A stretch of 64,000 nucleotides of DNA from Seriola aureovittata (taxonomy: Eukaryota; Chordata; Actinopteri; Carangiformes; Carangidae), in assembly GCF_021018895.1 (NCBI RefSeq), contig NC_079386.1, forward strand, positions 18,971,552 to 19,035,551. The letters run 5' to 3'. The notes below the pieces were generated by a model. The model ran no database searches and was not told the DNA's origin. It saw only the letters and a program-made list of their open reading frames with translations. Each line of letters opens with the position of its first letter. The first letter of the stretch is position 1. Positions 1 to 64,000 of this stretch are shown here, piece by piece. The position numbers were made by a program, and so were the translations under genes.

Positions 1-1
1 C

Positions 2-556
2 AGAGAGGGAGAGGAAGATGGAGGGAGGGAGCGTGAGGGGGGAGGGGAGGGAGGGAAAGAAAGAGCTGTTGTCACTCTGGAGCCGACAGGAAGAGGAGAG
101 AGAGAAGATGAAGGAGGAAGAGGAGGGAGGGAGGAGAGAGGAGTGTACAGGAAGACGATGTACCGCCTGTTGAGCAAAGAGGAGGAGATAGACGGATGGA
201 GGGATGTGATGGAGGAGTGTCGGGTCTCTGCAGAAGATGGAGGGAGGGGGAGCGGAGGGGAGAAAGATGGAGGGATGGATAAACAGAGGAGTGGAGGAGG
301 AGGAGGAGGAGGAGCAGCCGCTATTTCCAGGAAGCGTTACAGCGTGATTCTGAGGGAGGAGAGGGGTGAGGCGGGGGGAGAGAGGGAGGAGCTGGACTGG
401 GTGGTCGGTGGTTGGGAGGTAAAAAGAGGAGGAGAAGAAGAAGAAGGGGGGGTGGGGGAGGAGCCCAGGAGCAGCTGGGGGGAGTGGCTGGCACACTACT
501 TACCCAGCATGCCCTGGGGGGTGACCATGCCTCCTGAGGGGGAGGCGGCTCAGTGA
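2..556 (+). CDS. 3' terminal coding exon of an unrecognised gene (partial)
   Basis: The frame is open from the first bases of the window to a TGA at 554-556, about 184 residues, with no stop. The protein is very rich in Gly, Glu and Arg and of low complexity for most of its length. Its last part is more ordinary: a run reading RKRYSVILREE and a C-terminus with several Trp, Pro and Met residues (WGEWLAHYLPSMPWG). A poly(A) signal follows at 936-941, so this fits a last exon plus a 3' UTR of about 400 bases. I do not recognise the family. The purine-rich composition could leave a frame open by chance, but the non-repetitive C-terminus and the downstream signal argue for real coding. The 5' part lies outside the window and any splice acceptor is unseen. 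Confidence 0.5.
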   Translation, partial: REGEEDGGREREGGGEGGKERAVVTLEPTGRGEREDEGGRGGREERGVYRKTMYRLLSKEEEIDGWRDVMEECRVSAEDGGRGSGGEKDGGMDKQRSGGGGGGGAAAISRKRYSVILREERGEAGGEREELDWVVGGWEVKRGGEEEEGGVGEEPRSSWGEWLAHYLPSMPWGVTMPPEGEAAQ

Positions 557-935
557 CGTCTGTTTTTAAAAGTCGATATCTCTGTTTCGTACGAAGCTTT
601 ATCGATACATCATTGGTTATTGATTTGCGTGCTGCACAGGTACTTCCTGAAGGGGCGGGGCTAAAGAACCCTGTTGAGCTGTGTCTTATATATTTGTATA
701 AATTAAATATATGCACATATATTACACTCCCGTATGATTTTTCTCTTACGTATTTCCTTCAGCTTTTGTCCCTTTTATTGACGAAACCATCATTTACTCA
801 CAGACATTTAGAAACAGTTTTAATTCTAATCTGAAAAACGTGTTTCCAGATATGAATTTATATATTTAATGGCAAGTATTTTTGTATTTGTATTGTGTTT
901 CTCCTTCTGTTGTTTGTGCTGATGACTCACTCCAC

Positions 936-941
936 AATAAA
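936..941 (+). terminator. Poly(A) signal AATAAA for the left-edge gene
   Basis: AATAAA lies 380 bases after the stop codon at 556. The intervening sequence is AT-rich and has no long frame, as expected for a 3' UTR. Confidence 0.55.
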
Positions 942-3590
942 CAAGATGATTATTGATGAATGTGTGCCCGTGTCCTGTTTTTAAAAAGTACATTGTTTGC
1001 AGTTGTTTCAGTGACTTCTATGATGTAATGTATGTATGTATGTAATGTGACGTACAGATGTTTCTTTGTGCCACGTTTCCATCTGTGTGATGTTCTGCAG
1101 AAATGAAGCTTTGATCATGACCAACCTGAAAAGATCAATTATCCCGCCTGACGTCCTGAAGCCAAATGTGATGACTCACATTCACTGAATGAATTCTCCT
1201 TTAAATCGCACTCTGTCTGTCCTGAATACATGCGGAGCAATAACCTGGTCTAATTGAGAGTATTGATTAACAACAGGAGAAATGTAATGACTGAAAATCA
1301 AACAAACTGTAAAAGAGGAACGAACGAAGAAGCTCTGTGGAAGTAACAAAGATTATAAATACTTCAGATACATCTACAGGTGCCTGTAAATAATCAACAA
1401 TGAAAGTCATGAAACCTTCAACATTATACACGTGACAAAGACAGAAAGTTTCTAACATTATTAAATATTCAAACTATTTCAAATGAATTTTGGATCAAAT
1501 GACTAAAGAGAAATGTTGAGCTGACTTTAGTGGCCACAGCTGTTTCAGCAGATGCTCGATATTAAAGGGGACTGGAGTTTTCTTCATGGTTATGTACTTG
1601 TATTTAACACAAACAGCTTCCTCTCATTCAGCGCTGAGGTGTCCAGGTGCTGGAACACCTTGGAGGGGTCACCTGAGGTCAGACCACACGGAGCTGTGCG
1701 GTTTCTCTGCAGCTCCGTCCCGTTTCCTCCTCTGAGTCGTGAAGGAACATTATGAAGCAAAGTGTAAGTCCTGATCCTTAATCCTTCAAGTGATTCTCTG
1801 TCTAAATCATCTGAACCATGTTTTTATAACAGCTGCATTCAAACTTTATCCATAGAAATCTTGTGATAGCAGAAAGTTCTGCAGGTCGATCTGGACTAAC
1901 TACATCTGCAGGGCAGTTCCTACTGTATCTCGTGGTTTTACTTCTTTATCTCCCTTTTGTCTATTTAGTCTCTGTCAGTTTGTTTTAGTTCCAGCCATGT
2001 TTCCCCTCCGTCTCCGAGAGCTTCCACCTCGTGTTCCTGAGTTTTAGATTCTAGATTATTGCTTAGTTCTGTTTGGTCCGATCTTAAGTTGGTTTTCTTT
2101 ATTACATTTCTTTTTTTCCCTCCAAACCTCTTTGGTTCGTCTGCATTTGGTTCCTTAGCTTAGACTTTGACAGACGACAGCTTTCAGTTTAAGATCCATT
2201 TCTTTCCTCTCAGTGTAAAAACAGAAGAGAAGAAAACTCAAAGTGAAACGAAAAGAGAAAGAGTACAGGTCGACTATTCATCACTCTGGGAGATTACACA
2301 GGAGGAAAGAATGAGGAAGTGTGATGTTATCAGGTTAGCAGGAAAGGGAAATTGTTTTTCTGTGTTCCTTGTTTCAATATGAACATACAACAACTCAGCC
2401 AAAGGAATTCACCTTATTTAAATATGATTGTATTTATTATGAACAGTTATTATCATCATCACCAGTGAGCTAATGGACACATGAAAGGTGAATTAACCAG
2501 CAGCTTCCCTCTGTCACATCCACATTTTTAAACCAACATTGAAACAACATTTACAGACACTTTTCTCCACAGAGCGGTTGATGGCTGACGCCTCACTCTG
2601 ATGGAAGGACTGACTTCTGTATCTCCTACAGACTTTGGTGACACCTGAAGCCAGCGCCAGAACACGTCATCCACATCAGCAAGAGATTCAAAGACGAGGC
2701 TTCAAGTCTTCAGCCTTTGGGCCGAGTGACGAGTTCTCAGAGTGAAGGGCGTCGTAACAGAAAGAGCTGAGTCGGCTCTGAGGACGGAGACGGAAAAAAA
2801 ACTGTTCGATCTTATAGACAAGATGTCCCGAGACCTGAAGCTGATTCTCCTGAACTGTGATAATGCTAAATATCATTTTCACATTATAAGTCCTGGAGCC
2901 TTTTAATGTGAAAAACCCCTGAGGAAGTGTTGTCTGTAGAGAGGTGAGTATGACAAGTTCCCCCGTCTTTATCTGTCTCTTTATTTTGTCTCTTTATTCG
3001 ACTGATGAAAACTTCCAGGTAACGTTCTGATTTTCCAGAGAGACAAAAACCAGTCGTGCGTCTTTGAGTCTTCGTGTATCGAGCGAAGAATAAACAACAG
3101 TAAAAAGTTGAGGGATTGCCAGGATGGAGTTCACCTGACTCCCAGCAGCTGCTTTTACTCCGAAATACTGAGTCAGCTTTTGCTTCACGGTGTCACTTTC
3201 TGTTTGACTGTGAGAAGAGGAAGAAGAGGAAGAAGAGGAAGACGCAGTGTGAATCGCTCAGACAGCATGCAACACTTCTGCTAAAGACAGCTCACACTTC
3301 TCAACACTCAACACTGACCAAACTTTCCATTCCACTTCTCAGTCTTTGTCACAGGTACACAGGTGAGGGGGTGGGGGGTGGGGGTGGTTTCTCTTCTTTA
3401 CTGATGTGGAACTCCCCGACATATTTCAAAGAAACTGCTCAGAGGTGAAAATAAACACAAGGCCACAGATACTGATCCATTCAATCAAAACTCGTGTATT
3501 TATTATTGATAGATGAGGAAATCATCATCAGTTTCCACCTGACCTCACCTGGCTCACACATGAACTGTTGATAAAACACAGCAACAGGTT
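942..3590. other. Intergenic stretch, no supported gene
   Basis: This interval separates the left-edge gene from the first V-set gene. Short frames on both strands lack splice structure or domain similarity. There is a purine-rich patch of AAG-type triplets near 3210-3240. The right end (3499-3590) is probably 3' UTR of the minus-strand V-set gene. Confidence 0.6.
3499..3504 (-). terminator. Poly(A) signal of V-set gene 1
   Basis: AATAAA on the minus strand lies 87 bases after the stop codon (3591-3593) of the minus-strand gene, a normal distance for a short 3' UTR. Confidence 0.55.
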
Positions 3591-5016
3591 TCAGACCAGC
3601 TGCTGGTCACTCGCCTCGTCTTCACTCGAAACACTCGACGTCTGCTTCATATGTGTCTTCTGTTTCAACAGAGCTCCAACACCTGCAGCAGCAAAACCCA
3701 GCACCGCTGCCACAGCTCCGCCCACACCACCTGCAGCCCAGGTGTGTCCAGATGTGATACCTGCAGAGAGAAGCAGGTGTGAGGTATCAGCTGTCAGGTG
3801 GGTGATGAGACGGACATTATCTACTGCACTTTGATCACATGACTCAGACCAGCTGTTCTCTACAAAGTCTCATCAACAACATCTGGAGAAAACACAAACA
3901 TCTGGTCTGTGATGGTTCACTCTCACATCAACAACCAGGAAGCAGCTGCACCAGGACTCACCTGAGTCTTCGACCACCAGCTGGATGGTTTTGCTGACGT
4001 CAGACGCGTCCCTCCTCGCGCGTCCTGAGCCGCTCACTGAGACGTAACAGTCGTATCTTCCGGTGTCGTTGACGGTGACGTTCCTCACAATCACAGACAC
4101 GTCTCCGCGCTTCATCTCTGGGTCTCGCAGCTTCACGCGGTCCACGAACCACAGGTGCTGGAACTTGACGTACACGCGCTCATCTCTGTAGAAGAAGATG
4201 TATCCGCCTGAGTCCAGGTCAGCTCGGCTCCACTCCAGCAGGGACACGGCGGCGTCGGTGGCGCTGTGACACTCCAGAGTCACGTCCTCTCCCGCCTTCA
4301 CTTTCACCTCAACCTGATCTGAATAAAAAGAGAACGATCACAGCGATCAGGTGAACGGGTGAACAGGTGAACAGGTGAACGGGTGAACGGGTGAACAGGC
4401 CCATATCCATCATGTCATGACAACATCACAAAACCAAAAGACAAACCGCCATAAACTTCATTAATATTCCAAATTCTTTTTTATTATAATTTTAAAGTGA
4501 AAATCTGAATATTTATATAATTTCTTACACGTGATCTTTCGTCACAACAGGTGAGAACACCAGGTAATGTTATTAAACAACTCAAATGTTACAGCTGTGG
4601 AATATAAAGTGCTGCAAATAATAATGAAATCATTTTATGAATATTAAAATAAATAAACATTAGTTTATAATAAATTCAGGTCAATAATATGAATTAATAA
4701 CCACTTAATAAACAACAAAAAATATGGTACATTTAAATAATAATAATGTACAGTAATTAAGTTTACATAATTACATACTATAATGAAATGAGAGATCTAT
4801 TATAATACATATATGTCTATAATTATAGATAATAAACTGTGTATTATATATAATAATACTGTAATACAAATATATTCCCATGTTTAAAACAGAGATATGT
4901 GAATCATGTACATGTACAGTTTCATATAAAAGCGCTTTACAAATAAAATGTATATTTTAGTTCTTACCTTGAAGAGAAGCAACAGGAAGCAGCACGAGAA
5001 TGAGAAATAAAGCCAT
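3591..5016 (-). CDS. V-set gene 1: single V-type Ig membrane protein
   Basis: Minus-strand, three coding exons: 5016-4968 (signal peptide), 4318-3962 (V domain), 3760-3591 (transmembrane and tail), all joined in phase 1, giving 191 residues. The start is ATG in a strong context (CACCATGG). Residues 1-16 are a hydrophobic leader. The V domain (about 17-135) has cysteines near 33 and 107, LLEWSR, FFYRDERV and DTGRYDCYV, the pattern of B7/butyrophilin-like V-set domains in fish, plus an NVT glycosylation site near 96. A Gly/Ala-rich membrane segment lies at about 143-167, followed by a polar tail ending DQQLV. It is expected to be a type I surface protein; ligand or receptor role is unknown. It is divergent from the receptor gene at 7.2 kb. 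Its V-to-TM intron is nearly identical to that of the gene at 44.7-46.2 kb. Confidence 0.88.
4349..4397. repeat. Short minisatellite in intron 1 of V-set gene 1
   Basis: About five imperfect copies of an 8-9 base unit related to GGTGAACAG, close to the acceptor of the V exon. The rest of this intron (to 4967) is AT-rich and shows no coding. Confidence 0.7.
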
Positions 5017-5130
5017 GGTGAAACGTGTGAGACACGGAGACACGGGGACACGGGGACACGGAGACACGGATCTTTTCCACCGACATGAAGCGACTGCTCA
5101 GATGTTCGTCTGACAGAGTGTTTTCTCGCC

Positions 5131-5142
5131 ACTTTCACTTTC
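5131..5142 (-). promoter_or_regulatory. ISRE-like motif upstream of V-set gene 1
   Basis: The minus strand reads GAAAGTGAAAGT, an exact match to the interferon-stimulated response element core GAAANNGAAA bound by IRF/ISGF3 factors. It lies about 115 bases upstream of the ATG at 5016, a promoter-proximal place. A 12-base motif can occur by chance. Confidence 0.45.
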
Positions 5143-5416
5143 TTTATTTTCAGTTATTTTTAGCCCTGCAAGTGTGAGCAACACTGACACGTGGAGAGAG
5201 ATAAATAACATGTTATAATATCTGATACTAATTTAATATGAACGTCAGTATAGTTCATAGATAATTTAGTAGTTTAATGTTGATGGTAAAAGATCCACGT
5301 TCCTGCTGAAGGCTGCAGTTTCAGAACACAGTTGTTTATTTATTAATACTGTACAACTGTGGTACTCACACTTTGACTGACGTCAGTCTCTGTGTTCACT
5401 TCTTTTAGTGTGCTGT

Positions 5417-5608
5417 TGCCCCCCCCGCTGCCCCCTCCTGCCCCCCGCTGCCCCCTCCTGCCCCCTCCTGCCCCCCGCTGCTCCCCGCTGCCCCCTCCTG
5501 CCCCCCCGCTGCCCCCTCCTGCCCCCCGCTGCTCCCCGCTGCCCCCTCCTGCCCCCCCGCTGCCCCCTCCTGCCCCCCGCTGCCCCCTCCTGCCCCCCGC
5601 TGCCCCCT
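5417..5608. repeat. C-rich minisatellite (CCCCCTCCTG / CCCCCCGCTG units)
   Basis: About 19 alternating 9-11 base units with runs of five to seven cytosines. The minus strand is therefore full of G runs spaced by short loops and can in principle form G-quadruplexes. The long Pro- and Gly-rich frames here are products of the repeat. Confidence 0.9.
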
Positions 5609-5816
5609 GTGAGCCCTTACCACTGCAGCCTGCAGCAGCGTGAGGACTGAGGGAATCTGTGCTGACATCTGGTGGAGAAGACCTGAACAACACGGTGAGC
5701 AGTGAGCCGGCAGCTGATTGGTTACTGAGGTCCTTCCTTCTTGTGTGTTCACAGGGGCTCTGTCGAAGAGATCTTGACTCTTTACTGTTTCCAGATGTTT
5801 CCTGATGCTGTTATGA

Positions 5817-6135
5817 CCTGGGGCCAGTTTCACAAAGATATGTCTGTAGTGTTGGTCCAGTAGAACACTGACCCCAAGACTGTCTCAGGCCTAAAACCAG
5901 TGTTACCATGGTAACAATCAATGATTTTTTTTCCAGATGAGATTTTGGTTTTTACGTCGTTTCACTCTTCACACACTGTTGTGAAACATGTTCTGCTCAG
6001 AGTAAATGGAGCTGAGCGGTTGGATGCGGTTCCTCAGTCGGCCATTTGTTTTATTGTGATTTACCCAGAATTCATTCTGTCACAGTCCATTTTAAGATAG
6101 TGGAGAACTAAACTGCTTTGTGCAACGGAGCATTT
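5817..6135 (+). mobile_element. Dispersed repeat family 1, copy 1
   Basis: Shares blocks with 10437-10718, including CCAGTGTTACCATGGTAAC and TTTACCCAGAATTCATT, in the same order and strand. It starts with GGCCAGTTTCACAAAGA, the reverse complement of which ends copy 2, so the element seems to have terminal inverted repeats like a non-autonomous DNA transposon. No protein is encoded. Confidence 0.6.
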
Positions 6136-7133
6136 GTTAGAACCATCGTCTCTCTCCAGGTCCAGAGGCTGTAAAACTGCCGCCCAGGGGGAATTCATCA
6201 CGGCGCCACGTGGTAATATCTCTAGTTCTTGATGATGGACTGCCGCTGCGTCGCTGGACCAGACTGTGACTCACCTGGTTCACAGTCTGTTCACCTTGTG
6301 TGGACGGCTTACTGTTCTCAGGTGCTGTCCTGACCTCGTGACCACCCGTGGTCAGGACACGCCTTTTGGCCAGGACTCAGATCTGATGATGTTCGTCAAA
6401 CTCGTCCAGAGCAGTGGTTCCCGACCTGTGGGCTGCAAAGGTGATGCAGGTGGGCCCATACACTGCACAACTGGAAGCTGCTGCCTCCACATCTGGACCA
6501 ATTCGGCCCAGATGTGCTCAGTCTGATTGTACTCTGCAGTATCACAGTGGAGCAACAGGAAGAATTAAAAGGAAAGAGAGTCAAGAGACAGATGTCAAAC
6601 ACAGAAGAAGAATTGAGCTTCCTCTTCTTTCAGTTCCACTCGTTATTTTGCCTCCGTACTGGTTCGGACATGAGCCGGCAACATTTTTGAGATTTGAGAA
6701 AAGGTAGGGACCCTCTGGTCGAGACACACCAGGGTTACTGGTTGGTGCGTCTTGGTAGGAATTCGTCAGGCCTTGTTTGTTTACATTGATTTCTGTTAGT
6801 TTGACCTCGTTATCTCGTCCTCCTGAAAACCTCTTGTTTGCTTTGCAAGTATCAAGATGAGCAGAAAATAAACCACAATCATTTTCACTTCTGCTCTGAC
6901 TCGTTCTGGTTCTTTAGTTGTGGTGATGTCGTCTCATTTTACCACATTTGAGGATGAAGTATTTTTGTACGATCTACTGAAGAACTTGACTAAACCACGA
7001 CCCCGATCTGAAGGACTTAGTTCCACTGTTCCCCTCAATTTGACGCCCCTGAGTATTTCCGTCCTTCGTCTCTGTGTTTGTTTGTTTTCTGCTGAAACCC
7101 ACCACGGATTCAGCTTTTAGCTGCGGGAAACAA

Positions 7134-7170
7134 AACCACAGCGGTTTAAATAGCACCTCCAAAGAGGAAG
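7134..7170 (+). promoter_or_regulatory. RUNX-like and ETS/PU.1-like sites of ITIM receptor 1
   Basis: AACCACA at 7134-7140 and GAGGAAG at 7164-7170 stand 74-110 bases before the ATG at 7244. The same two motifs in the same order precede the plus genes at 30.5, 48.0 and 63.8 kb. RUNX and PU.1 sites in TATA-poor promoters are typical of leukocyte genes; function here is inferred. Confidence 0.5.
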
Positions 7171-7243
7171 GAAGTAATTTCGACTGATGGTAAGATACAT
7201 GATAAGGTCTGAGCGCTCGTCAAACAGTCTGTGCTGGTCCACA

Positions 7244-10200
7244 ATGGGACGAACATCTGTTCTCTGGCTGCTCTGTAAGTACAATATGTGTTGTCAAGAT
7301 TAAACAGAGAAAGGTGCTTTCAGAGTAACTGACACATGGTTTATAATGAGCAAATATTATTGAGCAGTTTGGAAATGTTTTATCTCACTTTATTGACATT
7401 CAGTCACTTGGTAAATTCACCCGTGGCACGTGACGTTCTGTAGATACTGTGTTTTAAATGACACTGTCTATCACTATCCTCAAACTCACATTACATTCAT
7501 TTAAGATTTTATGTTGAATGTCAAACCCACCTGAGTGTCGTGTGTCCTCAGTGGCGACGTCGCTCCTCCTCCTCCTCCGCTGCACAGCAAACCAAGGTCA
7601 GTAAATGTCTGTTGAAACAGTCCGTCGCTGTCAGGATCGAGTTCGGATCAAATTCATTTACTACCAGTTTAACACCTGCAGGAAATCTGTCATGTTGAAG
7701 TGATGCAGTTACAAACTTCACTCTGGAATATTAAACATGTTTTACTTTTACAAACAAGAAAATGTTTTTCCTCAAAATTCATTGATTTCCCTCCAGCTGG
7801 TCTGACGGTGAGTCCCAGCAGCTCCCAGTTCTTTAAAAGAGACTCTGTCTCTCTGAGCTGTGAGGAGGACGACAGCTCTGCTGGATGGAGGCTGAGGAGG
7901 AACACCACCAGAGAAACCAGGACTCAGTGTGACGACTGGGGAAGATCAGCTGGTTCTTCCTGTAACATCAGCTACATCGACCCATTGGACAGTGGAGTTT
8001 ACTGGTGTGAGTCCAGAGAGGGAGCAACCAGTAACAGCATCAGCATCACTGTCACTGGTAAGATCAGACTGTGGAGTCAGTGTTGATGAAGCTGTGTGTA
8101 AATGGATGAAATGCTGTAGTTTGTCTGTGTGTTGAGGTGGAGCAGTGATCCTGCAGAGTCCTGTCCTCCCTGTGATGGAGGGACATGATGTCACTCTGCA
8201 CTGTAAAACAAAGACCCCTCCCTCCAACCTCCCAGCTGCTTTCTATAAAGATGGCTCCCTCATCACAGAGACTACAGGTCACATGACCATCCACCATGTT
8301 GACAAGTCTGATGAAGGCCTCTACAGGTGTAACATCAGTGGTCATGGAGAGTCTCCACCCAGCTGGATCACTGTCACAGGTCAGGAGGTCAAAGGTCACT
8401 CTTCAATTTACCTCGTTGCATTTCCTATATTGTGTTAATCAGGTTTCACCCAGGTAAAGAGAGGAGCAACCTAACAAGTGTAGTGGGGGCCCAGAAGATC
8501 TTTGGCTGAATACTTGCAGAGGTTGTACATGGGATTGAAGTTGGCTGCAGAAGAGGCGCACAGCGTTTGTGGTTGAGCATGAAACATATAAACCGGTGGC
8601 GGTCAGGTGGAAGACGCAGTTCTTTGATGAAAGCTGCAGTCGCAGATGGTATCAAGAGGCTCGGACTGTGAGTTCTGTAGTTGTCGCTGGCTCGATGCCC
8701 GAGGGTAGATGAGAGTTACCTTGAGAAACTGCCGTAGATATTGTGGGACACACCTTTAAGATTCTGTGGAAGAGATCTTTACTCTCGCTATGGTACTGGA
8801 TGGGTCATGGGAGTTTGCCTGGCCAGTCTACATGGCCAGTCTCAGGTCGCGGCGTGGAAGTAGAAGATTGATGCCATCGCAGCCTATCAGGAACGCATAG
8901 AGGTCCAGAGGTTGGTTGGTACCACAAGTTCTTTTATAGGCCCTTTATAGGTCTTGTGGGGAGTATTGTGGGAACACTGTGGCCATTTTCTCGGTCCTTT
9001 AAAACCAGAGTGTATGAATTCTCCACGAGGAAGGTTCGTCAGTATGGTTTGTGATTTTCCTGCAGAGAATCTGAAGGCACAGCCGAGGTGTGGAGAGGTC
9101 TGAGGGTTATATATTTACTTCCTGAGGTTGACCTGGTTCTGTTGGCTCAATAGAACAACATCCTCCAGGTGTTGGACTGAAGCTGAAGGTAGCTGGACAC
9201 CCTAAAGAGCAGCTCCTCAGTTGTCTTTTAGAGGTTTCTGAGTATGTCCAACAGGAAGGGGACCCCAAGGTAGAGCAAGGACGTCTGGGAGGGATTATGT
9301 TCCTCATCTATGGAAGTAAATAACATTCCTCAGTGAAAGAAAATAGGATCCTTTATCTAATAGTTATGTATCTATATTACAAAATCTGGATGTGGTAATT
9401 ATGAGAGTGACACCTTGACTTTGTTCAGTGGGTTTAATCCTTATTTGTGGTTCTTTTTAGGGAAACCCTCCGTCACCACACCTCGTCCCTCATCTTCCTC
9501 CTCTCCTTCTGGTAACTCCCTCGTCTTTACTGCTCCTCCCGTCTCATCTTCCTCTCCTAACCTCGCGGTGCTGTGGTCCATCCCATCAGTCGCTGGTCTG
9601 GCTCTGCTGGTTCCACTGGTTCTAGTGGTGAGACGATACGTCCGGAGGAAAAATAAAGGTGAGGAACAGACTCCTTGGTTTCAGTTTTTTAGTGTAGTTT
9701 TTGTCTGGCCATCAATTCTTCATAAGAGAGGAGGCTCTGAGCCTGATTCTGATTGGCTGACTGTTTTCTTAGTGATCCAATAGAAATATAGCAGATTGCA
9801 GGTAAAAACACTCAGAGAAACCAAATCCTGCAAGGTTTGGATGGTGGGTCCAGGTGGGCGGGGCTTGGTGACTGCTTTGTTGTGACATCACAAAGTTCCA
9901 GAAGTCCTGACGGCTGGTTTTAAGGCTCAGTTTCTGAATACAGGCTGTGTGCATTTCTCTGTGGACTGAGGCTTTGATACTTTCACAGTATTAATATAGA
10001 AGCTAGAGCTGATCTATAATCACACTACACATGGACACACACCTTTTTAATATGTCTATTTACTGTTACAGCTGTGATCAGTTCTCTGCACTCCGACCAG
10101 TTTAATGTTCTTTAGTCTGATCAGCAGGTTGTTTTCCTCTGTGTTTGACGCTGTGGTCAGGGTGTTAATCTTTTAAAGGAAAGTCTACCATCGCCCTCAG

Positions 10201-11288
10201 TTTCCTGTTTGCCAGTAATAACACATCACAAAGAAAGGAAATAACTTCGTCACTTACCTGAGGCTTCACTCTTGTATCTCCTGGCCAGTGTTTCTTATAT
10301 TTAACAGTGTGTTTCTTTTCCAGAGAGCGGTCCGTCTCCAGAGGACGTCAGCTATCAACAGATACTCATCAAACCAAACAAGACGAGAGGTACAGCTGAT
10401 CTTCTTCTTCTCTTCTAAATATGCCAAAAACAGGAGACACCTTACCCCAAAGCTAACTCAGGCCTGAGACCAGTGTTACCATGGTAACAATCAGTGACAT
10501 ATGAAGGGAGCAAAGCGAGGGGAAAGAGTTTTTAGAGACGGCGGCCATTTTTTTTCACACTCTGCCCTTTTTTCATATTGAAAAACAATCTCTATTTACC
10601 CAGAATTCATTGCATCACAGTCCGGCTTAAGACAGTGAAGAACTAAAGTGCTGTCAGACTCAGTGTATCTGAGGTCTGACTGTTGGAGACACAGTCACAG
10701 TCTGTGAAACTGGCTCCAGGTCTATGAGGTCTAACAACAGAGTCTCATTTCCACATTTTAAACACTAACAGCCTTTATTGTACATTCTGTGCATCACAGC
10801 ATTTACACAGACATTATTATTCATGTTTGTATTGAGATTGTGTGGCCTTGAGGAGCGCGCTCTGTGGCTGCTCAGTTTCCTGTCAGATGAATTCCTTTCT
10901 GCCGTTCGGCAGCGGTGTGAACACTGAGCCGCATGTCAGACCACCCGCCCATTTACTGTAAAGGAAATGGCGATGCAGGTGTGTTGAGAGGAAAAGATGT
11001 ATTGAGGTTAACGGTACCACAAACCTCCTCCGTGTGGGCGGAGTGTTGTCTAATCTCTCACAGTGAACGAATGAAGCACAAAGACGCACAAACCGCTGTG
11101 GTGACGGCGACTCCTCCAGCCTGAGGTCAGACGTCCGTGACCGTGAAGTGACGACCTGCTGTTTCTCACGTTAACTCACCTGTGTGTGCTTGTGTTCAGA
11201 GTCTCCACCAGAGCCAGAGGTCATCTACTCTTCGCTGAGGTTGACCTTCCCTCCGCCCGCCGACGTCCGGCTGCAGGGGACGGTTTGA
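7244..11288 (+). CDS. ITIM receptor 1: two-Ig Fc-receptor-like inhibitory receptor
   Basis: Seven exons: 7244-7274, 7552-7596 (split signal peptide), 7797-8057 (Ig1), 8137-8379 (Ig2), 9461-9658 (stalk and transmembrane), 10324-10389 and 11200-11288 (tail). All junctions are phase 1 and the sum is 310 residues. Ig1 (26-112) has four cysteines, WRLRRNTT and DSGVYWC; Ig2 (113-193) has VTLHC and GLYRC. A Ser/Pro/Thr stalk leads to a helix at about 228-250, then RRYVRR. The tail has two ITIMs, VSYQQI (Tyr270) and VIYSSL (Tyr291), which in this family recruit SHP phosphatases. N-glycosylation sites include NTT and NIS in Ig1. The split leader resembles KIR/LILR/FCRL genes. The 1.08-kb intron before the stalk exon contains repeat remnants. 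Confidence 0.9.
8440..9400. repeat. Degenerate repeat remnants inside intron 4 of ITIM receptor 1
   Basis: This intron is long here and short in the other receptor copies. The part at about 9240-9310 (CAGGAAGGGGACCCC followed by GGGAGGGATTATGT) resembles the 3' end of common fish LINE retroelements. The rest has no open frame and no protein I can recognise. Confidence 0.35.
9770..10045. mobile_element. Dispersed repeat family 2, copy 1
   Basis: About 270 bases nearly identical to 48795-49073 (for example GGATGGTGGGTCCAGGTGGG). The copies sit in different introns of two receptor genes, so they were inserted or copied separately from the gene duplication. No terminal repeat or coding was seen. 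Confidence 0.7.
10437..10718 (+). mobile_element. Dispersed repeat family 1, copy 2
   Basis: Same blocks as 5817-6135, with a better preserved right end (TCTGTGAAACTGGCTCC). It lies in the last intron of ITIM receptor 1, between the two ITIM exons. Confidence 0.6.
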
Positions 11289-12675
11289 CCCGGGACGAGC
11301 GACGGGGGAAGCAGCAACAAACGGACAATGAAAACCACTTACATTATTTTTGGACTTGGTGGAGGGAAGAGAAGTGGGCCAGAGAAGACCCCGTTTAATT
11401 CTGGGCCAGATCTGGATTTGTTTCCCTATAAAGACTGATGCATGTTGTTGACATTGACCTTTGGTTTGTTGCATGTGCCCATGTGACCCAGAGTCACAAC
11501 CCGACGTTTAGGTGGCATCACATTACACACTGACAAGAGGAAAACGCAGTGGCAGGAAGCAGCCAGCAGGTGGCAGATAACACCAGTATCAGCATGTGAC
11601 ATAAAGACAGAGAGGACGTCTGCAGAAACAACTTCATCCATTTATGGAAATGGCTTTATACCGAGGAACCACGTGAACGCTCGGCTTCATCATTCAGATG
11701 AAAACAATGCAAATGAATATTTGTTTTTGGTTTTGTGTGTCATGTAGTTTTAGTCACGAATCTGCAGAGTTGGTTTTCTTTCACTTGAGGTTTCGTATCA
11801 TCATCATTAAATCAAGGCTCTGACGAGCTGTTTCTATTAACTGAAGTGGAAAGAATCCACGACATGAGAGTGAAGTGGAGCCCAGTATGTGACCCTCCCT
11901 TCATGAGTAACCTCGTCACTATTTTAGTTTCACTTTTGTATTTAGAGGGGGGGCAATATGATCTTACCTCAGGGGCCACTTAGTAGCTCCACCTCGGGGT
12001 CAGCGAGGTCAATAATGTCCTCAACATGATCTGATGTTGCTTTTCTGTCCTGGACATTTGTGCATCTACAGAAATAATGTAAAGAATAAACTGCAACTTT
12101 ATCTTTTCACATTTTTTTTACTTAAACAGGTTGATTATTACATTTTTTTCCTGGATGAAATTAAAGTAGGATCATGAGGAAAAACAATCACGAGTCCGTC
12201 TCATCCCCGTGATTAACGACAGATCACTGATGATCAATGATCAATGAGCTGTTTGTGGTGTTTGTGTTGCTGCTGAACGTTTGTGAAACAGTGTCTGTCT
12301 CCGGATTCAAGACAGATTTTATTCTGATGAAGTGAAAACAAATAAAAACAACAAACAATAAAAAATAAAGACATTTATTTAAAAAACAAATAAAGATGCT
12401 TTAAAGCAGCAGATGTGAGAAAATCACACGAGGAAGAACCAATCAGACTCCTCCAGGTCGCTCCTGACAACGAAGCTTACCTGTCTAAATAGAGGATATA
12501 AGACACTGATGAATATTAGCAGGTGTAACCATCGGTGACCGCAGCGGAGAAACGGCTGTAGTTTAGATTCAGTGTTAAACTCCAGCGTCTGTAAACAAGC
12601 AGGACGAGGTCGAATAAACGACTCTGCAGCTGCTCATAAATATTATATTAATTATAGATGACGTAATATTTGATT
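11289..12675. other. Convergent intergenic region
   Basis: Lies between the stop of ITIM receptor 1 and the stop of V-set gene 2. It should contain both 3' UTRs. AATAAA occurs on the plus strand near 12085 and on the minus strand at 12374-12379. No gene is seen. Confidence 0.6.
12374..12379 (-). terminator. Poly(A) signal of V-set gene 2
   Basis: AATAAA on the minus strand lies about 300 bases after the stop codon at 12676-12678. Confidence 0.45.
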
Positions 12676-12739
12676 TCATTCCTTCATGTTATTTGAGTCA
12701 GGATCCTGTTTGACGTGTTGTTTACCTCTGTGGGATCTG

Positions 12740-12775
<36 letters not shown>

Positions 12776-14540
12776 CAGAGAGCAACAGCAGCGACGGCTG
12801 CAGCTGCTACAGTTTCTTCCTTCAACACTTCTTCCTGCTTCTGTCCGTCTGTGTCTTCTCCAACCGTCGTCTGTCTCCACCACGTGCTTTCAGGTGTTTG
12901 TCCTGAAGAGCAGAGGACAGGTGACAGCTGAAGGACAGGTGACAGCTGGAGGGCACAACAGCATTATCAAATATTCATATTAACATACACCTGCATACAC
13001 CTGGTCTCCACTGACGCACCTGGTCTCCACTGACGCACCTGGTCTCTACTGACTCACCTGGTCTCTACTGACTCACCTGGTCTCTATTGACTCACCTGGA
13101 CTCTACTGACGCACCTGGTCTCTACTGACTCACCTGGTCTCTACTGACTCACCTGGTCTCTACTGACTCACCTGGACTCTACTGACGCACCTGGTCTCTA
13201 CTGACTCACCTGGTCTCCACTGACTCACCTGACTCTGACTCACCTGAGTCTGACTCTACTGACTCACCTGGACTCTACTGACTCACCTGACTCTGACTCT
13301 ACTGACTCACCTGGTCTCTACTGACTCACCTGGACTCTACTGACTCACCTGGTCTCCACTGACTCACCTGGTCTCTACTGACTCACCTGAGTCTGACTCT
13401 ACTGACTCACCTGAGTGTGTGATTGTGAGGTGTCTGATCTCAGAGTGCGTTGATTTGCTGCCTCTCATGTCTCCCAGTGAAACGTAGCAGTCGTACGTCC
13501 CGGCGTCGTTGGCGGTGACGTTCTTCAGGATCAGAGAGGCGTCTCCGTTCTTCATCTCTGGATCTCTCAGCGCCACTCGGCCATGAAAACAGGGAAGCTG
13601 GTAGTTTTCATAGGAGCGCTTGTTTCGGTAGAAATAGACGTAACCGTCCGACCTCATGTCGGGTCGGCTCCACTTCAACACTTGGATGGTTTCACTTTTG
13701 GGACTCTGACACTGAAGAACTGCATTGTGGTCCGGTTTCACCGCCACCTCCTGCTGCCCTGGAGACAAACATGGATATACAGAGAAGAGTTTCCAGCTGC
13801 AGCTCATGTTGCTGTGACAACAGATTCAGCAGCGACCGTCCTGTAACTCGTGTCCTGGTATCTGACACTTCGCTTTGCTAAATTTAGCAGCAGAAACCAG
13901 GACACTGTTAGGAATCTGTTGTTGAGCTGCTGCCGTGAAACTGCGTCACAACTTCACTGAAGGAAACGGAATTCTGTGATTAAGAAGAAATGATTATTCA
14001 TTAGAAATATTTCTTCAGCTCCGTCTGTTATTTTGAAACTGAATCCTGCAGAATATTTTCACGGAGAGGACGAGAGACCGGGTTTCACTCATTTACAGAG
14101 AATATGTCGATATTAATTCCATCTGGATTGTTCCTTAAGGAATTTACAAACCAAACAACAACCTGACAACAGCTCTGTCCCTGTTACTATGTGGACACTG
14201 TCTCACTCCTCGGAGGACACCAGGAGTACGAGGCGCCCCCCAGATGAAAAACCCCTTTGATCAGGACGTGATTGATTAATTGATTATTGATTTTGTTTTT
14301 GTTTCTTCTCCAGTTGTGTTGTTTTTAATCCTGTCAGAAGCTCACACTCAGCTCACACTCAGCTCACACTCAGCTCACACTCAGCTCACACTCAGCTCAC
14401 ACTCAGCTCACACTCAGCTCACACTCAGCTCACACTCAGCTCACACTCAGCTCACACTCAGCTCACACTCAGCTCACACTCAGCTCACCTGCCGTCGCAC
14501 CAGAGAGAAAACAAACCAGGAAAACAATGAGAAGATCCAT
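12676..14540 (-). CDS. V-set gene 2: V-type Ig protein with poly-valine helix
   Basis: Minus-strand, three exons: 14540-14489 (leader), 13758-13411 (V domain), 12902-12676 (stalk, membrane helix, tail), phase 1, 208 residues. Residues 1-17 form the leader (MDLLIVFLVCF). The V domain (18-133) has LKWSRPDM, YFYRNKRS and DAGTYDCYV. The stalk is Glu/Gln/Thr rich. The helix at about 165-188 starts VAAAAVAAVALC and finishes with twelve consecutive valines encoded by 11 GTT repeats plus GTC. The tail is about 20 residues, RSHRGK to NNMKE, without Tyr. A possible alternative donor (AGAG|GTAAAC) follows the helix and could give another tail. Both introns begin directly with tandem arrays that contain the splice-donor sequence. 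Divergent from ITIM receptor 2 across only about 0.86 kb. Confidence 0.85.
12742..12775. repeat. (CAA)n triplet repeat inside the membrane-helix exon
   Basis: Eleven triplets. On the minus strand it is (GTT)n in the valine frame of V-set gene 2. Any of the three minus-strand frames would give Val, Leu or Cys, all membrane-compatible. Confidence 0.9.
12985..13410. repeat. 19-bp minisatellite built from a splice donor
   Basis: About 21 units close to CTCTACTGACTCACCTGGT, with variants and a CTGACTCACCTGAGT sub-form. On the minus strand most units read CAG|GTGAGT. The array starts exactly at the donor of the V exon of V-set gene 2, so it carries roughly 18 copies of a consensus 5' splice site downstream of the real one. 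Confidence 0.9.
14338..14489. repeat. 11-bp minisatellite at the leader-exon donor of V-set gene 2
   Basis: About 14 near-perfect units of AGCTCACACTC. On the minus strand each unit contains GTGAGC, the donor used by the leader exon, and the array abuts that exon. Confidence 0.9.
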
Positions 14541-14620
14541 GAGAGGCGAAGGTGGTGGAGCTGCTGCCGCCGGCAGTGAGGGAAACACTGACCTTTAATA
14601 GTGCTCCGTCTGGTCCAACA

Positions 14621-14803
<183 letters not shown>

Positions 14804-15330
14804 CCTACCTGGAGACTCACTCTCCTTTAAGGACAAAAACGTCCTCATACACAGCAATAAAAAATATCACATATCAACATTATTTTCCTCTTTCACAGAG
14901 TCACATGTTTTAACCAACATCAGTTTTCAGACTAAATATTCCATCATTTTCAGGATTTTAACCCTTTAAATTCCAGTTTGTTTACTCTGTGTCTGTCTGA
15001 GGCTCAGAGCCTCCTCTCTTCTGATTGGCTCACCGACCACTGAGATGGTTTTTATATCTTCTGATGGATCAACACTTCAAATCAAACACAGAAGAAGAAG
15101 AAAGGTGGAGCTTTAACACAGTTTATAGACAGCAGGGCTCACAGCGCCCCCACTGGCAGGATCACACTCTCCTAGAACATTTTAACCTGCTTCATCAAAC
15201 TCATTTACATCCTTCCTATGTGCGTTTTTTTTTTTTTTTTTTGCATTGACTGATGGTTGGTCTCTGAGCTCTCGAGCTAAACTGACCTTCTTCCTGGAAA
15301 CGGCTTGATAGGAAATCACACAGAAGAAAG

Positions 15331-15337
15331 GAGGAAG
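15331..15337 (+). promoter_or_regulatory. ETS/PU.1-like site of ITIM receptor 2
   Basis: GAGGAAG lies 60 bases before the ATG at 15397, the position of the same motif in the other receptor genes. The upstream RUNX-like site is degenerate here (AATCACA at 15314-15320). Confidence 0.4.
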
Positions 15338-15396
15338 TGGGTTCACCAGCTGTGACCTGCTGTAAAGGTCTTGAGCTCAAATCAACATGTGGTACG

Positions 15397-18300
15397 ATGG
15401 GACGACTTCAGTGGCTGCTCTGTAAGTACGATCTGTTCTTTTTGAAGATAGAAAATATCATTTTAGCTCGTGTTGGGGAGGAAACGTTTCAAAGAAATCA
15501 TGTAGTATGAATGAGCAGGAGGGAAACGTGAAGTTAAGGAAGGGTTAATGTCGTAAGGTTCATGTTGGGACAGGAAGTGAAAACATATTAACCACTCGAT
15601 CAGTTGGGGGTGAAGGGATGTCGATGTTGGTCAGTCCACCACCGCCAAGATAGGTTTTATTTTTTTAAGTATATTTTTTGGGGCTTTTTATGCCTTTATT
15701 TGACAGGACAGCAGAGAGAGAGGGAATGACCTGCAGTAAAGGCCGTGGGACTCGAACCTGCGGCAGCGACGACTGTGGCCTCTACACATGATAGATGGGT
15801 TTTATTTAACTATAACAGAAAACCACTGAGCTGCTGTAACTCTCAACTGGAGTTTATTTTACTTATATTTATGTTACCGAAGGGTGATGATCTGTTTAAT
15901 GTTTCATTGTGATCACAGCTTTAAGCAACCATAGCAACCACAGCAACCACAGCAACCATAGCAACCATCTGATATATGAAACTTCATTGAAGGCAGCTGA
16001 ACTTGTATCATGAACCTGGACAAAAGTAAAAGAAGCTTTTGAAGAATGTTAATCTAAGAGTGAGTCACACACACCACAAACTCTCAGTTCGCTTTCTGTG
16101 TCATTTTCCTTCAGTGCTGACTTCGCTGCTGAGCTGCACAACCAACACAGGTCGGTTACCGTTCCTACAAACATCTGTTTCACTATGACTGTGTTCTTCA
16201 GCCACTGGCAGCTCTGTCATGTTTACCTCCCACCATCACGCTCTGCTGGGACTGATGCAATCACCTTGTTTGATTCAGCACTAAGCTTTACTCAGGCCTG
16301 TGTTAACGGTAGAAAATACCTTATTTCTGCACAGTCTTTTCTCTAATATCGTCACTGTGGATGTGTTGTTGCAGTTTCACAAAGACAGACTTCGACTGTG
16401 TCTTAGATACAGTCAGATTTCAGATACATGTCTAAATCCACCCGTTGCACAAAGCACTTTACTGACTATCTTAAGCCAGACTGTGGTACAATGAATTCTG
16501 GGTAAAGTAAGATTTTTCTCAATGTAAACAAAATGGCCGACCCCAGCAGAAAATTGAGAGATGATGGAGAGACAGTTTGTTATAATCGTGAGTCCCTGCT
16601 TTGAATTTCCTTGTGAGGAGTGACGACGTTCGAACTCTAATACTCTGAATTCCCTCCAGCTCTTCTGACGGTGAGTCCCAGCAGCTCTCAGCTGTTTGAA
16701 GAAGACTCTGTCTCTCTGAGCTGTGAGGAGGACGACAGCTCTGCTGGATGGAGGCTGAGGAGGAACACCACCAGAGAAACCAGGACTCAGTGTGACGACT
16801 GGGGAGAATCGGCTGGTTCTTCCTGTAACATCACTCACATCGTCCCATTGGACAGTGGAGTTTACTGGTGTGAGTCCAGAGAGGGAGCAACCAGTAACAG
16901 CATCAGCATCACTGTCACTGGTAAGATCAGACTGTGGAGTCAGTGTTGATGAAGCTGTGTGTAAATGGATGAAATGCTGTAGTTTGTCTGTGTGTTGAGG
17001 TGGAGCAGTGATCCTGCAGAGTCCTGTCCTCCCTGTGATGGAGGGACATGATGTCACTCTGCACTGTAAAACAAAGACCCCTCCCTCCAACCTCCCAGCT
17101 GCTTTCTATAAAGATGGCTCCCTCATCACAGAGACTACAGGTCACATGACCATCCACCATGTTGACAAGTCTGATGAAGGCCTCTACAGCTGTGACATCA
17201 GAGGTCATGGAGAGTCTCCACGCAGCTGGATCACTGTCACAGGTCAGGAGGTCAAAGGTCACGCTTCAGTTGACCTTGTTTGACCTCATTAGTTCAATAA
17301 AAAAGTTTCATTTTGTAACTTTCTGAACAGTGAAATTTATGAATTTAATTAATTTTAGAGAAACCCACCACCACAGCTGGACCTACACCCACCTCTCCTC
17401 CTTCATCCTCCACCTCTCCTCCTTCTCTCACGGTCTTATTGCCTGTTGTATCTGTCTGTGGTCTGGTTCTACTGGTGTTACTGGTTCTACTGGTGTTACT
17501 GGTTCTACTGGTGAGACGATGTGTTCGGAGGAAACAAATAGGTGAGACACAGATTTTACATGATCTAGATGTTACTCTCTGAGGTCTGAGGGTATTATCT
17601 TGATTTATTACATTTATACACATTATTTTTTAGATACTTACATAGAAGATAATACCCGAGTGTTTTATATCCCAATCTCAGCTCTTTCACTAATGACGCC
17701 CCTTTTTGACCCTGTTTACACTGTGCAAAGAGATGATTTGGCCCAAATGCTGAAAAACTGAAGCCCAGTTATTTTGTGAAAACAAACCTTTACTGATGTG
17801 AGTGAAGAGTTCTGATTGGTTTACCAAAGTCTTGGGTTCATAAACATAGTGCAACATGTGAGTGAAGTAGTACATTAATGTATGATAAAGTGTTATCTGT
17901 CACTCTATTTTAACCATATTTTGGAGACTGTCTATTAGTCACGTACGATCTTGCTAGAATATGAAACGGAAGGTGGAGAATCTACAGATTCTCACAACAT
18001 TTAAATCATATTTCTACGCTGTATTATCACAAAGATATTCATAGAAACATCAGTCGAGCTCAGAGGTTTTTAAATTCCAACTACAAAGTGTTTCCTTGAA
18101 TTAAATGTCTATTATTCTTGTTGTTACTTACCTCGTTGTTTATTTTGGTTTGTTCCAGCTGCTGAAGCAAAAGGTGGAGAAGATGAAGATGATGTCAGGT
18201 ACTGTGATGTTGAAATATCACGACATCAACAGCCAATCGGACGGAGCGGAGGAGGTGTTTTTTTTTGTCAGAATGTATTGTTTATTGTATGTTGTTTGTT

Positions 18301-19569
18301 TGATTGCGTGTTGTTTGTTTGGTTGCGTGTTGTTTGTTTGGTTGCGTGTTGTTTGTTTGGTTGCGTGTTGTTTGTTTGGTTGCGTGTTGTTTGGATGGAT
18401 ACGTGTTGTTTGTTTGGTTGCGTGTTGTTTGGATGGTTGCGTGTTGTTTGTTTGGTTGCGTGTTGTTTGGATGGATACGTGTTGTTTGTTTGGTTGCGTG
18501 TTGTTTGTTTGGTTGCGTGTTGTTTGTTTGGTTGCGTGTTGTTTGTTTGTTTGGTTGCGTGTTGTTTGTTTGTTTGGTTGCGTGTTGTTGGTTTGGTTGC
18601 GTGTTGTTTGGATGGTTGCGTGTTGTTGGTTTGGTTGCGTGTTGTTTGGATGGTTGCGTGTTGTTGGTTTGGTTGCGTGTTGTTGGTTTGGTTGCGTGTT
18701 GTTGGTTTGGTTGCGTGTTGTTGGTTTGGTTGCGTGTTGTTGGTTTGGTTGCGTGTTGTTTGTTTGGTTGCGTGTTGTTGTGCAGTGTGAGTTTCTGTGG
18801 GTCCGTCTCTCTCTGCTGTGACTTCGCCCACTTGTTGAACAGAAACTAACAGCTCTGACATCATTCAGTTTCCTGTTACGGTAAAAGTGTTCTTGCTGGT
18901 GTTTCTGTGAAACGCTGCGGAAACAGAGACTCGTCACTGCTTTTACTTCAGCTCTCTGTCTGTTGAAGTTTTACTCAAACAAAATCATTGACCGGATCAT
19001 TTAATACAGTTTGTCTTTAACGGCCCCTGTTTCTTGTCCAGAGACGGATCCAGCTGCTCCGAGAACAGACGGCGTCACTTATGGACAGATTGTCATCAGA
19101 CCAAACAACAGGAGAGGTACAGCTGCTCCTCTTTCATACAGCACACCTCTGCCAGGATCTGGTTCCTCTGGGTTTCAGGGAGGATATAATATAAGACACT
19201 ATCCAGATGCAGTATGGGAAACGTAGGATTGAGTGTGGCCTGGCTTGTTGGAGCTGTGGTCGTCTGCAGCTCTTTTCAGTGTGACTCATCCACTGACCTA
19301 ACAGCACCGCTGCTATCATGGTGACAGACATATTGCATTTCCTATAACTCCTTCACAATAAAAGCCTCCCACTGGGTCGCAAATGGGAAACTTTTAATGT
19401 GAAGCAGTGAGAGAAACTACAGTTCAGACCAGAGATTCAGGTGGAAGATACAAAAGTACTGAGAGCTGAACACTTTGTCCAGGTTTGGACTTTCTTTTCA
19501 GTTCAAGCTGTGTGTGTGTTCTCAGAGTGTCCACCAGAACCAGTGGTTATCTACTCCATTCTTCACTGA
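15397..19569 (+). CDS. ITIM receptor 2: two-Ig receptor with three ITIMs
   Basis: Eight exons: 15397-15421, 16115-16150, 16660-16920 (Ig1), 17000-17242 (Ig2), 17359-17541 (stalk/TM), 18159-18254, 19042-19116, 19526-19569; 320 residues, all phase 1. Ig1 is 21-107 and Ig2 108-188. The helix (about 218-240) is a pure LLV repeat from an 18-base tandem duplication, followed by RRCVRR. The tail has VRYCDV (Tyr264), VTYGQI (Tyr295) and VIYSIL (Tyr316), all matching the ITIM consensus, so this is the copy with most inhibitory motifs. The exon ending at 18254 uses a weak donor (GAG|GTGTTT) beside a large minisatellite, the least certain junction. An earlier ATG at 15387 is out of frame. Confidence 0.85.
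15655..15795. mobile_element. Fragment of a common fish short repeat with tRNA-like box
   Basis: Resembles a widespread fish element: a T-rich start, 'CCTTTATTTGACAGGACAGC', a GA-rich run, then GGGACTCGAACC, which looks like a tRNA B box. Lies in intron 1 of ITIM receptor 2. No intact tRNA fold is claimed. Confidence 0.4.
16373..16545 (-). mobile_element. Dispersed repeat family 1, copy 3 (inverted, shortened)
   Basis: Reverse complement of the right half of copies 1 and 2: CAGTTTCACAAAGAC at one end, then a block with AATGAATTCTGGGTAAA. Lies in the intron before Ig1 of ITIM receptor 2. Confidence 0.6.
17640..18090. mobile_element. Dispersed repeat family 5, copy 1
   Basis: Contains GACCCTGTTTACACTG and GTCACGTACGATCTTG blocks. 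Related sequence is seen near 24590-24800, 28715-29000 (inverted) and 38870-38990. Lies in intron 5 of ITIM receptor 2. Confidence 0.45.
18280..18782. repeat. 19-bp minisatellite (GTTGCGTGTTGTTTGTTTG)n
   Basis: About 26 units of 18-23 bases, differing mainly by GTTT, GGTT and GGAT variants. It starts about 25 bases after the donor of an ITIM exon of ITIM receptor 2. All three frames of the plus strand and two of the minus strand stay open over it; these are not genes. Confidence 0.95.
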
Positions 19570-19811
19570 GGAAGACCGTCACACCTTCGCACCTGTCCTG
19601 TCTCAGGTATGGTATCCTTGAAAAGAAATGTATTTTTGATGCATTTTCAGTAGAGAAAATAAAAATGTTTTTATTTCTGACAGGACAGAGCGGAGCTGAG
19701 CTGCTGTAGGATTCATGACATGACATTTATAAGTTCCTATTTAACAGGATCTAATGTTTAGTTTTTTTACTCAACTCTTTATTTATATTTGATTGGTTTC
19801 TCTGCAGGACC

Positions 19812-19817
19812 AATAAA
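19812..19817 (+). terminator. Poly(A) signal of ITIM receptor 2
   Basis: AATAAA lies 243 bases after the stop codon at 19567-19569. Confidence 0.5.
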
Positions 19818-20695
19818 CTTTGTAAACACATTTCTTGGTTTTCTCCTGTGGTTCTGTGGCTTTCACAAAGACGTGAGGTGGAAAATTTGACTCTGACTCA
19901 GACACGAGAGAACAAAGAGTTCACAGAAACCACAACGACAGACCTGAAACACGACGACAACCTCGGCACTCGGTCACAGTCAACCACTGCTCACGTGACA
20001 GGAAACCTGAACCTAGAACCAGGAATAGAGTCAGAGTTAGTTTGTTTCTTCTGATCACGACCTCATGAAGAGTTTATCCTCGGGACCAGAATCCGGCTGG
20101 TGATTAGACCGCTCAGCTTTAAACCGGCCAATCACAGTGAAGCATGGAACAGGTGGAAAAAAGAATCTCTGGATGACACCTGGAAACCTGAATATTAAGT
20201 AAGTAAAAATATATTTACATAACACCTGTCACAGATAAAACTAAAATCAGTGTTCTACATCATAAAAAATTACAAAAGTTCAAGAACTAGGACAATAAAA
20301 GCAATAAGATGAATAAAGAGCAATCAAATAATAAGGGGGAGATTTAACATCACCATAGTAACCAGATAGATCACCATGGTAACCAGGTTAACCTGCTCAA
20401 CAGCCCTGACCACTGGGACTACAGGATCCTTACTGGGACAAAAGAGTTTTCAATGAGGTGACAGGTCGGTAGAATCAGTTTGCTGTTTGAGAGGCAGCCA
20501 GCAGGGGGCAGCGTCACGCCGTTAAACTGCACTGTGTCTCCTCCCAGGAAGTGGAGGTGAAACACAAAGAAGAGTGAGTACACAGCTCACTCATGATGAT
20601 GTTTGGCTTCTTCCCAGTGGTGCAACATGTGACCTTCATCCGTTTATTTTCTCAGCATGTTCGAGTCATCTGAACAATCATCACATGATCTACAC

Positions 20696-20827
20696 AAAAC
20701 ACACACACACAACACACATAACACACAGCAACACACACAACACACACAACACACATAACACACAGCAACACACACAACACACACAACACACATAACACAC
20801 AGCAACACACACAACACACATAACATA
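20696..20827. repeat. Imperfect CA-type array with a longer unit
   Basis: ACACACAAC, ACATAACAC and ACAGCAAC blocks recur in about three copies of a longer period. Confidence 0.85.
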
Positions 20828-21594
20828 ACATTAAAAAAGCTTTATTATTTCCTGAAACTCACTCTTGAAAAGCAAGATTTAAGCTAACAAGCTATTTTTG
20901 GAACAAACTCCCAACAATAACATTTTTGTAAATCACAGGATTTTTAGAATGATATGTAATTTTAACAAATTTAATTCAGTCATGTCTTTCGCCAAAATCA
21001 ACATTCACATAAGTAAAATTACCTCAATCATTAATCACACTTTTTTTATTTTGTTGTTGTTGTGATTTTACATGAAATTCTGAATTTCTTCATTTTAGAG
21101 TTTTGATGTGATTAATATCAAATACATAACATTTATCTAGTGTAAATAAAATCCACTGTTACTGTTTAACAAGTTATAACTCAGTAGAACAAATCAGGTT
21201 GAACCTGTTTTTGTTTCCCAACCACCAACCGTCTGACGGTGTTTACGTTCTGCACGAGGAGAAAATACATGAAATCAACATTTTCAAAACCAAACCACAT
21301 AAACACAGAAAACTTTCTCAACAACAAAACAAACGACAAAGAAAAATCAAACAAAATAAATGAAAATGAGACATATCTGAGAGTGCGGACTAAAATGTTT
21401 GGACACAAATTCAAATGTAAATATATATACATTTTCAAAAATATACTTTTTAAGCAAATTGAAATGATGAAACTACAGTTCAGATTTTTCAACATACAAA
21501 ATTTGAAAAATATTTTAGCTACAATTCAAAGTTTCTTTTTATGTGCGGGACGTGTTCTGTCCCGGTTTTATTGAACTATCCTTATTATGGAAAA

Positions 21595-21790
21595 CATGAT
21601 ATGTTGATCAATACGTCATTAAAATATCCAATGTTTTTATGCACGAAATAAGAAAGAGGGACAGCTGCAGCTGTTGTACTGTAATAAACTATTGTGAATG
21701 CCGACTGATAAAATTGCGATTTCCTACTTTTGAAGCAATCACAAAGTCTTATTGTTTATTTATTCCCCAATTATTTAAACTCTTTTAGAA
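21595..21790. mobile_element. Dispersed repeat family 6, copy 1
   Basis: Shares AATACGTCATNAAAATATCC and CGACTGATAAAAT blocks, and the order of flanking text, with 50890-51080. Non-coding. Confidence 0.5.
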
Positions 21791-22814
21791 ATGTCCAAAG
21801 ACATACGATCCAGGAAGTCCAGCTGGAGGGACAGATTTATGGGTCTGGTTGGTACTTCTCACAGACAGGAAGTTACCACAGCAGCAACTGTTGAACCAGA
21901 TTCAAGTCGTCTGCCGCCAAACGCTGCATCGTCTTAGATGTCAACAATAAAAAACAGCAGATACGTCGATCTTCAGAGCGAACCGTGAAAATTCAACTAC
22001 AAACGTGTTTGATACTTGGTGCACGTTGGTGTTCAAATCCACAATCGGTCGCAGGAGGAGTGAAATAACACGAGGGGAAGGAATGGATATCTTGTATTGA
22101 TGAGTAACTGGATGATGAGTTTGTAAGTTTCATGATAAACTGATTATACCACACTCAGTCCCTCTTTACTCCATGATCACATTCATTGGTAAATGTAAAG
22201 TTCAGTGGTTCAGAAAATACTTAGATCCCTTCACTTTCAAACTTCTGCTCCCCCAGACCCTTAAATCCAGGACTTTGTAGAAGCCTCTTTGGCAGCAGTT
22301 ACAGGTTGCAGTCTTCTTGGGTGAGTCTCTACACATCTGGATTTGGGCAGTTCATCCTCTTCTTCCCGGCAGATCCTCATTGGATGTGATGCGTCTCTGA
22401 ACCGCCGTCTTCAGGTCTCTCTGCCAACATCGTTGACTGTGCACCGTGATTCAGCTTCAGGTTCGAGTCTTTCAACCTGCTGCTCAACAGTTCATAAACT
22501 CTGCAACATGAAAAGAGTCAGCTACAGATCTCTTAAACATCTTCCCCCCTGTGTGACGTAAGACCAGCATGTCCTCCGTCCATCACTCCCCGTCCTCCAC
22601 AACATGTTGAGCCTGTAACTCGTCCTTCACAGTTCAGCAGCCCCTCCCCCTCACAAAGGGGGTGGGGCTGGTGTGCTGTCTTTCGTCATGGCCTCACTCT
22701 GAGACCAGTCCGACTCGGTTGAAGCTGGTACCAGCTCAGTTTGTGAGGCACAGAAGCGTCTCCACGACGACAAGGTAACAACACAGGGAGAGGAAGGTGA
22801 AGCCACAGCTTCAG

Positions 22815-23190
22815 TGTATAGACTGTAAATGAAGATGGACGTAGCGTCTGTGACGTCACTCACAAGTTTGTGAAGCTCAGAGTGACCTCCTCCGCCGTCG
22901 CGACGTACCTGACCCCGCCCCTGACCCCGCCCCTAACTGCCAGCTAATCCAAAAATGGTCAAACATACACCCACCCACGTGTCACTAAAAGAGGCCACGC
23001 CCGAGAGACCAAAACAGTTTTGTACCAGGCTGTAAACATGTTTATTTCTGCTGTAAAGTTGGAAAGTTTAACATGGGAGTCTATGGGGACTGACTCAGTG
23101 TTGGAGCCAGACTCTAGTGGTCGTTAGAGGAACTGCAGCTTCTGGTTCTTCATGTTGAAGTTTCATTTTTCAGCCTCGGAGGTTGATGCT
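22815..23190. mobile_element. Dispersed repeat family 3, copy 1
   Basis: Very similar to 32023-32478, with blocks such as GGCTGTAAACATGTTTATTT and AACATGGGAGTCTATGGGGA. I recall this as a frequent short repeat in fish genomes. Non-coding. Confidence 0.65.
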
Positions 23191-24309
23191 TGCCTCAGTT
23201 AAAATGGAGCTCCATATTAGTGTGAATGCACTGTTCACAGAGTCGCACAGACTCTTCTTTGTGCTGTAGCTTCTATGTATCTGACGCCATCCATGACGAA
23301 ACAGCCAAGACAGTGAGCGGCTCTGCATCAGGCCTGGTTCTCCGTCCTCTCTTGGTTCTCAGGCCGGCTGCAGCTCTGGGTGCAGGAAATGCTATTAGCT
23401 ACAGAGAGATCACAGCGAGCTCCCAGCTAAGTGCAGCTGCAGAGATCACAGTCAGGTCCATCCATCTGTCTTTCTACATTGCCAAGCCGCTGCACAACTG
23501 TTTTCCACAACATCACATTCCTCACATATTCTGGCTGAGGAGGCGTGGGGCGGCGTGCACATGAAGAACACTGTCAGTATATTGATTCACATAAAGACTC
23601 ATTATCTTTGCAACACAGGTGCCCACAGTAACCTCGTTACTGTAAATCTGTATGTAGCAGATCAGCACCACCCACATTTCTCCATGGCCTCCCCCGACTG
23701 TTTGTGGACTTGGACTTGAATGTGCACACGTTTGGACTTGTTCCCCCTGAAGCTCTGTGGTATTTTATTGTTTACATCCAGAGTGACGCGGCTTGTGAAT
23801 AAGGAAATAAAGTTGATTCTGGTTCAACAGTTGCTGCTGAGGCCTCGTTACACTGGGTTTCAGACACGCTCAAATCAAAATGGCAACTTCCATGCAAGAA
23901 GAAGAACGTACTTTGAAGTTAGTAGGTGAAGTGTAGAGGTGAGACCCACAGTGACGGATCACCTGTGTTTACAAGATGTGTCTCACTTTTGTCTTGGTTG
24001 ATGAGGAGTATTGGTTTGGATTACGCTGTTATGAATTTACGAGCAGCTATATGTGAGTGTTTTGATTTGAAAGTTTAGCCGCTGTTAGCCGCTGCTAGCC
24101 GCTGCTAGCCCCCAGCTAACCTACGTGCAGGTCTCGCTGAGGCCGCAGAGCAGAACAAGGACTGCCGTCACCAGCTGCATGTTAGCGTGCTAGCTGCTGG
24201 TTTTCAACAGTTAACAACAGGCTGGTTAAATATCTAAATACCTTTTAATTAGGCCGCCTGAACACTTCATCTGAGAAGTAGCTCATATGTCAAAGTAAGA
24301 TATCGTCCA

Positions 24310-26848
24310 TTATATGAGACGCAACACAAACAATAAGTCAAGCATCACAGGCAAAACGGAGAGACACAGCAACAGTCCAGCGTGTCCAGCCATGTGGTGT
24401 CCACTCCCACTGTGTCCAGGTGATCGACCTGCAGAGCACAGACAGGTTCAGCTTCTGCTCAGCAACATCTCAGAAAGAGGAATTTCAGGAAATGAGACAA
24501 TAAAAGCTCGTCTTTATTGTTCTCTAATGAGACGAGTTTGAACCGGACGGAACGAGGAAGTTCTGCTTCATAATCCTCCCCGTAGCTTCTTTAACCCTCT
24601 GAGGTCGACGGGTGTTTTTATTAATATCTTTGCGATTACACAGCGAATAAATATGGTTTAAATATTTTTAGATTCTGTCGACTTTCTGTTTCATACTCTT
24701 CCAAGATCGTACCCGACTCAAAGCAGAGTGACAGACGGTAAGAAAATTTCATTTTATGGGTTTATATCCATTTATCTACTATTTTACTCATATATTACTT
24801 TATTTTTATGAACTTATAGTCGTTGCTAAATACAAAACAATTCCTAAATGTTTGTTTTCACGAAATATTTGAAGAATTTCAAAAACTAGGCTTCAAGTTT
24901 TCAGCCTTTGCTCTACGAGGCGCGTCACTACAGAACGAGCCGCGATTGTTCTGGAACTTGTGAAAACACTCGGGTTTTATGTTTTATGGACGAAACTTTT
25001 AAAGGTGAATTTAAGAAGAACTTGCCCTTTGACCTCTGAGGGTTAAAATGTGTGAAACACTCACGTGATTCAGTGACTCTCAGGTCGACGATGCTGATGG
25101 GTTCGGCGCTGATAAACGCCCGCTTCCTGCGCGCCGCGGTTTCCTGTTTCACCCGGCACTCGTACGTCCCGCCGTCGCTGCGTCTCACGTGCCTCAGAAT
25201 CAAAGACAGGTTACCGCCCTTCATCCGCCCGTCCGCCAGCTCCACGCGGTCCTCGAAAGACGGATGCTGGTGCGTCTTATCTGCCTGGTCGTCCCTGTAA
25301 AAGAAAACGTAGTGGGACTCCTGGTCGGGTCTGCTCCACTCCGCCGCGATGATGGCGGCTCTGCTGCCAGTCTGACATGGAAGAGTCACGTCCTGCTCGC
25401 GGTGAGCTACGATGGTCAGCCGGCCTGAAGGACACAAGGTCACAGAGCAGAGCAGGTCAGAGGTGACGTCACCCTTCAGACAGGCGGTTCGACAGTGGCG
25501 TCACCTCGTGGTGAAGTCCTCTGATGCCCCGCCCCCCCGACGTGAAGAATCCCGGGACCAAACGAGGATTTATCCCGTGGCGCAGGTTTTCACTACGGCG
25601 TGCTGCGGTCAGTCTGACGCTGAGCTGCTGATCTGTGTTTATGACACAAACTTTATTGAACAAAACAACGATAACGAGGATTAAACTGATGTTTGATCGA
25701 CCTCCATGCTGCCTTCAAGTTCAACTGGGAAGTCGTCATTTCAGAAGCTCGGAGGAACCTCACCGACCCCGACCTCAAAATTCAAGATGGCTGCTCCTTC
25801 ACACCTGTACTAGACTGTTATTAGCACCTGTCTAATTGAAGTGGGTCGTACATGTTACCGGCACCAGAGCGACGTTAGCGTCACTCACATTAACACACAA
25901 CGATGAATGAAACAAATACTGGAAGAAGCACAACTACAATAAGTGACAGAAAACTTTCTGTAATTTAACACGATCGACGTAAACAAAAGTTGGTCTGTTC
26001 AAACTGGAATCAAATAATAATAATGATAATAATAATGATAATAATAATGATATTAATGATATTAATAATGATATTAATAATGATAATAATAATGATAATA
26101 ATAATGATAATAATAATGATAATAATAATGATGATAATAATGATAATAATGCAGAATAACTCATTCAGTTACATCATTTCCTGTTGCTGACCATGTGTAA
26201 ACTCGTTCTCTCACACCGGCGCCTCATGGCGGCAGCCAACAAGATTTGTGATTATGGATTATATTTCGATATAATATGTAACATATAATTAAATCCACAG
26301 AAACACACGGAGTCTGGAGGAAGAACTGAAGAGGAACTAAACCAGTAAAACAAAGCAGCCGCCTGCAGGGAGGGAGGGAACAGCTGATCCCACTTTACAC
26401 CAACGGTTCAGCAGCTGCTTCTCTCACTTCCTGTGAAACTGTCTCTCCGTCTCACACCTGGACAACAGCTGTGACGCTTCCTCCATAAAGACGCTGAACA
26501 AACACACATCCATCATTTTATAAAGAGTGTGAGACTTTCCAGAGTGTGAAGTTAGAAACATGTTGAATCTTCATAAGAAACATCATGTTGTTTTAATACA
26601 TTTTACATGTAAAACAGTTTCCTTCTATGTAAATATTCCTCGCACGGAAACTTTTAATAAATATACATATGCAAATTTTACTATGTCGATATCACGGAAG
26701 TAAAGGAGAATTTTTTTAAAGTCTTTTGCGAGAAAAACGTCAGAAAAGAAAAAAACGTACGTGGATCTGAATCTCTTCCGCATGTTATGAACTTATAATG
26801 AAGCTGGAGATATGTGAGATAATAATGATGTATAACTGACGCCCCCCC

Positions 26849-26899
<51 letters not shown>

Positions 26900-27004
26900 T
26901 ATCTCTATATATATATGATGAAACTCACCGTCAGAGCCAGGAAGCAGCGACACCGTGAACAGAAGCAGCAGAGCACGGAGAGTGGCGGGAACACAAACAG
27001 ACAT
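24310..27004 (-). CDS. V-set gene 3: V-type Ig protein with hydrophobic C-terminus
   Basis: Minus-strand, three exons: 27004-26929 (leader), 25424-25065 (V domain), 24428-24310 (C-terminal), phase 1, 184 residues. The leader (1-25) reads MSVCVPATLRALLLLF. The V domain (26-145) has VTLPC, AEWSRPDQ, FFYRDD and GGTYECRV. The last exon is unlike those of the other copies: a Gly/Ser/His spacer, then a hydrophobic stretch from about 163 to the C-terminus that contains one Asp and ends RLI, with almost no cytoplasmic tail. This fits a GPI-anchor signal or a tail-less membrane segment that might pair with an adaptor. The leader and V exons are secure; the last exon is placed by its acceptor (CTCTGCAG), phase and open frame only. 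Confidence 0.72.
24590..24800. mobile_element. Dispersed repeat family 5, copy 2 (inside or near intron 2 of V-set gene 3)
   Basis: Blocks such as TTATTAATATCTTTGCGAT and ATTTATCTACTATTTTACTC match 28730-28920 with many changes. Confidence 0.35.
26016..26152. repeat. (AAT/GAT)n microsatellite
   Basis: About 130 bases of AATAATGAT-type triplets in intron 1 of V-set gene 3. Frames of Ile/Met or Ser/Leu across it are artefacts. Confidence 0.95.
26842..26898. repeat. Poly(C) followed by (CA)n next to a leader-exon donor
   Basis: About 24 C then 15 CA units. The array is about 25 bases from the donor of the leader exon of V-set gene 3. Confidence 0.95.
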
Positions 27005-27106
27005 GTTGTTTTCTAGATGCCCCCCTCCCCCCCCCCCCAGAACAAAGAGCCAGAGATCTCCAGGAAAACTTCACACAAACAACTTCTGCAAGCAAGGCGG
27101 ATATGT

Positions 27107-27115
27107 GTGCGTGTG

Positions 27116-27148
<33 letters not shown>

Positions 27149-27149
27149 A
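27107..27149. repeat. (GT)n microsatellite
   Basis: About 20 GT units with CG interruptions just upstream of the start of V-set gene 3. Confidence 0.9.
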
Positions 27150-30100
27150 GAGGGCGGGGTTAGGACACTTCGGTCTATTCCAATGGTTTTTTCTTTTAAA
27201 TACTTTAAAAAACTGTTAGAAAACATTAAAATGTTCATAAAAAACAAACATGTGCTTCAAGAATAATGACAAATCATAAATACAAGTAGTAAAAATTATA
27301 AAAATAAATATAATGAAAATATAATTCTGAAAATATCTCGTTCATTATAAAGTAAGTAATTATCATCAGGTCAAGCTTCACTTCCTGTCGCTCACATTAA
27401 CAGCAGCTGTGATTCCTGTTGTGTCACATGTAATAATAATAAACTTTATTTGTATTGTGTAAAGTGCTTCACACAAAAAGACATAAAGTAAATGTAAAAC
27501 ATTGTTAAAAACATTGATCTAAAATGAAAAATATGAAAAATATTGAAATGAGATGAAATAGTGAATTAAAGAGCTCCAACACTCTGGTACTATAAACTGA
27601 AAACTAAAACCCAGGTTTTATTATTTGACTTTATTTTGTTTTGGGTGGAATAAATGTTTTCCGTTTGATTTGTGTTTAATCCTTTTGACTTTTCTAACAG
27701 TTAGAAATCTAAGCGCTTAGTTTCAACTCTTTTAAAGTTTGAACTGTCGCACCACAGATTGATTAAACTGAGACTTTTCTATCGTGGTGAATATAAGTCT
27801 GATGTTTCCTGTTGTCCTGTGGGAAAAAGTGTTCATTTTAAGTGTGTGTAATCTAAATACTTTGTTTAATCATTATTTTTCATTTGGTCAATTTAAATTT
27901 AAATTTTATTAATTGGTTATTTTTGTTTAATTGCACTGGTATTTATTTTGAGTTCATTAAATATAGTGAAGCAAAAGAGAAAATAGATTAGTTTTGAAAT
28001 AATATTACAATTTGCAAAGAAACTTTTGAATACAAAGAGAATAATAAGAAAATAAATATATTCTCTCGTAGATGTATTTCCAGTTAAGATGTCTAACATT
28101 GTTTCTGAGGGAATACAAGTGACGTCGTCCCACAGTGGAGGCACCGACATATTGATTATTAATGTTTATTTCTTTCATTCCAGCCGCTGATAAGAACAAC
28201 GACTGAGGTTCAGCAGAGACACCGAGTCCTCAGGAACACTTTATATTTTACATTCAGCAGCAGGAAGCAGCTACAACGAAAAGGAAAGAAAAGAATAATG
28301 ATGATCAGAAGAAGCAGGAACTCAAGCTTTAGTGAACATAACAACAGAAAACCTCATCACTGCTGCTCCGCTTTCAAACATGTGACATCTGCTGCTGGTG
28401 CATTCTGGGAACATTAAGACACACCAGTGACCTGACAGTTGACATTTTACAGATGTTTTTGAGATTTACAGATGTGCAACATCATGTCTGTCATACAGGT
28501 GTTTTCAGTGGTTATAACAGAGCTGCCATCAACAAACAGGAAACCTCTTTTTCCACCGTGAGAAGCAGCAGCTTCAGCTTCAGTTGTGTTTCCTCACTGA
28601 CGCCTCTGCAGAAGTCGTGACGTTGTGATTTAGCCGTGTGTTTGTTAGTAAGTCCGACTCTGCTTCTGTCAGGTTGTGATTCAGTCTCTGACACATCGTG
28701 TTGTCAAAGGTTAAAAGATCGTAGTTACTCTTTAACGGATGTTTCTATTAATATCTCTGCGATAAAACAGCGTAGAAATGTGGCATCAATGCAGGTAGAA
28801 TCTCTCTCCACTTCATATTTCATATTCTATTACACACGACTCAGAGGCGGAGCTAGAAGGAGATTGACAGACAACACTTTGCATTCTGGGCATTTATTGT
28901 ACATTTATCTACCGTTTTATTCACAGTGTAAACAGGGTCCAAAAGGGGCCGTCATTAGAGAAGGAGCTGAGATAGTTCTGATAATTGTGATATAAAACAC
29001 TGTCACTATGTCATTATGTCATATGTAAAGTACCTTTAGAAAACAATGTAGAAAACTGCGGTGAGCTGGGACTGGAGATACAGAGGACAGCGGTCTCACC
29101 ACAGAGACTTCAGTGGCCATGAAACCAGCCGGTTATTATGACCCATAGTTAGGTTTTGTTGCTAGGCGACATCTAGTGGTCGTAGTGATGATGACAAGTC
29201 AACAAAACAGGAATGTGACACAGGAGATCGCTGTTCGATTCCCATGTGAAAGAAGCTTTAGTTTATGTTGTTTCTATCCGTGACCTTTCAATGTTGTTAT
29301 TATTGTAACCATGGCAACAAAGGTCTGCTAATGTTGAGGAGCTACTTATTTTAACCAGAATCAGAACAGATTCTCTTGTGATTCCCACGTGTTGTTGCTT
29401 TGTGGAGGTGCTGGCTCCCCTGGGAGTTACCGTGGTGCTGCCGTAAAGTGTTGGTTGTTGTCAGAAAGTGTTTTGAGGTCACACGTGTGCTGCGTCCCGA
29501 TTCCTTCAGAGGACGACGTGGTCCAGGAAGGTGTGGCCCTTCGCAGCTGCCGTAGACTCGCGGAGGCCGAACCGAAACCAGAGCGTCTGGCCTACAGAGT
29601 GTTTTCCCTCCGATTCACAAGCTGTTTCCCACCCTTACCGTTGCGTTGAAAAGTGTAGCACCTGTTGCCTAGCAACCTTGACAAAACGTAACGTAAACGT
29701 TTTAAGTCTCTTGGTTTTACCAGTTGTACCGTCAGCTGTTGAACTGAGCTGGAACACAAGACTTAAATACAACACTGTAATCCTCAGGCTCTTTGTTGGT
29801 GTTGTTCTTTCATTTCCTGCGTGCAATGAATCCTGGGATATGTTGGACCGTGACGGGGTCCACCTGTCGGAGCCTACGTTGTCCAGGAAACAAAGGCCGC
29901 GTTCGAAGGAGCCTTAAAAATAGGACAGTGTGGTCGGGTCAGGTTCAGTTCATGTCGGACGTGGTTTCTCTGCATGTCTTCAGAAACGCTTCTTAGAGAC
30001 GGCGTGCAGAAAGGAGCGTACAACACGGCCACATGTCCTTAATACCTTTACCACATGCACACACAGACTGACTGCTGACATGTACACACACACTTCCTCC

Positions 30101-30418
30101 ACGTTTCCCAGTAGCTCCACCATTTTAACACCTGACAGATGAAGGGAGATGAAGCGGCTTCATGTTTTGCTGCAGCTCAGAACTTCCATTCATCCCGACT
30201 TCACTAAGTGTTTTCATCAGTTGTTGTTGGTGAGTTTATCAGTGATAATAAACCAGAGTGTGTTGCTCTCCGTCAGCTGGAGTGAAAGAAGCTGTGGAGT
30301 CGATACTCACTTTCACCATCTCTGCCTTCTTTCTTTGTACCGCTGCACATCTGTATTCAACATATAGAAAAGAACAAAACACCAAAGTAACATTTCTCTC
30401 AGAGGTAGAAACTGAGAA
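27150..30418. other. Divergent intergenic region between V-set gene 3 and ITIM receptor 3
   Basis: AT-rich at 27200-28150, with no gene. Contains an inverted copy of repeat family 5. Several short frames at 29.4-30.5 kb lack splice or domain support. Confidence 0.55.
28715..29000. mobile_element. Dispersed repeat family 5, copy 3 (partly inverted)
   Basis: Its right end (GTGTAAACAGGGTC, AAAGGGGCCGTCATTAG) is the reverse complement of 17670-17725; its left end matches 24615-24720. Confidence 0.45.
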
Positions 30419-30458
30419 AACCACAACCAGACTCTCACTTGCAGAGAGGAAGAGGAAG
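30419..30458 (+). promoter_or_regulatory. RUNX-like and ETS/PU.1-like sites of ITIM receptor 3
   Basis: AACCACA at 30419-30425 and two overlapping GAGGAAG motifs at 30446-30458, ending 62 bases before the ATG at 30520. Same arrangement as the other receptor copies. Confidence 0.5.
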
Positions 30459-30519
30459 GGCTTTACTTCGACTCAGTGAAACAAAAAAAACACACACTCG
30501 CTAAATCAGTAAGTGAAGC

Positions 30520-33500
30520 ATGGAGGACTCGTCTCCGCGACGTCTGCTCTGTAAGTGACTCTTTTTCTGTCTTTACAAGTGATGAGTCTTATTCAGAAGG
30601 AACTGCAGCTTCTCAAAGGTGCTGGAACAACTTTCCTGCCATGTACCTGAAGAACCATGAGCAGGTGCATCAAGGAGAACTGGTGCTGCTTTAAAGGGGG
30701 GGGCGGGGGTCGCAGCAAATACAGATCTGTACAAGGGCGTAGGTTTGGCCTCAACATTGTTAGCGACGCAACAAAATGGCTAACCTTCCAAAACAAACGT
30801 CTCTTAAATGCTGTCAACCAAATAGTTTAACATAGTTATATTTGATTATCTGTCATTTTTAAACTGTTTCCTCATCAGCTGATCCACCTACTATCAAATA
30901 ATTCATTCATGGGGACATTTTTATTGGATTTCTCGACAGAAGTTCAGCTCATGCTTTGATATATCCACCATTTTATGTTTACTGCTGCTAGCAACCTGAC
31001 TGCTAGCGTGCACAAGATAAAAGCCATGGTTAGCTTGCTAGTTAACGTTAGCTAACGTGGTTAAACAACATCAGCTGACATTTTCCTGGTGACATCAGGC
31101 GATATTCTCAACTGTCCTGAGCCTTCAGATAGCTCCCGCACTTTAGGCAAATCAAATGCTACCATTCCTAAAGTGGTTGTCTTGGAGACGCCGCCTGTTG
31201 GAGGGAACATCAGAATGACCTAATATGACTTCAGTCTAAACGTAGTGTCAACGAGTTCACTCAAATATTGGTGTGGACATGTTCTTACACATGCAACCTC
31301 CACATGCAAACCTACGCCGTGGCTCTAAATCATAGTGTTGTATCTATGGAGACGACTGTCCTCTGCTGCTTTGTCTTTGATGGTTAACTCTAGTGTCTGT
31401 TCAGGAAGTGATGAGGTGAAACTGTACCTTCACATCATCTCTGCAAAGCGTCTGCCACTAACGGTTCAGACCTCGCTTCAAGGACGTGGGCGCAAAACAC
31501 CCTCAAGTCTTCTCCTTAAGGTTTCCGCAAAGTTCCCGTCAAAACGATAAGAGGCTGAAATAGCAGAGCACTGCTTTAATGTGGCCGGCTTCGGTAATGG
31601 TCTCCATGGAAACTGTAGAACTTTACTGCTGTAAAATCTCTTTCACTGCTGTAAATCACTAAACTGACCCTTTTAAGAGATTCTGTGCAGCACCCTTAAA
31701 GTCACTCCCTCGGCTAAGGAGAACTTAAATCTTTACTCTGGCCTCCTGTGAGAAGCTGAGAGCTGGTTTAGTTGACACAAGACGTAGGACCTGGTTTCTC
31801 TACTTCTTGATCTGGTTCCATGTGAACTCTTTCTTTCAGGGCTGATCCTGTCGCTGTGCTGCGTGTCCGCCAAAGGTGAGTACGTGACATGTCGCTGTTC
31901 AGAAACCACCTGACCATGTGTAGGAAACTGGCTGAGACGCGTCAGAGTTCAGGAAATGTTAAGCGCAATCTGAGATGAAGCTTTTTTCAGTCACTTCCTG
32001 TTTTTAAGCAAATGTAGAACCCACACACTGTAAATAAAGATGGACGTCGCCTCTGTGACGTCAGCCACAGGTTTCTGAAGCTCAGAGTGAGCTAAGTGCC
32101 AGCTAATCCAAACATGGGCAAAGAGGAGGGGCGTGTGTGGAGCTGAGAGATCAAGTGACACTCATACGCTCACCCACCTGTCAGTCAAAGAGGCCACGCC
32201 CTCAATCCTCCATAACTTTAGTCCTTAATAAAATGTAAACAGGTGAGTTATATAAACAGGTGTCATGAAGGAAGAAATTAGCTCTAGAGACCAAAACAGT
32301 TTTTGTACCAGGCTGTAAACATGTTTATTTCTGCTGTAAAGTTGGACAGTTTAACATGGGAGTCTATGGGGACTGACTCACTGTTGGAGCCAGACTCTAG
32401 TGGCCGTTAGAGGAACTGCAGCTTCTGGTTCTTCACTGTTGATGCTTCATGTTTCAGCCTCGGAGGTTGATGCTTTTTAGAAAGTAGCTGTTATAAGGCA
32501 GGAAACACTGGCCTCACTGCTCTGGAGGCTGTTTCTTGTTAGAAGGTATTATATAGGTATTTATTGAAAATACAATCACCTGTCCAAGTATGGCATTAAC
32601 GGCCCCTCCCCTTCCCTCTAGCTGGTCTGACGGTGAGTCCCAGCAGCTCCCAGTTCTTTCAAGAAGACTCTGTCTCTCTGAGCTGTGAGGAGGACGACAG
32701 CTCTGCTGGATGGAGGCTGAGGAGGAACACCACCAGAGAAACCAGGACTCAGTGTGGAGCTGGTTGGGGAAAATCAGCTGGTTCTTCCTGTAGCATCGGC
32801 TTCACCTTCCCAGGTGACAGTGGAGTTTACTGGTGTGAGTCCAGAGAGGGAGCAACCAGTAACAGCATCAGCATCACTGTCACTGGTAAGATCAGACTGT
32901 GGAGTCAGTGTTGATGAAGCTGTGTGTAAATGGATGAAATGCTGTAGTTTGTCTGTGTGTTGAGGTGGAGCAGTGATCCTGCAGAGTCCTGTCCTCCCTG
33001 TGATGGAGGGACATGATGTCACTCTGCACTGTAAAACAAAGACCCCTCCCTCCAACCTCCCAGCTGCTTTCTATAAAGATGGCTCCCTCATCACAGAGAC
33101 TACAGGTCACATGACCATCCACCATGTTGACAAGTCTGATGAAGGCCTCTACAGCTGTGACATCAGAGGTCATGGAGAGTCTCCGCCCAGCTGGATCACT
33201 GTCACAGGTCAGGAGGTCAAAGGTCAGGATTTTTTAAACAGTGTCGGTCTCCTCCTTTTATCACCAATCATTTCTTGTTTACAGGAAACCCCCCCACTCC
33301 TCCTCCTCCAACTCTCTGTGGTTCTGGTTGCTCCTCCCCCTCCGGTGAATCTCCTCCACTCACAGTGTTGTGGTCCGTCTGTGGTCTGATTGTTCTGGTT
33401 GTTCTGGTTCTGCTGGTGAGACGACGCTTCCTGAGGAAACCTACAGGTAAGACACAGATCTGATACAGAGACATCATCAGAATCTCACAATGATACGATT

Positions 33501-34462
33501 TACCAGCGCTCCCTGAAGGCATCACATCCAGGCTACAGTAGACATCAGCGGGGGGGTACAGCAGCAGTTCACTGGCGTCTCAAATTACTCTGTTGTTCAC
33601 TTTGGTTCAATCTAGGTCCAGAGGAAGAGGCAGGACTTGATGACATCACAGATGACATCACATCATCACATCACCTACAAAACCCGAGCAGACAAATTGG
33701 AGGTATTGTAGAGCTGTTGATGGATTCAGGTTTATTTATTTATTTATGACAATAAACAGCGCAGTGAACCAATGACGTCACAAACCCCAGGAACCAATCC
33801 TGTCAGCTTGTGGGGACAGGGGGCGGGGCTAAATAAACCTGAAACTTTGTCAGTAGAGGGATAGAGAGTTAGCATTAGCACAACTGCTAACACTGTGTCA
33901 GCCACTGCCAGTTACAAGCTAACAAACAACATGAACACATAAAAGATGCTAACTAGCTAACGGCTCTGATCCGTCTGCTAGTCTCTGGTTCTGGTCTCAA
34001 CAGACTCTGAGTCTGGGTCTGACTGAGTCTCTCTGGTGTTTCCTCCTCTCACCATCTTCATACTCTCTGCTCTGTCACCTGACCCAGATTCCTCAACCAG
34101 GAAGTAAGAGGAGATGAAAACCATGTTAGAGTGTAAAACACGTCTGGAGGAACTCAGCTGAATTAATTAACCTTTAAATTTGAACTGAGGCTTTGGTTTA
34201 GTAAAGTTTGGTCGACAACCACCGGCCGAGTGATGTCACTACATCCTGATGTTTGCAGCTGTAAAAACAATCAGAGTATAATGACTCTTCTGTTGCAGAG
34301 ACTGATGCAGCTGCAGTTTACGCAGCGGTGAGAAGAAAAGCAGACGTCAGAGGTACAACAGGCTCCGCCCACAGAGGTCACGAGTGTTTATCACATGATC
34401 CATGTGTGTGTCCACCTGACGCAGGGATCGTCTACTCTTCACTGAGGTTCTCACCAGTCTGA
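30520..34462 (+). CDS. ITIM receptor 3: two-Ig receptor with reduced ITIM tail
   Basis: Eight exons: 30520-30550, 31840-31875, 32622-32885 (Ig1), 32965-33207 (Ig2), 33285-33446 (stalk/TM), 33616-33702, 34299-34352, 34425-34462; phase 1 throughout, 304 residues. Ig1 (23-110) is one codon longer than in the other copies (CGAGWGKS instead of CDDWGRS) and lacks the second N-glycosylation site. Ig2 is 111-191. A Pro-rich stalk and [11 protein letters not shown] helix are followed by RRRFLRK. The tail keeps one canonical ITIM, IVYSSL (Tyr296), and one ITIM-like AVYAAV (Tyr282, Ala at -2). The 33616 exon has no Tyr where receptor 2 has VRYCDV, and the 34299 exon is 36 bases shorter than in receptor 4, exactly removing SYGQI. 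Likely a weaker inhibitory form. Confidence 0.88.
32023..32478. mobile_element. Dispersed repeat family 3, copy 2
   Basis: Same family and strand as 22815-23190, slightly longer. Lies in the intron before Ig1 of ITIM receptor 3. Confidence 0.65.
33735..34090. mobile_element. Dispersed repeat family 4, copy 1
   Basis: Inverted relative to 62990-63390. Shared blocks include GACAGGATTGGTTCCT (reverse complement here), GTCTGCTAGTCTCTGGTTCT and the GTTAGC-rich middle. Lies in an intron of ITIM receptor 3. Confidence 0.65.
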
Positions 34463-34545
34463 CCACTGACGTCCTGCCGCTGGTTAGCTGCTCACTAACT
34501 GGTCTCAATGTTATTTATTTCATTGTATGTTGTGTGTGTGTCCAG

Positions 34546-34546
34546 A

Positions 34547-34621
<75 letters not shown>

Positions 34622-34622
34622 A
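34546..34622. repeat. (CT)n(CA)n microsatellite
   Basis: Short CT run, then about 32 CA units with two interruptions, just after the stop of ITIM receptor 3. Confidence 0.95.
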
Positions 34623-34699
34623 CCTCCTGTCAGTTTATGTATTTCAATATCTGCTGCTCATAGTAAATTAATCAATTACTGCTATTTAAATCAGTCAAT

Positions 34700-34705
34700 A
34701 ATAAA
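34700..34705 (+). terminator. Poly(A) signal of ITIM receptor 3
   Basis: AATAAA lies 238 bases after the stop codon at 34460-34462; a second copy follows within 20 bases. Confidence 0.45.
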
Positions 34706-34918
34706 TCCAATCAATAATAAACTGAAGAGTAAAAGATTAAAAATTAACATTGTCACTATTTTCTGACATTTTATTTAAATATTAATGAGAATTGATCAAT
34801 AAATCAGCTGATAAACGAACTGAAGTCATGATTGGTTGCCACTCAGATGTGTGTGATTCACAGCGTCATAGAAACAGACAGACGGACATTCAGTTCAGTG
34901 GAAATCCTTTGTTCCCGC

Positions 34919-34920
34919 TA

Positions 34921-34999
<79 letters not shown>

Positions 35000-35012
35000 C
35001 ATCCATCCATCC
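34919..35012. repeat. (ATCT)n tetranucleotide microsatellite ending in (ATCC)n
   Basis: About 20 ATCT units, then three ATCC units. Confidence 0.95.
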
Positions 35013-35026
35013 AATTGCATGACTGT

Positions 35027-35230
35027 GTTTTGATGGTTTTAGCTTCACTTCTGAAGCTGCTACAGCTAGCAGCTGAATGCTACAGCTAGCAGCTGAACGC
35101 TACAGCTAGCAGCTGAACGCTACAGCTAGCAGCTGAACGCTACAGCTAGCAGCTGAACGCTACAGCTAGCAGCTGAATGCTACAGCTAGCAGCTAGCTAC
35201 CTCTGCTGGCCAAAACAAGCACAACAGTAG
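35027..35230. repeat. 20-bp minisatellite within dispersed repeat family 7
   Basis: Seven copies of TACAGCTAGCAGCTGAACGC between flanks (TTTTGATGGTTTTAG and GGCCAAAACAAGC) that also occur at 51337-51412, where only one degenerate unit is present. The array therefore grew inside this copy. Confidence 0.8.
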
Positions 35231-35410
35231 AAGAACACTCGACACTGTGAAAAACAAACAGGGACATTTGCAGACATGGCTCCAGGGGGGGAAATCACCC
35301 TCTTCCATGTCCAAGCTCATCCACTGACCCAAGTTTTCATTTCTTAGTTCAAACCGAGAGTTGCAGGTTAAAAATAAACACGGCACACGTTTCTCTCAGG
35401 TTTTTTTGTC

Positions 35411-35416
35411 TTTATT
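35411..35416 (-). terminator. Possible poly(A) signal of V-set gene 4
   Basis: AATAAA on the minus strand, 780 bases beyond the stop at 36198. The interval 35417-36197 has no other gene and would be its 3' UTR. Confidence 0.35.
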
Positions 35417-36197
35417 TCTGATTCCTTTTTATCGACAAAAAGTCCAACTTCCAGAGAAAATAGGTTGGAATGAAACGATGAGGAACTTTAAGCTCTTTGT
35501 GTGTTGTTGAGTGTCATGGATAGAGCCGTGTCTTTGTGCGTGGTTTGTATTGAATATCAAAAAGACACGTACTTCAGGAAGACAGTGAATGGTCCACATC
35601 TCTTCAAGTCTAGGATTTCCTTCTTGAACACAAACTTTTACAAAGGGGGATTTAGAAGTTTTTCCCAGTTGGCAACACATAAATATATCATTTATTCACA
35701 CAAAACTAAACATAACTTAATGACATAAGCAACAATATGAGAAACAAACGGACCGTTCGTAACAGGACATCAACTAGCTTTTATAATCTCCCAGTCTGTT
35801 TAATGTGATCCAGGCTCGAGAACAAATACCACAGCTGCATTGTGGGACGTTGTACCACTCTTAGAGGTTTTTTCAAAGCTTATGAAAACTACAGCAACAC
35901 GAAACAAGCTGGACAGACTTTTCAGGAGGTGCTCAGGTAACTTCAAGTACTGTAGTGTCTCCAACGTTAGAGTTTTCTTACAGTTTTACAGTGTGCAAAT
36001 TGTCGAGTGCAAGTCTCGGGTCTGAAGCTCCTTCTGTATATACATTAATAACATTTCTCTCATAATCTACATGTTTTGATTTGTGTGTTTTCTCTTTAAC
36101 AAGCAGCTAGAAAAGAAAAAACGCTACAACCAGCAGCTGCTTTGGCACCTTCACACACATGGAAAAGAGAGAAGAGGTCAGAGACATTTCAGACAGG

Positions 36198-37856
36198 TCA
36201 AAGGTCACTTCCATCATCAGCAGGTGATGATGGTGGTCGCTTTCTGTATTTAACAGCAGCAGCAGCAGCAGCAGCAGCAACGACACCACCAGCGACCGAC
36301 AGACCAACCATCAATCCAACACGTCCGTCCTGGTTTCCTCCGTCCACGGTCGGTCCACGATCGTCTTCCACGATCAGATCGATGACACTTCTGATGCCAG
36401 TGTCTCTCTTGTTGCGTCCTAGTTGTTCCTCTTTAAGATAACACTCATATCTCCCGGCGTCTTCGAAGGTGACGTTCCTCAGAACCACCGACCCGTCGCC
36501 GCTCTTCAACTCTGGATCTATCAGCGCCACTCGATCACGATAAGACCGATCCTGAAAGTTCGCGACCAAGTGATTGTCCCGGAAGAAGAGGAGATAGATG
36601 TTTAGTTTCTTCCAGGTCAACACTCCGATGGTAGCGCCGTCACGACCACAGTGAAGAGTGGCGTCTTCTCCGGGCTTCACTTTCACTTCCTGTGCAGCTG
36701 AACAACAGACAAATCAAGAAGTCATCAACACAGACAGAGATTCAAACAGCAACAAAAACACATGAAAACAGATTTGTTTTTCTTCTTTTTTTCTACTGAA
36801 GTTAGCATGCTAACCAGCTAACCAGCTAGCTCTGGTCCGGTCCGTTACTCTCCGATACCGAGTCACTGAAAGGTCCAGTCTTCCCTCAGGAAGTAGCTGC
36901 TTAGAGGATGTTGTTATAACCGGCTCGCTAACGAACCGACTCGGTTGGTAAATGTGTGTTTTTAAAACGTATTCAGCGGTTCATCACCTAAAGCTAATTA
37001 GCGTGGCTAGCGCTGTTCTCAGGTCTGAAACATGACGGACTGAAAAAAAGTCTGAAAATAAATAAATCTGGAATCATAAAATCAAAGTCTGCATAAATAA
37101 ATAAAAATGACGTCTTAAAATGTATTTATTTATTCATTCATTCATTATCTGATTAAAATGGCCTTCTATAGTAAACTGCTGACTGTAGTGCATGACCTAG
37201 ATTACACATCCTCCTCACAGAGCTGCACACACATCCGCAGTGACTCATGCTGTTGCTATAGTAACTGAAGCAACGCCCCCCCTCCCAGCATTTCCATGTA
37301 ACATGGAGGCTGGTAATGACTCGGCAGTCTGCAGTGAACCAACGTGATGTAACAGTCAGACCTGTTTCCTGTTTATCCTCTGTAACTCTCTGTCATCAGG
37401 ACGACGCAATAACAATCCGTGATTCAAGACGCTGCAGCTCGAGCGGCGTGCATTACAAGTTCCCATCATGCAACGACCTGCAGTCGGGGGGGGGGGGGGG
37501 GGGGGCTCTGCAAACATTCCTGGGTGATACTGAACTCCAGACGCCTTCACCGCTCTACATGTGAGATGACTTTCCTGTCAGAGACGTGCATCCACAGAAC
37601 AGGAAGTCTTAAACTCGGGTTGTCTTCTCCTCCTGCTCCAAAACCCCACCTGGGTCCCATCATGCTTTGCTGTTGCTGCCTGTGTCAACGCTGTTATCAA
37701 AACCGCGGCGTCCAAATAAACAAACCAAATACAAAACGTATAAAACCTCAGTCGCTCGCGCCACATGTTGAGACAAAGATTCCCTCTTATCACCGGCTGG
37801 TTCGTGGCTGTCGGTTAAACACACACACACACACACACAACACACACACACACACA

Positions 37857-37887
<31 letters not shown>

Positions 37888-37960
37888 CTACATACTCACC
37901 TTCAGTGACATGAGAACAGATGAGGGGGAGCAGAGCCAGAACAAACAGAAACAGCGCCAT
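36198..37960 (-). CDS. V-set gene 4: V-type Ig protein, V and TM in one exon
   Basis: Minus-strand, two exons: 37960-37900 (leader, MALFLFVLALLPLIC) and 36697-36198, phase 1, 186 residues. The second exon encodes the V domain (ATLHC, LTWKK, LFFRDN, DAGRYECYL), the stalk, the helix and the tail without interruption. In the other five V-set genes an intron separates V domain and helix, so an intron was lost here or the exon never split. The helix ends in eight alanines encoded by a GCT-type triplet repeat, followed by KYRKR and a short acidic tail ending DGSDL. The V domain is the most divergent of the set. Unlike the others it has no divergent receptor partner upstream (38-44 kb holds only repeats). 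A TATA-like TATTAAA lies about 50 bases upstream of the ATG. Confidence 0.85.
37484..37506. repeat. Poly(G) tract
   Basis: About 18 consecutive G in the intron of V-set gene 4. Confidence 0.95.
37817..37889. repeat. (CA)n microsatellite beside a leader-exon donor
   Basis: About 33 CA units with two interruptions. It ends about 10 bases from the donor (GTGAGT, minus strand) of the leader exon of V-set gene 4. Confidence 0.95.
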
Positions 37961-38159
37961 GAGGAACATCTTCTCCCTCCTGCCTTCTGAGACTTCTGAG
38001 CTGCTAGAGTTTAATACCCCCGCCCCCCCCCCCAGGTTTACCTCCCATCTGATTGGGCGATGGGGGTCTTGTCAGGAGTTGGCCACACCTTTTCTTCTTT
38101 CTACTTTGACCACTTTGACCAGCGCTGCTGCATTGTTAGACAGATGAACAGATGTGTTG

Positions 38160-38247
38160 CGTGTGACGTGTGTGGCGTCCTAACTGAAAGCGTGCACACT
38201 CAGCAGGACGTGCACGCTTTCAGTTAGGACGCCACACATGTCACACG
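38160..38247. repeat. 38-bp near-perfect inverted repeat with 12-base loop
   Basis: Left arm 38160-38197 and right arm 38210-38247 are reverse complements with one mismatch (G at 38168, A expected). The stem contains GGCGTCCTAACTGAAAGCGT. It is about 200 bases upstream of V-set gene 4. It could be a foldback element or a transcribed hairpin. Confidence 0.85.
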
Positions 38248-39054
38248 TTCCTCTGCTGCTCTGGTTTCACAGCTGGCCTGGTGGTGAAACACGTGGTTTA
38301 CATTTACTCATCACGCCGTCAGTGAGAAAACCGCCGAGCTGATATCGACGCTCTGTTCTGTTCGGCTGAAATCAAACTTCTGCCAAAATAAAACCCCGTG
38401 GATCTCGTCTATACACCTGAACAGAGGCGGGAAAAGTCGACGGAAAAACGCCATGAGGCCAAAGATGTGAAGAAGAACCAACTTTATTTATAACATGGAG
38501 GATAAACCCCCCTTTAAATAAACGACTCCTGACTGGATCTAAAGATAATAAATCCATATTTGTGGCTTTGGTTTTAAATGTTGCTGCAGCAAGGAATTGT
38601 GGGATGGCATTTCTCTCAGTTTCAACCTTCAGGAGGAAGAAAAGCTGTAACAGACTTTCAACTGTTCCTGTCCATGTGGAAACCATGACAACCCCGCTCA
38701 CCGCTCGCTCCCTGCACTCCTGCTCTGGCACAGTCACATGACCACGCGTGTGAACTGACGAGTGTTTAGCAGCGTCTACAGAGCAACACGTGAGTGAAAG
38801 AGCAGATACACGTTTAAGTTGGGTCCTTTTACTTTAAAAGAAACATCAGAGGCCGTCGAGCTCCGGCTGAGAGTCACGTACGATCTCACGAGAACATGAA
38901 ACACAAAGAGGAAAGTCGACAGATTCTAACAACATTCAAAGCGTGTTTCTACTCTGTGTCGTCTCAAAGACAAAACCACCAACATCCAGAGTTAAAGGAG
39001 GACAATTCATGTTCCTGCTACTTCTGCGGCTCTTAGAGAGACACTGTAAACACA

Positions 39055-39055
<1 letters not shown>

Positions 39056-39121
<66 letters not shown>
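39056..39121. repeat. (CA)n microsatellite
   Basis: About 32 CA units with one AA interruption. Confidence 0.95.
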
Positions 39122-39123
<2 letters not shown>

Positions 39124-39885
39124 CATCTTCCTTGAGTTTCTAAGCTCTTCGTTTTGTGGACTAAACAGGAAGTTCTCTCGCTCACACAACCAACTTCCTC
39201 TGAACTGTTTTCAAGCTCTTTGACTTTAAATGGTCTTTGAGACAAAGTCCAGAACCAGAACCAGAACCAGGTGTCGGATCTCTGCAGTGGCGTCACGACC
39301 TCCAGACAGCGCCAGGAGTTTGTGTCTGTCTCGGGGGGGGGGCCACAGCCTACCTGAGTGTCGCTGCTGAACAGGTCCGTCTCTTTATGACCACAGCGTA
39401 CCCGTCTTCTGATGGCGTCTTCCAGCAGGACGGCGAGCACGTCTCAAAGCTCACATCATCTCAGACTGCTCTCATGGACATGACGAGTTCACTGAACTCA
39501 CGTGGCCTCCAGTCACCAGATCTCGGACCAACTGTTGAAACCAGAAAACATGAAAGAACAACAAATAGAGAAATTGATCCGGTGAAATAATAATTACATA
39601 GAAATAATGAGCTGAGAATAAATTACATTCAGTTTCCTCACATTTCTTCATTTGTTAACGAGAGAAAAAACATCTTTAGGTCTTTACAGGATTCAGTGAA
39701 ACTACATGAATGTACAGACTAAAGTATTTATGGTGATGATGTCACTATAGATTCATCAGCTCATCAGCTCAGACCAGTGAGGGCGACACCGCCCCCTGCT
39801 GGTGGAATATATATATAATAAATACATATCTGACGGCAGCAGCCCACAACACACACATCATCCATGTGTGTCTGATGTGGTTGGA

Positions 39886-39891
<6 letters not shown>

Positions 39892-39948
<57 letters not shown>
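39892..39948. repeat. (TA)n microsatellite
   Basis: About 28 uninterrupted TA units. Confidence 0.95.
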
Positions 39949-39949
<1 letters not shown>

Positions 39950-40456
39950 CACAGTCTACATATTTGTGTTGGATATATTTGTATTTTTCTATTTATTTTG
40001 TTCTATATTATTTCTTCACCTTATTGTAAATCTTTTCTATTATATTTAAGATATCTGACCTGCAGCTGCTCCTTGTTTCATCTTTCTTTACACTTCTGTT
40101 CTTATCAATATGTCGATTGATTATTGATACGAACCAAAAAACCAAAGCAAATTCCTCGTGTTGAAAACCTACTTGGCAATAATCCAGATTCTGAAATATA
40201 TAATTAATACATACATGTACAGACATCAGACTGCACAGGGCCACAGCACTGACATATTGTTCATTACATTAGAATTGAGACACTGCTTATATTTTTATAT
40301 CATATTTAATATTTCATATTTAACTTATTTACTTCAGATTCGGTTTCTATTATTACTTTATTTACTTATTATTTATTACATGTGTCACATATTTATATAT
40401 ATTGACAGTAACTGGATTATTTCTTTTTCCGCAGTGGGGAGGGGCTTAACTCTCAG

Positions 40457-40457
40457 T

Positions 40458-40508
<51 letters not shown>
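40457..40508. repeat. (GA)n microsatellite
   Basis: About 25 uninterrupted GA units. Confidence 0.95.
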
Positions 40509-40509
<1 letters not shown>

Positions 40510-42140
40510 ACCGAGTCTGGTAAAGATAGTGTGTCAATAATAAGTCAACAACACTCACCTTTTCCCGCCATTTGTCCCTGTGGTGGAAACCATATCCATG
40601 TCCCTGACGTGCCATGGTTCTGTGTCCTGGCCGGAAGTTCGGTGAGCGGCTCGGTCCGTCTTCTACATCAGTGAGACGTCGCCTCTGCTCTTTTATACCC
40701 CCCCCCCCCCCCCGAGCCGGAGGACACACACTCCCTTATATGGCAGGATCCGTTTTAATCTCCATGGTAACAAGAAGGCTACAGAACCGGAACAACAAAA
40801 CCGGTTCAAAATACAGTGACAAAAAAACATTAAAGAGAAAAATATTTTCACTTATTTTTGAATGTAACAATCAAACTTTGTTAACTCCTGATTTTACTGC
40901 GGAACTTTCATATTCATAAAACATACATTTCTTAAATCAAGTCATCAATTAAATTGCTGCTAATTGATCTTGATTGTCACTTTCAGTCGAACCTGTAACA
41001 AACAAGAAACAAGTCCACGTCAGATATTACATTATTCAATTATATATTCGTTTCTTATTTATTTCTTATTTTAAATTCTGTATTTCTTTATTATTTATCT
41101 TCCTTTTTTGTGAAGTTTTTATCTAATTTATTTAAAAACTGAAATGTCTGAGTTTGTACGTGTTTTAATTTAAAGATGCATAAAAAAACAAAGTTACGAA
41201 TAAAACAGATAAATAGATTTGATTAGCTATATATTTCTGTCTTTATTTTAATTTCTGTATTTGTTTATTATTTCTAAATAATAATCTTCTCTTTCTTTTT
41301 TTGTTGATTTTTTTAATGTTTGTTTCATTTAAGAACGAATTTGTCTGATAGTTTGTACATTTTCTAATTTGAATAAATGGAAACAATAAAAAAAGAAATA
41401 CAAATAAATTGAAAAATAATACAGATCAATAGAGCTGATTATACATTTGTCTTTTTTAATTATTTGTTTATTAATTTTTTTAATTACTTATCTTTTTTGT
41501 TGAAGTTTTTGGTTCGTTTTATTTAAGAACTGAGATGTCTGATTGTACATTTTCTAATTCAAATAAATAGAAGCAATGAAAAACAAAGTGACAAAAAACA
41601 GATCAAAAATTTGATTCTATATTTGTCTTTGTTTATTATTTTTTAAATGATTTAATATTGGAAATGGAAAAGTAACTAAAGTGACAAATAATACGAGTCA
41701 ACAGATGTTGTTACTGATCACGTGTCCCGTCAGAATGACGACGATAACTGGAAATAAAAACTAACAATAAACACAAATGAATATTTCCCTTGATCATAAA
41801 TGGATATTTGATTGACTTCATCAAAACATCATTTGACAGCTTCTTCTTATATTTCAATTCTTTATAATGTTTGTATTTCACCTTGTTCTAAGAATGAAAT
41901 AACTGATGATTAATGAACCTGAGGAAAAAATATCATGTTCGAGCACCTCCAGCAGGGGGCAGCAGCTCACCAGGAAACACGTGCGTGCATGCACGCGCGC
42001 GCGCGCAGAGTGTTTTCATAACCTCTCACACTGCTCTGTTTGCTTTGGCCAACAGCCAAAAACAAAGTCACTTGATAAAGAACAAAATGGCGGTCAAACA
42101 GAGAGGGAGAGAGAAAACAAAACCCAAGAGTTCTCACCTC

Positions 42141-42237
42141 CTCATGTTCATGTTCATGTTCATGTTCATGTTCATGTTCATGTTCATGTTCATGTTCATG
42201 TTTCATGTTCATGTTCATGTTCATGTTCATGTTCATG
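42141..42237. repeat. (CATGTT)n hexanucleotide array
   Basis: About 16 copies with one unit altered by a single extra T. Frames on both strands read simple dipeptides (Met-Phe, Val-His, Glu-His); no gene is supported. Confidence 0.95.
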
Positions 42238-44728
42238 TGTGCATTATGACGAAGAGGCTTTTATTCTGCTGACGCATCACACGAATCAGACGTCTGCCGC
42301 CTCTCTGGGTTTTGCTTCTCTGGTTGTTCAGGTGTTTTTCCTTCAGTCCAGGTTTTGTGTTTTCACTTTCACCTTCTTCAGACTGACAGGCTGAACGCTG
42401 CTGAGTCATCTGCTCTGTCGCTTGTCTCTTCCCAGGAAATGGAAGTGAAAGACACAAACATCCTGTATGTAAAAACATAACAAGTCATGGACACGTTGAC
42501 TGTGTGTGTGTGTGTGTGTGTGTGTGTGATGATGTGGCGTTCATGCTCCGTCCTTGTGGCAGCTGACTCTCTAAATGACCACGAGTCACAAACAGCTGAG
42601 AAGGAATAAAACCCACATTTGGATCAGCAGATATTTCACACACAGCATCTCTGTTATTGTGGATCATGAGTTTCAAACCAGAACACAGAAGCTAAATATA
42701 GTGAATAAAACTTTAATTCAGTTAGTTTCTGTCGTTCTGCAGCTTGTCTGTTTCCTTTATTTTGATTTTCTTTCTTCCAGGTTTGGATTTTGCTGCCGTT
42801 GATTCACACTAGAGAACAAACTCTGCAGAATCATGGAGGTTTCTGACAGTGATGACGTGTTATTTATTCTATCGTCTATTTACGTTAAATCTACATTAAA
42901 GTGACCTGTTGTGCATATTTTAAGTCCATAACAGGTCTATTAAAAATAGATTTATACGCTTCAATGTGCCAAAAAGACCGAAATGCTGTCACAACTCAGG
43001 CCTCTTTATAGCCCCTCCCCTCTGAGCCCAGTGTGCTCTGATTGGTCAGCTTGCGAGCAACAACACCTTCAGCATGTCCTCCTGTAAACAAATGGCTTCT
43101 GGTTCTGCCTTATCAGTTTGGGCCAGACTCCAAACCTGAACAAATGAGGGATCAGACAGACAGCCGTATGTTGCGACAGCTTCAAAGGTAGGGAGTCTCC
43201 GCCGCTTCACCATCTTGCTGGTTTACGATGCTGGTAAATCTGAATGAGTTAAACTTCTGTGCTCAGAGTAACTGAAAAAATAACTTAACGGTTAAATTGT
43301 TGGATAATTTTTCCGAGCTAACGAGGTATAGCACGGTGCCCAGCTCGCAGGTGGGCAACAATCGGACCAGGAAGTAATGTCTGGACCCCCAATGAGGCGT
43401 TTCATACAAAGGAGAAAATTGGGTTTCTCTCTTTGGTTTGAACTTTGACTCTGTAGAACATTTACATGCACAAAAAGCTTGATTTCCTTTATATGTTTTA
43501 CTGAAACGTGAAGACATGAAGTTGAGTTAAACTTCAAACAAATATGAACATTATTATATATATTAAATACATATTACTGAAAAGCATCAGGATTTAATTA
43601 AGTGCTTTGAGAAACAAAAAGATAAAAGAAATAAAATCTCCAGAATAAATGAGTAAAAATATAAAACAAAGTTTAATCAAAAGCAATTTAATTTTAAAAG
43701 ACAAGAGAAACTTGAGAATTACATGTTAGATGAAGCACAGATGTTACATCAAGCAGAATCACATACAGTGACATCTACATTTATCGGATTGTCATCTTTA
43801 CTCCTGACATGATCTCATGCTGCTGCATTTCCCCCAAAGTGGCTGATTTATATATTTATTTATTATTATCTAAGACTAAAAGTTTAAATACTTTCAGTTT
43901 AGAGATTTTATAGTTTATTCGTTACATTATTTTTCATTTCATATGATTATTCTACAAAAATATATTATTATTAACATTACGTTCATTGCACTGACTTATA
44001 ACTAAATAACTCAGGAAGAAGGAAATGGAAAATCAACCCTTCAAAGTAAAGTGTTATTCAGTACTACTTGTTCATGTAACCCTGATTCTGTGTTTTCATC
44101 ACATTCAGTTGAATTGAAAGTTGAAATAAGCATGTGGATTTCTCAGTGGCGCCTTGAAGGAACTTCTTAAAATTAAGACTGTAGTTCACTAGGACTGGGA
44201 ACGCAGGTGGGACTGACCAGGAAAGATTATTGTACCTTTAATATAACGAGCGGCACAGAAGGAAAGGAAGCTGATTGGCTGCAGTGGTAGCAGTAGAGGT
44301 AAATGAGTATAAAGTGCTTAAAGTTGTAGAATGTGCCGCTTGTTGAAAGCCTGCTAGCCTTGCTACTGTAGCTCCCACAATCTGTGCTTCAAACCCTGCC
44401 GAAGCTACTTCCTGTCCCACCTGCTTTTCACCATAAAGTGCTAGTAAGTGCATTAAAGTCGATCTTTACGCAGACGATACTGCTTTATACTGCGGAGCTG
44501 ATTCTGTACAGCAGCTAGCTATCGAGACACTATTACTTTCCTTTATCAACAAAGTCAGATCGGCGAAGCTTCTTTTATATTCTAACTTTGACAGGAATGT
44601 TTTAAGCTTTTTTGGGGGCGTTTGTTTTCAGGGGTCAGTTCACCCACCTCTGCTGCACAGCCCCGATTTAACACAGCGTCATTCAGCAGAACACGTAATC
44701 ATTCAGGAGTGAAAAGATCACAGACACG

Positions 44729-45719
44729 TCAGTATTTGTCCGTCCGACCATCACGATATTGGTATTTATGTCTTCTAACGCACATAAATCCTGCAACAAT
44801 AATACACAGAGGAAGAAGAACACCACAAACAACAACAACAACAACAACATATTCACCCTGCTTTCCTCCCTCCTTGCCTCCTCCCTCCTTGTCTCCTCCC
44901 TCCTTGTCTTCTCCCTCCTTGCCTCCTCCCTCCTCTGTGATACCTGCAGAGAGAAGCAGGTGTGAGGTTTGGTCACATGACTCAGACCAGCTGTTTTCTA
45001 CAAAGTCTCATCAAGAACATCTGGAGAAAACACAAACATCTGGTCTGTGATGGTTCACTCTCACATCAACAACCAGGAAGCAGCTGCACCAGGACTCACC
45101 TGCATCTGTAACTGTCAGCTCGACCAGGTGGCTGAACTCGGTGTGCGTCCTCTCGTCGCCTTCCATCTTGACGGTTGTGATTCGACACTCGTACGTTCCG
45201 GCGTCGTGGGCGGTGACGTTCTTCAGGACCACAGACACTTCTCCGTCCTTCATGGAGGACTCGTCCCTCAGCTCCACTCGACCGCGATAAGATGGATGCA
45301 GGTAGTTTTCATAGGAGCGGTTGTTACGGTAGAAGAAGACGTAACCCTCTGACCGCGGCTGGAGGCGGCTCCACTCCAACAGAACGACGGCAGCAGCTCC
45401 GTCACCACGACACTGAAGAGTGGCGTCTTCTCCGGGCCTCACTGACACTGGAACTGAACGAGAACAGGAAGTCATGATTTTAATCTGAAACTTTCTTCCT
45501 CCTGGAAGGATGAAATGGATCTACCAGGTGTCTGCTCCAACGTCCCAGTCCAACTGAAAGCAACATGAAATAACCTCCAGCTGGTTCTTATCTCTCTGGA
45601 CCGCTCGCTTTGTTGTTGGTCGGTTCAGCCAATCACAGTGAAGAATGTAGGCGTGAACATTAACGGTGGTCTGCGGTGTGTTCATATTTTAATCCTGCAA
45701 AGCATGACCCCCCCCCCCC

Positions 45720-45756
<37 letters not shown>

Positions 45757-45889
45757 TTCACAATAGCTGCATTGAACCAACACTTTAACTTTTAGTTGCT
45801 GTTTCTTCTTATGAGTCAATGACGTTTACATAATGACGTTTAAAACAAAACAACTTCCACTAAATACAAACAATAACAATAACAACTGT

Positions 45890-45921
<32 letters not shown>

Positions 45922-46065
45922 GTAGTATGATACAACATGCGCTGTGATGTGATCGGTTTGTGCTCGACACTGAGCAGCTGGATAAATCAAGAGAACAACA
46001 ACAAATGCAAAACAGTATGAGTCATGGGCGAAGGCGGAAGACTTTCTTCCTGTTCTTTCCTCCGT

Positions 46066-46134
<69 letters not shown>

Positions 46135-46200
46135 CTCACCTTCAGCTGCAGAAGATAGACAGTAGTTCAGAAAGTATACACAGAGAAGCACGGACGGCAT
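44729..46200 (-). CDS. V-set gene 5: V-type Ig protein with repeat-encoded stalk and helix
   Basis: Minus-strand, three exons: 46200-46140 (leader, MPSVLLCVYFLNYC), 45453-45100 (V domain), 44943-44729 (stalk, helix, tail), phase 1, 209 residues. The V domain (21-138) has ATLQC, LLEWSR, FFYRNNRS, two NV[TS]-type sites and DAGTYECRI. The stalk is made of Lys-Glu-Gly-Gly-Asp-like repeats from a 15-base minisatellite. The helix begins with seven valines from (GTT)7 and continues CGVLLPLCIIVAGFMCV; the tail RRHKYQYRDGRTDKY has three Tyr but no ITIM. A shifted frame in the same exon would read poly-Leu but does not join the V exon. The V-to-TM intron is nearly identical to that of V-set gene 1. Divergent from ITIM receptor 4 across 1.8 kb. 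Confidence 0.86.
44862..44937. repeat. 15-bp coding minisatellite (CTCCCTCCTTGCCTC-type)
   Basis: About five units with the codon frame kept on the minus strand. It encodes the charged stalk of V-set gene 5. Confidence 0.8.
45709..45754. repeat. Poly(C)(CA)n in the leader intron of V-set gene 5
   Basis: About 14 C then 16 CA units. Confidence 0.95.
45895..45922. repeat. (AAT)n microsatellite
   Basis: Nine triplets. Confidence 0.9.
46069..46133. repeat. (CA)n adjoining a leader-exon donor
   Basis: About 32 CA units, one interruption. On the minus strand the GT run starts six bases after the donor GTGAGC of V-set gene 5. Confidence 0.95.
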
Positions 46201-46256
46201 GGCTGCAAAACTCCAAGAACTGTCAAAGTCTGTTTATATGGAACCGTGTGCAAAGG

Positions 46257-46362
46257 AGGGGGGGGGGGGGGGGTCATGTGACACCGTGTTCAATCAGCTG
46301 GTGGAGCTGTGTGTGTGTGTGTGTGTGTGCTTGTGTGTAAACATGGAAACAACTCATTCCCG

Positions 46363-46419
<57 letters not shown>
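46257..46419. repeat. Poly(G), (GT)n and (CA)n tracts
   Basis: A G run at 46258-46273, GT units at 46309-46338, and CA units at 46364-46418, just upstream of V-set gene 5. The GT and CA tracts are potential hairpin partners. Confidence 0.9.
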
Positions 46420-46420
<1 letters not shown>

Positions 46421-46929
46421 GTCAGTGGCTCTGCTGTAACATTAAATAAAATAATAAAATAATAGAATAAATCCTTGTTGTATTCGTGCACATAAACGCC
46501 ACTTGGTGACGTCACGGCCGGTGAGTCCCCGTGTCACTCACCCGAACACAAACAGCCGGTTCCTGGAGAACCATCGTCCGGACCCTGTTCTGACAACCGG
46601 CCCGTTCACACGGCGCGATGTCCGGGTCGCCCCGTCCTCTCCGCTCCTCTGTGTGGGCATTTTCCAGAGATGCTAACTTAGCTTAGCATCAGAGCAGCAG
46701 CAGGTTAAATCCAAGCAGCGCGAGGAGTCCTCCGGTTCACACCGTCTGTCCGCACACCCCCTCTGCTCCCGGAGACTGGCGGGTTAATGAAGGCTCGTTC
46801 CCGGTCAGACTGAATGAGGGCACGTGCTGATTCCACGGCTGACACTCCGAGGCGCGTGTCACTCACTAACTCACTATGCAGAAACTTCCAGGTCACATGA
46901 CCTGTGAACGTCACTTCATCAGAGGCGGG

Positions 46930-47345
46930 TGTCAATAAAATAAAGTTAAATAAATAAAATAAAATAAAATAAAAATAAAAATAAAATAAAATAAATAAAA
47001 ATAAAAATAAAATAAAGTAAAACAAAATAAAATAGAATAAAATAAAAAAATCACATAAATTGAAAAATAAAATAAATTAGAAATAAATAAAGTTAAATAA
47101 ATTAATAAATTAAATTAAATAAAAATAAAAATAAAATAAAATAAAGTAAATAAAAATAAAAATAAAATAAAATAAACTAAAGTAAAACAAAATAAAATAG
47201 AATAAAATAAAATAAAATAAACTAAAGTAAAACAAAATAAAATAGAATAAAATAAAACAAATCACATAAATTGAAAAATAAAATAAATTAGAAATAAATA
47301 AAGTTAAATAGAATAAAAATAAACTAAAAATAAACCAAAACAATT
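46930..47345. repeat. A-rich (AAAAT)n-type array with an internal duplication
   Basis: About 400 bases of AAATA/AAAAT units. A block of about 90 bases ending AAATAAAGTTAAATA appears twice (about 47013-47100 and 47221-47308), so there is a higher-order duplication. Confidence 0.9.
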
Positions 47346-47888
47346 TAAAAAAATTACTTTTTATGTTTCATGTTATTAATGTTACTGTCAGCTGCAGCAG
47401 TTGGATCAAGTGTTTTCATGCTTCTTAATAACAGCTGTTACCCGAGGACTCCAGCAGGGGGTGTGTGGAGGTGCTGTGCTGCCTTCAGGGACACTTCAAA
47501 GTTTGGATCTGCACATCCTTCAACAAATGCTCTCCTTTTCAAACCCTCTGCCCTCTTTCTAATGAATGAGATTAAAAACTTTACTTCTTCCTGTGCCAGT
47601 GTAGGAAATGTAAAAAGTAAATATGTGTTATAGGTATGTATATAGGTAAGTAAATAGGTGTTCTTATTGAAATATCTACCTTCGTGAAGGTTGTATTTGT
47701 CTTGTGTTTTTCTGTGGTGGTTTTTAGGACTAAAAATAATAGACTATATAATGCAGATTTATGTTTGATATATTTAACTTCAGGTCCTGGAATGTGTTTT
47801 GTCTTTCCTCATGTGTTTGTTGGTTTAATACACCTGACGGTTCATATCTGAGATAATGGCCTTTTTTATGTTGGCTACTGAAGACAAA

Positions 47889-47923
47889 ACCACAGCCACT
47901 TCACTCTCCTACACAGAGGAAGG
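47889..47923 (+). promoter_or_regulatory. RUNX-like and ETS/PU.1-like sites of ITIM receptor 4
   Basis: AACCACA at 47889-47895 and GAGGAAG at 47917-47923, 66 bases before the ATG at 47989. Confidence 0.5.
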
Positions 47924-47988
47924 AGGGGGGTTTAGCTGCTGTGACGGGTAGAAAAAGAAGTGTCAGTCTCACTTTACTCTGTGGGACA

Positions 47989-50900
47989 ATGGGACAAACA
48001 TCTCTTCTGAAGCTGCTCTGTAAGTACAGTAAATATGAAATTATATTGACAGCATCAGGCTGAGCTGGAGTCAGATACAAAGAGTAAGATTTACTTTAAA
48101 GCTCCTAAAACAAATTTTATATGTTTATTAAACCACCAAAAAAGCTGAAAAGAGAAACAGAATTTAAATGAAATGTCCGGGATCTTCACAGAAGTTCACT
48201 TCTCTGAGTGAAAAGAAAAAGAGGAAGAGTTTCACGAGGATGATTATCTCAGATAACATTGATTTATCTGTGGAAAGTCTGATTTAATGCAGGACACTGC
48301 AGAGAAACCTCAGCAGTGCTAACCGACATCATCACCTCCGCCCCCAGTGCACATCCTGTTGAATCATGACTTTTAACCCATGTTATCATTTATTAAAAGC
48401 AACTAAACTTTTATTCCCTTAAAGCCTCAGATACATTTGTTATTTTAAAGATCAGGTGCATTTTATAATTTTTAATCATCAGTTTGAGTCTGTAAAATTA
48501 TTAATTGTTATTTGTGTCATTTCTCTTCAGGGCTGACCTCGCTGCTCTGCTGCACAACAAAACAAGGTCAGTGAACGCATCATACGACATAAAACTGTTC
48601 AATTAAATGAATGAAGCGCCATATTTTCCTCTTCATCTGTGTTTTATTTATTAATATCTAATATTAATATTGCAGTTATTGATGTGGACATTTCTGCCTT
48701 TAAGGTCATGAGTGTGAGTTTTGGTTTTAAATCTGATAGGTGAGCCGATCAGAAGAGAAGACGCTCTGAGCCTCTGTTCTGATTGGCTGCCTGTTTTCTG
48801 AGTGATCCAATAAAAATAAAGCAGATTTCAGGTAAAAACACTCAGAGAAACTAAATCCTGCAAGGTTTGGATGGTGGGTCCAGGTGGGCGGGGCTTGGTG
48901 ACTGCTTTGTTGTGACATCACAAAGTTCCAGAAGTCCTGACGGCTGGTTTTAAGGCTCAGTTTCTGAATACAGGCTGTGTGCATTTCTCTGTGGACTGAG
49001 GCTTTGATACTTTCACAGTATTAATATAGAAGCTAGAGCTGATCTATAATCACACTACACATGGACACAGACCTAATCTCTCTAATGCCATCAACACTAA
49101 CAGGGGCTTTTGACACATCATGCTTTAATGAATTCATCAGGACTCATGCAATTATCAGAATCACTGAAGTATAAAGTGTTACCAACGTGACGATGTGTTC
49201 AGGATGTAAACAGCAAATAATATACAATCAAGGAAGTCCACATGAGTAACAGATCAGGCAGTGATGGTTGCACTGTTTTATTTATCAGCTGGTCTGACGG
49301 TGAGTCCCAGCAGCTCTCAGCTGTTTAAAGGAGACTCTGTCTCTCTGAGCTGTGAGGAGGACGACAGCTCTGCTGGATGGAGGCTGAGGAGGAACACCAC
49401 CAGAGAAACCAGGACTCAGTGTGACGACTGGGGAAGATCAGCTGGTTCTTCCTGTAACATCGGTGTCATCGTCCCATGGGACAGTGGAGTTTACTGGTGT
49501 GAGTCCAGAGAGGGAGCAACCAGTAACAGCATCAGCATCACTGTCACTGGTAAGATCAGACTGTGGAGTCAGTGTTGATGAAGCTGTGTGTAAATGGATG
49601 AAATGCTGTAGTTTGTCTGTGTGTTGAGGTGGAGCAGTGATCCTGCAGAGTCCTGTCCTCCCTGTGATGGAGGGACATGATGTCACTCTGCACTGTAAAA
49701 CAAAGACCCCTCCCTCCAACCTCCCAGCTGCTTTCTATAAAGATGGCTCCCTCATCACAGAGACTACAGGTCACATGACCATCCACCATGTTGACAAGTC
49801 TGATGAAGGCCTCTACAGCTGTGACATCAGAGGTCATGGAGAGTCTCCACGCAGCTGGATCACTGTCACAGGTCAGGAGGTCAGAGGTCACTCTTCAGTT
49901 GAGTTGATGACCACAAACATGCTTTTAATCCTTTCTGTATTTATTCCAGAGACACCCACCACCACAGCTCCTCCACCTCCAGCTGTTACTACATCTGTAA
50001 TCTTAGTTTCTGCATCTGCCTGTGGTCTGGTGCTCCTGGTTCTGTTGGTTCTGCTGGTTCTGTTGGTTCTGCTGGTGAGACGACGTGTCCGGAGGAAACC
50101 TGGAGGTGAGACACACTCAGCACTTCCCCTGAGGGCTCCAGTGAGGACGTTCTTGAGGTTAATGTTACAGTTTAAATATAATAAATGTAAATGTGTTTCA
50201 GCGTGTAGTAAAAAAACACAACGTGACTTTTGAAACTTTCATTAGCTCTTTCACATTTAACATTTATATACGACTCAAACCTTCTTTAGTAACTGGAGGT
50301 TCAGACTGTGGTGACTGTGTTTGAAGGATGAAGCATGTTTTGTTTCTTGTGGTCAAGGTGTTGGTACGAGAACAGAAATCGTGCTGCAGTTCAGTTTCCT
50401 GTTTTCTTGTTTCGTGCACGTGTCTCTACCTGCAGCTCAACACGTCAGCTTCTCACTTTGCGTTTATTGTTGTAGCCATGACAACCGAGGTCCGGTCGGC
50501 TTGCCGTGGTAGGGTCGTATCAGATGGTTGAAAACAAAAACCGACCTGTGTTTGTGGTTCAGGTAAAATATTTGTTATTTGACTTCTTCTGCAGAGCGAG
50601 AAGCAGCGCCGCTGTCCTCAGCTGTGAAAGGAGCAGCTGACGTCAGGGATGAAGCAAACAGCTGGACAGGTACGTCAGCTGCTCTGCTGTGAGGAGGCTG
50701 TGGTCAGTGTTGGTGATGACGTCAGGAGGGAGGCCCTCCACAACTAGTTTAACCCTGCTAACCTTAAAAGTCAAACTCAAGTTGTATTTTAGTTAAAATT
50801 CAAATGTAGGTTGATGCTGAGGGACATGTGTTGTTCAGTGAGTGGTGTATTATAAAGTGACCAGATTGCTGAAATGAAAACCAGCTCAGTGGTTAATACG

Positions 50901-52584
50901 TCATCAAAATATCCAACGTTTTTACTGATGAAATAAAGGGGGACCATCCCGGTCTCATGTATTTTGACCATGCCAACTGTTGTGCTGGAAGGCCGACTGA
51001 TAAAATGATGGCTCCCTACTTTTGAAGCAGTCGTGAAGTTCTATTGTCTATCCATTCCTCAATTATTCCATAAGGCTCCACAGATCCAAAGAATCAAAAT
51101 AATTGTTTTTATAAATGGTTGTGAATATCGTCGCATGAAGTCCATCGCAGACAGTCAGAAAACTTCTCCTTCCAACATAAAAACTATTTTCAAGTTCCGG
51201 CTGGGGGGCTTTTGGGTATGTTTGCTTTTGTTGATTTTCTTCCCGGTTATGAACTCCTAAGCAATGAGTGAGCCCGCTAACTTTTCTCTGCCTAGAGACC
51301 ACAAAAAGAAAAGAAAAATCTGATTGGACAACTCTGTTTTGATGGTTTTAGTGTCACTTCTAAAGCTGCTATCGCTAGCAGCCAGTTCCCAGTTTTGGCC
51401 AAAACAAGCGAAACGCTAGTTTTTAATTACAAAAGTTTAAAGATTGGACATTTCCAGGGACAGTGAAGTGGGTGTGAATTTTACAGTTCACAGAGGTGTC
51501 GTCAGATTAAAATGTGACCTGATGATGTCACTGGATGAAAAGTTAATACTGAGGGGAGGAAGTTCATCACAATCCATCCAAATTGTCTGCTGTACCTCCG
51601 AGGGTCAGCAGGGTTCACAGAGGTCCGTTCAAAACCTTGAGCGTGTTCATCAAACAGATCGCAACATTTCTCACCCATTAAATCTCGTCGCACTGAAAGA
51701 AAAGTAAGAAGTGTTTTCTGCTTGGCACAGAGTGGTTTACTGTGACTGGTAAAAGTGTGAGAAGTGAGCAGCTCTGTGGTCGTCCATTTTCCTGTTTCAT
51801 AAGTAATCACCTGCTGAATTCATTTTCTTTCATCTTGCACAGAAATACTGTTAAAAATAAGTGTAATATCGTCGTATCCTGATGCTTTCAGCTAAAATTA
51901 ATACAATTTCTATCGTATTATAAAATAAACATAAATGAAGGTTGTTAATGTTGTAGTGATGTGTTCTGGGTATTATTTGTACGTTTTAAATGCAGTCACA
52001 TGACTCTTCTGTTGCAGGAGCTGATGCAGCTGCAGTTTACGCAGCAGTGGGAAGAACAGCAGACGTCAGTTACGGACAGATCATCATCAGAGCAAACAGC
52101 AGCAGAGGTACAGCTGCTCCTCTTCCTCACTGAAGCTTCCTCTGTCTCTGCTCAACGTGGCCCCGCCCACAACGAGCAGGTGCTTGGATCATTAAACTGT
52201 GCATCCACCTGCTCACTGTTTACTCAGTTTACTGCACTTGTTGCTATAGATTCAGTTTGTGAGCACAGGTTCTGGTTCTGGTTCTGGTCTCCGTACAGGC
52301 AGGACGGAACCAAACCCGGCAACCTCACCGTGACGACTGACTGTTGCCGAACAGGAAACTGTTCCAGCACACTGATTGATAATATATTTGTTCTTTTGTA
52401 CGAAAGCATTTGGAAACATTTTAGAGGTGCTGCCAGATGGGTTTTGCTTCCAGTCTTTATGCTAAGCTAACCTAGCCATTGATAGATATCCTTTTAAAAA
52501 GTGAGCTACCTGTTGTGTATTGACCCCCCAGTATATAGAGTATGTTTACAACAAAATTATTATATATACGCTCCACTGAGGTGA

Positions 52585-52628
<44 letters not shown>

Positions 52629-52704
52629 GTGTCCACCAGAGCCTGAGGTCGTCTATTCGTCACTGATGTCGACCGTCACAGCTTGTCACCAGTCCACCCA
52701 CTGA
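47989..52704 (+). CDS. ITIM receptor 4: two-Ig Fc-receptor-like inhibitory receptor
   Basis: Eight exons: 47989-48019, 48531-48566, 49289-49549 (Ig1), 49629-49871 (Ig2), 49950-50105 (stalk/TM), 50595-50669, 52018-52107, 52628-52704; phase 1 throughout, 322 residues. Leader 1-22, Ig1 23-109 with four Cys, Ig2 110-190. A short Thr/Pro stalk leads to an LLV-repeat helix of 17 residues and RRRVRRK. The tail has ITIMs VSYGQI (Tyr286) and VVYSSL (Tyr307) plus the ITIM-like AVYAAV (Tyr275). The exon at 50595 has no Tyr. Ig1 lacks the NIS/NIT site of receptors 1 and 2 (reads NIG). A copy of repeat family 2 lies between the leader and Ig1, and repeats of families 6 and 7 lie before the 52018 exon. Confidence 0.9.
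48795..49073. mobile_element. Dispersed repeat family 2, copy 2
   Basis: Same strand and nearly the same sequence as 9770-10045, but in intron 2 rather than intron 5 of a receptor gene. Confidence 0.7.
50890..51415. mobile_element. Dispersed repeats of families 6 and 7
   Basis: 50890-51080 matches 21595-21790. 51337-51412 matches the flanks of the minisatellite at 35027-35230. Both are in one intron of ITIM receptor 4. Confidence 0.5.
52584..52622. repeat. (GT)n microsatellite beside the last-exon acceptor
   Basis: About 18 GT units directly before the acceptor TTTTCAG of the last exon of ITIM receptor 4. It occupies the place of the polypyrimidine tract. Confidence 0.9.
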
Positions 52705-52812
52705 CGTCCTGCAGCTGGTTCGCTGCTCACCAACTGGTATTTTGTAGTTTTGAATGCTGTTCAATGAACTGCTGCAGCTAACAGTCTACTAATGAATTAT
52801 TGATGATTTGTT

Positions 52813-52818
52813 AATAAA
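52813..52818 (+). terminator. Poly(A) signal of ITIM receptor 4
   Basis: AATAAA lies 109 bases after the stop at 52702-52704. Confidence 0.5.
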
Positions 52819-53329
52819 CTAATTATTTATCAAGCAAAAACATTAAATGTCTCAGTCTCTCAGATGTGATGCTTTTCTTCATCACGTGTGATTTTAAAAT
52901 GAATTTTCTCCACATTCTGACCTTTTCACCTGCGTCAACAAGTTTAGCCAGCTAATGCTAGCCAGCTGATAGCACAGCTGTTCATCTTCAGTGTTAGCTT
53001 GTCATTTCATTACCAATATACGGTAAAATGTCATGTATGATCTAATGTTACAAACACTGGTGTCCAGTCATGAGCAGCGAGTCAAAGGAGGATTAGTTGT
53101 TATGGAGTCGATATGGAGTTCATTATTTCATGTGGTGGTTCAGTCTTGACCTTTAACATTAGTTTTTATAATAAAGACCCTCTTTGTTTTCACTCAGGAA
53201 TTCAGGAGTTTTACCTGTTTCAGTATTAAAACGAACCTGTTTTCTGAACCAACTCCAACATATTACGGTGCTTTAATGTCGGTAAAATTATTCATGTCCA
53301 ACTGAATGTATTCGGTTTGTCTCAGTGAT

Positions 53330-53573
53330 TGTGGTGGCGGCGGAGCAGCTGACGTTAACTCCGCACTGAGGGGGAACTCCTGTACCAGCGACGTGTTGCC
53401 ACCGGAGTAAATAAGGAGCGCACCGTAAACTGTATAAATAGGCCGCACAGGTGGTTCTGTGGCCGGTACTACACGGAGGGAGACGGTCTCTGGCAGAAGT
53501 GTTTGGATGATGTCGCCGGTGCTGGAACTGAAGACACAGACACAGACACAGACACAGGTGAGTAAACTGAAGT
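53330..53573 (+). promoter_or_regulatory. Possible promoter and first exon of an unknown transcript
   Basis: A relatively GC/CpG-rich stretch. At 53507 and 53510 two ATGs open a 17-codon frame ending ACACAG|GTGAGT at about 53560, a good splice donor. A possible next exon at about 54287 starts with TGA, so the transcript may be non-coding or carry only a tiny frame. No family is recognised. Confidence 0.25.
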
Positions 53574-56500
53574 TTGGTGTGTGTTGTTAATGTAATGTGT
53601 AAAGTTGTGTGACGCTCAGAGCGCGACGGTCTGCTGTTACCATGGAGACGATCTGAGGAAGCTAACGCTAGTAGCTACGGGAGGAGTTAGCATGCTAGCG
53701 GTTAGCTGGCTAGCTAGTTGAGAAAACTCCGTCCGAAAGAAAAAAAAAAAAAAACGATGTTTTCCCGAATGAACCGGCGGCGAAAAACAACATGTCATGA
53801 CAACACGTTAAAGAGGCGATAACATTAGGTCTGTTACATGTTCTGTTTGTTATTTAATCACTTTTTAAAACTCCTGGTCAAGACGTTCAGAGCGGCGTCC
53901 TGTCAGTTACTGTCTGTGCTAACGCGTCCGCTCGAGAGGATGTAACTGAAAACGTAAAATTTAAGTTTTGTACAATTAAATGTTATATCTGTGTCAAGGT
54001 AATGGACATATACGTTCAGCTGTAGTTAAGTGTGTTTTGTCAGTGACGAGCAGCAGTTTTCTGCATGTGTATGAATGTGTGTCAGTGCAGCATCAGGGGT
54101 TTAACGGTACTGAACATAGCGCCGTAACGGCAGCCATGTTTTTCTTTAACATCAAGGAATTCACAACATTTTTCAACTTGGTTGTAAAATTCAGAAACAT
54201 ATTAAAGGTTTTATTCATTGTTTATTTACTTACATTAAGACCTTTTTGAATGACTTTTTTTTTTTTTTTTATTTAGTGATGAAGCTGGCGACGGGATGAA
54301 GCTCCATCATCTGCTGCTCAACACAAATAAAGGTATATCTAGTTCTGTGTGTGCTGTATTTAATCGATGCTATTGCTTCATCTTTAACAGTTAAGACATG
54401 TAATGTGTAAAGTTTGTGTTGTAACATGTTTAAGTGATAATTTGGGATGTTTGATGGGGGCTGTGTGAGATAGTCGGGGTTACCTGCAGTATATTCAGTT
54501 TGGAGGAGCACAGGTAGAGCAGCAGAGTGATGAGGTGCTGTGGGCGGGGCCAGCAGAAAACACCTATTTTAGACACTTTTTTTAAAAAGACGCTGAAACA
54601 ATCCAATATCTGTTGAAATGAAGCTTCATGAATAATATTTTCAGTGGTTTGTCTTCCCCTTTGACACTACATTTTTCTCAACCACCAAACTGTTGTATTC
54701 ATACGCACAAGCGCACTGTATTACACCCCAGCTGCACTTCAGCTCAGTGAATATGGAAGCGCTAAACTTAACTTCTTTATGAAGATAAAGATGAAAACAC
54801 TGTACATGAAGATACATCTACAGCTATTGGATTGTTTCAGTGGGCATCTTTTCAAAGTGTCTGAAACAGCATCTCATCACTGCCAGTGTACCGCTCCTCC
54901 TCCTCCTGCTGCTCCTCTAATCTGAATCTACTGCAGGAAACACACTGAAACAATGAAACTGTAAACTTATTGAAATAAGGAAGCAAACGTTACGATGAGC
55001 AGGTCTATCTACAGTACGACACCTGGCTGTGGTTCACAATAAGGAACTGTGACTTTCATCATTTAATGACATATAATGGAAAAACTCCTTCTAATAATGC
55101 TGCACTACAAAAACACTGTCTGTCTTTCTACAAATGTAAGTTTGTTGTTGTTTTACATGAAATAAACATCTTGGTTATTAATAATGTACAGTTTGTTATT
55201 ACCTAGAATATGGGGCTGTCATTTTGCTGTTGTACTTTTTACTTATTTAAATGGAGATGACTGAAGCTTCCTGCCTCAGCTGATCCACTCTGACGCTCCT
55301 GGAGACGTTAGTTAGTCCCTCAGTATGTGATACTGAACATTATAGGAAGCGATCAGGTGAAGAGGAAGGTGAGGATGAAGCTGTGGGACTGACTCAGTGT
55401 GGGCTGGACTCTGAGCTGACTGTATTCAGTCGGCCAGCAGGCGGCAGCACAGGAGCATCACTTTGTGCTACAGCACGTGATGGTTTCAGCTTGCAGTCTG
55501 ACCTTTATCCTCACAGCAGGAGAACTGAAGATTCAAATCACAACAGCTCAGATGTCACTAAACACAACAACATCTGCAGCATCTCACAAACACATTCATA
55601 CAGGACAACAGAGTGAAGATTAAACCAGTCCACAAGGTCAAGGAAACAAAACAGCCGCCATGAAACGTAGTTACCAAAGAAAGGAAGGCGTGTTAACATT
55701 TGCAATGTGGTTGGATCAGTCAGTGGCAGTTTCATGATGACTGGATCAGGGATCTTTGATCGGTTGGATTGCTGTGGCATGTTTATTCTTGCTGGTATTT
55801 ACACGGCCATGTGATCATCAGACTGGCTCCAACATGTTATTTCATCAAATTAAAAATCTGTTTCACATTCAATCGCCTAAAGAAAACCATGACCGGGCTC
55901 GCCCTGCAGTTTAGCTGCTGAACACCGTGTGTCTACACCTGCTTTGTTAGAGGACAACATGTTCTGACACACACTTTAAAACAGACTGAGCTGATGAACT
56001 TATATTATATATATATCATATATTAAATACATGTGAAGAGTGAACGAGCTGTAGGCCTCAGTGTGAGTGTGGAGCAGACGGCTTGATGCTCTTAGAGTTT
56101 CTGTGATGCAGCAGTTCTGACTCTGCAGAGTGAAGTCACTGTACAACTGATTCATCCACTCAGCCATAGTCCTGCAGTTTAACATGGTTCCAGATGAAGG
56201 TGTGAAGCTGTTTGTAGCTGTAGCTAAGAAGCGCCACACTGCTGCAGAACAAACTCACAACACGTCTCTCACTATAGTGAAGTGGAGCTTGTGTAAACAT
56301 TAGTTTGGAATATGACTGTAACTGCAGGACAGTGTTTTACTTTTAGTCTCGAGGCTCCGGCTTTTAATTGATTAGTGACGATGTTGAAGTGACACATGAA
56401 CACGGTTCTGATGGTTTTATTTTGCACAGGCGAGTTAGTGTTGTGAGAAATGCATGAACTGATCTGAGAGCTGCATTATGGGAGGTGAGAATGACGTTAG

Positions 56501-59016
56501 TGGTAGAGAAACTTTTAATTTGAAGGAACAGAGAGGGGAGTTATTGATGATGGATCATTTGTACTTAGAGCTGATAAATGACTGACATGATATTAGAGAG
56601 TATGTGATCTCAGTCTGTCTCTCTGTCTCTCTGTCTGTGGTCTGTCTGCTCAGTCAAGATGGCGGCTGCTGCTCAGTCTGTGGTTTCCTGTGAAATGAAA
56701 CTTCTGCTTTTCATTTTATTGTCAGCTTTTAAAAATCTGCTTCACACTGCAGTAAAAGCCCCAGATCCCCCGAAGCTCAGTTCAGTTTTGTTTTCTGTCA
56801 GTCGGGTGGAGTTCGTATTTCAGTGAAACGCTTGTCTTTCGTTTCTCAGGAACTCGGCACAAAGCCACATCCCTCTGGGTAATAACTGGCGCCAGCACAG
56901 TAAACAGCTCTCGGGGAGGGGAGGGGGGGCGGGAAAGATGGCAGATGTTTTTAGTCAGTCACACCTACAGGAAGAGGAACATGGCGCCTCATCAGTTCAC
57001 TGAGCAGATCAGCCACTCAGTTAAAAGTTCTGTTGTTCTTTGTTTCAGTCGTTCTGTTAAAACCCTCGGAGCGGCGGGAACTTCTCCCAACCAGCTGCTG
57101 GGTTTTTCCTAAAGTCATGTTGATGATTGAGAGAAGCTGGTGCTGAGGGAGAGAGAGAGGAACAAAGGCTCATGGTGGTTAGTAATAACACGCAGGTCAC
57201 AGGACAAACTGTTTCCAGCAACATCAACATGTTTGTAGAGAAAACAGGCGGCAAAACAAGCCGTCAGCTGGTTCCTGGCTCAAGTTTCTGTCGAACACCT
57301 CGACTCATCGCAGACTTTCACCTGGACTCGAGGATGAACCGGTCACACTTTAGTGGTCACGGGTCAAAGGTCAAGGTCACAGTGACCTGGGAAAACTTTG
57401 TAGTGGTTGCAGTTTGACAGAATTTCCCCACAAACGTTAGATATTCTCTGACCTGGTGTGAGAGGAGGAAGGATGTTCTCATCATCATCCTCCTCTTGTT
57501 TTACATTTAGGGAATTCGTCACAATGGAAGACTTTGTGTGAGGCGATGAGTCGGGGGGGAAATGTGACACTCGGTACTTTCCACATGATGAAGAGCTTCT
57601 GTCCCACAACAGACGCTGATGATTCAGATCTGAGACTCTGACTAAAACAGCAGCGACGTAACGAGGTTAAACTCTCTGCTCTGTTTAAACCTGTTCCTGA
57701 CTCAGACTCAGTCAGTGGGGGAGGGGGGGCCGCAGAGAGCTGCTCAAACCACAACTCCTCCGCCCTGTTCCGCCATTTTGTGTGTCTCTTGTTACAAGGA
57801 CAGGAACATATAATTTCCCTCTCTCAGCTGCAGTCAGTGAAGGCAGCGTCTCTCTCAGATTCAGACTGTAATCTTAGTTACTTGTTCTTCATGTTTCACA
57901 CCTGAACTGACTGATACAGAAACTGAGACTTCAGACTGTGGACTGTTAAACTGCAGCGCTCACAGTCTCTGCAGGTTAATGAGCAACAGCTCTGCTCTCT
58001 GTTCAAACCACTTCCTCGTTCAGACGGAGGTGGGGGAGGAGCAGCCTGTAAATGTTCCATCTGCTGCGTCTCTTATCACCGGCTCTTTGTGTCGTGTTTC
58101 CCTGACGAACATGTTCCCTGAAGGTCACAACATGTTTGTCAGGTTTAATGTGCAGCAGGGGGCGGGACTGTTGAGCTATAATTAAACGTGTCTGTGCAGC
58201 AGCTCAGGTGTGGTCGGTCTCTGTGGGATTCAGGTGTGAGATCCTGTTTCTGCTGCTCGACACCTTTTACATTCACATCATAAATAAAGCAACATGAATC
58301 CAGCAAGTAAAAGAAAATACTTTTTATTTAGTAAAAGATCAAAGGTCATCAGAGCTCAGACAGATGGATTATTATATCACATCAGACTGATGAAACAGAT
58401 TTAAAGATTCTGAGTTACTGAATATAAATATTTTAATATACATTAGCTGCTTCATCATTTTTCTTTCTTTCCACAGAGAAACTTTTAGCTTTTGTTTTTT
58501 ATTATTTGTGTATTAACATTTACATCTTCTGTACATCAGTTTATGTGTTTCCAATGGTTCAGTTCAGTTAGATACTAACCATCTACTGTGTAGATAGGTT
58601 TAATTTAAACTCTTTAATAACATTTAAAAACATCACATTTTAGTTTTTACTTTTACTTTTCTGTTACTTTGAGTATTTTAGTATTTGACAGTAGATTTGA
58701 CTTTTTGAATTCCTTTTCCTTTACAAACTTCCTGTTGAACAGCTGGAACATGTTTAACTCTTCAGTTTATATGATAGAAAAGCTTCCACCAGCGACACAG
58801 GAAAAACCTGTTGACCAGCGGCTTGAGAGAAGCTCAGAACGTTTTTAAACCACAGCTGAAAATCTATTGTTGTCACTATTATTATTGATAAACCAAAGTC
58901 CACTCCCTAAAATATAATCATTCCATTTGTATGAATAAATCAGTAGGTGGAGGAAGGTGATGCAGTACATGTGCTACAGGTGATGAAGACGAGCAGCAGC
59001 AGCTCAGTGAAGGAGA

Positions 59017-59047
<31 letters not shown>

Positions 59048-59693
59048 GACAATTACAGAACATTCAGCTGATGATACTTGAGTCTAACTCAGTGATTCTT
59101 CCTGGTATTGTTATTGTTATTCATCATAATTGGGGAAAGTTTCTCTGAAGTTTTCACATAAGGGCAAGTGGAAGAACAACTTTGAATATTAAATGATGAC
59201 GAACATGATTCAAGAGTTCAGGTTTAAAGTCTTTTTCCTCTGAGTCCGGTCCACTAAGACATCTGTCTTTGTCCAGTCACCGCACTGCCTGTCTCTATGG
59301 TGTCAAAGGTTTTGAATCGCTCTTTGTCTGGCTCATCACCTGGGACCAGTTGCCATGGGAGACCCTACCAGGACCTGAACGGTCCAGACAACACAGCTCC
59401 CAGGATCCTCTAAACTCACAAACCCCTCCACCACGATAAGGTGGCGATTTCCGGAGGGGGAGGCAGGACTGGTGCAGACTGGTGGGCCGGACGAACACTT
59501 CTCTTGTTTGGGCCGGTTTCCAGCTGAATGTTAGAACTGTACTGAGAGACGTCTTGACCCCTGGTGTTTTACTGACAGAGGACAGTTTGACAGGAGACAC
59601 TGGTCTGTCTGCTGCTGAGACAGAGGGACGGTGAAGACCTATAAATGGCAGTGAAATATACATGAAGGACATCTTCCACTTCCTGTTTACAGT
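53574..59693. other. Intergenic region without a recognised gene
   Basis: Mixed sequence with a T run at 54257-54271 and (TTG)n at 59020-59048. A short frame at 56659-56826 begins MAAAAQSVVSC and contains a leader-like stretch, but has no supporting splice structure. AATAAA on the plus strand near 58282 and on the minus strand near 58323 face each other, so a 3' UTR of V-set gene 6 up to 1.3 kb long is possible. Confidence 0.5.
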
Positions 59694-61086
59694 TCACGCC
59701 AGCTGTTGGTCAGCTGCTGCATCAGCAGGAGGTTTGTATGAACTCTGCTCTGTGAGTCTGCGTTTCCTATAGATCATGAAACCAACAACAACAACAACAA
59801 CAACAAGCAGAGCAGCAGCTGACAGACCGACTTCCAGTGCAACACGTCCTCTACTGTTTCCCTCCTTGTCTCGTCCCTCCTCGTCTCCTCTCTCCTCTGT
59901 GATACCTGCAGAGAGAAACAGGTGTGAGGTATCAGCTGTCAGGTATGTGATGAGTGAAGAATTCTTCACACTCCTGTCAGACATTATCTACTGACTCACC
60001 TGGCTGAACGTCCAGATTGATGATGCTGATTGGCTCAGAAATGCCCCTCTTCCTGCGGTTTCTTCCTCCCTGGACAACATAACACTCGTATCTTCCTGCG
60101 TCCTTTTCTGTCACGTCCTTCAGAGTCAGAGACACGTCCCCGTCCTTCATCTGTCTGTCCTGCAGCTCCACCCGGTTCTGAAGAGACGGGAGCTGGTAGG
60201 ATGTAACACACCTGCCGTCCCGGTACAGAAACACATATTCTGGCTCCAGCTCAGGTCTGCTCCACTCTACAACTATGATGTTTGTGTCTTCGGGAGCTCG
60301 ACATGGCAGAGAGACATTCTGTCCAGGTGCAGCTTTTATGGTCTTTGTCTGATCTGAAGAAAAGAAAACACAGAGCACAGAGGTCAGAGGTCAACTCCTC
60401 ACCAATCAGAGGAGGAGCATCAAAGAGGAGCCATACAAACATGTTACTCATAATGTTCGGTTCAGACTGTGATGTTGCTGTAGCTCATCTCCTCTCCCTG
60501 TAAACTGCTTGTTGCCGATCACACCCACAGATCTAAATATTTAATTACCAATAGAAAAGTTTTTCTTTAGACTTGTCTGTTGCCCTGGTGCATGCTGGGA
60601 GGCTGTTTTCTGTCCACGCCCAAACCCCCACACGCTACACCAGGAAACCAAGTGTGAGCTGTGACTGGTCTTAATGCGTTCGTGTGGAGAGATTCAGTTG
60701 CCAACAACATTCACTCTGCAGCTTCAGTTCAGCTGCTGGAGCTTGAACACACTGGGAGAGGAGGCATTAATCAAATCCTCCAAATACATTTAGGTTTTAT
60801 ACACACACACCGACACATGGACATAGGTCAGTTTTGTCTCTGTATAACAAGTAGTTTTAGGAGCCAACAGGCTGTGGTAACTAAATGTTGGAGAATGAAA
60901 AACGAAGCTATTTATCATTCGCTCAAATTGATGATAAAGTATTAACAATATAACCCGTAGCTTTAACCAAACACCTGTCGGCAAACAGGAGTCTGTAGAG
61001 CGGAGCTCACCTGTAGCAGCTGACACCTGCACACAGAGGAACAGGAGAGTCCAGCTGAGACAAACAGGCGACACAGCACACGTCAT
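59694..61086 (-). CDS. V-set gene 6: V-type Ig protein with poly-valine helix
   Basis: Minus-strand, three exons: 61086-61011 (leader, MTCAVSPVCLSWTLLFLC), 60353-60000 (V domain), 59905-59694 (stalk, helix, tail), phase 1, 213 residues. The V domain (26-143) has VSLPC, VEWSRPEL, FLYRDGR and DAGRYECYV. The stalk is charged (EERGDEEGRDKEG). The helix reads LSAAALL, then seven valines from (GTT)n, then GFMI; the tail YRKRRLTEQSSYKPP ends ADQQLA, close to the DQQLV end of V-set gene 1. The V-to-TM intron is only 94 bases and related to that of gene 1. Divergent from ITIM receptor 5 across 2.7 kb. Confidence 0.9.
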
Positions 61087-63686
61087 CGCTCTGATCCTCT
61101 TAATCCAACAGTCAGATTATTATAAATCCACGGGGATACTTCACCAGGAGATGAAGAGGAGCAGAAACAGAAAAGCTAAGTTTAATCTATAAACCTTAAG
61201 ATTCGGGTTATAGATTAAAGTTAGCTTTCACATGAGGCTGTGAAGAGAGCGCGAGCTGGAAAGTCCCTGACTGTCTCTAGAAGACGGAGGGAGGCTTTTA
61301 TTTGGTGGCTGGGTGGGTGGGCGTGGCTTAACAGCTCAGTGATAAGTTACATATCACCATGGTGACGTCACCAGGGTAAAGTCTGAAACTAAAAGGAACA
61401 TGCTCTGTGTGTCAGATCATTAATGATGATGGTTTAAAAACAGCCGTCACACAAAGGGCCTGAACATGATGTGATTACATGTATATTACATTATGAGGAT
61501 GGGTTTTATGTATGTAGCTGTAGTTACAGTGGGACTCGGAGCGTCGGAGAGGAAGACGCCTCACTGCAGAGCAGAGGAGGGCGTGCATGTTCCCTGCAGC
61601 TCTTCTTGTAAATCATGTGACCTGCTGATCAACAGCAGGGAAATGAAGCTGCTTCAGTTTTGTTTCTCTTTAACTTCTGCTGCTCAGTGTTTCTGACTTC
61701 ACTCACCAACATCTCATTGTATTTCATGTATTTGTTTTCATGGATAAAATGAAAAAATAAACGGAATAAAAGACTTTACAGCTGCTCCACCTCGACCAGC
61801 AAACAGCAAATAACTGCTGTTGATCCGTAATACTCAAGTCATATTATAACAACGTAATGAAAACTTAAGCCTTTTCTCCTACCAACACTACGTCTGTATG
61901 TTCCCTGAAGTAAATGACCTGAACTTTACCTCCCACTTCTACAACAGAACACCAGCAGAAAGATGAGGCTGTAGGTAAAGCCTGGAAACCAGACTGATTC
62001 ACAGGTCTGGAACAGACCACCCCGAATTAAAGAGGTTATCAGGAAGGGTAAAAGGTTAAAGGTCATTCTCCTTTATGGCAGACTGCTGCAAGCTGCAGTG
62101 TGTAGGTATCTAGTTGGGCTGAACAATGTGCATGAGAACATGCTATGTGCCGTGTTCTGGGACTGGGCTCACCTTCCTTATCATACATACTTGGTTATAT
62201 ACTGCACATACGTTTTCTTCACATGAGCTGCTTCCAGTACCTTTAAGTGCTCAGACTTGAGTACTCTACTGGGGCCCTCATCATGGAGCATCAGTGTCAC
62301 GGCACCATTGTGTCCTGCAAAAAAGGTGGACATGATTTTCTATGCTTAGCTGACACCGAATGTCATGTGGATGTAGCAAAGGTCCGTGCAGAGCGTAGCA
62401 GTTACAGCGGATGCTCCACGATGAGTCCTGGACTGACCTGAGTGCGGCTGAACACTCGCACCCTTTTACACACTGGCAATAATCCACAGAGATCACAGTC
62501 TGTCCTGTGTTAACTATCCATTGTTATTAATACAATGAACACATGTAAGTGTAGATGACAAATAAATGAAAATGTCACATGTTTAAATGATCATGTTCAA
62601 ATGTTGCAGCATGTATTATTCCCTACCAGACATCTCCCTCTGCTGGTCATACTGTGTAACTCCACCCTGACATGAATGTTGCTGTTAACACGGGGTGATG
62701 AGCAGTTTATGTAGTAATCTATTTGTAACCAGCCGTGACAGCAGGGATGGTTTAGTTTTCACCTGGTCACTGTGTGTTACAATAACTACTGAGTACTGTG
62801 TCGCCAATGACAGCTTAGAGTATCCATGTGTACTCAGCAGTTACTAGTACATTAGCAGATGAGTACTGGACAAAACTTCATTGTCCATTAGATTTGCATA
62901 AAATGGAAATTTGTCCCAGACGACCCAGCAACTCAGTCAAACCATAAATATATAAGTACAAAAATACTCAAAATACACAATAAACCTGGATCAGGCCTTG
63001 AGCCCCGCCCACCACCTGCTGGCTCCAGGTGGACAGGTGAAAGAGCAGAGAGCATCAAGATGGTGAGAGGAGGAAACATCAGAGAGACTCAGTCAGACCC
63101 AGACTCAGAGTCTGAGACCAGAACCAGAGACTAGCAGACGGGTCAGAACCGTTAGCACCTCTTCAGAACGGTTAGCACAATTAGCATATTTAATTTGTTT
63201 ATGTTGCTTGTTAGCTTGTAACTTGCAGTGGCTAACACAGTGTTAGTGGTTTTGCTAATGCTAACTCTCTCTCTCTCTGGAGTGACAGATTTATTTAGCC
63301 CCGCCCCCCGTCCCTACCAGCTGACAGGATTGGTTCCTCAGGTTTGTGAGGTATGAAACCCTGGCTGTCTGAGTGTGTGTTTATGAGAGTCATTGGTTCA
63401 CTGCAGCTCAAGGTGGAATCAAAAACACCAAATATACATGTAAAAAATGTTAAAAACTATATTTAACTGTTGAGTCCTGCACCATCCCTGAGTTTATGCT
63501 TCTATAGACCAAGACTGGTTTTGATTTTTTTTCTTTACTGATTTTTCTTTGTAAAAAAATGTAAAGATCCTCAGTTGAGACAGAGGCACCACTGTGTTTG
63601 TCGTCATATTTATTGGAGAGTTTTGTGTCTTTAAGGTAAAAACAGTTGTAGTTGTAAACCACTGTCCTTACTGCAGCAGCCGAGAA
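61087..63686. other. Divergent intergenic region between V-set gene 6 and ITIM receptor 5
   Basis: No coding exon is supported. Short frames at 61493-61696 and 62247-62496 have no recognisable domain. The right part holds a copy of repeat family 4. Confidence 0.6.
62990..63390. mobile_element. Dispersed repeat family 4, copy 2 (inverted)
   Basis: Reverse complement of 33735-34090, with blocks AGAACCAGAGACTAGCAGAC and GACAGGATTGGTTCCT. Confidence 0.65.
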
Positions 63687-63704
63687 AACCACAGCCAGAG
63701 GAAG
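63687..63704 (+). promoter_or_regulatory. RUNX-like and ETS/PU.1-like sites of ITIM receptor 5
   Basis: AACCACA at 63687-63693 and GAGGAAG at 63698-63704, 69 bases before the ATG at 63773. The two motifs are closer together here than in the other copies. Confidence 0.5.
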
Positions 63705-63772
63705 AGGGCGGGCTCTACGTGATGTCACCTACACAACATGTAGAAGCTGATCACAGCCCTCTGAGCAGGACG

Positions 63773-63803
63773 ATGGAGCGCTCGTCTCTACACTGTCTGA
63801 TCT
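63773..63803 (+). CDS. ITIM receptor 5: first leader exon only (cut by window edge)
   Basis: ATG GAG CGC TCG TCT with a 31-base exon ending in CTGATCT|GTAAGT, the same length, phase and donor as the first exons at 7244, 30520 and 47989. The upstream RUNX/ETS pair is also present. The remaining exons lie beyond base 64000, so domains and ITIMs cannot be confirmed. Confidence 0.7.
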
Positions 63804-64000
63804 GTAAGTACAAAAGCTGTGTTTTCTAGAATAAGTGATGAACACACATTAACAGCTGATTGGAGATTACACGACTACAACACTCTGTAAGAGACGGAGG
63901 ACACAATCCCACAGCGTCACTGTGACCATCTTACATTCTCCTGAATGATCAACATCTGTTTTCACATCTGGACTCAGTGTTTTAGGTGGAAATGTTTTGT

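Follow-up and report, generated by a model that had tools for sequence, protein, structure and literature searches.

Head-to-head V-set and Fc receptor-like genes in the yellowtail Seriola aureovittata: a candidate linked paired-receptor system

In a 64,000-nucleotide stretch of chromosome C23 of Seriola aureovittata, a yellowtail (hereafter the window), single V-set genes and Fc receptor (FcR)-like genes form five head-to-head pairs. Based on these pairs and on related copies elsewhere in the genome, we propose a percomorph FcR-like paired-receptor cluster, in which a V-set gene (B7/BTN/CAR-type) and a receptor gene would constitute a recurrent head-to-head unit. The sequences make it very likely that V genes of this family neighbour receptors, mostly divergently, that the D1-intron-D2 part of the receptors is kept near-identical by conversion, and that three spots in D1 stay different. 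As an explanation of the whole, we favour a germline-encoded immunoglobulin (Ig)-superfamily system of linked self ligands and paired receptors, with a probability of roughly 0.42.

Gene models based on splice-site reading place six single-V-set genes (V1-V6), all on the minus strand, and five receptors (R1-R5), all on the plus strand, in the window:

V1, 3591..5016, minus strand: single V-set transmembrane (TM) protein, head-to-head with R1
V1 exons, minus strand: signal 5016-4968, V about 4318-3962, TM/tail 3761-3594
R1, 7244..11288, plus strand: two-Ig FcR-like receptor, annotated as P0001, motifs VSYQQI and VIYSSL
V2, 12676..14540, minus strand: single V-set TM protein, head-to-head with R2 across an 856-bp gap
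R2, 15397..19569, plus strand: FcR-like receptor, motifs [18 protein letters not shown]
V3, 24928..27004, minus strand: type B V-set gene, signal and V exons located
R3, 30520..34462, plus strand: FcR-like receptor (annotation P0079) with a single clear ITIM-like motif, IVYSSL
V4, 36198..37969, minus strand: V-set TM gene, no receptor partner
V5, 44729..46200, minus strand: single V-set TM protein, head-to-head with R4
R4, 47989..52704, plus strand: FcR-like receptor, motifs VSYGQI and VVYSSL
V6, 59694..61086, minus strand: type B single V-set TM protein, head-to-head with R5
R5, 63773..63803, plus strand: signal-peptide exon (MERSSLHCLI), then GTAAGT; probable receptor

The five pairs described in an earlier note on this DNA are borne out by these models and by the start codons of the V genes (5016, 14540, 27004, 37969, 46200 and 61086, minus strand) and of the receptors (7244, 15397, 30520, 47989 and 63773, plus strand), with ATG-to-ATG gaps of 2227, 856, 3515, 1788 and 2686 bp in order. 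The alternation that the note described holds for these pairs and breaks at V4, where a search with receptor queries for a relic (37.0-44.9 kb) gave a best match of only E 0.36. Similarly, its two-Ig ITIM receptors are found in R1-R4, with a single clear motif in R3, but R5 is present in the window as a signal-peptide exon alone, probably belonging to a receptor by its position and its likeness to the first exon of R3. If the strands are kept fixed, each receptor stands immediately to the right of a V gene in 6 of the 462 possible orders of six V genes and five receptors (1.3%), and a chance order is therefore unlikely. An alternating minus/plus array also yields tail-to-tail neighbours. The annotated R1 protein starts 19 residues upstream of the modelled ATG; the last exon of R2 stops early relative to Trachinotus P0093; and the V3 model is incomplete, as splice-site reading did not find its TM exon.

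The receptors have an FcR-type two-Ig ectodomain (best PDB matches FcgammaRI, FcRL5 and FcepsilonRI-alpha), and the inhibitory-type members R1-R4 carry cytoplasmic ITIM-like motifs. The V genes of the window have an IgV fold of the B7/BTN/CAR kind, and a placement of the family closer than 'B7/BTN/CAR/MOG kind' was not possible, the top folds being tied. In the B7 family an IgV domain is followed by an IgC domain, whereas the models of V1, V2, V4, V5 and V6 show one V domain and then the TM segment. Relatives of V1 are Trachinotus P0122 (75% in the V domain) and Lates japonicus P0123 (70%). Relatives of the window V genes with two V domains are also located on this chromosome.

When the genome was searched with V5, relatives appeared on C23 only, amounting to 12 V genes. 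In ten of them the divergent neighbour is a receptor-family match, also in inverted copies lying 0.84 and 1.14 Mb away, a recurrence of neighbours like that of linked receptor-ligand pairs; two of these ten are weak (one with a 20-kb gap, one with a 34% V match). The other two, V4 and the V gene at 18.126 Mb, lack a divergent receptor match. Collinearity between the 17.83- and 18.13-Mb pairs extends through both the receptor and the V gene, and two stretches between the receptor and the V exon are conserved between these pairs. The 18.13-Mb V gene is 65% identical to V6, 61% to a B domain at 19.22 Mb and 57% to the 17.83-Mb V gene; despite this closeness to V6, the collinear pairs would be accounted for most simply by a copied block, and block copying of the pair probably took place at least once. 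The proposal of the earlier note, with the pair as duplication unit, draws some support from the recurrent divergent order and the collinear pairs; against it stand the affinity of the 18.13-Mb V gene to V6 and the occurrence of the two conserved stretches upstream of a V-less receptor at 19.109 Mb. A recent block duplication within the window is rejected: the five window gaps share nothing at E 1e-3, and the window V domains are 34-51% identical to each other. Most lineages are likely to be older than the genus.

The order of the genes might also be functionless, an ancient V-receptor neighbourhood having been copied repeatedly by unequal crossing-over. Congruence between the V and receptor distance matrices, our form of the tree comparison that the note had called for, is indeed weak (Mantel r = 0.44 for seven pairs, attained by 210 of 5040 permutations; the corresponding counts are 62 of 720 when one pair is dropped and 4 of 24 among the four window pairs); most of the 92 receptor exon matches in the genome stand without any of the 12 V genes as partner; and according to our reading of the genome matches, seven of the 12 V genes have tail-to-tail receptor neighbours. 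Such hitchhiking seems unlikely to us overall, as each of the six V genes of the window has an open V exon, and for several V lineages other genera contain closer relatives than the S. aureovittata genome does. In other fish, V and receptor genes appear linked, judging from contigs in common and locus tags close to each other; no paired order was observed there.

Alternatively, the head-to-head order could serve co-regulation, with both proteins expressed in one leukocyte type and maybe acting in cis rather than as ligand and receptor. The recurrence of the divergent order in distant copies and the two stretches conserved between the 17.83- and 18.13-Mb pairs are consistent with this. The same stretches, however, also occur upstream of the 19.109-Mb receptor, which has no V partner, and may thus belong to the receptor 5' region. 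The shared divergent promoter suggested in the note is unlikely for four of the five pairs because their gaps measure 1.8-3.5 kb, and no common promoter sequence was detected in the five window gaps. We consider this explanation improbable.

In the current study, the strongest feature of the locus, which had escaped the earlier note, proved to be the concerted receptor ectodomains with their three variable spots. Twelve copies, distributed over both strands and 1 Mb, have a near-identical D1-intron-D2 tract of about 600 bp. Four of these lie in the window:

R1 tract, 7783..8417, plus strand: homogenised D1-intron-D2, 95.9-97.4% identical to R2-R4, flanks not aligning
R2 tract, 16646..17280, plus strand: homogenised D1-intron-D2
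R3 tract, 32612..33226, plus strand: homogenised D1-intron-D2
R4 tract, 49286..49900, plus strand: homogenised D1-intron-D2

All 12 core copies have the same D1-D2 intron sequence, their flanks fall into unrelated groups, and the variation of D1 is almost confined to the three short spots, which give 12 haplotypes in 12 copies. Many family members found by the genome search (73-82% and 35-64%) stand outside the homogenised set. In 42 of 45 proteins the nearest neighbour of D2 is conspecific, as against 24 of 45 for the tails, a contrast that we interpret as concerted evolution. Near-identical tracts with unrelated flanks are best explained by repeated gene conversion. Purifying selection alone is unlikely, given the identical intron and the largely species-specific D2. 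Recent duplication accounts for some of the identity, because six activating copies share a common 3' flank and four of them also a common 5' flank (a comparison that leaves out the 5' sides of two activating copies); a common 3' flank is also present in the 17.83/18.13 Mb pair. It does not account for all of it, since R1-R4 and the copies at 19.23 and 19.51 Mb have neither flank in common with any other copy. An artefact of assembly or polishing, conceivable where the DNA was read from one assembly, is hardly credible, considering that flanks and D1 spots differ among copies and that species-specific D2 sequences recur among the proteins of other species.

In P0001 the spots lie around residues 55-60, 90-94 and 101-109; in the predicted model, the first falls between strands 55-57 and 62-67 and the last between strands 99-102 and 111-116. 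We take these loops to resemble the contact loops of KIR D1. Recognition by KIR is described as using six loops of D1 and D2 (PMC3972465).

Judged by TM segment and tail, 14 receptor copies comprise five of inhibitory type and nine of activating type (with a basic residue in the TM segment). The 12 core copies, near-identical outside the D1 spots, combine shared ectodomains with opposite predicted signalling parts, as paired receptors do. All five inhibitory-type copies have V partners, versus two of the nine activating-type copies; once related copies are collapsed, this gives a weak hint of a bias toward the inhibitory type.

A possible, if doubtful, alternative is that the receptors are fish Fc (immunoglobulin) receptors, with D2 kept constant for Ig binding and an unrelated role for the V-set proteins, both families having expanded in one Ig-superfamily cluster. 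The FcR fold, the FcRL5/FcgammaRI relatives, the names FcgammaRII-like or FcRL5 given to the Seriola genes in the source annotation and the nearly invariant D2 of the core set all agree with it, and a two-Ig flounder FcgammaRII has been studied in IgM-opsonised phagocytosis (PMC8718553). It leaves unexplained the ten divergent V genes, inverted copies included, and the three variable D1 spots.

In the linked self-ligand system that we favour, the shared framework would let activating and inhibitory members see one ligand class, the three D1 spots would set specificity, and the head-to-head V-set protein would be a linked self ligand, or a cis partner, of the inhibitory receptor; this last role is put forward tentatively. 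The V and receptor ectodomains differ in their mode of evolution, a difference not predicted by a strict one-V-one-R code. D2 is the main Fc-contacting domain in mammalian FcRs, and its being the most conserved part fits immunoglobulin binding as well. The many V-less receptor matches, the two V genes lacking a divergent receptor, the two weak cases among the ten, the weak congruence, the greater closeness of the 18.13-Mb V gene to V6 than to its 17.83-Mb counterpart, the family members outside the homogenised set and the share of recent duplication in the identity also speak against this system. In a more specific and rather unlikely form of the hypothesis, each inhibitory receptor would come linked to a V-set self ligand of its own, activating copies in other parts of the cluster would share the converted ectodomain, and conversion would shuffle the D1 spots like cassettes, keeping the framework and renewing recognition.

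In our literature search, V-set/FcR-like pairing was reported in no title or abstract opening found. Linked receptor-ligand pairs are best known for the C-type lectins of NK cells. If correct, our proposal would add a many-pair Ig-superfamily counterpart with activating- and inhibitory-type receptors that differ in their ectodomains at little more than three spots, a natural experiment on how self recognition stays in step with its ligand, and would advise caution in taking fish 'FcgammaRII-like' names as evidence of antibody binding.

Among known systems, NKR-P1/Clr (KLRB1, KLRF1 and KLRF2 with CLEC2) is similar in the adjacency and co-inheritance of genes for a leukocyte receptor and a surface protein, NKp80/AICL being described as tail-to-tail and 7 kb apart and NKp65/KACL as 3 kb apart (PMC3819593). 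Those proteins are C-type lectins encoded tail-to-tail, whereas the candidate Seriola partners belong to the Ig superfamily and are encoded head-to-head. Siglec-11 and Siglec-16 share with the Seriola receptors the repeated gene conversion that is described as keeping inhibitory and activating ectodomains similar (PMC5701461). They are, however, two primate genes, as opposed to the Seriola set, which numbers at least 12 copies spread over both strands, varies at three spots and has linked V-set genes. For the CEACAM genes, which differ in their Ig architecture, we know of no head-to-head partner family. CEACAM1 and CEACAM3 are nevertheless comparable as activating and inhibitory Ig receptors described as coevolving (PMC2832619, PMC5112662). 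FCRL and classical Fc receptors have the two-Ig FcR fold and ITIM-like tails, but not the expanded cluster, concerted ectodomains, variable D1 spots and V-set neighbours seen in Seriola; for zebrafish, four FcRL5-like genes are listed in a 2014 survey, which mentions gene conversion as an alternative account of clustering by lineage (PMC4016189). B7, butyrophilin, CAR and MOG IgV proteins differ from the window genes, in which the one V domain has no C-type domain following it. NITR and LITR are, by description, fish multigene families with inhibitory and activating forms, the latter with charged TM residues in NITR (PMC2442602). The variation of NITR is attributed there to recent birth and death, whereas the framework of the Seriola receptors is homogenised.

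Splice-site reading of the window (C23:18971552-19035551, within a genome of 647 Mb) places six single-V-set genes (V1-V6) on the minus strand; the plus strand carries four FcR-like receptors with two Ig domains (R1-R4) and, of a fifth (R5), the signal exon. By this reading, no transmembrane (TM) exon was found for V3. The R1 model is contained in protein P0001, recorded for Seriola aureovittata. Every V gene except V4 stands in divergent orientation to a receptor; the five head-to-head pairs of V-set and ITIM receptor genes claimed in the earlier note are thus borne out by the gene models, with the corrections that V4 is unpaired and R5 is represented by its signal exon. In the annotated frame, R3 is without the middle ITIM of its relatives (window 34380-34462), and the last exon of R2 stops early (window 19546-19569), which may point to decay of some inhibitory tails. 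A 326-bp stretch common to the R1 and R4 regions (window 9720-10044 and 48749-49074, 96% identical), outside the ectodomain tract, is probably an interspersed repeat. Tandem repeats occur at window 5420-5610, 18280-18820 and 12998-13413, the last made of splice-donor-like GTGAGTCAGT units directly after the V exon of V2. Past the window end, two near-identical receptors lie tail-to-tail about 3 kb apart (window coordinates 79633-80218, plus strand; 83212-83800, minus strand).

The V5 domain, used as query against the accessible sequence of the genome, matched 14 exons at E up to 1e-6 (all 136 candidates scored). Every one of them lies on C23, and together they were read as 12 V genes; other V-set families are spread over many chromosomes. 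The receptor search gave 92 exon matches, 91 on C23 and one on C6. Counting as paired any V gene whose next family member 5' is a receptor match in divergent orientation, we found 10 of the 12 V genes paired, as follows (C23):

Window: five divergent pairs, V1/R1, V2/R2, V3/R3, V5/R4 and V6/R5 (V genes minus strand, receptors plus strand)
17.829 Mb: V gene, inverted, with divergent receptor neighbour
18.135 Mb: V gene, inverted, with divergent receptor neighbour
18.162 Mb: weak V match (34%), with divergent receptor neighbour
19.223 Mb: V gene with divergent receptor neighbour
19.247 Mb: V gene with a diverged, divergent receptor neighbour, gap about 20 kb

The exceptions are V4 and the gene at 18.126 Mb. 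Tail-to-tail receptor neighbours were seen for 7/12 V genes. Apparent linkage in other fish, read from a shared contig (contigs of equal size being taken as one) or near locus tags, was found in Lates calcarifer (receptors P0109/P0111 and V-set P0127, contig of 37,148 bases), Trachinotus anak (P0047/P0093 and P0122, 10,764,517 bases), Perca fluviatilis (PFLUV_G00170380 and _G00170430) and Channa argus (Q8A73_012539/_012545 and _012556). Among the titles and abstract openings of mostly open-access papers, we found no report of a head-to-head V-set/FcR-like arrangement.

That the pair is the unit of duplication, as the earlier note also proposed, is partly supported. Besides the recurrent divergent pairing, DNA alignment shows the 17.83 and 18.13 Mb pairs to be collinear. 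Their receptors align at 90% (910 bp), 75% (167 bp) and 81% (69 bp), and their V genes at 71% (690 bp); in the interval from receptor D1 exon to V exon, two further stretches of 132 and 196 bp match at 69% each. A copied block is the simplest reading and a likely one. It is weakened in two ways: the intervening stretches also match upstream of the 19.109-Mb receptor, which has no V partner (68-79%), and may therefore be receptor 5' sequence; and the 18.13-Mb V domain is nearer to V6 (65%) and the 19.22-Mb B domain (61%) than to 17.83 Mb (57%), although the best match of the latter among five compared is 18.13 Mb.

The receptor ectodomain follows a different course, which the earlier note had not noticed. 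The first Ig domain (D1), a 79-bp intron and the second (D2) form a tract alignable throughout the copies examined. In the window copies its borders fall close to splice sites, no more than about 15 bp from the D1 acceptor and some 20 bp beyond the D2 donor. Fourteen copies match D2 of R1 at >=91%, all with an exact 33-base D2 anchor; L023 (82%) and many matches at 35-73% were left out. The 17.83 and 18.13 Mb copies (L028, C23:17825986; L027, C23:18130347) were set aside from the counts because their D1 has diverged to 71-72%, leaving 12 core copies; in intron and D2 they have kept the similarity seen among the other copies, nearly letter for letter with those of the window, as if conversion had spared the first half of the tract. 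Among the core copies, the intron is identical in 12/12 and D2 varies at 5/80 codons (pS 0.0030, pN 0.0053). D1 has 12 distinct haplotypes, and 17 of its 19 variable columns (of 86) fall in three spots, columns 9-14, 44-49 and 56-64. Two D1 codons vary purely synonymously, and pS (0.043) is close to pN (0.046) overall, so that diversifying selection is suggested by clustering of the variation, not by a dN/dS excess.

Recent duplication was considered as the sole source of tract identity. With >80% identity beside the tract as a shared flank, the 14 copies fall into eight groups: six activating-type copies have a common 3' flank (four also a common 5' flank), the 17.83 and 18.13 Mb copies have a common 3' flank, and R1-R4 and the 19.23 and 19.51 Mb copies share neither flank with any other. 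Recent duplication can explain identity inside the group of six but does not account for it between groups. Among 45 proteins hand-picked from 120 listed, each belonging to a species represented by two or more entries, the nearest neighbour was in the same species for 42 by D2, 27 by D1 and 24 by TM plus tail, all three counts being inflated if some entries are isoforms of one gene; the three D2 misses all fall between two Seriola species. The plain reading is that D2 has been under concerted evolution by gene conversion. Ahead of D2, the annotated Seriola lalandi receptor P0029 carries two consecutive D1 domains, owing either to a fused gene model or to a genuine additional D1. Sequence exchange may also occur among the V genes, since the 3' part of V1 (window 3753-3969) is 99% identical over 217 bp to a two-domain V gene (L029, C23:19221819-19222035).

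The 14 copies differ in their TM segments, leucine-rich in 5/14 (R1-R4 and the 19.23-Mb copy) and with Arg or His preceding IST(V/G)xMVSLY in 9/14. By analogy with paired receptors, the former would be inhibitory-type and the latter activating-type; ITIMs are present in R1-R4, and the label of the 19.23-Mb copy rests on its TM. A divergent V gene accompanies 5/5 inhibitory-type and 2/9 activating-type copies. By hand calculation, the chance of all five inhibitory copies being among the seven partnered is 36/3432 = 0.010, or 21/792 = 0.027 without two copies of unread 5' side. Collapsing shared-flank copies (five inhibitory and three activating groups, one of the latter partnered) gives 3/28 = 0.11, which makes the preference for inhibitory-type partners a hint.

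Once the self records P0001 and P0079 were left out, the best tail matches among the receptor and V-set proteins listed were Trachinotus P0047 for R1 (56%), Trachinotus P0093 for R2 (65%), Lates P0066 for R3 (46%) and Lates japonicus P0074 for R4 (47%); R2 and R4 share 68% identity over 77 residues, which leaves their split undated. V1 matches Lates and Trachinotus proteins at 70-75%, V2 and V5 are 60-63% identical to cichlid proteins versus 51% to each other, V6 is 66% identical to Caranx P0183, about as to the 18.13 and 19.22 Mb V genes, V3 reaches 53% with Channa P0171 and V4 50% with P0123. These cross-genus matches suggest that several V lineages, and among the receptors at least R1, predate the genus, as most lineages likely do. 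Copy-by-copy agreement between V and receptor-TM similarity is weak (Spearman Mantel 0.44, seven pairs, reached in 210/5040 permutations; 62/720 without pair 17; 4/24 with window pairs alone), in a test to which short, hydrophobic TM strings give little power.

For the observed layout, recurrent pairing, concerted ectodomain and three variable spots, the reading we prefer is a paired-receptor family engaged in linked self recognition. A converted ectodomain framework would be common to inhibitory-type and activating-type receptors, the three D1 spots would take part in recognition, and the V-set protein would be the ligand of the linked receptor. In the chief rival, the receptors bind immunoglobulin via the constant D2. 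As a working analogue, linked pairs of the NKR-P1/Clr kind (PMC3819593) come closest, in combination with the gene conversion described for Siglec-11/16 (PMC5701461).
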